DNA from: a virus | Virus record (IMG/VR): IMGVR_UViG_3300031920_000439 | Location: 1-32,228 of that record | Direction: 5' to 3' (one strand) | DNA: 32,228 bases | Part shown: positions 1 to 32,228 of the stretch, in pieces | How the letters are laid out: the number at the start of each line of letters is the position of its first letter | Numbering within the stretch: the first letter of the stretch is position 1 | Position numbers and translations under genes: made by a program | The notes under the pieces: generated by a model | Told to the model about the DNA's origin: nothing | Database searches by the model: none | The model's input: the letters and a program-made list of their open reading frames with translations, nothing else

Positions 1-25
1 TAGCTTCAGTTTGTGTTATATTCAT
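1..25 (-). CDS. 5' end of next late gene (partial)
   Basis: An ATG at 23-25 on the minus strand opens a frame reading MNITQTEA that runs off the left edge. It follows the portal gene stop by one base, as the other late genes here follow one another closely. A capsid-module gene would be expected after portal in crAss-like phages, but eight residues cannot show this. Confidence 0.35.
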
Positions 26-26
26 T

Positions 27-2228
27 TTAGTTATTTTTTATTTCGTCATTATTCTTATTATCATCCAATAGTTGAAGAGCTTCTAATTCTATTCTTTTCT
101 TATCTAATTCAAGACTAGAATCTTTATATTCAGCATCACTTTTTGCTTTGTACCATCCAATTTCTTTTTCATAATCTTGTTTTTCTTCTTCTAATGTTAA
201 TTTAGCTTCATTAAGTTGTTTAACTTGTTGTTCTAATTTTTTAGCTTCAGAAGTAACTTCTTTCAATTGTTTATCCAAATCTTGAACTTGTTGGTCTAAT
301 TGTGACACTTGACTATCTTCTTGTTTCTTCTTATTAATAGATGTAAATACATCATATTTCATTTTTGTAAGTCCTGATGCAGTAGCTACTTGAATAAGTA
401 CTTCTGGATCAACCATACCATTTTTACTAAGTTCAACAGTAAGTTCTTTAATAACTTCCATTTCTCTTTTAATTTCTGAAGTATCAGTGATATGTATATC
501 AAAATCTGTAAAACTATAATGTTGAGGTAAAGCAGTAAATATTTTATTAAGTCTTTCTCCTAATATTAAAGTACCTGAAATTCCATTCTTATAAACTATT
601 TTTGAAATATTTAGAATATCAATTAACATTTCTCTTGTCATTAAATCCATTAACTTATAATAAGGCTTAGTTATAAAAGAAGATTGAGTTACTCCAACTT
701 CTACGTTTGTTACAGCATCTCTTTGTTCTATTCCTCCTAATTTCTCTCTAAAAACTCCTGTTATTCTTGAACAAGTATTTTCTACTCTTTCAATAGCTAA
801 ATCAATAGCTTGTATTGTTTGTAATTTTATTGAATCATCAAATCCAGCAAAAGAAGTATTTATTACCTCTCCTTCTTGTGAACTATCATATAATGCTAGT
901 CCAGATTTTTTATAGGCTTTAAACTTCATTAATCTTTCTGCAACATCTACTCCTAAAAATTTAGGTAGATGTGCTACATCAACTCAATCACCTACTGATC
1001 CTGATTCTGCAATAACATTATCTCTATAAAAATGTAGACAATCAAACTTGTCCTGTAAGTTTGCTGTTTTTATTACTAATGAAAATGGTTCTCCATTTCT
1101 ATCAGCATGAAATATTCCATTTACAGCTAATGTACATTCTTTTGGAGTATCTAAACTTCTTACTGCAGTTTCTGATTTTCCTAGTGTAATATAAATATTA
1201 GTATTAATTCTAACACCTTCATATCTATTAGTAATAAATTCTTTCTTTTTCTTATCAGCCTGAAGCCATTCTACCTCATATACAGGATAAGTTCTAAAAC
1301 GCTGTGAAGAACTATTTTCAAATGGTAATAATGGAGTTATTTCAAATCCACCTAATATCCCATCTGATATTGGATTATCAACAAGAGTATCCATACTTCT
1401 TAAATAAGTAGTATTTCCATCCGTTTGTCCATAATCATGTAAAGTTTCTAACTCTTTTAAATCATCTGTAGTTAATATGTCTCCATACTTTCCTAGAATT
1501 TGATCTTTAGTCATATAAGTTCTTATAACAGATCTTGCTGAATCTTTTAGATATGGTGATGTTGGATTTCTATCAATAAATGTATTTATAGGATTAAGAA
1601 CCTGTAAATCTACATTAGTATTTCCAGAAGTTGGCACTGCTTTATAATAACACATTCCAGAAATAAGTAAGTCTAATAAAATTATATTTCTTTTATTAGC
1701 AAAATCTATATTTCTTGAAATCATAGAATACTCTACAATATTTTGTCCTGCAACTTCATAATCTGAAATAAAATTTCTTTCAGTAATCTCTTGCAATTCT
1801 ATAAGTTGTTTTTCTATTGCTTTATCAGTTGTATCTGGTTTTCCTCCTACAATTGCAGTGTAAATCGAATTTCTTAAATGCTTATTCAATTCTTTAGCTA
1901 ATGTATTATTAATATGTAACTGTTTTTCTCTATGTATATTAGAAATTGTTTCTTTGTCTTTACAAGAAATTTTTGGTTGTACAGGCGTTGCCATATACTC
2001 CCCTAATAATACATCAATATGGTTTTTGGCTAAAGGAGTAAATTCAACAGAAGTAGGAGTTCCAATTCCATAATTTTCTTCTAGATGCCTAAATTGTTCA
2101 GGATCTCTTTTAGCATGATAATAATTATAAGCCTTGATAATTTGTGTCTTCTCATAAACTAATTCATTTATTGTCTTATCAATTTTTTTAATTATTTCTA
2201 TTTCTTTTTTATTCTTCTCTTGAATCAT
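27..2228 (-). CDS. Portal protein, with in-frame TGA read as Trp
   Basis: This is the probable portal protein, which forms the ring at the capsid vertex through which DNA is packaged. With TGA at 984-986 read as Trp, one frame of 733 residues runs from ATG 2228 to TAA 27. Under the standard code it breaks into pieces of 414 and 300 residues. The call rests on size, position directly after the large terminase, and overall character: an N-terminal helical part, a mixed alpha/beta middle, and a long charged coiled-coil tail (roughly the last 90 residues, rich in Gln, Lys and Glu). No short diagnostic motif is visible. The start overlaps the upstream 95-residue gene by 20 bases. Confidence 0.75.
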
Positions 2229-2496
2229 TTGTTCTTATAACTTTATATATTTCTAATCTCATATAATTTCTAGTTCTTAATTCTTCATATATAAAATCTA
2301 AAAATTCTTGATCACTTTCTGTATCATATCCGATTGTAGTTGGAACCATATAGCTAGGCATACCGAGTGTAAATACATAGGAAATACCTTCCTGTTCTAC
2401 ACGAAGTAGTCCGATATATTCTGCCTTATATAAGTTCTTTATATAATCATGAATCTTGTTCTCTAGGTCTTTTCTTCTCATTTCGTTCTTCTTCAT
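2209..2496 (-). CDS. Hypothetical protein, 95 aa, between terL and portal
   Basis: A small protein of unknown function. It begins with a charged, Lys/Arg-rich helix and then has a mixed alpha/beta segment with several aromatic residues. It ends with TAA and contains no TGA. It overlaps the portal start by 20 bases. If the terminase frame reads through its last TGA, this gene also overlaps the terminase end by about 70 bases, which is long. Either the true start is further inside or the terminase stops at TGA 2447-2449. Confidence 0.6.
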   Translation of the reverse strand: MKKNEMRRKDLENKIHDYIKNLYKAEYIGLLRVEQEGISYVFTLGMPSYMVPTTIGYDTESDQEFLDFIYEELRTRNYMRLEIYKVIRTNDSREE

Positions 2497-4504
2497 TTAA
2501 TGGTATTTTTCCATACTCTTTATAACCTCTAGCATTTGTATATCAACCTATATCCCTAAACTGTTTAGCTATTGCATCTTGGACAACAGGTTTTCTAAAT
2601 GAAAGTTCTTCATCTCCAAGTTCTGCCATTCCCATAGCGGCAACAATATCAAAGTCTTTTTTTCGCTCATCAGAATATGTTAACAATTGTTTTATAATTT
2701 CAGGAAAAGCTATTGTATGACAGTAATCTAATATAAAATCATAGATTAATTCTCTATAATGAACAATAACTTTTTCAGGAGTTGGTGTTCCATACATTTT
2801 AGAATTTCCTTTTGCAACATCAGGCATTGTAGCTCTTGGTCTTCTCATCAGTAAATGTAAATATTTTGCATCTCTAAAATATGTTAATATAGCAGTTCTA
2901 GTTGCTTCTAATACTGCTTTACAACCATAGTAAGTTAATAGTTTTGCTGCATTTTCATATGCATCTCTAATATCTCTTGGTCTTTCTTTATATATAGCAA
3001 CATATCCTGGCTCTTGTAATCCAAAAGTTCTCTTTTTTATAACTATACAAAATTCAGATAATTTATCAGAATAAGAAGAATCGTTCTTACCTATATCAAT
3101 GGAGTCAATTCCACCAACATATAAATTTCTATATGAACTTCCATCCTCTGATTTTAATGGGTGTTCTAAGATCTCAATCTTTCCATCGTCCCCTCCTCTT
3201 CATTTTAACTTCCTTGACTGTTCCCCATCTTCAGTTACTCATACTAAATGTCCATTTTTAGGTTTATCTACTGTTTTATATATATGAATAGCAGCATCTT
3301 GTTCTGCTAATTCTTCTCTTGGAAAAATATTATCTCCTTCTCCAATAAGAGCCTCTTCCATAGTATAGCAGAATTCTGCCTTATACATAAGAAGTCCTTT
3401 AGGGTCTGCAGCTTTTGCAATCCTTATTGCATCTTCTTCTGCTTTTCCTTTTATAGGATCTACTCACCCTCTCTTATCTGCCAAATGAAATGTTGTAACA
3501 TAAACAGGAATAAACATAGAACTTAATACAGCTTGTCCATCTACTGTATGTCTATTAACATACGGTAAAATGTTAAAAGTTTCTGGAGTAAAAGCCATAT
3601 TTCTAATACCTTCTATTGCAGGACCTTTATCACCACCAGTTCCTCAACCAATTCTTGTTCCAATCTTATCACCCATTACTTTAACGAGTGCTTCTCCTTG
3701 AATTCATTTTTTCTTAAATATTTTATCAGAACCAGCTTCTTCAAAAAATAGACGCTCTGTTCTATCACCCCTAATTTTCTCAGGCTTATCAGCAACTACT
3801 CCTTCAACTTCAGACATATGACCTGATTCTCTTCCGTTTTTATCACGCATAGATGCTCTTTTAAAGTATCTACTATCGTTTACCATTCGAACTCTTTTAA
3901 AAGCAGTTTCCGTTTCTTCATTTACCCAATCTAATTGAGCTCAAATTTTAGCTAATAAAGGTTTTAAGTGATTATCAGAAAATGCAGAAACCATGACTCT
4001 ATAGTTTGGAGTTGTAATATAAGGTCTTGCACATAAGCAAGCACCTATTTCAGAAAATCCAATACCACGAGATTTTAAAAGTCCTACATCTTTTCCTAAT
4101 ACTTCACAAATTTCTACATAATGAAAATACTCATATTGAAATACTAAAAAGGTTGGAAAATCTACTCCCCTTCCTTGCCCGGCTCTGTTTCCTTTCTTAG
4201 AAGTTTTAAGTCTATAAAAATTTAATCAAAAATAATTATCTCCAGTTACTCTATATCCATTTATTGTATAGCCATTATCACATCGTCTCATTCTTTCTTT
4301 TCAGAAATCTCTTTGTGTTTTAGAACCAACAAGAGCATTACTATAGTTACCTGTACTAGCTTTTGCTAAAGCATCTTGTCTGAATCAATCAGGGTTAAAA
4401 TCTAAACTATCTTTTTCATTTATTGGTTTATACCCAGTAATTTCATAAGATAATCGTGCATCAAATGCTTCTATTTTATCGTCTATTTTAACATCTCATT
4501 CCAT
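2426..4504 (-). CDS. terL: Terminase large subunit, many TGA codons read as Trp
   Basis: This is the packaging motor ATPase and nuclease. The frame from ATG 4504 encodes about 692 residues, but only if TGA is sense. Around twelve in-frame TGA codons occur, the first at codon 3, and all sit where Trp reads naturally (for example MEW, FKKKW, RIGWG, LVWV). A Walker A-like stretch SRGIGFSE lies near residues 145-152 and a Walker B-like RLFFEE near 251-256. The C-terminal half has acidic residues typical of the RNase H-like nuclease (GGIDSIDIGK, then DIVAAMGMAELG). The last TGA (2447-2449) could be the real stop; reading through it adds only WLYKELI before TAA. Start codon and upstream stop are two bases apart. 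Confidence 0.9.
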
Positions 4505-4506
4505 AA

Positions 4507-5097
4507 TTAATCTACTCCATATCTATCAAACATGCCAGGTTCTTTATCTCCTCGCAATAATGATTCTGATTCTGATTCTTTCTTAAATTGCAATTCCAGA
4601 GTTTTAATTCCTTCTATTAATTTACTAGCACTTGTTATTTCAGCAATAACATCTTTTGTTTTAAATACTGGTTTACCAGTAGCTGGATCTCTCTCCATTA
4701 GGTCGAGAGTATTTAAATAATATGTAATTTTATCAACAGTGTCGAAAGATGCTTTTAATAGGTTTCCTATTCTTGATGAATTTTGTATAGTCTCATATTT
4801 TTTACAGGCTGTTCTAAAAACTTCATCAGCAAACTCTTCTTCTGTTAATCCTGAATCTAAAAGAGATTCACTATATCTATCTGATTCTGAAAACTGAAAA
4901 TATGGACTTTCCCAATCAAAAAATAAATATATAAATTTAAATTCTTTAAAGGCTAATTCTCTTTTACTTCCAGTCTTATCTGTTTTACTTTTATTCCTTT
5001 TTGCAGTAATCAAAAGAGTAAACTCTTTAACTAAGAGTATACTTTCATCTTTTAATCCTACAGTTCCCTTAACATGATCATATGCAAAAAACTTCAT
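4507..5097 (-). CDS. Conserved-looking protein before terL, 196 aa
   Basis: A 196-residue acidic, mostly helical protein with no TGA codon. Nothing in the sequence identifies it. It lies directly upstream of terL with a two-base gap, so a small-terminase or packaging-accessory role is possible by position only. The C-terminal third is Glu/Ser/Lys-rich (a run of SESES) and ends in a short tail likely to be unstructured. The N-terminal third contains an aromatic cluster (FKFIYLFFDWESPYFQF). Confidence 0.6.
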   Translation of the reverse strand: MKFFAYDHVKGTVGLKDESILLVKEFTLLITAKRNKSKTDKTGSKRELAFKEFKFIYLFFDWESPYFQFSESDRYSESLLDSGLTEEEFADEVFRTACKKYETIQNSSRIGNLLKASFDTVDKITYYLNTLDLMERDPATGKPVFKTKDVIAEITSASKLIEGIKTLELQFKKESESESLLRGDKEPGMFDRYGVD

Positions 5098-5100
5098 ATT

Positions 5101-5529
5101 CTATTTCTTTAATTTACATCCACAAGAACATTTAGAAGTCATTTTTCCACCTTTTCCTTTAGTAGCTACCATAGCGCAACCACAAGAACATTTTCTAACT
5201 CCTATATTTTTTCCCTTTTTATAACTTTGTAATTTCTTTAACTGTTTTAATTTTGCTCCTTTTCGAGCTATTTTTGGCTCATCTATAGATTCTTCTACTG
5301 CAGGTTCTTTTTTAGAAAGTTCTTGCATATCAGTACCAATGGCTTCTCAATCTTCTTCTGTTAATTTAGAAGCAGCTTCAGTTATTTTTTCTATATCTTT
5401 TGGATTACTTTCTATTACTTTTGCTCATTCCTCAAAATCAGTAATCTCACCATATTTAGCTGGATCTAACTCTTTAGAGTAAGTCCAAGCAAAATATGGA
5501 AATAATTCTTTTTTCTTTTCGTTTGTCAT
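5101..5529 (-). CDS. Small protein with C-terminal Cys-rich repeats, TGA-recoded
   Basis: The frame runs 142 residues from ATG 5529 to TAG 5101 when two TGA codons are read as Trp (contexts FEEW and EEDW). The standard code would leave only the last 75 residues. The N-terminal half is acidic and helical. The C-terminal part is Lys-rich and ends in two copies of a CSCGC motif (KCSCGCAM and KCSCGCKL), which suggests metal binding or disulphide bonding. The start overlaps the stop of the upstream 74-residue gene (TAATG). Function unknown; co-transcribed with terL and portal. Confidence 0.7.
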
Positions 5530-5753
5530 TATTTATTAATTTTTAACAAATCCTTAGTATTATATACAGCTTCTTGCATTAATCCTTGAGTAGTAAATCA
5601 TCTACATAGAATTCCTTGGAAATAATTTCCTTTAGTTCCGTCTATTTTAATACTTTTAGTTACTTTTTTAACCATAATCATGGTTGGTTTATTTGGTATA
5701 TCTTGTCTAAGAGTAATTATATCTCCTGGCAAGAAAAATTGTTTTTGTTCCAT
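5529..5753 (-). CDS. Small beta-rich protein, 74 aa, TGA-recoded
   Basis: The reading frame from ATG 5753 to TAA 5529 contains one TGA, read as Trp in the context LCRWFTT. It begins MEQKQFFLPGDIITLRQD, where PGD followed by alternating hydrophobic residues resembles a small SH3-like or KOW-like barrel. That is a structural impression, not an identification. It overlaps the next gene by the TAATG junction. It is too short and too interrupted for a standard-code gene caller. Confidence 0.6.
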
Positions 5754-5760
5754 TATTCCT

Positions 5761-6288
5761 TTACATTTTAAAACGTTCTTTTAATTTTTCATTTAAAACA
5801 CATAGTACCTGATTTTCTTGAGTTAATTTATATCCTAAAGACATAAATGGTACTGGATAAACTGTTCTGGTATCATAATAAATATCATCCCCAGGTTTTA
5901 AGTATTTAACTTCTGGTCCTACTTCAATAACTTCAGCACAACCTACAAATACTTCTTGTTTATCTTTTTCTCCTGTATCGGGATTATTAAACTCACCATC
6001 CCAATCTACTATAATATTGCCTTCCATAACTTTCCTATAAGGATTTTTTGGGTATGCTGATAATATTATCTTATTACCCATTGGTAATATTTCAAGATTT
6101 TTTAATTTCTTATTAATTGTCTCTTGTTTTTCTTTTGAGGCTGCTATTAATTTAGTACTTAATTCATTTGCTTCTCTTTCTTGTTTAGCTTTAAATGATA
6201 AGTTGTCTAATAATAGATCATCTTCATTGTATTTTAGATTCTTTCCCATCATAAATACTCCATTTGCTTCATTTAGTGTCTTTCCCAT
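5761..6288 (-). CDS. Possible GroES-like (Cpn10 fold) protein
   Basis: A protein of 175 residues. After a helical N-terminal part (about 65 residues), the C-terminal half has the order of elements seen in GroES: a hydrophobic strand after a LPMGNK motif (compare PLGDRV), a GCAEVIEVGPEV segment (compare GKVIAVGPG), a KPGDDIYYD segment (compare GDKVLF) and a final VLCVLNE strand (compare ILAVL). This suggests a co-chaperonin-like fold acting on virion proteins. The resemblance was judged by eye and no mobile loop is obvious. The frame has no TGA. ATG 6288 is the first start after the preceding stop. Confidence 0.45.
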   Translation of the reverse strand: MGKTLNEANGVFMMGKNLKYNEDDLLLDNLSFKAKQEREANELSTKLIAASKEKQETINKKLKNLEILPMGNKIILSAYPKNPYRKVMEGNIIVDWDGEFNNPDTGEKDKQEVFVGCAEVIEVGPEVKYLKPGDDIYYDTRTVYPVPFMSLGYKLTQENQVLCVLNEKLKERFKM

Positions 6289-6309
6289 AATTCATTTTCT
6301 TTTTAATTG

Positions 6310-6582
6310 TTACCATTTTTTAGCCGGACAATGTGCCGACTCAACTCTTCCTTTTGATTTCAATACACAACCACAACCTCTATAAAATCCTTCTTTTCTT
6401 ACTCTTGAAACTTCTTCAGTTTCAGGATTTAGATATAGTCTTGAATTGCATACGCCACCAAACATACTATCTTTTCTAAATAATTTGCATTTACCACAAA
6501 TTTTTATTCTTTGTTCATATAAATCTTCTTTTTTTCCTGTGAGGTTATTATAAAATCCCTCGGCTATTTGATTAATAGACAT
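6310..6582 (-). CDS. Cys-rich zinc-binding-like protein, 90 aa
   Basis: A small protein with many cysteines: CGKC near residue 29, a GGVC, a CGC near 71 and a final HCP close to the C-terminus. The spacing suggests two metal sites. Such proteins occur in structural modules of Bacteroidota phages, but the role is unknown. The start lies 19 bases inside the end of the upstream secreted-protein gene, so translation is probably coupled. No TGA codon is needed. Confidence 0.6.
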   Translation of the reverse strand: MSINQIAEGFYNNLTGKKEDLYEQRIKICGKCKLFRKDSMFGGVCNSRLYLNPETEEVSRVRKEGFYRGCGCVLKSKGRVESAHCPAKKW

Positions 6583-7022
6583 AATATTAACGTTGCTGCG
6601 GTAGCTACTATTGCTCCCTTTTTAAATCCTTTCTTAAGACTGTTTTTCTTAACCTTTTCTATTTCCAACCTAAAATAATCTTCTTCTTCTTCTTGTAATA
6701 CTATTTGATTAGTTAGTGTTAAATCTGCTATTGATAATTGATTTTTATAATTAGCAGCAGTCTGTTCCCATAATACATTTTTTTCTTCTAGTAAAACTAG
6801 TTTTTGTTTACTTATCTCATATTGTACACTCTGAAACTCTAGATCGGTTATATATCTTCTAAATATATAAGCATCATATTTATTAAGAGTGATAGTCATA
6901 ACTGTATCGATATTATTTGTTATCGGGTTTATAATTGTGTCTAATGCTGTCGATTTTTGCGCTAAACCACTGAGAGTGCTCAGAAAGAGTAGCATCGCGA
7001 ATAATATTAATTTCGTTTTCAT
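6564..7022 (-). CDS. Exported coiled-coil protein, possible spanin partner
   Basis: A protein of 152 residues with a clear N-terminal signal peptide (MKTKLILFAMLLFLSTLSG, then LAQ). A long Glu/Lys/Gln-rich coiled coil follows, and a C-terminal hydrophobic segment (GAIVATAATLILCLLI) probably spans a membrane. It starts 110 bases inside the upstream gene in a different frame, the layout of Rz/Rz1 lysis pairs. There is no lipobox cysteine after the signal peptide, so it is not a classical outer-membrane lipoprotein spanin; it could be a unimolecular-type variant or an unrelated envelope protein. Confidence 0.55.
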   Translation of the reverse strand: MKTKLILFAMLLFLSTLSGLAQKSTALDTIINPITNNIDTVMTITLNKYDAYIFRRYITDLEFQSVQYEISKQKLVLLEEKNVLWEQTAANYKNQLSIADLTLTNQIVLQEEEEDYFRLEIEKVKKNSLKKGFKKGAIVATAATLILCLLIK

Positions 7023-7320
7023 GATTCTGATTAATTATATTTTGTTGTTGTGAAATAGAATCTATCTTATAATTAATAGCGTCTTGCCGTTCTGTTAGAA
7101 CTTCATTAATAATATTAATTGAATCTATCTCGGCTTGATAAAGAAAAATTAACTGTTCTTGCTGTCTTTTAAAATTATCAAACTTATTTTTTTCATTATC
7201 TATATAGTCCATATTAAATGTTATTGCAAAATAGCCTAAAACAAGTAACAGAACCATAACTAAAACATGAATTATATTCTTAGAATATAATTTTTTCCCT
7301 ATTTCTTTTAAATTCTTCAT
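6913..7320 (-). CDS. Inner-membrane coiled-coil protein, i-spanin-like
   Basis: A protein of 135 residues with one N-terminal transmembrane helix (about residues 17-35, HVLVMVLLLVLGYFAI) and then a long Gln/Asn/Glu/Ile coiled coil, presumably periplasmic. This is the shape of an inner-membrane spanin, which helps fuse the two membranes at lysis. The 3' part contains the start of the next gene in another frame, and its own start lies inside the end of the exonuclease gene (41-base overlap). Function is inferred from topology and overlap only. Confidence 0.55.
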   Translation of the reverse strand: MKNLKEIGKKLYSKNIIHVLVMVLLLVLGYFAITFNMDYIDNEKNKFDNFKRQQEQLIFLYQAEIDSINIINEVLTERQDAINYKIDSISQQQNIINQNHENEINIIRDATLSEHSQWFSAKIDSIRHNYKPDNK

Positions 7321-9199
7321 TCTCTATTTGTTTTTTATGATATGCTAGCATTCGTTCTACATCTGTCTTTAAATAATCACATTCGTAAGTTGTACATCCG
7401 CCATCATGATCATAATGTATTAGCATTAGTAATTTTATATTAAATTTTGGATCGATCTTTTGAATCATCCACGCGTATGTAGATAGCTGCAGAGTATAAT
7501 GCCAAAAATTAGTATCTTCTATATTATTTAAAGGATACTCCATTGTAGAAGCTCTTCTTTTATTTCTGTCATAAAAACCTTTTTTCTCTATCTTTTTATT
7601 AGTGTTGTGAGTAACTATTAATGATCGCCCTGCTAAAAATGTATGACTTGAACTACTCACTTCAATACATTTAGTAGGTATCATATTTACTTTTACTACA
7701 CTTTTAATGTTCCTAAAAGAGGCTTTATCTGTTTTTGGATATTCTATTCCTCTTTGATTTCTGAGTAAAAATGGATTTTCTTTTGTAGTGAAACATACAT
7801 CCCATCCATCAAAAGTTTTTCCATCACAATATTTTTTTGCAAAAATTATACTTGGTTTTATCCCAAGTGTTGCTAGTAAATCTCTTAAATACTCTGCTTG
7901 ATATTTACGAGTTGTAGCCATTACATATCTTTTTCTTTTTTTATTATAATATCCATCAGCATCCATAAATCCTCTTAATAAATCTAATCTTTGATTATAA
8001 GAAGATACTAAATATTTATCAGGAATATGTTTATTTTCTAATAAATTTAATTTACTAAGTTCTGTCCTCAAACCAAATAAAGTTCTTGTTTGAATATTTG
8101 TTCTACCTGAAATATTTTCTCCTATATCATAACCCCTATTTTCTATCTCTTCCCAAAGTTTAGTATTTTCTCCAGTAGTGATAGAACCTGCTATAGAAGT
8201 TCCATCTCCAAGCCAAGCCCCTAATATATAAGGGTCTATTGGTAAAATCTTTTTAGAAATATTTAAAGGTTTAGGATTCAATATTTTTGGTAAATAATAT
8301 ACATTTTTACAATTATTATATTTATCTACTACCTCAACTAATTCTTCAGTTGTTAATACTACATCTTTAAATTTTCCTTTTCCTCTACTAAAAGATATTA
8401 ACCATCTATGTTCATGATCTGCAATTATGGATTCTCCATTATCAAATATTATTTCATAACATGGATTATAATGTATTTTAGAAATATTTTTTATATTTGT
8501 CTCATTACCATCCTTATCAAATATAATATCATTAGTATTAATACTCTCTAAAAGTTTATATCCTTTTGTGGTCAATATAGGAGTGTCTAATGGCAATCCT
8601 TTATAGTCTAATACATATACATCATATCCATCAACTATAATTAGGTCAGCTTGCCCAGCAAGTCGTAATTTACCATCAGGAGAAATCCTTGATAAAAGTA
8701 ATTCTGGATATACTCCTTTTTTTCCAATCTTTATTCTATTAGAAGTATCTGTTGTAAAAGAGCTTCTATCTAATCCAAGTTCTTTTAATTCTTTTGTTTG
8801 CCCAGATAAATGAGCAAGCTCATGTTCTCTATGAATAGCATTTCCTCTAACACAAGAAACTTCTCTTTTTTCTTCCCACTCTTTTAAAATTGATGTTTTT
8901 GCTGATATAAATTCTTCATCAGAAATACCAAATCGTTCATAGTAGGTATTATTAAATCTTTTTGTGGAAACCAATTCCTTTTTAACTTGTGAGAATTGAT
9001 CTAAATTTACAATACTTTCTAACGCTTTATACGAGGACCAAAATGCCTCATCAAATGTAGTAAACTTGTGAATCAGTGTAGTCACTGAAATACAAGCTTG
9101 TTCTGTATCTTTTATCCAATATTTGTGTAATTCATCATTATACTTTACAGTATCATCTTCCTTGTCAACTACTAGTTGACCATAATTAATTTTTTCCAT
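7280..9199 (-). CDS. PD-(D/E)XK exonuclease (RecB/Cas4-like) with intein
   Basis: A precursor of about 639 residues. The extein halves join to a nuclease of about 307 residues with the RecB-like signature: an early GNAIHREHE helix, a PELLLSR glutamate, GQADLII, the catalytic DYK, and QLSTYAW (the QxxxY motif). It probably acts on DNA ends in recombination or replication. Residues 201-532 are an intein inserted exactly after the catalytic Lys of DYK, so the nuclease is inactive until splicing. ATG 9199 is chosen because it directly follows the stop of the upstream gene (9201-9203); starts at 9214 and 9241 are possible. No in-frame TGA. Confidence 0.85.
   Translation of the reverse strand: MEKINYGQLVVDKEDDTVKYNDELHKYWIKDTEQACISVTTLIHKFTTFDEAFWSSYKALESIVNLDQFSQVKKELVSTKRFNNTYYERFGISDEEFISAKTSILKEWEEKREVSCVRGNAIHREHELAHLSGQTKELKELGLDRSSFTTDTSNRIKIGKKGVYPELLLSRISPDGKLRLAGQADLIIVDGYDVYVLDYKGLPLDTPILTTKGYKLLESINTNDIIFDKDGNETNIKNISKIHYNPCYEIIFDNGESIIADHEHRWLISFSRGKGKFKDVVLTTEELVEVVDKYNNCKNVYYLPKILNPKPLNISKKILPIDPYILGAWLGDGTSIAGSITTGENTKLWEEIENRGYDIGENISGRTNIQTRTLFGLRTELSKLNLLENKHIPDKYLVSSYNQRLDLLRGFMDADGYYNKKRKRYVMATTRKYQAEYLRDLLATLGIKPSIIFAKKYCDGKTFDGWDVCFTTKENPFLLRNQRGIEYPKTDKASFRNIKSVVKVNMIPTKCIEVSSSSHTFLAGRSLIVTHNTNKKIEKKGFYDRNKRRASTMEYPLNNIEDTNFWHYTLQLSTYAWMIQKIDPKFNIKLLMLIHYDHDGGCTTYECDYLKTDVERMLAYHKKQIENEEFKRNREKIIF
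7604..8599 (-). mobile_element. Intein with LAGLIDADG endonuclease, class 3-like
   Basis: This intein of 332 residues begins GLPLDTPILTT and ends IVTHN, followed by Thr as the first C-extein residue. It has two LAGLIDADG motifs (ILGAWLGDG and LLRGFMDADG), so it is a homing endonuclease. The first residue is Gly, not Cys or Ser. It has the Trp of a block-B HRW, a block-F Cys (KCIEV) and the block-G Thr (VTHN), which together match the W-C-T set of class 3 inteins. In that class a block-F Cys starts splicing in place of residue 1. Confidence 0.88.
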
Positions 9200-9200
9200 T

Positions 9201-9890
9201 TTATAATTCTTCATGCATTTTGTTAAAATTAAGATAACCACTTATTAGTTGCGCACTACATGCTATTCTAGGTAAAGCTTTCTCTCTTGTAAAACTATTA
9301 TTACCTACTGTTGTAACAACAACAAAGCCAATTACACTAGGAGTGCTATAGAGTGAATAAAATAGTGCAGAGTTTACATTATTTTGTTTCATTAAACTAT
9401 AGACAAACATTGAGTTATCTTTCATTTCTTTTAAGTTACTTACATAGTAGTAACTTTTATCTTCCAATTGCTCTAAAAATTCAGCTACAATTGATGTATT
9501 TATCTTTTGGTATTGAGAAGAAACCGGACTAGTGCCAGGAGTAACTACTTCACAAGTAGCTGAGACATATAAAAATGGAAGTCCTACTAAATTTGTATTT
9601 CCATTAGAGAATTCAAATACAAGAGCTCTATCTGCACCAACTTCTTCTGCTAATTCTAGTAACTCTTTCCTAATTTTAGGTGTTATATTTTTCCTGTGCA
9701 ATGCTGCTTCTGCATGTATTCTATCTTTATCATGTAGTTTCTGCTCAAGGTAAGTCTTTATTAAAGACGAATAGTTTTTCATTACTAAATATACACCGTA
9801 TATAATTATTACTACGACCATTACAATACCAGCAGCGGTTTGACCATAGTACTCAATGATCTTTTCAAATAATTCAATTAATCAAGTCAT
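9201..9890 (-). CDS. Membrane-anchored GAF-like protein, TGA-recoded start
   Basis: The frame runs 229 residues from ATG 9890 if the TGA at codon 3 is Trp (MTWLIELF). The N-terminus has an amphipathic helix and one transmembrane helix (IVMVVVIIIYGVYLVM), and a charged helix follows. The rest resembles a GAF or similar small-molecule sensor fold (RALVFEFSNG, then FYSLYS, then IGFVVVTTVG). A short membrane N-terminus at the head of a late operon could suggest a holin-linked role, but the large cytoplasmic-type domain argues for a sensor. It is the first gene after the promoter box at 9935-9942. Confidence 0.65.
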
Positions 9891-9934
9891 TTAATCTGTT
9901 TATTATTTTATACTTTTGTTTAATTACTTTGACA

Positions 9935-9942
9935 CAAAGATA
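9935..9942 (-). promoter_or_regulatory. Bacteroidota-type -7 box for the late operon
   Basis: The minus strand reads TATCTTTG here, matching the Bacteroidota -7 consensus TAnnTTTG, about 45 bases upstream of the ATG at 9890. The -33 side is A/T-rich with no clear TTG. It lies in the gap between two minus-strand operons. Confidence 0.45.
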
Positions 9943-10031
9943 TTAATAATTTTCTAATTAAAATATTTTTTTCATTAATTTGTAATTTTTAATGTTAATA
10001 TAACTCTATTGTGTTAATTTTTATTGGACAT

Positions 10032-10060
10032 AAAAATAGGAGACAAGTGATTGCCTCCTA
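10032..10060 (-). terminator. Rho-independent terminator after phoH
   Basis: The minus strand has a 10-bp stem (TAGGAGGCAA paired with TTGTCTCCTA, one G-T pair), a TCAC loop, and five T residues. It begins five bases after the PhoH stop and ends the second minus-strand operon, before the late-operon promoter. Confidence 0.85.
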
Positions 10061-10064
10061 AATG

Positions 10065-10754
10065 TTATATACTATAGTGTCTTAGTTCTTCTAATATTTT
10101 TGGAATGATAGGGTTTCTAACACAGTCCTCATCTGCAAATTCAATTGTACCAACATAATCCACATCTCTAAAAATATCTACTACATTTGCTAAACAGGAT
10201 TCTTCCTTATGTTTACGATCAACTTGTTCTATATCACCTAAAAATATATATTTAGAGTTATGTCCGATTCTAGTTATGATTGTTTTAAAAGTATGCCTAT
10301 CAATATTTTGAGCTTCATCTACTATAACAATTGAATTATCAATAGATAGCCCTCTAATATATGCAAGAGGCATTATTTCTAATAACCCTGTATGAAGAAG
10401 CTCTTTGGAAGCTGCTTTTCCACATAACTTATCTATATTTCAAGTATAAGACATTAAGAAAGGTTCCATTTTATCTTCATAAGTTCCAGGTGTAAATCCG
10501 ATTTGTTCCCCAGGGATAGTAGTTACTGACTTAATTAGTATGATTTTTTTAAAACCTCTATCTAATAAAGATAATGATGTAGCAAGAGTTACATATGTTT
10601 TGCCAACTCCAGAAGATCCTGTTGCCAGAGTTACTTCCTTGGTAAGTATTGCATCAATCAACTCTCTTTGCTTATTAGTTTTAGGTCTAAATCCTTCTAG
10701 TATATTAAACTGTTTTTCAGGCAATTTATTTTTATGTTTATTATTTTTTCCCAT
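10065..10754 (-). CDS. phoH: PhoH-like ATPase, one TGA read as Trp
   Basis: A PhoH-family P-loop ATPase of 229 residues, common in phages and thought to act on RNA or nucleotides. Walker A is GSSGVGKT (near residues 46-53) and Walker B is IVIVDEAQN, with the family FLGDIEQVD motif after it. The frame is interrupted at TGA 10440-10442, which must be Trp (SYTWNIDK). Read with the standard code, the two halves would each carry one Walker motif, so neither would be a working ATPase. It is the last gene before the terminator. Confidence 0.88.
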
Positions 10755-10863
10755 AAGGTAAACAAAATTAAATACGTGTTATTTCACAAGACCCTCCAGC
10801 ACACGCTACTGCTGCAAAGTCACTTACATCTTTGTAAGTGGGTTTATCCAGAATTGTTTCTAA

Positions 10864-13094
10864 TTAACTACATTGACTTCATCCACATTCTTTACATTCC
10901 TTACAACCTCCAGTATAAATTACATCTCCGCCGCAAGAACATTTTTCAGCAACAGTAGTGCCATCTTTTATAAATGTTTTTAATGCTCTAATTACTCCAT
11001 TTTTCCAACTATGCAATGATTCAGAATCTGAATGCATACTATCAATAATTTCTACTACAGAACTTGTTAAAACTTGATTTCGCAACATACCTGAAAGTAA
11101 TCTAGCATAATTCCAATATTCTTTATTAAACATTCTAGATAATCCTCCTAGGGTGTTAATATAACCATAATTATCAGTATATCTAAAATCATATCTTGTA
11201 ATATTATTTTCTTTTATTTTAATAATTTGTCCTACTTTAATTGATTTTGGTATTGGAAACAAATCCATATCTTCTGGTCCACTAAATATTTCAAAAGGTT
11301 TTTCTTGTTTTATACCTATAAAAGCAATTCAAGGTGTAGTATCATTTAAAAAATGTATAACTTTTGCATCTAGAACTTCTGGACGAGCAAAGAAATTATC
11401 TAACCTTACTTTATCTTCTTTATAATTTAAAGTAAGAATTCCCTCTCTACAATTATCCCTATAAATAGTTACTCCTTTTAATCCTTTTTCCCAAGCATAT
11501 AGATATAATCTTTCAACTTCTTCTACTGTAATTATCTCTGGTAAATTAATTGTAGCACTAATTGCAGTATCTATATACTGTTGAGCCACAGACTGCATAT
11601 CAATTCTATCCCTCCAATTAATAGTATGTGAAGAAACAAAATATTCTGGTAATTTAGTAGTATTAAACTTAGTAGTATAATCAAAAGCAATTCCTGCAAA
11701 TACTTTATGATGAGCCTCTGTTCCACCTAATGCTTCTGTTTTTCTGTTAAGAAAGCAAAATTTGGTTCCATCCCTGTTGAAATATTTAACATAGATCCTA
11801 AAGATCCTGTAGGAGCAATTGATAGAAGTGAACAATTTCTTATGCCAATTTTTTTAAAAGCATTTATTTCTTCTTGAGAAAATAATTCTTTCAAAATTGT
11901 TGCATCAAATAATTCTGGTTTATATCCTGGAAAAACTCCTTTAATTTTAGCAAGATTAACAGATTCTTTTATAGCTACAATCAATTGAGTCTTTACTAGA
12001 GATCCAATAAAATCTATACTGTCTTTACTTCCATAAGTATGCCCCATTTTTATAAGAGCATCTGCAAACCCCATTATGCCAAGACCTATATTTCTATAAA
12101 TAAGAGCTTTATTTTTTTGTTCTTTAATTGCATGATTCTCTAAATTTTCATCAATAATAGAATCTAAGCCCCTTATACAAGTCCTTACATCATCTTCAAA
12201 TTCACCCCAATCAAACTCTGCTTGTAAAGTAAAAGGATTAATTATATACTCTGATATATTTTGTGAACCCAGATTACATGCCCCATCTTTAGGAAGAGGT
12301 TGTTCCCCACAAGGATTGCAAGTTTCTATTTGATAAGAATCAATAAATTCCATTAAATTATAATTTCTAAATCTATTTACAAATAAAACACCAGGTTCTG
12401 CATTATTATGTGCTTGTTTAATTAATAATTTATAAAGTTTAATTGGAACAATTTCATATGAAATACTTTGATTTTCATAAGTTTTATTAATTATCAGTGT
12501 ATATTCTATTTGATCTTTATAAGATTTATCTACTAATTTCATAAAATCATCATCAATTTCTACTGATAAATTCGCTTTATTTATTCTTGTGAGATCAGAT
12601 TTAATTGTAATAAAAGTATCAGCCTCTTTGTGTGTTATATCAATTGATAACATTAAAGCTCCTTTACGACTTCCACCTTGTTTAAGTGAATTAGTTGTTG
12701 CGTTAAACATCTCCATAAATGGAACTATTCCATCTGATTCATATCTTCCTTTAATTAAAGTTCCTTTGGGTCTTATTTTAGATAATGAAACTCCTTGCCC
12801 ACCTTGGGCTTTATAAGTTAAAGCCAGCTTAGTATTAACATTCATAATATCAACTAAATTATCTTCAACATATCCAGCAGAATAACAATTAGAATAGCTT
12901 CCATTGTTTAGTCCCCTATTACTTAATGTTCTTCCCCCAAATAGAAACTTCTTTTCTTGTATTAATTTTTTAACATCAGGATCATTTCCAGACACTCTAT
13001 TAAACCAATTTTCTAAAGATTCATTATTGTATCTATATTTTCCTTCCCATATTTTTTTACCCAAATCGGTATTTAACCACTGTTCTATTTGCAT
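10864..13094 (-). CDS. nrdJ: Adenosylcobalamin-type ribonucleotide reductase, frameshifted
   Basis: A class II-type ribonucleotide reductase of about 743 residues, which makes dNTPs for phage DNA. Visible motifs are NCYSAGY near residue 69, NPCGEQPL (the active-site Cys and Glu), GACNLGSQN, and CSLLSIAPTGSLGS. The C-terminus is a Cys-rich ribbon (CSCGGD, then GCKECKECGWSQC) typical of the B12-dependent class. Two in-frame TGA codons are Trp (TTPWIAF and CGWSQC). The frame shifts by -1 at a run of five A (11739-11743 on the plus strand): upstream it reads FAFLTEK and the other frame continues TEALGGTEAHH. One extra A restores continuity. Whether this is slippage, mutation or base-calling error is unknown. 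Confidence 0.85.
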
Positions 13095-13097
13095 ATA

Positions 13098-13745
13098 TTA
13101 GATTTTATATTTCCAAGTAAACCCTCCGGAAGTCTTCCGTGTCCCTTTACATACTTTTATTATACCACTTGCATCAATATTTAATTTTTCAGAAGCATTT
13201 TTAATGGATTCCCAATTTTTAATAAATTCTCCTGATTTTGAATATTGAGATATTTGTTTTTTATGTGAATTTCCAATTTTTAATTTAGTTTCTTCTGAGA
13301 CTATTTTGCCTTTTTGTGCTTTAGATATTTTTTGTTTTGTTTCGTCTGAATGTTTATTTCCTAAACAATTAGTATTTCCAATTCTATTAATAGAGAATTG
13401 TCTTTTCGTTTCTTCTGAATGTTTATGTCCCAAAATTCCTCCACCACCTAAAGTACAATTATATCCATTACTATAACTGTCATAGTAACTTATATATGCT
13501 ATTTCTAATTTATCTAAGATTGTTTTTAGTTTATCTTTATCACACAGAGTAATATCTTTTGTTTTATATATCTCTTCATATTCTAAATTATCTATTCCAT
13601 ATTTTTTTATAGCATTACCAAACTTAGTATTAGTTTTACTAGTTATATGTTTATGACTATTTTTTCTATTATTACTAGAAACTGTTTGTCCAATATAAAT
13701 TTTACCCGATGGGCTGGTATATTTATATATAATTCCTACTTGCAT
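13098..13745 (-). CDS. GIY-YIG homing endonuclease with NUMOD domains
   Basis: A protein of 215 residues. The N-terminus has the GIY-YIG core (GIIYKYTSPSGKIYIGQT), with a conserved Arg and an IAYISYY segment later. Two or three NUMOD3 repeats follow (GHKHSEETK, GNKHSDETKQKISKAQKG, VSEETKLKIGNSHK), and a NUMOD1-like C-terminus (SIKNASEKLNIDASGIIKVCKG). It is free-standing between a small gene and nrdJ, three bases from the nrdJ start, so it probably homes into the nrdJ region. No intron is evident around it. Confidence 0.9.
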   Translation of the reverse strand: MQVGIIYKYTSPSGKIYIGQTVSSNNRKNSHKHITSKTNTKFGNAIKKYGIDNLEYEEIYKTKDITLCDKDKLKTILDKLEIAYISYYDSYSNGYNCTLGGGGILGHKHSEETKRQFSINRIGNTNCLGNKHSDETKQKISKAQKGKIVSEETKLKIGNSHKKQISQYSKSGEFIKNWESIKNASEKLNIDASGIIKVCKGTRKTSGGFTWKYKI

Positions 13746-14050
13746 TATGCTAATAATTCTATCTCTAATATTGCTGGTTCAATTCTAATTCTACCTAAAG
13801 CAATTAATCTATCTAATGTGTGTTCTGAATTAAGTCGCCTTAGAATATTATTAAATAATACTATATTAGCTCTATGTGACTTACCTTTTCCAGCATGATC
13901 TTGTACTTTAACTGTGTTGCCTTCAAATAAGTTTTGAATAGCAAAGTTAACTTGTCTTGTTGTATTTCCAGATGCTCTATCTGGATCAAATTCCATTTCT
14001 ATTGTAGATACTACTGGAGCATCTACAATTGTAATTACTGTTTTTTTCAT
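13745..14050 (-). CDS. Hypothetical protein, 101 aa
   Basis: A small protein with an N-terminal beta strand (KTVITIVDAP), a basic middle (DHAGKGKSHRAN) and a hydrophobic C-terminus. I do not recognise a family. The stop overlaps the ATG of the GIY-YIG gene (TAATG). It is preceded by a hairpin leader at 14068-14093. No TGA codon is used. Confidence 0.6.
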   Translation of the reverse strand: MKKTVITIVDAPVVSTIEMEFDPDRASGNTTRQVNFAIQNLFEGNTVKVQDHAGKGKSHRANIVLFNNILRRLNSEHTLDRLIALGRIRIEPAILEIELLA

Positions 14051-14067
14051 TTTTATTTTTAAAGATA

Positions 14068-14093
14068 AAGCCCACTATTTATATAATGGGCTT
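14068..14093 (-). promoter_or_regulatory. Intergenic hairpin (AAGCCCA/TGGGCTT)
   Basis: A 7-bp perfect inverted repeat with a 12-base AT loop, 18 bases before the start of the 101-residue gene. On the minus strand it is followed by TATCTTT, so it could be a weak terminator or attenuator, or an RNA-processing stem inside the operon. Confidence 0.45.
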
Positions 14094-14119
14094 GGTTTCT
14101 TGAATGAAGTTCATGTGAA

Positions 14120-14398
14120 TTATCTTGTTAAAATTGTTAATGTATCTAACATCTTTCAATGCCAATCGCTTAGATTGTTATTACGCAATTCTCTGTTCTC
14201 ACATACTGCAAACATATTTTACCATTGTTTTCTTAATTTCCCGTGATTGCTAGTAACATCACCAGCTAATTCGGGATTATATTTTCTAATTGTTTTTGAT
14301 ATAAATTTTTTAGATGGATTACCCAGCTTTAACTGTATAGCGTGATAAGTTTCTCCATCTTCTCTTAATTCAATGATTCTCTCTTCTAATTCAGTCAT
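14120..14398 (-). pseudogene. Helix-turn-helix small protein split by an in-frame TAA
   Basis: From ATG 14398 a frame of 59 residues reads MTELEERIIELREDGETYHA and continues through a helix-turn-helix-like segment (GNPSKKFISKTIRKYNPEL), ending KLRKQW then TAA at 14219-14221. The same frame continues after that stop for 33 codons (NMFAVCENRELRNNN), crosses one TGA (WHWKM), and ends at 14120. The continuity suggests one DNA-binding protein of about 92 residues broken by a point mutation. Two separate tiny genes remain possible. It lies just after the tRNA. Confidence 0.45.
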
Positions 14399-14470
14399 AA
14401 TATTTTAATTTAACTTCTATTTATCTATTTGCAGGCTCGACAAGAGTTGAACTCGCATCGTGCGGTTTTG

Positions 14471-15075
14471 CTTACCACTACAGTTTTCACTGCCATAAAA
14501 TGTTTGTGGTCTGGACTATATCTTCACCTTATACTAAACTTAGGTGGAGGATCATCTAGTCTCTACGGGCTGAATTACTTCATTCCCTCGGTATTGCCAT
14601 CAACATTATTTGTTAAGGTTTCACCGATATTATCCTCTCCATCCATAATGTTTCCACTATGAAGCTCCATTAGATTAAAATTATTTTTATATTCTTTCAA
14701 TTTATTTATTGAGATAGAAGAAGTATAATTTTGACTAAAAGATATTGGAATCATATATACATCTTCAGTTTCTAAATCTACTCCTACAAAGTAATCTATC
14801 TCTTCAGCTGTATATAAATGCGTTTTATGTTCAGTTTTATTATGAGTCATTTTTCTCATTGGAACACTTTTATACCCATTTCTCTTTTCTACTGTTACTG
14901 TTTTTATTTGAATACGTAAATATTTATTATCTTTTTCTATAATCATATCTACTTTACCATTTTCAATAACTGGCTTAAATACATTAAGCCCATTTCTAAT
15001 CAATTTTTGTTCTACTATTAAAGAGCCTAAATAACCCTTCTCAATTTTTCCTATTTCCATAATTTTAATCTGCTA
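14471..15075 (-). mobile_element. Group I intron inside the tRNA anticodon
   Basis: An insertion of 605 nt that ends in G and follows a T of the 5' exon, as group I introns do. The 5' splice site is ambiguous by one or two bases in the T run 15075-15077. Core elements on the minus strand are an R-like segment ending CCGTAGAGACTA (14557-14574) and the S-like AAGATATAGTC (14514-14524). Their GACTA/TAGTC parts form P7. CACCT/AGGTG forms P8 (14525-14529 with 14542-14546), and CAGT-GAAA-ACTG (14481-14492) is a P9-type hairpin with a GNRA loop. P3 can form from GAGGAT inside the end of the ORF. I could not locate P1. Confidence 0.9.
14575..15060 (-). CDS. PD-(D/E)XK homing endonuclease encoded in the intron
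   Basis: A protein of 161 residues. The core is GYLGSLIVEQKL, then KVDMIIEKDNKYLRIQIKTV, that is a Glu-containing first helix, an Asp, and QxK: the PD-(D/E)XK arrangement. The cyanobacterial tRNA-intron endonuclease I-Ssp6803I is the known example of such an enzyme in a tRNA group I intron, and the layout here is the same kind. The ATG lies 15 bases into the intron and the 3' end overlaps the catalytic core. It presumably cuts intron-less copies of the suppressor tRNA gene to spread the intron. No TGA codon is used, so it does not depend on the tRNA it interrupts. Confidence 0.82.
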   Translation of the reverse strand: MEIGKIEKGYLGSLIVEQKLIRNGLNVFKPVIENGKVDMIIEKDNKYLRIQIKTVTVEKRNGYKSVPMRKMTHNKTEHKTHLYTAEEIDYFVGVDLETEDVYMIPISFSQNYTSSISINKLKEYKNNFNLMELHSGNIMDGEDNIGETLTNNVDGNTEGMK

Positions 15076-15117
15076 AAGACCGCTGTGTTACCATTACACC
15101 ACGAGCCTATTTTTTAA

Positions 15118-15330
15118 CTATATCTCTTCTAAGATTTCTTTCAGTATTCCTGCATCTATCTCGGTAAGTAAATATCTTCCACCACCCTCTTTGTTAATAT
15201 CTTCATAAATTTCCATTTCATCCTCAAAAAATCTGATATTCCATGTATCTTTATTCCATTCATCTCTATTTTCACCTCTAGTAAATCCATACTCTAATAA
15301 ATATGACTCTATTATTTCATTTTCTTTCAT
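15118..15330 (-). CDS. Small acidic protein, 70 aa, probably leaderless
   Basis: ATG 15330 gives an acidic protein of 70 residues (MKENEIIESYLLEYGFTRGE) with Trp encoded by TGG only. No family is recognised. A TTG start two codons upstream is possible but unlikely, because the promoter box at 15334-15341 places the transcript start at or next to the ATG. It is first in the operon that carries the suppressor tRNA, ending 10 bases before it, so it can be made before the recoded genes. Confidence 0.65.
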   Translation of the reverse strand: MKENEIIESYLLEYGFTRGENRDEWNKDTWNIRFFEDEMEIYEDINKEGGGRYLLTEIDAGILKEILEEI

Positions 15331-15333
15331 ACA

Positions 15334-15365
15334 CAAATATACGAATATTTTTGGCTAAAAAACAA
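15334..15365 (-). promoter_or_regulatory. Bacteroidota promoter of the tRNA/nrdJ/phoH operon
   Basis: The minus strand has TTG (15363-15365), a 21-base spacer, and TATATTTG (15334-15341), matching the -33/-7 consensus of Bacteroidota. The usual distance puts the transcript start at about the A of the ATG at 15330. Confidence 0.65.
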
Positions 15366-15523
15366 TAATTAGTAAAAAAGTTAAATCAATATATATAAAC
15401 CATATTTAAAGTGTTATTCTTATTAAAATGTTTAATAATAATATCGTGCAGTACTTGTATATAAGTATAATAATTCTATTTCAAAAAAATCTATATTTTT
15501 ATATTTTTTCCGGTGAATTATTG

Positions 15524-15531
15524 TACTTTTG
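15524..15531 (+). promoter_or_regulatory. Candidate -7 box for the rightward structural block
   Basis: TACTTTTG on the plus strand matches TAnnTTTG. It lies about 100 bases before the first plus-strand gene (ATG 15629), divergent from the leftward promoter at 15334-15365. No clear -33 TTG is present. The 15366-15628 stretch is otherwise AT-rich with no gene I can support. Confidence 0.4.
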
Positions 15532-15628
15532 TATATAAGAATATATAGCAATGTGATGAGGGTAGTCCTTTAGAGAATTAATTGATTCAAAATTATATTG
15601 CTGAAGTTTAACCTTAAATATTTTAATT

Positions 15629-16399
15629 ATGAAAAGAGTAGAATTGAAGCCGACTGCAAAAGTATCGGTTAGTAAAAGTGTGTTGAAAAAATACAAAGTA
15701 GATAATCAAGATGTATATTTCTTGAAAGATGGAACAGAATTTGAGATAGAATTATTTAATCCATTACAAGAAACTGTGTTATGTAATATTATTTTTAATG
15801 GAAAGAAGAGTAATAATGAAGGATTAGTTTTAGAGCCGGGTCAAAGAATTTTTTTAGAACGGTATTTAGATACTAATGATAAATTTCTATTTAATACATA
15901 TGAAGTAGAAGATAATGATGAAGTAAGATTTGCAATAGCGGAAAATGGATTAGTAAGAGTTACTTTCCATAAAGAATCTTTTAATTATTCTTATAATGTT
16001 AATGGCTGGGTAACTCCAAATATTATTGATATGGATAATTGGACATCTCCAAACATATTTTATTGTAATACTACAGGTACAAGTATAGATAGTTTTGCTA
16101 CAATTACTAATAGTGTAATGACAACAGCTAGTGGAAATTTATCAACTAATACAGTAACATTAGATGGAATTATTGAAACTGGAAGAATTTCTAAAGGGAA
16201 TGAATCTGATCAAGCTTTTACTTATGTAAATAAAGATTTTAATATTTATTCATTTTCTCATGTAGAATTTAAACTATTACCTAATACATACAAACCTAAA
16301 ACAAGTAAAGACTTAAAAGTAAGAACATATTGTACACAGTGCGGAAAAAAGGCTAAAGTTAAAAGTAAATTCTGTTCTGCATGTGGAAATAAATTATAA
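15629..16399 (+). CDS. Beta-rich virion-type protein with C-terminal zinc ribbon
   Basis: A protein of 256 residues. The body is beta-rich with many Asn, Thr and Val residues and ends in a zinc ribbon (CTQCGKK, then FCSACGNKL: two CxxC knuckles). All Trp codons are TGG and it ends with TAA. It is the first gene of the rightward block and is followed by TGA-recoded genes that look structural. I do not recognise the family; a virion or assembly protein is the likeliest reading from context. Confidence 0.65.
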   Translation: MKRVELKPTAKVSVSKSVLKKYKVDNQDVYFLKDGTEFEIELFNPLQETVLCNIIFNGKKSNNEGLVLEPGQRIFLERYLDTNDKFLFNTYEVEDNDEVRFAIAENGLVRVTFHKESFNYSYNVNGWVTPNIIDMDNWTSPNIFYCNTTGTSIDSFATITNSVMTTASGNLSTNTVTLDGIIETGRISKGNESDQAFTYVNKDFNIYSFSHVEFKLLPNTYKPKTSKDLKVRTYCTQCGKKAKVKSKFCSACGNKL

Positions 16400-16403
16400 A
16401 TAA

Positions 16404-16727
16404 ATGAAGAACTGACTGGAATTACATAAAATTAAAAAGTTACAAAAAGGGAATGTAATTCCAACAGTAATTGTATATGGCAAAGAAAAATATAAAGAAG
16501 AACTAAAGAAACAGCAAGGTAAGTATTTAGCTGACATGAATAAATACAGTAAAGATAGTACTCAGTGGGTTAATGCTAATAAGGCTTATCAGGCTTATCA
16601 GGCTAGTTTAAGTGTTTATAATGGTTCTAAAGTTCAATGGGATATTATGAATAATAAGAATGTGACCGAATGGAATAGTAGATTAAAAAGAATTAGCAAT
16701 GATTCAATCAAATGAATTCTGCATTAG
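16404..16727 (+). CDS. Hypothetical protein, 107 aa, TGA-recoded
   Basis: Starting at ATG 16404, four bases after the previous stop, the frame has TGA as its fourth codon (MKNW) and again near the end (SIKWILH) before TAG at 16725-16727. Two normal TGG Trp codons also occur. It is Lys/Tyr-rich and probably helical, with a short repeated NKAYQAYQA stretch. The standard code hides it entirely. It overlaps the next gene by 16 bases. Confidence 0.6.
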
Positions 16728-17177
16728 ACTTAAAGAAAATGGTAAATACATTTCCAGTTTTAGGTGGAGCAGCAATAGGAATTAATGAAATTTTTAAAAA
16801 ACAAATAGGTGGTTCAATTGATTGATTAGGAACGTTAAAAAAGAAGAGATTTCTCCAACCTAATAGTCCTAAATTACCAAGTGGTACAAAAGTACCTTAT
16901 AGAGAAGGAAGTAATTCAGAATTATCGATGTCTATTGGTGGAGAACAAGGTGAACCTGCTTATCTTATACCAACTTTTAAGTATGGAGTACCACTAAAAG
17001 ACCCAAGAGGTGAGTATAGAAAAACAGGAGAACATCTTGGAGGACCATTTAAGACTTGACAAGACTTGACAAGAAGCAGATAAATGAGGTATAAATGTAA
17101 GACATCCTTACGTAGAGAAGAATCAAAAACTTCCATCACCTCTTAAATGATGAGGTAAAACAAACATAAATAAATAA
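16712..17177 (+). pseudogene. Small protein broken by a 10-bp tandem duplication
   Basis: From ATG 16712 the frame reads MNSALDLKKMVNTF and on through one TGA (IDWLGTL) to GGPFKTW, then into AAGACTTGAC repeated twice (17051-17070). As written the frame then stops at TAA 17081-17083 (123 residues). Removing one 10-bp copy lets it continue as QEADKWGINVRHPYVEK and LKWWGKTNINK to TAA 17175-17177, just before the next gene. That second half uses three TGA-Trp codons. The duplication is therefore probably a recent mutation or an assembly fault. The intact protein would be about 150 residues, function unknown. Confidence 0.55.
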
Positions 17178-17179
17178 AC

Positions 17180-19131
17180 ATGGCTAAAAAGTACATTAAA
17201 GGAAAAGCCGCACCACTCAAAGAAGGGCAAGTACGTGTAAAATCAGGTGATTCTTTATGAAGACTTGCTGCAAAATACACAGGTAGCGGAACTAATTGGA
17301 AACAATTAAATGGAGGTAAGAAATTAATTAAACCCGGAGATATAGTTGACATTCCAAAAAATATATGGAATCCTGAAGTAGAGATTGATGGAAAGAAATT
17401 AAGGTGAAGGAGTAAAGAATATAAAGAAGCTTATGCACGAACAACAGATAAAGAAGGTGATGCAAAACAAGCTCGAAAAGATCTTTATGCTGGACAAGCT
17501 AAAAAAGGTGGAGATGCTGCAAGAAAAGCATCTGGCACTTTTGCAAAGGAAGCTGGTGCAACAGTAATGAATGCGATGGATATGCCAAGAAGATTGGTAG
17601 CTGCAACAACCAATGATGACTATTCATATAAAGATGCACTACAATTTTTTGGAACACAAGACTATAAATCTGTAGTAGGTGATGAATATGCAGCAGCACA
17701 TCCAGGAGTGGCAGCAGCTGCTGATATTGGAACAGGTTTGTTAGCATGAAACCTTCCATCCATTACAAGATCTATTGCAAAAACAGGAGTAAATGCATCT
17801 AGAAATGCAGCTACAATAGCAAAACATGCAGATGATGTAGCTAGAGTTAATTCTACAAAATATGTACAAAGAGCAAGAGCAGTAAAGGATATTAATAAAG
17901 GTATTAAAAGTCCTTCTGGACATACAGCACCAAATAAAGAAGCATTTGCTGCTCCAGCAAGAGGAAGTATTCTCCCAACTCCAACAGTATCTACAGTTAG
18001 AGAAGGTAGTAGAGGTGCAGGTAATGTTTCTGGTTATACTAAAGTAGGTAAAGTAAGTAAAGGAACAGGAACTAAAGGGCAAGGTTCAGGATGGTTATCG
18101 AAAAGAGGTAACGTAGGTGGAGGACAAGTAAAAGGTGGACATGTACAATCACCTTTAAGAATACCTAATGTTAATATGGGTCCGGTACAAGGTCCAGTAT
18201 ATTCACCTTTCATTCCTATTCCGGGATTGCCAGGAGGTATTGCACCACCAGTTATTACACCAGAACCTAAATCAAGGATAGAAACTAGAACTCCAGGACG
18301 ATCTTCATTGAGCGAGTTATTTATAGAAAATAATATAACTCCAGGAGATACAATGGTAATGCCAGGAGGTGAACAAATAAGATACAATCCTGAACCAGAT
18401 AGTACTTGAGTTCCAAGATACTTTGATATAGAAGCTAGGAATACATATGATGAGGATGCAGATAATGTAACTAACCAAAATTGGATTCCAAGAGCATCAG
18501 ATGTAACATATAAGAAAGGTCAAAAATCTGTTAATAAGTATTATCCTGCAGTTCCAAAAGGAGAGGTAAGAACAAATGATTATTACCCAGAAGTAGTAGG
18601 TGGTAAACCTACATACAGACCTATTAAATATCAACAAGGTGGGAAAATAAAGGGTGATAAAATGGGTAATGGCAAACCATTAAGAAGTGGTTTTAAAAAG
18701 ACTACTTATATAAGTGAACATGCTAAATTAAAAGCAAAAAGAGATTCATTAAAAGCATTACCAAATGCTAATAAGATGAAAATTAAAGCTAAAATATATG
18801 ATAATGAACAAGCCATTAAAGATTTAAAAGCTTCACAGAAACCTAAAGTTTATATTAAGAGAAAGAAGAAAACTATTAAAAAACAAGATGGTGGAGTAAT
18901 GCCTATAGGAATAGGTAATACTGCAAATATAATAAAAGAGTTCAGAAATATAGGTAGACCTCTTGGAAAATTTAATCGTTTAGTAGATCTCCTGTTGCAA
19001 ATCCAGTAGGTAAATCTATTAATATGAATCCTACCAAAACAAGATACCTTAATCCAAAACCTGGTATAGCACCAGTAAATCCAGCAGGTAAGTCAATAGA
19101 CTTACTTCCAGGAATAAAACCAAGAGCTTAA
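17180..19131 (+). CDS. LysM-domain protein, about 650 aa, TGA-recoded and frameshifted
   Basis: ATG 17180 opens a frame with an N-terminal LysM domain (residues about 16-62: VRVKSGDSLWRLAAKYTG, then NWKQLNGG, then LIKPGDIVDIP), which binds peptidoglycan. Ala-rich, Gly/Pro-rich and Lys-rich low-complexity stretches follow. Four TGA codons read as Trp, one of them the conserved Trp of LysM. The frame as given stops at TAG 19007-19009. A single extra T at 18979-18981 would continue it as SRSPVANPVGKSIN to TAA 19129-19131, where a short NPxGKSI motif recurs. It is probably a virion-associated cell-wall-binding protein. Confidence 0.7.
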
Positions 19132-19139
19132 AACAAAAA

Positions 19140-19172
19140 ATCCCGACACTTTAATTAGTATCGGGATTTTTT
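19140..19172. terminator. Bidirectional terminator between converging operons
   Basis: ATCCCGA and TCGGGAT form a stem (19140-19146 with 19161-19167) with T runs on both strands. It lies between the rightward LysM gene and the leftward small-gene operon. The stop codon of the last minus-strand gene lies in the loop. Confidence 0.88.
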
Positions 19173-19435
19173 ATTGTATCTGTTAATATTACATCATCTA
19201 ATGCATCTTTTGTTATTCCATTAGTTTCCTTGCCAAAAGCCAATTCTCTTAAAAGAGTAACCATAAAAGATTCCTCAGCTATATGCCTAACCTCTATACT
19301 AGGTATTTCTTTTATATAAATAGCTACTACTGAAAGTATTATTATGTTTTAATAATATTCTATATTCACATCTATTCTTTGTATAGAATATTCATAAGAA
19401 AGTAGTGCTTCATTTATTAATTCTTCTGTAATCAC
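19151..19435 (-). pseudogene. Small protein split by an in-frame TAA
   Basis: A GTG at 19433-19435, overlapping the upstream TAG (TAGTG), opens a frame that reads 28 residues to TAA 19349-19351. It then continues uninterrupted in the same frame for about 66 codons (NIIILSVVAIYIKEIPSI, then EESFMVTLLRELAFG) to TAA 19151. The uninterrupted length and protein-like composition after the stop suggest one protein of about 94 residues with a nonsense mutation. The second part has only a late internal ATG. Function unknown. Confidence 0.4.
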
Positions 19436-19710
19436 TATAGTAAATCTTCAAGTATATCTAACGTATTAAATGTGCACTCTAAAGTACCTATTATATGAGT
19501 TATATAATCTTCTATTTGTCCTATTATACCAGGAGCTTCTACTGGAACTTCCATATTTTCTTTAACTATAGGTATTCCAAAAAGTTTACCTCTTATTATA
19601 TCAGCTCTATCTTGAACTATAGTAGTATTAGTATTTATTGCCTCTAAATCACATAAAATTTGTTGAAATCTACTATTCTTCTTTTGCTCTGCTTCTTTTG
19701 TCATTATCAT
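19435..19710 (-). CDS. Hypothetical helical protein, 91 aa
   Basis: A mainly helical protein of 91 residues (MIMTKEAEQKKNSRF, then LEAINTNTTIVQDRADIIRGKL). A start at the second Met (19704) is equally possible. No TGA codon and no recognised family. It is part of a chain of short overlapping genes running leftward from 21596. Confidence 0.6.
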   Translation of the reverse strand: MIMTKEAEQKKNSRFQQILCDLEAINTNTTIVQDRADIIRGKLFGIPIVKENMEVPVEAPGIIGQIEDYITHIIGTLECTFNTLDILEDLL

Positions 19711-19713
19711 TTT

Positions 19714-19905
19714 TTATAAGTCTTCATAATATATATATCCATTTATTTCCAGGTCGGACCTTCCTATATCTATTATTGTTTGTTCAGCATCTATAAAGTT
19801 ATCAAATATTAATGCATCATCTATTATTCCAGTTAAATAACACACTCCATGGTCATGTCGTTGTACTCACCTTTTATGTTGAGTAGCTTTTAATATTCAT
19901 TCCAT
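19714..19905 (-). CDS. Hypothetical protein, 63 aa, TGA-recoded
   Basis: Visible only if TGA is Trp: ATG 19905 reads MEWILKATQHKRWVQRHDHG with TGA at codons 3 and 13, and runs to TAA 19714. The ATG overlaps the upstream stop (TAATG). The composition is ordinary and the end is Tyr-rich. Function unknown. It shows that recoding extends into this small-gene operon, not just the virion genes. Confidence 0.55.
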
Positions 19906-20129
19906 TACATTGCAACAGCAGTTACTCCATTTATATTATAAAATCCATGTTCTACTACTTTAAATCTATCTTTATGTACAATACTATCTTTATAAGTTTT
20001 AGCTTCTTCAATTGTATCTGTTCTAATACAATCATAGTGATCACTTGTTAATGTAGTTGTACCTTTTGTAATCTCTTTAACATATAATCTTGAATCTTTG
20101 TGTTCTATTAAATATTTAATATATTCCAT
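19905..20129 (-). CDS. Hypothetical protein, 74 aa
   Basis: A protein of 74 residues (MEYIKYLIEHKDSRLYVKEI) of alpha/beta character, similar in style to its neighbour at 20131-20313; both could be small single-domain proteins of one family. No TGA codon. Function unknown. Confidence 0.6.
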   Translation of the reverse strand: MEYIKYLIEHKDSRLYVKEITKGTTTLTSDHYDCIRTDTIEEAKTYKDSIVHKDRFKVVEHGFYNINGVTAVAM

Positions 20130-20130
20130 T

Positions 20131-20313
20131 TCATTCTATTTTTTCTACTTCAAAACCATCTGGTGCTTTTTCATTTGCTTCTTCATAAGTATAATACTTA
20201 TCTGCCAAAAGTGTACTATTGGTAAATATAACTTTACCTTTCTTTATGTTATATACGTAATTACCTGTTTTTATATGCTTAATTACAAACATATAGTTAT
20301 TAAATTCGTCCAT
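20131..20313 (-). CDS. Hypothetical protein, 60 aa
   Basis: ATG 20313 (MDEFNNYMFVIKHIKTGNYV) gives 60 residues. An ATG at 20331 would add six residues and lengthen the overlap with the upstream gene. A YTYEEANEKAPDGFEVEKI segment recalls small beta-beta-alpha phage proteins that repeat a column of Tyr and Glu. Function unknown. Confidence 0.55.
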   Translation of the reverse strand: MDEFNNYMFVIKHIKTGNYVYNIKKGKVIFTNSTLLADKYYTYEEANEKAPDGFEVEKIE

Positions 20314-20656
20314 TATATAGATTTTTAACATGTAAAGCGTCCTGAATAACTGTAGGACTAAAATGTTTTTGTAATTTCTTATTTATAATAAGAGTAACCA
20401 AGTGTTTAATTATTATTTCACATTTCTCTTGATATTTTAATTCAGCACTTTTAGAATAGAAAGCTACCTTATAGCCGTCTTCAGTAATTATCATATTCCT
20501 ATCAATAACTCAAGTTTCGATATCTTTTTCGGCTAGCTCACTTGAGTATTGCACAATTGCATCATGTAACTTTTCGCTATCACTCAACCCTTCTTTTATA
20601 TCAACCACATCAGTTTTTAAAGGAATTGAGTAATATACTATATCTCTATTTTCCAT
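20300..20656 (-). CDS. Hypothetical protein, 118 aa, TGA-recoded
   Basis: ATG 20656 begins MENRDIVYYSIPLKTDVVD, and the frame is open to TAA 20300 with one TGA read as Trp (DIETWVIDR). A standard-code caller would see only the last 64 residues. The central part is helical and rich in Glu and Lys. I do not recognise a family. It follows the 79-residue gene by 11 bases. Confidence 0.6.
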
Positions 20657-20667
20657 AAATTCAATCT

Positions 20668-20907
20668 TTATAATTTAATTGCATGTTCTATCATTAAATC
20701 CATCTGTTCTAATACAATTTCACGTAAATCAATCCATTTACCAAAAAATTTATATTTATAATCTTTATTATGTTCTTCTTTAAATAATCTACAATATCGG
20801 ATAACATCACTAAGTAGTTCTGCTTGTTCTTTTGTAGTTTCTGATTCTCCACTATAGTATTTACTAAAGGCTTCTTCTATTATATCTTTATACTCTTTTT
20901 GTGTCAT
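20668..20907 (-). CDS. Hypothetical helical protein, 79 aa
   Basis: An acidic, helical protein of 79 residues (MTQKEYKDIIEEAFSKYY). Its ATG overlaps the stop of the HTH gene upstream (TAATG), so the two are probably co-translated. No TGA codon and no family recognised. Confidence 0.6.
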   Translation of the reverse strand: MTQKEYKDIIEEAFSKYYSGESETTKEQAELLSDVIRYCRLFKEEHNKDYKYKFFGKWIDLREIVLEQMDLMIEHAIKL

Positions 20908-21596
20908 TATAAATTTACTATATCACTATTATCTTTTAGGTGCATCTGTTTCTTTAAACTATCCACTTCTTTAAGTAGATATTGTATAGTCTTATTATTT
21001 TCATCTTGTCCTTCTTGTAATAGATTTACCTTTTTATCTATAAATAGTATAGCCTGCCCAAGCTTTTCTAACTGAAAGAACTTTATATTTTTAGATAGCC
21101 CACTATCGGATTTATTCATGACTAGTGCACCTTCTTCTTCTAAAGAATTATCATAAGTTTTAATCTTATACTCCGATAAATTAATCTTACTAGAGAGTTC
21201 TCTATTGTTGTATGAGGTTTTTCCTATATTATGTTCTTTAATCATGTGTTGTTGAGTTGCTATCAAGTATGCTTTTTCTCTTGGAGGGACATTATTATCT
21301 AAAAAGTCATAACTAAATCTTTCAAATAAACCTTTTTGTGTACTAAATTTGTATATATGCTTTCTTCCGTCCTCTGTAATTTCTATCCATTCTTCTTCTT
21401 CTAAAATCTTTATAGATTTTCTTATTGTATTTATGGAGAATTTGCATTTAATTGATAAAGTCTTTAGAGATGGAAAGGCTTGTCTAGTACCATTATTCAT
21501 GTACCTCTTAATAGTAAGATATATGAATAAGTCATTAGGAGTTAATTTGCCTGATTTTGTCATGTTATGAGGTAGTTGTACATGTTGTTTATTCAT
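20907..21596 (-). CDS. Winged-helix DNA-binding protein, replication-initiator-like
   Basis: A protein of 229 residues from ATG 21596 (MNKQHVQLPHNM); a TTG start at 21611 is less likely. The N-terminal domain matches the helix-turn-helix type found in plasmid and phage replication proteins: LTPNDLFIYLTIKRYMN, then AFPSLKTLSIKCKFSINTIRKSIKILEEE with the turn in the middle, and a beta wing. A middle domain and a C-terminal coiled coil with heptads (LLQEGQDENNKTIQYLLKEVD) follow. Repeats directly upstream (21613-21786) are likely binding sites. It heads the leftward small-gene operon and could be a regulator or an initiator. Confidence 0.7.
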   Translation of the reverse strand: MNKQHVQLPHNMTKSGKLTPNDLFIYLTIKRYMNNGTRQAFPSLKTLSIKCKFSINTIRKSIKILEEEEWIEITEDGRKHIYKFSTQKGLFERFSYDFLDNNVPPREKAYLIATQQHMIKEHNIGKTSYNNRELSSKINLSEYKIKTYDNSLEEEGALVMNKSDSGLSKNIKFFQLEKLGQAILFIDKKVNLLQEGQDENNKTIQYLLKEVDSLKKQMHLKDNSDIVNL

Positions 21597-21612
21597 TCTA
21601 TAAAGATACAAA

Positions 21613-21786
21613 TTTTTTGATACAATCTTTTATATTTGTATTAAAAAGTTTATAAATAATTTTAAGTAATGTTAAAGTTCAATAATCTGAGGAAATATTA
21701 TATCAAAAATCAAACTATAATTTTTAAAAGTATTTTGAAGGTACTCTTTTGATTTTTGATACAATTATTTGATTTTTGATACGATT
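21613..21786. repeat. Iteron-like repeats TTTGATTTTTGATAC upstream of the HTH gene
   Basis: Two direct copies of TTTGATTTTTGATAC followed by AATT or GATT start at 21748 and 21768, exactly 20 bp (about two helix turns) apart. An inverted copy, TATCAAAAATCAAA, lies at 21701-21714. A shorter TTTTTTGATACAAT lies at 21613-21626, next to the HTH gene start. The spacing and orientation fit binding sites for the HTH protein, as origin iterons or an autoregulatory operator. Confidence 0.6.
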
Positions 21787-22174
21787 TTTAAAGCCACTGA
21801 TAACTAACTATATTTAAACTAAGGTAATGCGAACTACATTTAAAGCCCCGTAGGTTCCATAATTTTGGATAATCAATTTAAAATGCGTTTTAAAAAAGTG
21901 TATGGAAATCTTACAATAGTATATAACGCGCGCACGTGATAAAAAATTTTGAGAGAGTAAATAGCGAAAATATGAAAATGTTGAAAATAAAGTTCTAACA
22001 CAATCTAATCTAATTATTTTGAAAAAAAATTAAATTTTTTTCTAAAAATTTTTTTAAATTTATTTTGCATACGGGAGACGTGTTTCCCAATTTACCCCCA
22101 TCCTAAAAGGGCGGGAAAGTGTAAACTTAACTAACCAAAGCAAACGAAATTTTAATAATACTAAAAATTAAATT
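21787..22174. other. Non-coding region with mixed composition
   Basis: 388 bases with no supported gene. It has G/C-rich patches unlike the surroundings (near 21842, 21922-21935 and 22070-22125) and a long A/T run at 22015-22060. The 22108-22115 segment is a short G/C patch before the start of the 169-residue gene. It may hold a promoter for that gene or an origin; I see no definite element. Confidence 0.4.
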
Positions 22175-22684
22175 ATGGCATTAGAAAGATTAACAGTAAC
22201 AGGCAGAACGGCATCCGACATTAAGAAAGCTGGCAAAGGTTTAATAAATCCTCGAAAATATGAAGATTCAAACCTTTACAGTTTACCGTTGAAAGGTACG
22301 TTTACAGATTGGGGCATTCATAAGAATAAAATTCTGGGTTCAATTGCTCATTATAACGTAATGATAGCAAAGGACAAAGAAGGAAAAAAATATGAATATT
22401 CTGTTTCAGCTATCCAAAAAATGTTGAACAGAACAATCAAAAAAGCCTCAAAGGGCATTTTAACCCGAATAGGAGGAGATAGTAAGTGGAAAGACCATTT
22501 CAAGTTAGAAGGGGCTAAACCTATCAATCCAGACTTTATGGGCGACCAGTCCAAAATAATCGAATCACTTTTGGATAAAAACTTTGAAATTGAAGAAATT
22601 ACAGGTTTCACCGCAAAATTTACAGATAAAGAAGAGGAACAGGAAGTTTTGCTAAAAAATGGAGTAATTTTGACATTGGTTTAA
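22175..22684 (+). CDS. Unrecognised protein, 169 aa, atypical codon use
   Basis: A protein of 169 residues starting MALERLTVTGRTASDIKKAGKG, lysine-rich, with TFTDWG and IGGDSKWKDHF segments; not recognised. It uses more G/C-ending codons (GGC, ACG, CCG, AAG) than the AT-rich neighbours. It has its own terminator and is flanked by related TATAACGC-containing sequences. All Trp codons are TGG. This suggests a recently acquired cassette, perhaps from another phage or a plasmid. Confidence 0.7.
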   Translation: MALERLTVTGRTASDIKKAGKGLINPRKYEDSNLYSLPLKGTFTDWGIHKNKILGSIAHYNVMIAKDKEGKKYEYSVSAIQKMLNRTIKKASKGILTRIGGDSKWKDHFKLEGAKPINPDFMGDQSKIIESLLDKNFEIEEITGFTAKFTDKEEEQEVLLKNGVILTLV

Positions 22685-22691
22685 AATTCTT

Positions 22692-22725
22692 GAACAGCAC
22701 ACTTTGTGTGTTGTTCAATTTTTTT
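22692..22725 (+). terminator. Rho-independent terminator of the 169-aa gene
   Basis: GAACA-G-CACAC and GTGTG-T-TGTTC pair across a TTT loop, then AA and seven T. It starts seven bases after the stop codon. Its strength and G/C content match the foreign look of the gene it ends. Confidence 0.88.
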
Positions 22726-22775
22726 GCATTAGCCCGTATAACGCACACTTATAACTACTACCTTAAAACCGTATA

Positions 22776-22973
22776 ATGAAAGTAGTAAAAGGTATTTATA
22801 AACAAAACAATATTATAACTGAACAAGGAAAGAATATTTCTTGTGTTACTTATGGTAGTATATCAACAGAAATCACTGGTAAATTAGCTTATTTACACCT
22901 AGCTACTATAGATGGGTATAAAAATGTAATTTATCAATATGTTCTGATAGATGAAGATGTTTCAGAAGAATAA
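22776..22973 (+). CDS. Hypothetical protein, 65 aa
   Basis: A protein of 65 residues (MKVVKGIYKQNNIITEQGKN) with beta-strand character and an acidic end. Function unknown. It is followed by 447 bases of structured non-coding DNA. Confidence 0.5.
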   Translation: MKVVKGIYKQNNIITEQGKNISCVTYGSISTEITGKLAYLHLATIDGYKNVIYQYVLIDEDVSEE

Positions 22974-23420
22974 CTTAGGTTATTTTAACAGAAAGACTGG
23001 AAGTTATTGAGTAATGTATATTACATTACAGTGAAGAAGGATAATAACTTAGGGAGATAACTTTCAATCGAAGAAAGTAAGCTAACAATTCGCAATAATT
23101 TTTATCCAAGTTATGAAAGATTGTTAGTTTATGATGAGATTAAGAGAGAATTTATTATATTCAAACATATATGTTATTAAAATTGAGTTCGTTTGCTTAA
23201 TTAATTCAAATTTGTAATTTATTTTTTGAAAATGTATGACAGTGATGATGCGCGTGTATCAATCACTGTCACATTCTCAAATTTTCAAGCATTTCAAACA
23301 TTTTATTTTATTTCAATAAAATTCCCTATATGCTAATTTATAGAATTTAACTCATTTTATAAATTATCATTTAACAAGTATTTTAATTCAAAATTAAATA
23401 TTATTTAAACTCAAATCATT
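22974..23420 (+). other. Non-coding leader region with hairpins
   Basis: 447 bases without a gene. It contains AAGTTATTGA at 23001-23010, the same string as in the repeated hairpins further right, directly followed by a perfect palindromic hairpin (GTAATGTA/TACATTAC, 23011-23029). A second stem pairs TGACAGTGAT (23237-23246) with ATCACTGTCA (23262-23271) around a G/C-containing loop. The last 80 bases are the AT-rich leader of the next gene. Confidence 0.5.
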
Positions 23421-23876
23421 ATGACAGTAGAAAGGAGTATTTCTAGAGAAAAAAAAGAAGTAATAATGCCTCTTTTTTCAGTAAAAAGTGAAACAATCAC
23501 TTATAAAATAGCTACAGTAAAAGCAGTTGATAATTTAACTGTATCATTCAATCAGTTTGCATTAGTTTGGTTTATTAAAGGTTCAGCTTTTATAGGCAAT
23601 GAAGCAAATTCAAATTTTATTTTGTTATCAAACATAACAAATAAATTATTTGATGTAACTGAACGTACATTTGATAAATCATGTGAATTAACTTTAACAG
23701 AACAAAGTTTTAGGACTCTGATAGCATGGTTATCAGCTCGTATTAATTATTGTCAAATGGAACGTAAAAGTAACATCGCAAGAATTTCAAAAATGTACAT
23801 GCATGAAACTATGTTGGATATGAAACAACTTAGAATTGATATGTCTGAATGTTTAATTATACGAGATGTCAACTAA
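23421..23876 (+). CDS. Hypothetical protein, 151 aa
   Basis: A protein of 151 residues, mixed alpha/beta in the first half (an ITYKIATVKAVDNLTVSF segment) and helical with several Met near the end. No motif is recognised. The last 11 bases overlap the next small gene. The AT-only leader (CTCAAATCATT before the ATG) resembles those of other genes in this block. Confidence 0.6.
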   Translation: MTVERSISREKKEVIMPLFSVKSETITYKIATVKAVDNLTVSFNQFALVWFIKGSAFIGNEANSNFILLSNITNKLFDVTERTFDKSCELTLTEQSFRTLIAWLSARINYCQMERKSNIARISKMYMHETMLDMKQLRIDMSECLIIRDVN

Positions 23877-24045
23877 GTATCAAGATTATACAGCAATAGT
23901 AATTGTGGAAGATGTAGCAAAAATTGCATCTTCTCATAATTTACTTGCTGAAGTAATATATTCTGCTTTAGAATATATGAAAAAAAATCCAAAATCATCT
24001 ATTGGTACTGCTATTCAAATGGGTGAAGGAGAATGGATTAAATAA
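23866..24045 (+). CDS. Hypothetical small protein, 59 aa
   Basis: ATG 23866 reads MSTKYQDYTAIVIVEDVAKI and ends with TAA 24043-24045. It is helical with a Gly/Glu-rich end. It overlaps the preceding gene by 11 bases, which supports translational coupling. Function unknown. Confidence 0.5.
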   Translation: MSTKYQDYTAIVIVEDVAKIASSHNLLAEVIYSALEYMKKNPKSSIGTAIQMGEGEWIK

Positions 24046-24051
24046 AAAGGT

Positions 24052-24228
24052 ATGTATATTTCAAAATTAAATATCTTTTTAGATAATGACATTAAAACTG
24101 AAAAAGAATTACATACATTTAAGTATTATTTTGTTATGGGTATTAGAACAGAGGAATTTGCTGCTAATAGTGCTATGGCAAGTAGTTGTAGAAAATGTAT
24201 AAATAATTTTAAAAAATTATTGAGCTGA
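24052..24228 (+). CDS. Hypothetical small protein, 58 aa
   Basis: ATG 24052, seven bases after the previous stop, reads MYISKLNIFLDNDIKTEKEL. It ends at TGA 24226-24228; if that TGA were Trp, only WQ would be added before TAA. It contains a CRKC motif near the end. Function unknown. Confidence 0.5.
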   Translation: MYISKLNIFLDNDIKTEKELHTFKYYFVMGIRTEEFAANSAMASSCRKCINNFKKLLS

Positions 24229-24620
24229 CAGTAATATTTAATCGCAATTAAGTCGCTGTCCGAAACAAATGTACTGTTAAAGTACAAGCATTTGTTTCTT
24301 ATTTTAATTAATTAATTAGTCTTCATTATAATCATTAGAGACAAACAACTTAGAGGATTGATTCTCAAATATCATGTATAATTAAATTATAAACACCTTT
24401 GTCCGAGGTACTATTAGCTTACCCATTGGGAAGACGTTAAGTGGACAAACTAATACCTGCATGTATTAAAACTGCAATTATGTCGTCCAATTGACAATAT
24501 AATTGGATATCCGCTTTAATACCTCTAGTTATAGCTTACGGATATAAAACATGAGGAATAACCAAGTGCTAATGCTTAAATGAACTTTATTTGTTTGGCT
24601 TGGTTATAAAATATATTTCG

Positions 24621-24688
24621 TAAAGGAGAGTTCTATTTCCTTTATTATCCGTCGAGGGGAAGTTATTGAACTTCCCCTTCTTGGATAA
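24621..24688 (+). repeat. Paired-hairpin element, copy 1
   Basis: Hairpin 1 pairs TAAAGGA with TCCTTTA (24621-24644). The outer stem TTATCC (24645-24650) pairs with GGATAA (24683-24688) and encloses the perfect 9-bp hairpin GGGGAAGTT/AACTTCCCC (24656-24677) containing the AGTTATTGA signature. Confidence 0.65.
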
Positions 24689-24698
24689 ACAATACTCT

Positions 24699-24769
24699 TG
24701 AGGACGTTCTGGTCCTCATTTGTAATCGGTGTTTCAATGTGAGGAAGCTATTGAGTCTCCTCTTTTTAC
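24699..24769 (+). repeat. Paired-hairpin element, copy 2
   Basis: Hairpin 1 pairs TGAGGAC with GTCCTCA (24699-24718). A short outer stem GTAA/TTAC (24722 and 24766) encloses an inner stem GAGGA/TCCTC (24741-24762) whose loop holds AGCTATTGAGT. It ends 18 bases before the ATG of the small membrane protein. Confidence 0.6.
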
Positions 24770-24786
24770 TAACTTAAATCAAATTT

Positions 24787-24966
24787 ATGCATCTATTTAT
24801 TTCTATTGCATTAGCAATTCATTTTACTAATTTAATAGCATTTATGTTATTAAGTAATGGATTAAGGAAAATAAACAAAGAAAGATGGTTCACATGGACT
24901 ATGCTTTTAGGATTAACAAGTATATTACTTATAACAGTTATACTTGGTTTAAATCCTGTTACATAA
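24787..24966 (+). CDS. Small membrane protein, 59 aa
   Basis: ATG 24787 reads MHLFISIALAIHFTNLIAFM, then a basic loop (NGLRKINKERW), then a second hydrophobic segment (TMLLGLTSILLITVILGL). It is a two-helix membrane hairpin with TGG Trp codons, ending TAA. Two-helix hairpins of this size occur in holins and in early host-takeover proteins; nothing here decides between them. It sits between two copies of the paired-hairpin element. Confidence 0.6.
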   Translation: MHLFISIALAIHFTNLIAFMLLSNGLRKINKERWFTWTMLLGLTSILLITVILGLNPVT

Positions 24967-24973
24967 AATACTT

Positions 24974-25048
24974 TGAAGAACACTCAAGTTCTTCATATGT
25001 GTATTTGGGGAAACTAGGAGGAGTTATTGAGCTCCTCCTTTCACACAT
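24974..25048 (+). repeat. Paired-hairpin element, copy 3
   Basis: Hairpin 1 pairs TGAAGAAC with GTTCTTCA (24974-24995). The outer stem ATGTGT/ACACAT (24997-25002 and 25043-25048) encloses the perfect 8-bp inner hairpin AGGAGGAG/CTCCTCCT (25016-25039) with loop TTATTGAG. It lies 99 bases before the next gene. Confidence 0.65.
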
Positions 25049-25147
25049 CAAGATATACTAATATTTCATAACTATTAGTGTATTTTAAGTTTTTAATAAA
25101 AAACAATTTAATAGTTACTTTTTAAATTCAAATTAAATTCAAATCAA

Positions 25148-25381
25148 ATGGTAATTAACAATGATGGTAAATTAGCTTCAACAGCTGAACAAATTTCTGG
25201 AGAATTAGAAAAAATGATTCTTGAAAAATATACAACAGAGCAATTACGTGTTGCTTATGTGAATTCTTTAAATAGTCCTGTAACTTATGTTGATCATAAA
25301 CTTTGGATTGCTTTTAAATTTGAAGATGGTTCAACATTAGCTTTTTCATTAACAGGAAATGACCAAGAAAAAGAAATATAG
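25148..25381 (+). CDS. Hypothetical protein, 77 aa
   Basis: A small acidic protein of 77 residues (MVINNDGKLASTAEQISGEL), with a helix followed by a beta hairpin (HKLWIAFKFEDGSTLAF). Not recognised. It ends with TAG one base before the next ATG, so the two are probably one unit. Confidence 0.55.
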   Translation: MVINNDGKLASTAEQISGELEKMILEKYTTEQLRVAYVNSLNSPVTYVDHKLWIAFKFEDGSTLAFSLTGNDQEKEI

Positions 25382-25382
25382 T

Positions 25383-25736
25383 ATGGTAAAGGTGTTTGGT
25401 TTACCACACCTTCATGAAAATACTGCAATTAAATTTAATTCAACTGGTTTATCATTATCAGTTGGATTAAATGTTGAAGCTCCTATTGCATTTGTTCTTA
25501 CTTATAATAATTTTGATGGTATGGTATTTAAAGGTAAGTATATGCAACTCTATAAATTAGCTATTAATATTCCTGCTCAATATATTAGTAATGCAACTAT
25601 TATTAATGAACAAGCTCGTTTATTAGCAATGGTACAAGCCGATATTGCAATAGCTAAAATTGGTACATATTCTTTTGTACCTTTAATTAAAAATGTACCT
25701 ACATTTCTTAGTAATCAAGAAATAAATAAACAATGA
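25383..25736 (+). CDS. Hypothetical protein, 117 aa
   Basis: ATG 25383 (MVKVFGLPHLHENTAIKF) is chosen because it directly follows the previous stop; an ATG at 25359 lies inside that gene. Beta-rich, about 117 residues, ending at TGA 25734-25736. Reading that TGA as Trp would extend it 35 residues to TAA 25838, but the extension contains a C(UUCG)G-capped stem and looks more like RNA structure. Function unknown. Confidence 0.55.
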   Translation: MVKVFGLPHLHENTAIKFNSTGLSLSVGLNVEAPIAFVLTYNNFDGMVFKGKYMQLYKLAINIPAQYISNATIINEQARLLAMVQADIAIAKIGTYSFVPLIKNVPTFLSNQEINKQ

Positions 25737-25977
25737 TATGATTTGAGTTCCAAAGCCTCTTCGGAGGTGGCGGATACTTATAACAATGCTTTTTCATCAT
25801 TTTTAATAAATGATAATGCTTTTAAATTATTCTACTAATATAGGGTTTAAAAGCTAAAAAACAAATAACATCCCAAGTTATTGAGGGCAGCAAGTTTCTT
25901 TTTATCGAATTGATTGATAGTTCGCGAATATGAAAAGTTTTAGCTGTAAAATACATTAATCATTAAAATTTAAAATT
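25737..25977 (+). promoter_or_regulatory. Structured leader with paired-hairpin element, copy 4
   Basis: CCTC-TTCG-GAGG forms a short stem with a UUCG tetraloop near 25755. Further on, AGCTAAAA (25852-25859) pairs perfectly with TTTTAGCT (25938-25945). It encloses CCC-AAGTTATTGA-GGG (25872-25887), the signature string of the repeated element. It precedes the 282-residue gene by 32 bases. Confidence 0.55.
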
Positions 25978-26826
25978 ATGACAAATGAAATTAAATTAAG
26001 TAAATATCTTAAGGCAATTAAGACTTTACTACAGTTACAAAACAAAGAAACACGTTTAATTGATGTAACTATGAGTCAATTTGTAAAGACACATAAGTTA
26101 TCTCCAAGTTTTTTTACAGCATTAGGGAGAAAAGATATTATTCATATTAAAAAAGGTGCTTATAATAAGCGTTATTTTTATGCTAAAATGTATCCAAATC
26201 AAATTGATCCAAAACATGCAAAAGATGTAATTGAAATTTGTAATAAAATTTCAGCATCTTATACAAAAAAACCAAAAATTATTGATAATTCTGTTATTGC
26301 TAAATTAGCAAAATTTAACAAATTTGTTAATAACAATAAACTGGAAAGTACTAGAGTTAAAATATATCGGAATAAAAATAATCATTCAGATACATTTGAT
26401 TCTATTGATGAAGCAATCAAACGCAATTTATTTCTTGGAGATTATGAAACTCATTATATGATTGATTCTCCAAAAGAAAGAGCAATTAAAATGATTAGTT
26501 TGAATTCAACTGTTACTGCTAATACTATTAAAGTATTACAAGATGCTTTAGTGAGTGTTAAACGTATTAGTAAAGTTACTCCAAAACATGGTGTAGTGAT
26601 TACAAATGGTCGAAAGAAACGTGTTGTAAATCCAGGTAAAAAAGAATTTCAAGCTGAGTTAAATCGATTGTATCAAAGAATTCTTGCAGCTAAAGGAAAT
26701 AATTTAAAATCAGCTCAATTGAGATTAGAACGTGTTCAATATTATATTGATAATAAAAAAGTACCATCTCGTACTTTTGGTGATTTTCAATTATATAATG
26801 ATACTATTACAAATATATCTGTATAA
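25978..26826 (+). CDS. Unrecognised basic protein, 282 aa
   Basis: A Lys-rich protein of 282 residues. The N-terminal 80 residues look like a helical DNA-binding or adaptor domain (SQFVKTHKLSPSFFTALGRKDIIH reads like a helix-turn-helix). A middle region has IDEAIKRN, and a Lys/Arg-rich C-terminal third has a long helix (ELNRLYQRILAAKGNNLKSA). It could bind nucleic acid, perhaps as an early host-interacting protein. The reading frame is clean with no TGA. Confidence 0.55.
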   Translation: MTNEIKLSKYLKAIKTLLQLQNKETRLIDVTMSQFVKTHKLSPSFFTALGRKDIIHIKKGAYNKRYFYAKMYPNQIDPKHAKDVIEICNKISASYTKKPKIIDNSVIAKLAKFNKFVNNNKLESTRVKIYRNKNNHSDTFDSIDEAIKRNLFLGDYETHYMIDSPKERAIKMISLNSTVTANTIKVLQDALVSVKRISKVTPKHGVVITNGRKKRVVNPGKKEFQAELNRLYQRILAAKGNNLKSAQLRLERVQYYIDNKKVPSRTFGDFQLYNDTITNISV

Positions 26827-27071
26827 TAATAATTCTTATATTGCTTATTGCATTATAAGTAGGTAGTGACTGACACTAATGGTTAATGTTGTTAATTGAT
26901 TGCCTTAGTTAACAACAGCTCCTCATATTTGTATGGGGAGCTTTCATTGAAATTTGTGGAGAGGAAAAATATTTTAAACTAAGTTTAGTAAAACATTCAC
27001 ATCATCTGGTCCAAACTAATGGAGAAAGAATGAAAGAGGTGCGATGCCTTAAATTACTTAATATTAATATT
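26827..27071 (+). other. Intergenic region with hairpins
   Basis: It contains GTTGTTAA/TTAACAAC (perfect 8 bp, near 26887-26915) and AGCTCC/GGGAGCT (near 26916-26943), then TTTCATTGA, a weak relative of the ATTGA loop signature. Spurious ATGs occur from 27030. No gene is supported before 27072. Confidence 0.45.
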
Positions 27072-27386
27072 ATGAAAAATATAGGAAAAAAAATTAGAGT
27101 TGGAAATAAATTATATATTCCCTCTTCTTTTCATGTTTATCGTGGTGTTGATGATTTTATCGGAGGAATTGCTGTTATCAAAAAAATTGAAATGAGCAAG
27201 ATTCTTCCAATTACTCATATTAACAGTACCATGGTGGTTTTTGAAGAAAGACCTAATATAAAATATAACTTGCGAAGTATTATTGAACAACAAAGGGATC
27301 TAAAAAGGAAGTTTGGAAAAGCAATTGCTCATCCAGATTCTGATTTAAGACCTAATTTTAATCAGCCGAAAGCTGATTGGCATTGA
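27072..27386 (+). CDS. Hypothetical protein, 104 aa
   Basis: ATG 27072 (MKNIGKKIRVGNKLYIPS) gives about 104 residues, beginning with an SH3/KOW-like strand set (GNKLYIPSSFHVYRGVDDFIGG) and ending in a Pro/Asn-rich tail. The frame stops at TGA 27384-27386; read as Trp it adds WLMIMYLEDW before TAA. An upstream ATG at 27030 would add a poorly composed 14-residue extension. Function unknown. Confidence 0.55.
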   Translation: MKNIGKKIRVGNKLYIPSSFHVYRGVDDFIGGIAVIKKIEMSKILPITHINSTMVVFEERPNIKYNLRSIIEQQRDLKRKFGKAIAHPDSDLRPNFNQPKADWH

Positions 27387-27426
27387 TTGATGATTATGTA
27401 TTTAGAAGATTGGTAAAACTAAGTAA

Positions 27427-27603
27427 CTTGCACTTGTTGATGAAGCACATGAACTTATTCTTAAATTTAATAAAACTATTTGGACAAAGAAAGAACTTTT
27501 AAATATAATAGCCGAATTTGAATTTGATGATGGTAAAATACCTGATCCAATTGGTTTATTAAATCGTTTTTTTGATGAATTACATTATCCTTTTAAAAAA
27601 TAA
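27427..27603 (+). pseudogene. Open frame without start codon, 58 codons
   Basis: After TAA 27424-27426 a frame of 58 codons reads like protein (ALVDEAHELILKFNKTIW, then KKELLNIIAEFEFDD, then LLNRFFDELHYPFKK) and ends at TAA 27601-27603, just before the next gene. No ATG, GTG or TTG lies in frame, and the upstream codons contain TAG and TAA. It is probably the remnant of a gene with a lost 5' end, or one with a local sequence error. Confidence 0.4.
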
Positions 27604-27605
27604 TT

Positions 27606-27878
27606 ATGAAAAAAACAGATGTAGTTATATATTGTGTAAATGAAATACAATATGAAGAAATAAAAAAGCATATTATGTCAAATAAAGATGCTTGGCGTTC
27701 AATTGATACTTGGCAAAAAGTAGGACAATATCATCCATGTATTAATATTACTAGTGGTACTCATGGTTCATATAAAATTATGAATAATTTTTATAATATT
27801 TTAACCTTTGAACAGTGGAAAAAACCAATTAATTTAACAACTGGTTTAGATTTAATAACTAATTTAATAGGTATATAA
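27606..27878 (+). CDS. Hypothetical protein, 90 aa
   Basis: A protein of 90 residues (MKKTDVVIYCVNEIQYEEIK), alpha/beta in character with WQKVGQYHPCINITSGTHG in the middle. It is not recognised. The stop overlaps the next ATG by one base (TAATG), so it forms an operon with the next two genes. Confidence 0.6.
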   Translation: MKKTDVVIYCVNEIQYEEIKKHIMSNKDAWRSIDTWQKVGQYHPCINITSGTHGSYKIMNNFYNILTFEQWKKPINLTTGLDLITNLIGI

Positions 27879-28378
27879 TGAACAAAATAAAATTTAAATA
27901 TGCTCCTGGTCAACGAGTAAAGGATAAAATGACTGGTTTACAAGGTATCATTAGTGCTTCAATAATAAATATTGATAAATGTCATCAATCTAGTGTACAA
28001 CCATTTTCACCAGATGCTAAGACTATGTTAGATTCTTGGATTATTGATAATGAACAACTTATGACTCTTCGTGGTGGAGATCTTAGTGGTGTTAATGAAC
28101 TTGATAATATTAAAATATTTGAAGTTGAGTTTAAATTTACTCCAGGTGATGTTGTAAAAGATAAAACTCTTGGTGTTAAAGGCACTATTACTAAAGCATT
28201 ATATTATCTCAACCGTTGTATTCATTATTATATAATACCTAAAAGTAAAGATTCTGTAAAAATTGCAGAAGTAGTAGTATGTAGAGAACAATCTTTAGAA
28301 CTTATTAAACCTGTAAAAGTTAAAAAAGAAGAAGAAAAACCATTAGGTGGACCCTCAATCAAAAGTATAAGACTATGA
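27878..28378 (+). CDS. Protein with two tandem SH3/KOW-like repeats, 166 aa
   Basis: Two copies of one domain lie in tandem: KFKYAPGQRVKDKMTGLQGI (residues about 4-23) and EFKFTPGDVVKDKTLGVKGT (about 86-105). Each is followed by a similar strand pattern with a Cys. The (Y/F)xPGxxVKDK motif resembles small beta-barrel domains. The duplication is clear; the binding partner is unknown. The C-terminus is Lys/Glu-rich. It overlaps the next gene by 4 bases. Confidence 0.65.
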   Translation: MNKIKFKYAPGQRVKDKMTGLQGIISASIINIDKCHQSSVQPFSPDAKTMLDSWIIDNEQLMTLRGGDLSGVNELDNIKIFEVEFKFTPGDVVKDKTLGVKGTITKALYYLNRCIHYYIIPKSKDSVKIAEVVVCREQSLELIKPVKVKKEEEKPLGGPSIKSIRL

Positions 28379-28608
28379 GTAAAAAATCTAAAGCTACATC
28401 TAAACAAAAAAGATTAGTAAAAAAACGTGCTATTAAGATGGCTAATAAAGCTAAATATCAAGGATGGGCACATGATGGACAAAATACTAAATCTAAAAGA
28501 AGTAGAAAAGGAAATGCTAAAATGAGGTTAGCTAAAGCATTTCCTCATTCTAGTGGTTTTTGTGGTAATTTAGCATGTATTAAATGTTATTCAATTAAAA
28601 TGACCTAA
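28375..28608 (+). CDS. Very basic small protein with Cys cluster, 77 aa
   Basis: A protein of 77 residues with more than a quarter Lys/Arg, starting MSKKSKATSKQKRLVKKRAI. Near the C-terminus lies FCGNLACIKCYS, a compact Cys cluster (CxxxxCxxC) that could hold metal. The composition suggests RNA or DNA binding. Start overlap ATGA with the upstream gene implies coupled translation. Confidence 0.6.
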   Translation: MSKKSKATSKQKRLVKKRAIKMANKAKYQGWAHDGQNTKSKRSRKGNAKMRLAKAFPHSSGFCGNLACIKCYSIKMT

Positions 28609-28690
28609 TTAAGCAAATATTAATCTATGAATCAACTTACTTCAAAATTAGTTATAAATTAAATAGTTGATTTACTTTATTATATATATT

Positions 28691-30709
28691 ATGAAAAAAA
28701 ATATTGTCGCTTTTCAAAAAGGAATGATTATTCCTGTAAATGATGCACAAAATAACCGTATTATGGTTAGTACTATGCAAATTGAATTACTTAAACTTGG
28801 TTATATTTTAACTGAAAATGCTTTTGCATCATTAAGTAAATCAGATCCTTCATTTATTGAAGAATGGTTTAATGATGTTGTTAATTATTTGAAAGAATGG
28901 TTAGACAAAGAAAAACATCAAACCATTTATAAAAGTTTTCAAACCGTAATTGATACTTCTCTTGAACAGTTGTTTTATCAACAATTGTATTCATATTGGC
29001 ATGGTGGTGCTATGAATTTTGATGACACAACCAAAGAACAAATTAAGTATGAAGAAGTTGAATGGAAGGAAATTAAACTTGGTACTGAAGAAGATTTTAA
29101 AAATATCTTTAAAAAATTAGCACAAACTATTACTGCACTAATGCCTCAAGATTTTGTTGTTATTGAATGGTTTGCAAAAGAATATCGTTATTACAATATG
29201 CCAAATACTATTCCATTTAAAGAAAATCTTTGTATGCTTGCTGCTTTAGGATTAAATGTTCCTGTTAAAACTCCTACTGATGTATTACGTATTGCTTTTT
29301 ATTTTTCAACTGGTAAATCTGATTTAATTATACCTCCAAAACAAATATATTTTAATAGAAGTTTCAGAGATAATCCTGAAAGAAAGGATAGTAAATGGAA
29401 ACTTACGAATCCTGAAAAAAGAATTGTAATGAATTTACTTGAAAAAGTAGCAGATATTGCAGTTATGAAAGAACGTAAAAAAATGTGGCGTATTTTAGCA
29501 CATCATTTACATCCAACTAAGTTTGAAGAAATTTATCCAAAAGCTGTTAATGCTTTACGTACAATGGATCGTAAACATCCAATGCATAAAAAAATTAAAA
29601 CTTTTAATTCAAAAGTCCATAATGCTCCTGATTTAGAAATTAAATTACATTTTCTTAAACAAAGACCAGGTACTTTAGCAAGAATGTTAAATGCTTTATT
29701 GTTTAATGAAGACAATACAAAAGTATTAATAGCATTTCAAGAAGTTGGTATTAATATATCAAATAAAGTATTATTTGAAGTAATAACATATTTTGAAGGA
29801 AGAACCATTATAAATAATGACCGTAAGGTTTTTATTCCTGGTTCTAAAAAACCTGTAAAATTACCTACATTGCCAGTAATGTCTGAAGCAATTGTAGATA
29901 ATATAGAAAATACTATTTGGGATATTTTATCTGCAAAATTTGTATTACTTGATTCTTTAGGTAAAGTATATCTTGATGAAGAATTAAAGAAGATTCCATT
30001 GCCAGCTAATTTAAGAAATATGGAAGAATCATTAACTCCTATTATTAGAGGTCAAAGAATGCCATTAGCATTAAACAAGCGTTATGCAATTATTTATGCA
30101 GCTTGGGAAGGTAGAAGTGATCTAGATGTTTCAGCAAGTATTATTACTAAAAATGGAGATTTAGAAAGAGTTGGTTGGAATGCAAGTCCAAGATTAAAAG
30201 GTATTACTTTCTCTGGAGATAACACTGGTAATTATCAATATAATTCAGAAATGATTTGTGTTGATATGGAAAACACTAATATTAAATATGTATTATTTCA
30301 TGTTAATGTTTATAGTGGTGGAACTTTTGCTAATATTAAATCTATTGTAGGTATTATGTCTAGAAATGATGTATTTGTTTCAAAACAATATAAACCTGAA
30401 ACAGTTCAACATGCTATTAGACCTACTTGCAATTTAAGACAATTAAATGCATTTATTTTTGATGTAGAAACTAAAGAATGGTTAATTATTGATGAAGCTG
30501 ATGACAATCAAGTTGCTTCTCAACGTAATATTGTTGAATATATTAATACAATAGCTACATTACCAAAAATTTCAGTGTATGATTTAATGTTATTACATGT
30601 TGCAGCAAGAGCTAAATCTTTAGTCTCAACAATTGAAGAAGCTGATACTGTGTTTATGTTTGATGATTTTAGTAAAGATTATACTGAAACTATTAAATAT
30701 ATGTTGTAA
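28691..30709 (+). CDS. Large TerD-fusion protein, 672 aa
   Basis: ATG 28691 (MKKNIVAFQKGMIIP) is preferred over 28667, which would add a hydrophobic stretch. The first 450 residues are helical and resemble the N-terminal part of large ter-system proteins (KQRPGTLARMLNALLF, then a GRTIINNDRKVFIPG linker). The C-terminal part is TerD-like: SDLDVSASIITKNGDLERVGW, SGDNTGNYQYNSEMICVDM, and YVLFHVNVYSGGTF. TerD domains bind calcium through such acidic loops. It stands upstream of TerB and TerD genes. All Trp codons are TGG. Confidence 0.75.
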   Translation: MKKNIVAFQKGMIIPVNDAQNNRIMVSTMQIELLKLGYILTENAFASLSKSDPSFIEEWFNDVVNYLKEWLDKEKHQTIYKSFQTVIDTSLEQLFYQQLYSYWHGGAMNFDDTTKEQIKYEEVEWKEIKLGTEEDFKNIFKKLAQTITALMPQDFVVIEWFAKEYRYYNMPNTIPFKENLCMLAALGLNVPVKTPTDVLRIAFYFSTGKSDLIIPPKQIYFNRSFRDNPERKDSKWKLTNPEKRIVMNLLEKVADIAVMKERKKMWRILAHHLHPTKFEEIYPKAVNALRTMDRKHPMHKKIKTFNSKVHNAPDLEIKLHFLKQRPGTLARMLNALLFNEDNTKVLIAFQEVGINISNKVLFEVITYFEGRTIINNDRKVFIPGSKKPVKLPTLPVMSEAIVDNIENTIWDILSAKFVLLDSLGKVYLDEELKKIPLPANLRNMEESLTPIIRGQRMPLALNKRYAIIYAAWEGRSDLDVSASIITKNGDLERVGWNASPRLKGITFSGDNTGNYQYNSEMICVDMENTNIKYVLFHVNVYSGGTFANIKSIVGIMSRNDVFVSKQYKPETVQHAIRPTCNLRQLNAFIFDVETKEWLIIDEADDNQVASQRNIVEYINTIATLPKISVYDLMLLHVAARAKSLVSTIEEADTVFMFDDFSKDYTETIKYML

Positions 30710-30744
30710 AATAATTTAATCTCTAATGTAAGTTACTTCAGCAA

Positions 30745-30839
30745 TTAGGAACCAGTGTCTGTATAGGCGTACGTGGTTTGAATCCCGTTATCCTTGTTAT
30801 TTTTTAAAGGATATGGCGAAATTGATAGACGCGCTGGTT
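30745..30839 (+). tRNA. Permuted tRNA-Leu(UAG): 3' half before 5' half
   Basis: The 3' half (30745-30796) comes first, then 10 bases (TTATTTTTTA), then the 5' half (30807-30839). Joined in tRNA order they give acceptor AAGGATA/TATCCTT (7 bp), D stem GCG/CGC, anticodon stem CTGGT/ACCAG, loop TTTAGGA with anticodon UAG, a long variable arm (GTCT/AGGC) as in leucine tRNAs, T loop TTTGAAT and discriminator G: 85 nt in all. Weak points are a bulged T in the T stem and T in place of the usual C56. No intron core is seen. It may be a true permuted gene or a recombination remnant. Confidence 0.6.
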
Positions 30840-30909
30840 GCATTACTTATATTATTTTGTTAAATTTGAAGATATTCACCTGTTGGTGATTTTATTAAAA
30901 TTAATGTTT

Positions 30910-31290
30910 ATGAAAGAATTAATTGAAAACACTATCGCAGATGGTGTTGTAGATGCTGACGAAGTTCAGATTCTACGTAAAGCTATCTATGCAGATGGTA
31001 AAGTTGATGAGGATGAAGTTTTAGCAGTATTCGAAATTAATGATGCTGTAAGTGGTAATGACAATCATTCCAGTTGGAAAGATTTAGTAGTAGAAGTTGT
31101 ATGTGATTTTGCATTAAAAGATGATGTTAGTCCTGGTGTTGTTGATGCTGATGAAGGTAAATTTCTTGCTGATCTTATCATGAATGATGATGAAGTAGAT
31201 GTTGTTGAAACAGCTGTTTTAGTTGCATTGAAAGAAAAAGCTACTGCTATTGAATCAGTAGAATTAAATGAGTTGTTAGCAACTCTTTAA
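30910..31290 (+). CDS. TerB-like protein, 126 aa
   Basis: ATG 30910 (MKELIENTIADGVVDADEV); earlier starts lie in the tRNA. The protein is all-helical with repeated acidic ADGxVDxDEV motifs (VVDADEVQILRKAIYADGKVDEDEV, later PGVVDADEGKFLADLI), the pattern of TerB-type domains. TerB domains are thought to scaffold membrane-linked stress complexes. It lies between the TerD-fusion and TerD genes, as in bacterial ter clusters. A terminator follows the stop. Confidence 0.72.
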   Translation: MKELIENTIADGVVDADEVQILRKAIYADGKVDEDEVLAVFEINDAVSGNDNHSSWKDLVVEVVCDFALKDDVSPGVVDADEGKFLADLIMNDDEVDVVETAVLVALKEKATAIESVELNELLATL

Positions 31291-31296
31291 TGAGTG

Positions 31297-31322
31297 AAAC
31301 TCAGAATATTTTTGAGTTTTTT
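31297..31322 (+). terminator. Terminator after the TerB-like gene
   Basis: AAACTCA pairs with TGAGTTT around an AT loop and ends in a T run. It starts seven bases after the terB stop and precedes the promoter box of the next gene. Confidence 0.7.
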
Positions 31323-31349
31323 AAAGTTTTATTTATTTAATTTTTAAAG

Positions 31350-31357
31350 TATATTTG
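31350..31357 (+). promoter_or_regulatory. -7 box directly before the TerD gene
   Basis: TATATTTG matches TAnnTTTG and ends two bases before the ATG at 31360. The expected transcript start would fall at or inside the start codon, implying a leaderless message as at 15330. The -33 side has no clear TTG. Confidence 0.4.
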
Positions 31358-31359
31358 CG

Positions 31360-31926
31360 ATGGAAGAAAAAAATCTTGTTAAAGGTCAAAAATTTGATCT
31401 TACAAAAGGAAATGCTGCATTAGCTGCATTAGCTGTAAATTTGAAATGGAAAGAAGGAACTGGTGGTAATGCTATTGATCTTGATGCCTTTATGGTATGT
31501 ATAAAAGATGGTGAAGTAGTTGATACTTTGTATTTTAATACTCCAAAAGTTAATGAAAAACCAACATTATTTGATGGAGCTTTAATACACAGTGGTGATG
31601 ATCTTACTGGCGCTGGTGGTGAAGTAATTGTTGCAAAATTGGCTGAACTTGTTGATAAAGTTGATGTAATGTATCCTTGTGTGAATATTTATAATGCAGG
31701 TGGTAAAAATTTTGGACAAGTTGAAGGTGCTGGTATTAAATTTTCAAATGAAGCAAATGCTGATGAAGCTATTGCTGATTATGATCTTAATGAAGATTAT
31801 TCTGCTTTTAATGCAGTTGTGATTGGTAAAATTTATCAACACAATGGAGAATGGAAAGGACAAGCTGTAGGTACTGGTACTAATGGTAATATTAACGAAG
31901 TTGCCAAATTCTGCAAAAGTTTGTAG
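31360..31926 (+). CDS. terD: TerD-family calcium-binding stress protein, 188 aa
   Basis: A full-length TerD/TerE/CABP-type protein of 188 residues. Characteristic segments are LAVNLKWKEGTGGNAIDLDAFM, IHSGDDLTGAGGE, MYPCVNIYNAGGKNFGQVEGAGI, and an acidic DYDLNEDYSAFNAVVIGKIYQHNGEW close to the C-terminus. In bacteria TerD proteins bind calcium and act in tellurite, phage and colicin resistance, though the mechanism is unclear. The stop TAG overlaps a GTG that opens the next gene. Confidence 0.88.
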   Translation: MEEKNLVKGQKFDLTKGNAALAALAVNLKWKEGTGGNAIDLDAFMVCIKDGEVVDTLYFNTPKVNEKPTLFDGALIHSGDDLTGAGGEVIVAKLAELVDKVDVMYPCVNIYNAGGKNFGQVEGAGIKFSNEANADEAIADYDLNEDYSAFNAVVIGKIYQHNGEWKGQAVGTGTNGNINEVAKFCKSL

Positions 31927-32228
31927 TGATTATTTTTTTATCTATTAGTATGATGATTGTAATGGCGATTGTTATTGCTAAAGCTTGTGACGGCTTCGAA
32001 GTTGCAACTGATTACTTAGGTAGAAACATGAGCGAAGGTATTAAGGGTTCTACCCTTAATGCCATTGGTTCATCTATGCCTGAACTTTTAACAACTGTGT
32101 TCTTTTTATGGTTTGCAACTAGTAATACTTTAGGGTATAATTTAGCTGCAAGTATAGGAGGAGATACAGGTAGTGCTATTTTTAATAGTATAGTTATTCC
32201 AACTTTAATTATTATTGTAGTATTAGTA
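31926..32228 (+). CDS. CaCA-type cation exchanger (partial)
   Basis: GTG 31926, overlapping the TerD stop (TAGTG), opens a frame that completes the first membrane helix; ATG 31950 is the alternative. It shows the first alpha-repeat of the cation/calcium exchanger family (GSTLNAIGSSMPELLTT) and a GDTGSAIFNSI motif, between hydrophobic helices. It runs off the right edge. Coupling to TerD, a calcium-binding protein, fits a calcium-related stress or host-modulating module. Confidence 0.78.
   Translation, partial: MIIFLSISMMIVMAIVIAKACDGFEVATDYLGRNMSEGIKGSTLNAIGSSMPELLTTVFFLWFATSNTLGYNLAASIGGDTGSAIFNSIVIPTLIIIVVLV

Follow-up and report, generated by a model that had tools for sequence, protein, structure and literature searches.

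A predicted mobile group I intron interrupts the opal suppressor tRNA of a TGA-recoded, probably crAss-like phage

Introduction

How does a phage translate a genome in which some genes use TGA as a tryptophan codon and others avoid it, and in which form does it carry the tRNA that reads TGA? This question is raised by a 32,228-nt stretch of viral DNA (positions 1 to 32,228 of IMGVR_UViG_3300031920_000439), referred to below as the window. An initial annotation proposed that its early genes use the host code, that its late genes depend on a suppressor tRNA and that this tRNA is gated by an intron. Late-gene stop-codon recoding was reportedly described by Borges in 2022. For crAss-like phages, it is documented in the accessible portions of two reports (Yutin 2021, PMC7886860; Zeta crAss-like phages, PMC12386605). 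The spatial split, which the annotation had considered worth reporting, is therefore not new, since the accessible part of the former report already contains late-gene recoding in these phages. We have thus analyzed the codon usage, the tRNA and its intron, and we have weighed the alternatives to the proposed scheme.

Results

Use of TGA and TGG in the window. The minus-strand genes for the portal (27..2228) and TerL (2426..4504) contain 1 TGA and 2 TGG, and 12 TGA and 1 TGG codons, respectively, the latter in line with the dozen or so TGA codons originally noticed. The minus-strand genes between TerL and the tRNA (4507..14050), which encode a two-piece RNR, PhoH, an intein-bearing exonuclease and small proteins, have 7 TGA and 25 TGG, and the minus-strand gene immediately 5' of the tRNA (15118..15336) has 2 TGG and no TGA. 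These are followed by four plus-strand genes (15629..19009; 8 TGA, 9 TGG), including a LysM gene with an endolysin-like N terminus, for which the expected four TGA codons were found next to four TGG, by six small minus-strand genes (19435..20907; 4 TGA, 1 TGG), and by a minus-strand replication-initiation/DnaD-like gene (20907..21611; 0 TGA, 1 TGG). The annotation had also assigned one to three TGA codons each to the portal, PhoH, RNR and several small genes; this holds for the portal, PhoH (1 TGA, 0 TGG) and the C-terminal RNR piece (2 TGA, 4 TGG), but the small genes have one or two and none has three.

Taken together, the per-gene count amounts to 32 TGA and 41 TGG over the 30 open reading frames (ORFs) of the left block, as compared to 0 TGA and 26 TGG in the early-type plus-strand block at 22175..32228 (Fisher P = 5.9e-6), and the clear spatial split, with TGG only on the right, was thus borne out. 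The right-block count omits a placeholder frame (24788-24967) and an ORF that is open only with TGA read-through (24052-24234). The difference persisted when TerL was excluded (20/40 versus 0/26, P 4.8e-4), when all right-hand terminal TGAs were taken as sense (4/28, P 0.0017), and when both changes were combined (P 0.045). The left-block ORFs end in TAA (23) or TAG (7) and never in TGA, whereas three right-block genes terminate in TGA (at 25736, 27386 and 28378, in the last case within an ATGA overlap with the following start; P = 0.027). Genes for a TerD-domain protein and a Na/Ca exchanger are located at the right end of the window.

However, no plain left/right line separates the two usages, as TGA is also largely avoided in the genes that lie between TerL and the suppressor tRNA. 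TGA accounts for 13 of the 16 tryptophan codons in TerL and portal but for 7 of 34 in the tRNA-proximal minus-strand genes (P = 1e-4). The same avoidance was observed in newcomers, namely, the exonuclease intein, the GIY-YIG gene and the N-terminal RNR piece. Only 13 of the 30 left ORFs contain TGA, and several left genes have no tryptophan codon at all. The small genes at 19714-20656, on the strand of the replication-initiation gene and downstream of it, contain four TGAs and would count against an early/late model if they were early transcripts.

Meaning of TGA and the split in relatives. At the 12 TGA sites of TerL, 166 of the 258 aligned sense codons of relatives encode Trp and 85 encode Phe or Tyr, in agreement with the proposed reading as Trp. 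Judging from in-frame TGA at conserved Trp sites and a cognate tRNA, the phage is TGA-recoded (code 4). Its tentative crAss-like placement is based on PHROG portal and TerL matches, on relatives and on the block layout of relative G003; the PHROGs matched are presumably those of the crAss group.

The two-block split was also observed genome-wide in 178-kb and 213-kb relatives and extends across the complete blocks of G003 and G025; the early block of G003 holds 28 TGA by mechanical ORF calling. The TGA-poor strand encodes DNA polymerase, helicase and thymidylate synthase, and the TGA-rich strand the portal, TerL and a virion structural protein. TGA avoidance is conserved in the exonuclease, with 3 TGA among 61 Trp codons over 28 relatives. 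The split and the gene content thus agree with host-code early genes and suppressor-dependent late genes as initially proposed, while the boundary is more complex than left versus right and the timing is deduced from gene content. The early timing of the right block rests on its position and on G003, because its genes have practically no homologs in the relatives; its 680-amino-acid protein had no match among the 30 relatives searched.

An interrupted suppressor tRNA. When introns were allowed, ARAGORN identified a tRNA-Trp(tca) at c[14431,15108] with a 605-nt intron. The default search without introns detected no tRNA in the window, and Rfam at gathering scores retrieved neither tRNA nor intron. 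As a control, a set of 60 random first-order Markov sequences of 32 kb yielded a single tRNA call and none with tca. All parts are on the minus strand: the 33-nt 5' exon (15076..15108) ends in GGTCTT with U34 as its last base, the intron (14471..15075) ends in G, and the 3' exon (14431..14470) starts with CAAAACC and carries discriminator G. The intron is hence inserted between U34 and C35 of a tRNA with anticodon UCA, the only suppressor tRNA found in the window. The cloverleaf fits and, along with the discriminator G, identifies a predicted opal suppressor tRNA-Trp; the cloverleaf analysis excluded L221, which is incomplete. Long variable arms, unusual for tRNA-Trp, occur in several of the related UCA tRNAs. 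In all 16 cases seen, the UCA tRNA shares its strand with TerL and precedes it by 5.6-9.9 kb. Scanning 52 loci of the crAss-like group revealed the tRNA in 15, and it is intronless in 14 of these. The annotated intron-gated tRNA is consequently correct in that the tRNA is split and needs splicing, but the gating is structural only.

Fold and borders of the intron. The core (P3-P9 with the P7 pseudoknot) was aligned on 15 distinct introns, without L174 and L219 (duplicates of L118 and L218). In this alignment, 95.8% of the cells are paired and 20 of the 31 pairs show double changes, a value reached by none of 500 shuffles; P6/P6a was excluded from the pair count because of its poor alignment. 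The window core matched Rfam Intron_gpI (RF00028) with E 4e-6 and a score of 29.7, as compared to a gathering score of 50, and that of L118, another UCA intron, with 15.6 bits (E 0.11). In group I introns, a U precedes the 5' splice site and the intron ends in G (omega-G). Both features are present in the window intron; the terminal G was built into the search pattern for the other introns, but not for the window. An unconstrained 5' site search ranked CTT/CAA best in 12 of the 15 introns, tied in L216 and L218, and outside the top four in L136. This preference disfavored a location of the introns in tRNA-Trp(CCA). Splicing one base later, which would give anticodon UUA, was likewise rejected, as the intron end would not be G and as an intron-minus relative and the loop length favor UCA.

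The exact borders emerge from a pair of contigs with ~96% identity over 12.6 kb, of which L042 carries the intron and L045 does not. At the predicted junction, where the exon changes cluster, the length difference is exactly 620 nt. Taken together, 14471-15075 looks like a self-splicing group I intron, as predicted from its sequence.

Endonuclease and mobility. The intron contains a minus-strand ORF of 161 amino acids (14575..15060; PF11645, E 1e-18). PF11645 matches all nine intron endonucleases, in which the D...QxK site (D38, Q51, K53) is invariant, and the window protein is related to PDB 2OST (E 2e-5), which we take to be I-Ssp6803I. By profile, site motif and structural relation, the ORF is assigned to the PD-(D/E)XK homing endonucleases of I-Ssp6803I type. 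The window copy, annotated as using TGG only, has neither a TGA nor a TGG tryptophan codon. In four of the nine endonucleases, in-frame TGA occurs at one conserved site, so that these proteins themselves need TGA read-through. The end of the ORF overlaps the intron core from P3 to P6a; in both the window and L143, it falls within the core.

A scan with the window endonuclease alone gave no confirmed relative, and a two-member profile matched only the contig of L042; DNA patterns of the 3' splice region were a far better finder of related introns. They are present as 14 further distinct introns at the identical nucleotide of UCA tRNAs. All 12 examined contigs of at least 18 kb with such an intron are TGA-recoded (the 26-kb contig of L219, G042, was not among them), and no intronless UCA tRNA was found in 13 records. 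As a search of 15 records from the other intron-bearing phages gave no TerL relatives, those phages are not close kin of the window phage. The intron family is commonest in tRNA-Leu(UAA), and the introns reflect at least three separate arrivals, so that the UCA specificity is a tendency and not a single lineage. A genome match in Paenalcaligenes (L222) was rejected, having no group I core upstream and no tRNA half downstream. The intron-plus/minus pair documents mobility, which would proceed by endonuclease cleavage of the intronless tRNA gene.

Discussion

The explanation that we consider probable as a whole is a crAss-like phage with early genes in the host code, late genes that read TGA as Trp, and an intron-split decoder tRNA. 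The late block would be decoded by one phage tRNA, tRNA-Trp-like with anticodon UCA. As this tRNA precedes TerL on their common strand, it would be transcribed before the genes that need decoding, and genes transcribed near it would seldom contain TGA. A C34-to-U34 change may have turned tRNA-Trp(CCA) into an opal suppressor and also supplied the U required 5' of a group I splice site. A mobile intron with its PD-(D/E)XK homing endonuclease would have entered between U34 and C35, and the tRNA would have to be transcribed, spliced in the cell and presumably charged with Trp before TerL and its neighbors are made, which may delay late translation. The intron is probably mainly a homing parasite, the niche of which is the code-switch suppressor tRNA. 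A regulatory gate via the intron is a possibility.

The main competing account of the split leaves timing aside: TGA would drift in wherever a suppressor is present, and TGA-free genes would be recent arrivals or poor in Trp. The RNR, the GIY-YIG gene, the intein and the intron ORF are indeed newcomers with little or no TGA, and several left genes lack Trp, but avoidance has been kept over 28 relatives in the old, Trp-rich exonuclease and spans whole blocks of two large genomes. We consider this account not very likely, although drift limited by the presence of the tRNA is a timing effect in its own right, so that drift and timing are not exclusive. That the right block follows the standard code as foreign DNA, from a chimeric contig or the host, would fit its near absence of homologs in relatives and the TerD-domain and Na/Ca-exchanger genes. 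However, homologs of the adjoining replication-initiation gene are present in five relatives, that of G003 bordering its plus-strand TGG block, the largest right-block gene matches phage family phrog_33734 (E 5e-28), the G+C content is similar to that of the rest of the window, and the complete blocks of G003 and G025 show the identical split, which makes this origin very unlikely. It is less likely still, to the point of being far-fetched, that TGA encodes another residue or that TGA is already a sense codon in the host, with no switch at all: the long variable arms may be taken to favor another residue, but Trp and aromatic codons dominate at the TerL sites, TGA terminates genes only on the right, and relatives carry their own UCA tRNA.

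A different issue is whether the intron has been selected as a regulated switch, in which splicing is held back early and permitted late and the genetic code is thereby timed by a ribozyme. The hold-back could possibly be due to ribosomes on the intron ORF, the end of which overlaps P3-P6a, or to cell conditions. In the window and in L143, the ORF ends within the core, no intronless UCA tRNA was found in the 13 records, four of nine endonucleases need read-through, and the intron recurs among recoded phages. On the other hand, 14 of the 15 tRNAs seen in the crAss-like group are intronless, L045 does without the intron although its near-identical relative L042 carries it, and the traces of homing suggest a parasite; we therefore regard such a switch as quite unlikely. 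A broader version, in which a group I intron family has specialized more than once on opal-suppressor tRNAs and gates the phage code, with late proteins and some endonucleases made only after splicing, appears unlikely, if slightly less so.

The probable scheme of an intron-split decoder has two implications. As the decoder is broken by a ribozyme with base-exact borders and a near-identical intron-free phage serves as control, the trigger of the code switch becomes directly testable. Furthermore, interruption by an intron may explain in part why suppressors escape ordinary tRNA scans in phages that evidently use TGA.

Comparison with known systems, based on the accessible portions of the sources cited, shows what is shared. 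Recoded crAss-like phages also read TGA as Trp mostly in late genes and have a phage suppressor tRNA and two opposed blocks (PMC7886860, PMC12386605), but the introns in these reports are in protein genes, whereas here the suppressor tRNA itself is split. Intron-interrupted tRNAs occur in recoded Lak megaphages (Devoto 2019, PMC6784885), which recode TAG and not TGA, and in jumbo phages (PMC13037316); the accessible text of both contains no group I assignment and names no intron-bearing suppressor tRNA. Theta ribozymes near phage suppressor tRNAs (Kienbeck 2024, PMC10879173) similarly place a ribozyme between transcription and the mature tRNA, but they are HDV-like, self-cleaving and at the tRNA end, with no splicing intron in the anticodon, and the word "intron" is absent from the accessible part of that paper. 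A full-text literature search, which covered main texts and few subscription papers, retrieved no account of a suppressor tRNA interrupted by a group I intron. A suppressor tRNA cut by a mobile group I intron, recurrent at one position in other recoded phages, thus looks new. In a synthetic suppressor-tRNA feed-forward loop, the output likewise requires both mRNA and suppressor tRNA (PMC7969014); that loop is engineered, whereas the present one is natural and its tRNA shares a strand with the dependent genes. As far as its accessible text goes, a 2014 review places phage group I introns in protein genes only (PMC3984707). Bacterial tRNA introns covered there share the ribozyme type and the anticodon-loop insertion after U34, as in cyanobacterial tRNA-Leu(UAA), and the PD-(D/E)XK endonuclease, as in I-Ssp6803I of a tRNA-fMet intron; unlike these, the window intron resides in the opal suppressor of a recoded phage.

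TGA usage in the window and in related phages

The window comprises the complete IMG/VR record, a fragment of 32,228 bases, and no near match to bases 1-25000 was found among 50,697 phage records. Its portal and TerL matched phage families, and TerL relatives were retrieved from 52 IMG/VR loci (identity 49-64%, near-duplicates included). Eight larger relatives share the gene order of PhoH, the RecB-type exonuclease and most small genes. Homologs of the replication-initiation gene occur in five relatives.

The codon counts bear out the initial annotation, which had proposed that TGA is read as Trp on the left and absent on the right. Counted gene by gene, the 30 ORFs of the left block (1-21596) contain 32 TGA and 41 TGG codons, and none ends in TGA; the right block (22175-32228, + strand) contains 0 TGA and 26 TGG, with TGA as terminator in three genes (Fisher P = 5.9e-6). 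When all terminal TGAs of the right block were taken as sense, P rose to 0.0017, and to 0.045 when TerL was also excluded, so TerL supplies part of the statistical strength. TerL contains TGA in all 52 relatives. At the 12 TGA sites of TerL these relatives carry 340 TGA and 258 sense codons, namely 166 W, 51 F, 34 Y, 3 L, 2 V, 1 I and 1 R; on this comparative evidence, TGA is predicted to be decoded as Trp, as had been proposed.

Two large relatives were analyzed using mechanically called ORFs without their final 30 codons, so that some TGAs in the early blocks stem from false frames. In G003 (178 kb), the plus strand at 0-70 kb has 28 TGA/123 TGG and encodes DNA polymerase, helicase and thymidylate synthase; the minus strand has 203/53 at 71-153 kb and 0/11 at 153-162 kb, adjoining the tRNA, and this TGA-rich strand encodes TerL, portal and a virion protein. 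In G025 (213 kb), the early part has 12/202, the late part 114/96 and the part adjoining the tRNA 8/24. Among 28 non-redundant relatives, TGA makes up 217 of 332 Trp codons in TerL and 48 of 88 in portal; the share is 3/61 in the exonuclease and 2/10 in PhoH, both near the tRNA, and ranges from 0/2 to 19/21 in the small genes in between. Judged from these counts, the spatial split extends genome-wide in G003 and G025, but it is finer than the plain left/right division initially described, as genes near the tRNA also avoid TGA.

A UCA tRNA was detected in the window and in 15 of the TerL loci, many of the 52 ending before they would reach it. Each of these 16 tRNAs is on the TerL strand, 5.6-9.9 kb upstream of that gene. 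The decoder thus precedes the genes that depend on it, and the new code is used farther along. According to transcription data summarized in a review, TerL and structural genes of cultured Crassvirales are transcribed late and replication genes earlier (PMC10136315); early and late timing in the window's phage would follow by analogy.

A predicted group I intron in the suppressor tRNA

With introns allowed, ARAGORN identified a single tRNA in the window, tRNA-Trp(tca) at c[14431,15108], broken after position 34 by 605 nt. The joined tRNA has the loop CUUCAAA, 5 anticodon, 7 acceptor and 5 T-stem pairs, and discriminator G. A pattern search with the 3' splice region matched 13 viral and 5 genome contigs. 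In 17 of these the same core precedes a tRNA 3' half; the remaining match lacks both and is due to chance. After removal of one truncated and two duplicate introns and addition of the window's, 15 distinct introns of 183-620 nt remained.

A P3-P9 structure with P7 pseudoknot, drawn from the window's sequence, was paired in 95.8% of the 451 cells of the 15-intron alignment, with both sides changed in 20 of 31 pairs; P9 is partly built into the set, since certain P9 and 3' splice-site letters were prescribed by the search pattern, and P3, P4, P5, P8, P9.1 and most of P7 lie outside the pattern. None of 500 shuffles equalled the pairing, and slid versions reached at most 0.090 vs 0.430. The Rfam group I model matched the window core with an E value of 4e-6, below the gathering score, and was weak on the UCA intron of L118; the gathering score was reached by a related tRNA-Leu intron (L233). 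Taken together, covariation and pairing identify the insertion as a predicted group I intron with relatives at other UCA tRNAs.

Mobility and endonuclease

Related contigs with (L042) and without (L045) the intron are 96.5% identical over 12.6 kb and 98.5% across the 1.7 kb preceding the junction, and the 300 nt upstream of the tRNA are identical. The break in the alignment coincides exactly with the predicted splice site (620 nt vs none). The exons differ at 5 of 33 positions (5') and 6 of 39 (3'), with both anticodon-stem halves replaced, which would be the trace expected from homing with co-conversion of flanking exons and also makes an assembly artefact unlikely.

The intron ORF of the window (14575-15060, - strand) matches PD-(D/E)XK endonucleases. 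Nine of the 15 introns contain an endonuclease ORF, all nine match PF11645, and their profile retrieved PDB 2OST (E 2e-5). The ORFs of L184, L214, L220 and L223 have a single in-frame TGA at one shared site. L215 has TGG there, the others have L, F or Y, and 2OST has W; L224 has a TGA at a different site, and the window's enzyme has none. Full-length enzyme in those four loci could require some mature UCA tRNA first, and the endonuclease may therein depend on its own host tRNA.

tRNA specificity and recoded phages

A wider pattern, free of the UCA exon, matched at least 121 places. Among the matches listed, 87 begin their 3' exon with AAAA and were mostly called tRNA-Leu(UAA), and three resemble UCA tRNAs, so the intron family resides mainly in tRNA-Leu(UAA). 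Group I introns are thus common in viral tRNAs (loci L225-L343), with Arg, Asn and CAU tRNAs also among the carriers. A rough FastTree phylogeny of 118 introns, based on 172 nt, placed most UCA introns next to one another; L171/L216, however, lie close to Leu introns and L217 close to those of Asn and CAU tRNAs, which suggests at least three separate arrivals in UCA tRNAs. Group I introns require a U before the 5' splice site. A C34-to-U34 change would create both an opal suppressor and this U, and would account for introns in UCA and not CCA tRNAs; the search pattern was able to reveal CCA cases as well.

Besides the window, 12 intron-contig records of ≥18 kb were checked for recoding. All 12 have TGA inside ORFs of ≥250 aa (3 to 80 ORFs each), and ORF coverage increased from code 11 to code 4, a weak sign by itself as it also rises with TAA ignored. 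Five short loci (L219, L220, L221, L223 and L224) had 0 to 3 such ORFs, with no internal TGA. ARAGORN found no intronless UCA tRNA in these 12 records or the window, many of which are fragments. Four genome-contig matches belong to Bacillota MAGs, and five intron ORFs (L184, L214, L215, L220 and L223) have an AGGAG leader, the start of the window's ORF being AT-rich; the hosts of the intron-bearing phages therefore probably differ.

Inspection by eye revealed a long variable arm with UCCA in its loop in nine of the 15 different UCA tRNAs with an intron (L184:4418-5114, L118:6521-6823, L223:1119-1813, L214, L215, L217, L220, L171 and L218); an arm of this kind, again with UCCA in the loop, is also present in three intronless UCA tRNAs (L003/L005, L011/L014 and L035). 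In L184 it is by eye a perfect tRNA-Trp(CCA) anticodon arm (ACGGT-CTCCAAA-ACCGT), and in L118 the Rfam tRNA model took the CCA arm as the anticodon arm. With a UCA arm and a CCA arm, such a tRNA could offer the synthetase the Trp identity anticodon.

Additional features of the window

The RecB-type exonuclease (7280-9241, - strand; TGG only) is broken in its DYK motif by a LAGLIDADG-containing intein (LPLDTPIL...VTHN). Ribonucleotide reductase (10864-13094, - strand) occupies two overlapping frames, corresponding to N- and C-terminal parts of the barrel domain, owing to a frameshift or an error, or else to an intervening element that escaped detection. On the + strand, 23000-25060 has stretches with few long ORFs and short recurring sequences seen by eye, such as agttattgag, and the last genes of the early block encode a TerD-domain protein and, after it, a Na/Ca-exchanger-like one (31360-32228).

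Relation to known systems

The early/late TGA split is already known: TGA recoding of late genes with suppressor tRNAs has been published for crAss-like phages (PMC7886860). We rate the intron-split code-switch tRNA as apparently new and composed of familiar components; full-text searches gave no report of a group I intron in a suppressor tRNA. Phage tRNA introns have been published, but the accessible portions of those articles do not assign them to group I (PMC6784885; PMC13037316). The sections available of a 2014 review place phage group I introns in protein genes only and none in phage tRNAs (PMC3984707).

Follow-up and report, generated by a model that had tools for sequence, protein, structure and literature searches.

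A putative homing group I intron interrupts the anticodon of a tRNA gene that decodes UGA in a probable crAss-like phage

As far as the accessible text of two studies of crAss-like phages goes, these phages carry a tRNA with anticodon UCA and read TGA as tryptophan (Trp) mainly in late genes, and group I introns and inteins are common in their genomes (PMC7886860, PMC12386605). In the same text introns are described for protein genes, including the many group I introns that Yutin 2021 reports alongside TGA-to-Trp recoding (PMC7886860), and none is mentioned in the opal suppressor tRNA (PMC7886860, PMC12386605). A review by Hausner likewise placed every phage group I intron known in 2014 in protein-coding genes (PMC3984707). 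Introns within tRNAs of recoded phages, the arrangement described here, have a parallel in Lak phages, where Devoto 2019 reported introns in tRNA-Tyr and tRNA-Thr and termed them enigmatic; the accessible part of that paper names no group I class, homing nuclease or suppressor tRNA for them (PMC6784885). Kienbeck 2024 (PMC10879173) described theta ribozymes at the 3′ ends of suppressor tRNAs and proposed that they act in tRNA maturation. They resemble the intron reported below in being catalytic RNAs with a proposed part in suppressor tRNA maturation, but they act by HDV-like self-cleavage rather than by splicing. In the literature that we searched, the main texts of open-access papers, no code-changing suppressor tRNA interrupted by a group I intron was reported. 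Stop-codon recoding by phages and mobile introns of group I occurred there only separately; the locus described here joins them.

The interrupted tRNA gene and its intron

The DNA analysed is a viral sequence of 32,228 nt (hereafter the window). ARAGORN with introns allowed identified in it a tRNA(TCA) with a 605-nt intron; run without introns, the program reported no tRNA at this locus. On the minus strand, AGGCTCGTGGTGTAATGGTAACACAGCGGTCTT (15108-15076) joined to CAAAACCGCACGATGCGAGTTCAACTCTTGTCGAGCCTG (14470-14432) gives a 72-nt tRNA with anticodon UCA, in which a 7-bp acceptor stem (A1-U72, with G73 beyond it) and the D, anticodon and T arms are all present. The predicted exon-exon junction of this tRNA is GUCUUCAAAAC. 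The gene and its neighbour are laid out as follows.

15076 to 15108, minus strand: 5′ exon, positions 1-34 of tRNA-Trp(UCA), last base U34 (ARAGORN with introns, coordinates)
14471 to 15075, minus strand: group I intron, 605 nt, inserted after U34 and before C35 and ending in G (omega G) (RF00028, empty sites, and the model R1 introduced below)
14432 to 14470, minus strand: 3′ exon, from C35 to discriminator G73, CCA not encoded (ARAGORN with introns, coordinates)
14219 to 14398, minus strand: small ORF of 59 aa directly after the tRNA (tblastn)

The splice junction could be fixed independently of ARAGORN, with U at the end of the 5′ exon and G at the end of the intron: the 7-nt anticodon loop arises from this exon join alone, and the joined sequence, GTCTT^CAAAAC, is identical to that of intronless relatives. 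By tblastn the small ORF has matches of 49-68% in some 20 loci, a number that includes many overlapping records, and because the same ORF neighbours the tRNA in most relatives we regard the locus as orthologous among them. A DNA pattern made from the exons found no further copy in IMG/VR, and a check of 14280-14480 for theta ribozymes gave no HDV-like match in Rfam at E values of up to 1.

A second intron, 620 nt long, sits at exactly the 34/35 site of the UCA tRNA in a related record (L042) and is homologous to that of the window but diverged from it. In a 781-nt search the Rfam group I model RF00028 matched the window intron at 47.8 bits (E=5.4e-11) over 14493-14687 (model positions 1-253), slightly below its gathering cut-off of 50; at gathering level Rfam reported no intron in the window, and RF00028 gave no match to the L042 intron. 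We drew a group I structure by hand on one of the two sequences and compared it across both, so that the pairing figures that follow come from two sequences. In this structure 97.3% of cells are paired; none of 500 shuffled controls reached the observed pairing, and sliding the partners reduced it to 35-51%. Seventeen pairs differ on both sides between the window and L042, 10 of them in intron helices (one each in P2, P4, P5, P6a, P7, P8 and P9, three in P9.1). These two-sided changes, although from two sequences only, are a strong signal for a maintained ribozyme. The parts of the intron referred to below are these.

14644 to 14661, minus strand: P2 hairpin, CAUAGUG-GAAA-CAUUAUG, with a compensatory change in L042
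14508 to 14561, minus strand: P7, GACUA/UAGUC (GAGUA/UACUC in L042), enclosing the 3′ strand of P3 and P8
14474 to 14510, minus strand: P9 and GAAA-capped P9.1, with four compensatory changes in L042
14665 to 14667, minus strand: proposed internal guide GAG, which would pair with exon CUU (P1), with U-G at the splice site
14575 to 15060, minus strand: intron ORF of 161 aa, a PD-(D/E)XK homing-type nuclease (PDDEXK_5, I-Ssp6803I family; PF11645)

The predicted core from P3 to P9, with P7 and the R and S elements, and the combination of a U-ending 5′ exon with a G-ending intron assign the insert to group I introns. The U-G guide pair is proposed: the GAG guide is identical in both phage introns and its layout matches that of the cyanobacterial tRNA-Leu intron, and the P1 so formed consists of three pairs that lie within coding sequence and is put forward solely from conservation. 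For P1, a local hairpin within the opening 15 bases of the intron was dropped, as it is not kept in L042. DNA patterns made from the intron core and the 3′ junction matched L042 only or nothing.

The nuclease ORF occupies nt 16-501 of the 605-nt intron and overlaps P1 to P6, so that its translation and the folding of the ribozyme should compete. It ends in TAA and contains no internal TGA, which would make it independent of the tRNA that it interrupts. Its product matches PF11645 at 68.2 bits (E=9.8e-19, cut-off 26.1) and, by sequence, PDB entry 2ost, which we take to be the structure of I-Ssp6803I (E=3e-4). The D...QxK signature (D38, Q51, K53) is intact in both phage copies and aligns with 2ost, and on profile and signature we assign the predicted protein to the I-Ssp6803I/PDDEXK_5 family. 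The nuclease of the L042 intron is 58% identical, with the frame open in both copies. No other relative of the window nuclease was found in IMG/VR, and none in a collection of genome contigs; any further phage matches were remote.

A sequence-only reading of the window had placed a 72-nt tRNA with anticodon UCA at 14432-15108 and a 605-nt insert of group I type between positions 34 and 35. Its coordinates, tRNA length and anticodon are correct to the base by ARAGORN with introns, the site of the insert is borne out both by ARAGORN and by the sequence of intronless relatives, and the covariance-model check that it had proposed for the group I assignment came out in its favour, together with the compensated helices. 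P1, P2 and P3, which we located in the intron, were absent from that reading, as were the empty sites of relatives described below, and the nuclease ORF had been overlooked.

UGA as a tryptophan codon

The terminase large subunit (TerL) of the window is 27-45% identical, in pairwise comparisons, to those of crAss-like and related records among the matches listed, and the source phage is probably crAss-like. Four genes with in-frame TGA codons bear on the decoding of UGA.

2426 to 4504, minus strand: TerL, 12 in-frame TGA and one TGG (phrog_6681, E=5.5e-63)
27 to 2228, minus strand: portal, one in-frame TGA (phrog_6547, E=5e-45)
10065 to 10754, minus strand: PhoH, one in-frame TGA (PF02562, E=3e-54)
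10864 to 11835, minus strand: C-terminal part of a ribonucleotide reductase, two in-frame TGA (PF02867)

We aligned TerL with 52 IMG/VR relatives and found Trp in at least 45 of the covering relatives at seven of the 12 TGA columns. Exchange between TGA and TGG is frequent at those seven columns, and the remaining columns are mostly aromatic. In MT835470, whose TerL is 45% identical and free of TGA, five of the 12 columns are Trp, and all six distant TerLs aligned, standard-code crAss-like ones included, hold Trp at columns 68 and 188. The earlier contention that late genes require TGA to be read as Trp is thus borne out by the Trp columns and the TGA/TGG exchange, and UGA=Trp in this phage is well supported on sequence grounds. 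With its UCA anticodon, and with TGA at Trp columns, the tRNA is predicted to be a UGA-to-Trp suppressor and is presumably charged with Trp.

TGA is not spread evenly over the window. The left and middle gene blocks contain 28 TGA and 37 TGG codons, versus 3 and 27 in the right block (p=0.002). The three right-hand TGA codons fall one each in 25359-25838, 27030-27416 and 27878-28417, each within the final quarter of its extended ORF, and one of them overlaps the following start as ATGA. It is as if TGA were still a stop in the right-hand genes and two codes were in use in one genome.

Other features of the window were noted in passing. An exonuclease-like gene at 7280-9241 includes an intein-like segment with LAGLIDADG_3 and has nine TGG and no TGA. 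The ribonucleotide reductase is split over two frames (11727-13094 and 10864-11835, sharing 11727-11835), through a frameshift, a sequencing error or something else, and just upstream of the reductase gene lies a free-standing homing-type nuclease gene (13098-13745; NUMOD3, I-HmuI-like NUMOD).

Unusual UCA tRNAs occur in some relatives. Two sets (L003, 3281-3376, with L005 and L094; L011, 1555-1654, with L014) have long arms like those of selenocysteine tRNA and occupy a comparable place upstream of terL in relatives whose TerL uses TGA for Trp; with the Rfam tRNA-Sec model the two sets score 38 bits (E=1.5e-6) and 29.8 bits (E=2e-4), in each case short of the gathering cut-off. It would be odd for a tRNA of this shape to decode UGA as Trp. 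A weak HDV-like ribozyme match (L011, 1653-1733; E=0.035) starts at the 3′ end of one of these tRNAs, the position known for theta ribozymes. Another relative (L035, 990-1082) has a class II UCA tRNA, with a long variable arm, that scores 46.9 bits with the ordinary tRNA model. The UGA suppressor seems to have arisen several times in these relatives.

Relatives, empty sites and the role of the intron

Relatives have their UCA tRNA upstream of terL and on its strand, and the small ORF usually comes next. Thirteen distinct UCA tRNAs were compared (12 from relatives and that of the window), a comparison that the sequence-only reading had itself proposed; 11 are uninterrupted, and the two with an intron, in the window and L042, are the only known copies at the UCA tRNA here. 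Intronless relatives with the same code led us to reject the idea of the intron as a conserved component of the code switch. Two near-complete related records (178 and 213 kb) each have a full tRNA array and a single UCA tRNA, which lies apart from the array and near the late block. Further group I introns occur outside tRNAs in L054, L055, L056, L057 and L059 (RF00028, up to 98.5 bits); by ARAGORN the RF00028 matches in relatives other than L042 do not fall in tRNAs.

Two records, L043 and L045, have flanks 93-99% identical to those of L042 and lack the intron, that is, they hold empty sites. The joined flanks of L042 and L045 agree throughout the 130 nt that end 25 nt before the junction, then differ at five positions in the final 25 nt of the 5′ exon and at three in the 10 nt downstream of the junction; the seven differences closest to the intron all have the window base in L042 (7/7). 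The outgroup L037 keeps an L043-like anticodon stem and variable loop, which points to intron gain in L042 with co-conversion. The L042 exon flanks thus look co-converted, with the caveat that L037 also matches L042 at two D-arm sites; several exon differences between L042 and L043 could be lineage noise. These comparisons indicate an invasion of the suppressor tRNA gene by a homing group I intron, and such natural pairs with and without the intron make its cost, timing and homing directly testable.

We consider it very likely that a mobile group I intron of the bacterial-tRNA type, with an I-Ssp6803I-like nuclease, inserted between positions 34 and 35 and is mainly selfish. Direct support comes from the predicted exon structure, the conservation of the group I fold, the nuclease family, the empty sites and the Trp residues at TGA positions; splicing, and the phage's need for it, we infer. 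A pre-tRNA would be transcribed at the head of the late genes, the exons of the anticodon stem would pair with each other, and exon CUU would pair with the internal GAG guide. Attack by guanosine after U34 followed by exon joining would create the UCA anticodon, and the mature tRNA, presumably Trp-charged, would decode UGA in late genes that include terL, portal, phoH and nrdJ. Intronless alleles of co-infecting phages would be cut by the endonuclease, and repair would copy the intron and short exon flanks into the cut allele. Because the tRNA is split inside its anticodon, the altered code should work only after intron removal, and splicing is probably required for the recoded late genes. A selfish RNA element would thus occupy the one gene underlying the altered code, and with the intron in that gene splicing would become a precondition for late protein synthesis. 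Since the tRNA is needed, a selfish intron must splice well, and on the simplest account an intron in an essential tRNA would be near-neutral if splicing is efficient.

The sequence-only reading had gone further. Its claims of an intron within the anticodon of a UGA-decoding tRNA-Trp and of late genes that need this tRNA stand, whereas its proposal that the intron acts as a gate, timer or sensor is not supported: related phages of like recoding and gene order mostly lack the intron (11 of the 13 UCA tRNAs are intronless), as do the relatives 93-99% identical to L042, and the intron encodes a homing-type nuclease. Mobile-element behaviour explains this distribution, so regulation is not required. 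We think it unlikely that the intron is an evolved gate in which the speed of splicing, or competition between ribosomes on the ORF and folding of the ribozyme, times the late-gene code switch. The overlap of the ORF with the core would suit such a gate, as would the place of the tRNA at the head of the late block (in relatives, away from the tRNA array), the enrichment of TGA as Trp in the left and middle blocks, and the proposal that catalytic RNAs beside phage suppressor tRNAs are players in code switching (PMC10879173); yet the same recoding runs without the intron in most relatives, the closest relatives of L042 lack it, a mobility gene lies inside it and no sensor domain was found. We give little credence to a switch in which ribosomes, as long as they are plentiful, translate the nuclease ORF across the ribozyme core and so block splicing. 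If such a switch existed, the suppressor tRNA would appear only after the translation state of the infected cell had changed, and with it UGA=Trp decoding and late proteins.

It is also unlikely that the intron is dead, leaving the tRNA gene broken and the suppressor supplied from elsewhere, by another phage copy or by the host. The RF00028 score slightly below the cut-off, the failure of Rfam to find the L042 copy and the fact that the window is a 32-kb fragment, such that another UCA copy could exist, would fit a dead intron. However, pairing is preserved by two-sided changes in eight intron helices, the nuclease frame is open in both copies at 58% identity, the tRNA arms are intact, TerL retains 12 TGA codons and each near-complete related record has a single UCA tRNA. 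A fusion of tRNA halves with an unrelated intron-bearing sequence, by chimeric assembly or chance, is conceivable for a metagenomic contig but exceedingly improbable, given that in an independent contig (L042) a diverged intron occupies precisely this site, with the same downstream neighbour.

Kinship to bacterial tRNA introns

We built a covariance model, R1, from the two phage introns and compared it with introns of cyanobacteria and of these phages. R1 matched cyanobacterial tRNA-Leu(UAA) introns at E values down to 6e-13 (1.05 Mb searched), whereas the best E value for other group I introns of the phage relatives was 0.02 there; overall, introns of phage protein genes came no better than 2e-3. 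Among 21 cyanobacterial group I loci chosen by RF00028, 10 matched R1 at E<=3e-9 (fMet, Leu and one Arg; best 5.8e-15), with top scores of 60.5 bits for tRNA-fMet and 57.2 bits for tRNA-Leu. Run on three whole genomes R1 gave no match, even where the locus alone had matched at E=6e-13, and that search is hence uninformative. Among the introns tested, then, the window intron appears closest to those of cyanobacterial tRNAs, and its kinship and its position in the anticodon loop indicate an intron of the type found in bacterial tRNA anticodon loops.

The cyanobacterial tRNA-Leu(UAA) intron shares with the phage intron the anticodon site, 34/35, the exon CUU, the GAG guide and an adjoining P2 with a GAAA loop. 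The phage intron differs from it in having a UGA-suppressor tRNA as its host gene, in being about twice as long and in encoding a nuclease, for which the tRNA-Leu introns examined, at only about 225-312 nt, leave no room. The cyanobacterial tRNA-fMet intron resembles the phage intron in giving the best covariance match (60.5 bits) and in its nuclease family (2ost), and the end of the intron and the 3′ exon are near-identical in the two (GGUAAG|CAUAACC in one, GGUAAG|CAAAACC in the other). The tRNA-fMet intron of Synechocystis is reportedly the home of I-Ssp6803I (Bonocora and Shub 2001, as listed in PMC3984707). Unlike the phage intron, the tRNA-fMet intron lies at 33/34, in a different tRNA and in a bacterial host, and a shift in register at a similar target, CA-AACC, would be a plausible origin of the phage intron.

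Follow-up and report, generated by a model that had tools for sequence, protein, structure and literature searches.

Hairpin signals in the early leaders of phages are a known kind of control element. Lambda nut boxB is a short hairpin with a fixed loop, found in early leaders and bound by an RNA-binding protein, and the RNase III sites of T7 early RNA are intercistronic hairpins with an internal loop; the hairpin promoter of the N4 virion RNA polymerase has a stem of 5-7 bp and a loop of 3 nt, and HK022 put RNA targets the elongation complex via the beta' zinc-binding domain. The HK022 putL and putR RNAs, located in early-region leaders, are each about 70 nt long and form two adjacent stem-loops (PMC9378689). 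The translational operator of gene 43 in T4 and RB69 is a conserved-loop hairpin upstream of the start codon, at a distance of about 40 nt for T4 (PMC3014915), and Theta (HDV-like) ribozymes are small structured RNAs of recoded phages (PMC10879173). The viral sequence analyzed here contains a three-copy element that is real and most probably an RNA control signal of an ordinary kind.

The window, meaning the whole stretch analyzed (32,228 nt), is a 32-kb IMG/VR fragment whose left two thirds carry genes mainly on the minus strand, including portal, packaging, PhoH, ribonucleotide reductase, homing endonucleases and an intein-bearing gene. Plus-strand genes start at 22.2 kb and are mostly small and family-less, the run ending with TerD-like genes at 28-32 kb. 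A search of a phage collection for a close relative of the window found none. The string AGYTATTGA occurs 10 times in the window where 1.47 are expected (a count reached in 0 of 100 shuffles), five times in plus-strand intergenic gaps and five times in minus-strand genes. For the plus-strand intergenic sequence (1.6 kb) the expectation is 0.024 copies per shuffle set, and among words with at least three G/C the best shuffled word count there was 4, seen once in 500. A coding reading of the string as S-Y-W, with TGA as Trp, was discarded since the frames differ and a shared ORF is absent; ORFs with a start codon do not span the three copies in a common frame, and leader peptides initiating at UUG turned out to be unrelated to one another.

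Pairing around the string was counted in a fixed register, ten pairs flanking the AUUG tetraloop, with the three copies aligned without gaps. At least 8 of 10 pairs are reached at 1.2% of window positions (both strands) and at 1.6% of intergenic plus-strand positions, the mode being 4. An in-register tip hairpin underlies three of the five intergenic strings, all on the plus strand, at 24661 (copy 1), 24746 (copy 2) and 25022 (copy 3). A sequence-only reading of the window had counted at least four copies, of which these three stand; its remaining copy, at 25852-25945, comes down to the string AGTTATTGA (25876-25884, plus strand) on a weak hairpin of three pairs (CCC/GGG) in a different register, with 4 of 10 pairs and a fold that does not beat its shuffles (z-score -0.8). 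The bare string it had assigned to the element at 23001-23010 is AGTTATTGA once more (23002-23010, plus strand), with 5 of 10 pairs and no in-register tip hairpin. Because pairing at these two sites is only at background, they are not the same element as copies 1 to 3; the five minus-strand coding strings show 4-5 of 10 pairs, the background value.

Copy 1 consists of a first hairpin of 10 bp with the 6-nt loop GUUCUA (24620-24645) and a second hairpin (24646-24687) with an outer stem of 6 bp, an inner stem of 11 bp and the tip AGUUAUUGA, all 10 pairs being present in register. The first hairpin of copy 2 has 7 bp and the 6-nt loop GUUCUG (24699-24718), and its second, set off by a longer gap than in copies 1 and 3, carries the tip AGCUAUUGA on 8 of 10 pairs and is followed by a U-rich tail (24741-24762). 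Copy 3 has a first hairpin of 8 bp with the 6-nt loop ACUCAA (24974-24995) and a second (24997-25048) with a 6-bp outer stem, an inner stem at 25016-25039, the tip AGUUAUUGA and 10 of 10 pairs. All of these were obtained by folding the plus strand, and the first hairpins of copies 2 and 3 also appear as terminator-like in the terminator listing. The shared architecture that had been proposed thus holds in all three copies for the first hairpin, and for the outer stem in copies 1 and 3, that of copy 2 being not clear. Fold z-scores against shuffles are -6.1, -3.1 and -4.3 for copies 1, 2 and 3. Pair counts of 10, 8 and 9 on the minus strand are nearly equal to the 10, 8 and 10 on the plus strand, so that the choice of the plus strand comes mainly from gene direction.

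Of the ten pairs, four differ in both partners between copies, against 1.6 in shuffled sequence (a value matched in 14 of 500 shuffles), and registers slid along the alignment give 0-2 such pairs. Invariant columns make up 8 of 9 in the tip, against 9 of 64 outside the 31-column core. The claim that the stems differ while compensating changes keep them paired is therefore borne out at four pairs, on an alignment of three paralogues from one contig, and the double changes may instead mean three independent stems bearing one tip. Selection acting on a plus-strand RNA hairpin with a fixed tip is the best reading of the three copies.

Copies 1 and 2 follow each other in tandem at a spacing of 85 nt and close an untranslated stretch of about 550-563 nt (fold z -4.8); a fold landscape was computed over the 20-31 kb part of the window. 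Placement in gaps before small genes, as the sequence-only reading had it, was confirmed. Copy 2 ends 24 nt upstream of the ATG that opens a hydrophobic ORF of 59 aa (24787-24966, plus strand) in which a convincing Pfam family is absent; copy 3 starts 8 nt past the TAA stop of that ORF, and the next gene, 100 nt downstream, encodes 77 aa and has no family (25148-25381, plus strand). The copies, their structure, the constraint on the tip and their position are direct observations. Elsewhere in the region, two neighboring hairpins without the AGYUAUUGA tip open the long untranslated stretch (24228-24298, plus strand), and a stable adjacent hairpin pair, again without that tip, lies at 26888-26942 (plus strand; 126-nt fold z -4.7), 3' of the gene for a 282-aa protein (25978-26826). 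A scan for a Bacteroidetes-type promoter directly 5' of each copy was unspecific, with 66 window sites scoring equal or better, and a tRNA-like reading of the stems at 24.4-24.6 kb was dropped after tRNA searches gave zero tRNAs at default and well over a hundred meaningless matches at relaxed settings.

Searches with the portal and packaging proteins yielded about 85 relatives of up to 213 kb, the nearest matching the packaging protein at about 70-74% amino-acid identity and none being close in the early region. The sequence-only reading had looked to a covariance-model search of relatives for further copies, and such a search, together with one by string plus stem, found no further copy of the tip hairpin in 73 relatives or in G007, G009 and MT835470, an outcome that by that reading's own terms counts against the element without being decisive. 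Model matches above background in relatives fall in coding sequence (G013, G034) or at ordinary terminators (G015, G028, G032, G035). The early side is partly recognizable, through a replication-protein homolog or neighboring genes, in at least six relatives (G010, G011, G012, G013, G023, G025), and in G010 the syntenic place, the gap after the homolog of a 65-aa gene, does not have the tip hairpin. The absence from relatives is informative, not final, because the contigs searched are mostly fragments and the nearest is only about that close in the packaging protein. The neighboring proteins, used as bait for relatives with an early region, brought up nothing close. The covariance-model families of Rfam gave no match, the best E value in the region being 0.018, at the 22690 terminator. 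A pattern scan of viral contigs returned nine chance matches, mostly coding sequence or terminators, and repeated hairpin loops in relatives proved to be coding coincidences.

Set beside the described systems, the element resembles HK022 put, as an RNA of about 70 nt with two adjacent stem-loops (copies 1 and 3, and copy 2 in part) that recurs in similar copies within one phage (two in HK022), in early-region leaders. However, a put-like repeat pair located in HK022 by self-comparison, the putative put sites, has no sequence in common with it by eye and no match to the model of copies 1 to 3, whose one weak match in HK022 is outside that pair. With the gene 43 operator it shares a conserved-loop hairpin upstream of a start codon, only copy 2 being near an ATG; that operator is a single autoregulatory site at a known gene, with the loop UAAC, where the bound autoregulatory protein occludes the ribosome site, whereas here there are three copies, at genes without assigned function. 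None of the pentaloop, boxA partner and N protein that go with boxB was identified at the three copies. Theta ribozymes have an HDV-like self-cleaving fold and adjoin tRNAs, whereas the Rfam searches gave no HDV-type family match.

Our tentative first choice is that copies 1 to 3 are a cis-acting plus-strand recognition hairpin in the leader and intercistronic RNA of small genes, serving put/nut-like antitermination or attenuation of elongation. The copies would be paralogous versions of a single cis-acting RNA element, about 65-75 nt long and laid out as a 5' hairpin with a 6-nt loop and then a hairpin whose stem is conserved in pairing only and whose tip is fixed as AG-Y-U[AUUG]A. We infer that it is made within the plus-strand transcript, occupying the untranslated leader and the gaps between the genes of the small-gene run, and is read in trans. 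Recognition by a protein or RNA polymerase is suggested because the tip is fixed on a variable stem; the reader would be a putative phage or host protein, or RNA polymerase itself. The effect would be control of transcription elongation, with put/nut-like antitermination or leader attenuation as the specific guess, because copies 1 and 2 stand in tandem in a long leader, the U-rich tail of copy 2 lies 24 nt before the ATG, and two of the first hairpins are terminator-like. Against this choice stand the absence of copies from the relatives searched and from the syntenic place in G010, the restriction to three copies of one contig, the weak strand preference and the failure of the promoter scan to single out any site. 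With the two-stem anatomy resembling HK022 put added to these points, we would rank control of elongation first, RNA processing second and plain termination third.

A processing or stability signal, with the hairpins between genes serving as cleavage sites of an RNase III-type enzyme or shielding mRNA ends as between T7 early genes, is unlikely, even though the intergenic position directly past stop codons (copy 3) agrees with it, as do the lower stem, internal loop and upper stem of about 10 bp in copies 1 and 3 and the unrelated stable hairpins in the other gaps noted above. Copy 2 is without the lower stem, and for bacterial RNase III a fixed 9-nt tip, absent from the T7 sites, is not a requirement. 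It is quite unlikely that these are intrinsic terminators sharing a loop by chance. A terminator requires no fixed loop, and the TATTGA loop occurs in 0 of 118 unique terminators from the window and the relatives fetched, by which a clade-wide terminator-loop preference was also rejected; the eight bases after the second hairpins hold 4, 6 and 2 U, against 7 at the clear terminator at 22690-22718. Such a reading would account for the UUUUU after copy 2, the terminator-like first hairpins and the intergenic terminators among the model matches in relatives, but by the test of a GC-rich hairpin plus U tract only the second hairpin of copy 2 comes close, and the six terminator-like sites listed include none of the second hairpins.

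A neutral relic of local duplication, or a functionless insertion-type (REP/MITE-like) repeat, would fit the tandem arrangement of copies 1 and 2 and the relatives without copies; it is nevertheless very doubtful, since copies of a mobile repeat or of a recent duplication have their stem sequence in common, and here the stems differ while pairing and tip are kept. The least probable of these explanations places the element at the level of DNA, as a protein-binding site or as a hairpin promoter extruded from single-stranded DNA in the manner of the N4 virion RNA polymerase. It draws on the repetition of a site near gene starts, the nearly equal pairing of the two strands and the very large proteins (2,900-3,300 aa) of some relatives. 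A double-stranded site would need no pairing stems, however, the loop of 4 nt on a stem of about 10 bp departs from the dimensions of the N4 promoter, and Pfam and PHROGs found no RNA polymerase family in the four giant proteins scanned, all of one relative.

The window also bears on the genetic code of its lineage. To judge by the alignments, TGA is Trp in the late genes, because in-frame TGA there most often stands opposite TGA or Trp in relatives (130 Trp, 2 Gly, with antisense frames counted too). Examples are at 984-986 and 10440-10442 in minus-strand late genes and at 25734-25736 on the plus strand; the portal, PhoH and packaging genes appear broken under the standard code only, and the ORF at 25359 (plus strand) probably extends through TGA to 25838. 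In a comparison with relatives G006, G009 and MT835470 the clade seems split in code: TGA as Trp fits the window and its near relatives, and the more distant G006 translates cleanly with TAG as Gln and shows stops under TGA as Trp. A tRNA with a UCA anticodon, a UGA suppressor (14431-15108, minus strand), has its anticodon loop broken between positions 33 and 34 by 605 nt encoding a 161-aa PD-(D/E)XK endonuclease ORF, and a Rfam Group I intron match lies within the insert (14493-14687, 47.8 bits with gathering at 50, E 5e-11). Since a group I intron splits this tRNA, intact in relatives G010 and G011, the code switch of the phage may depend on self-splicing. The exonuclease-like gene at 7280-9241 (minus strand) has an inserted intein with a LAGLIDADG domain, and in relatives it aligns as two adjoining matching blocks without the insert; relative G010 also has a tmRNA gene called by ARAGORN (3292-3659), adjoining a tRNA array. 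Large genomes, recoding, introns and inteins have been described for some crAss-like groups (PMC7886860), and these traits of the window's lineage appear to match them.

Because hairpin signals in phage early leaders are already known, copies 1 to 3 would be at most a variant of such signals, and their present standing is that of a local three-copy element of narrow distribution. It is very unlikely that the AGYUAUUGA hairpin is the operator of a putative new RNA-binding regulator over several small early genes, which would make a phage RNA regulon built on a new pairing of hairpin and protein. If true, this would provide a short, well-defined RNA target with which to fish for the regulator in a phage lineage that is uncultured and recodes stop codons, and would show how the small early genes of that lineage come under joint control.
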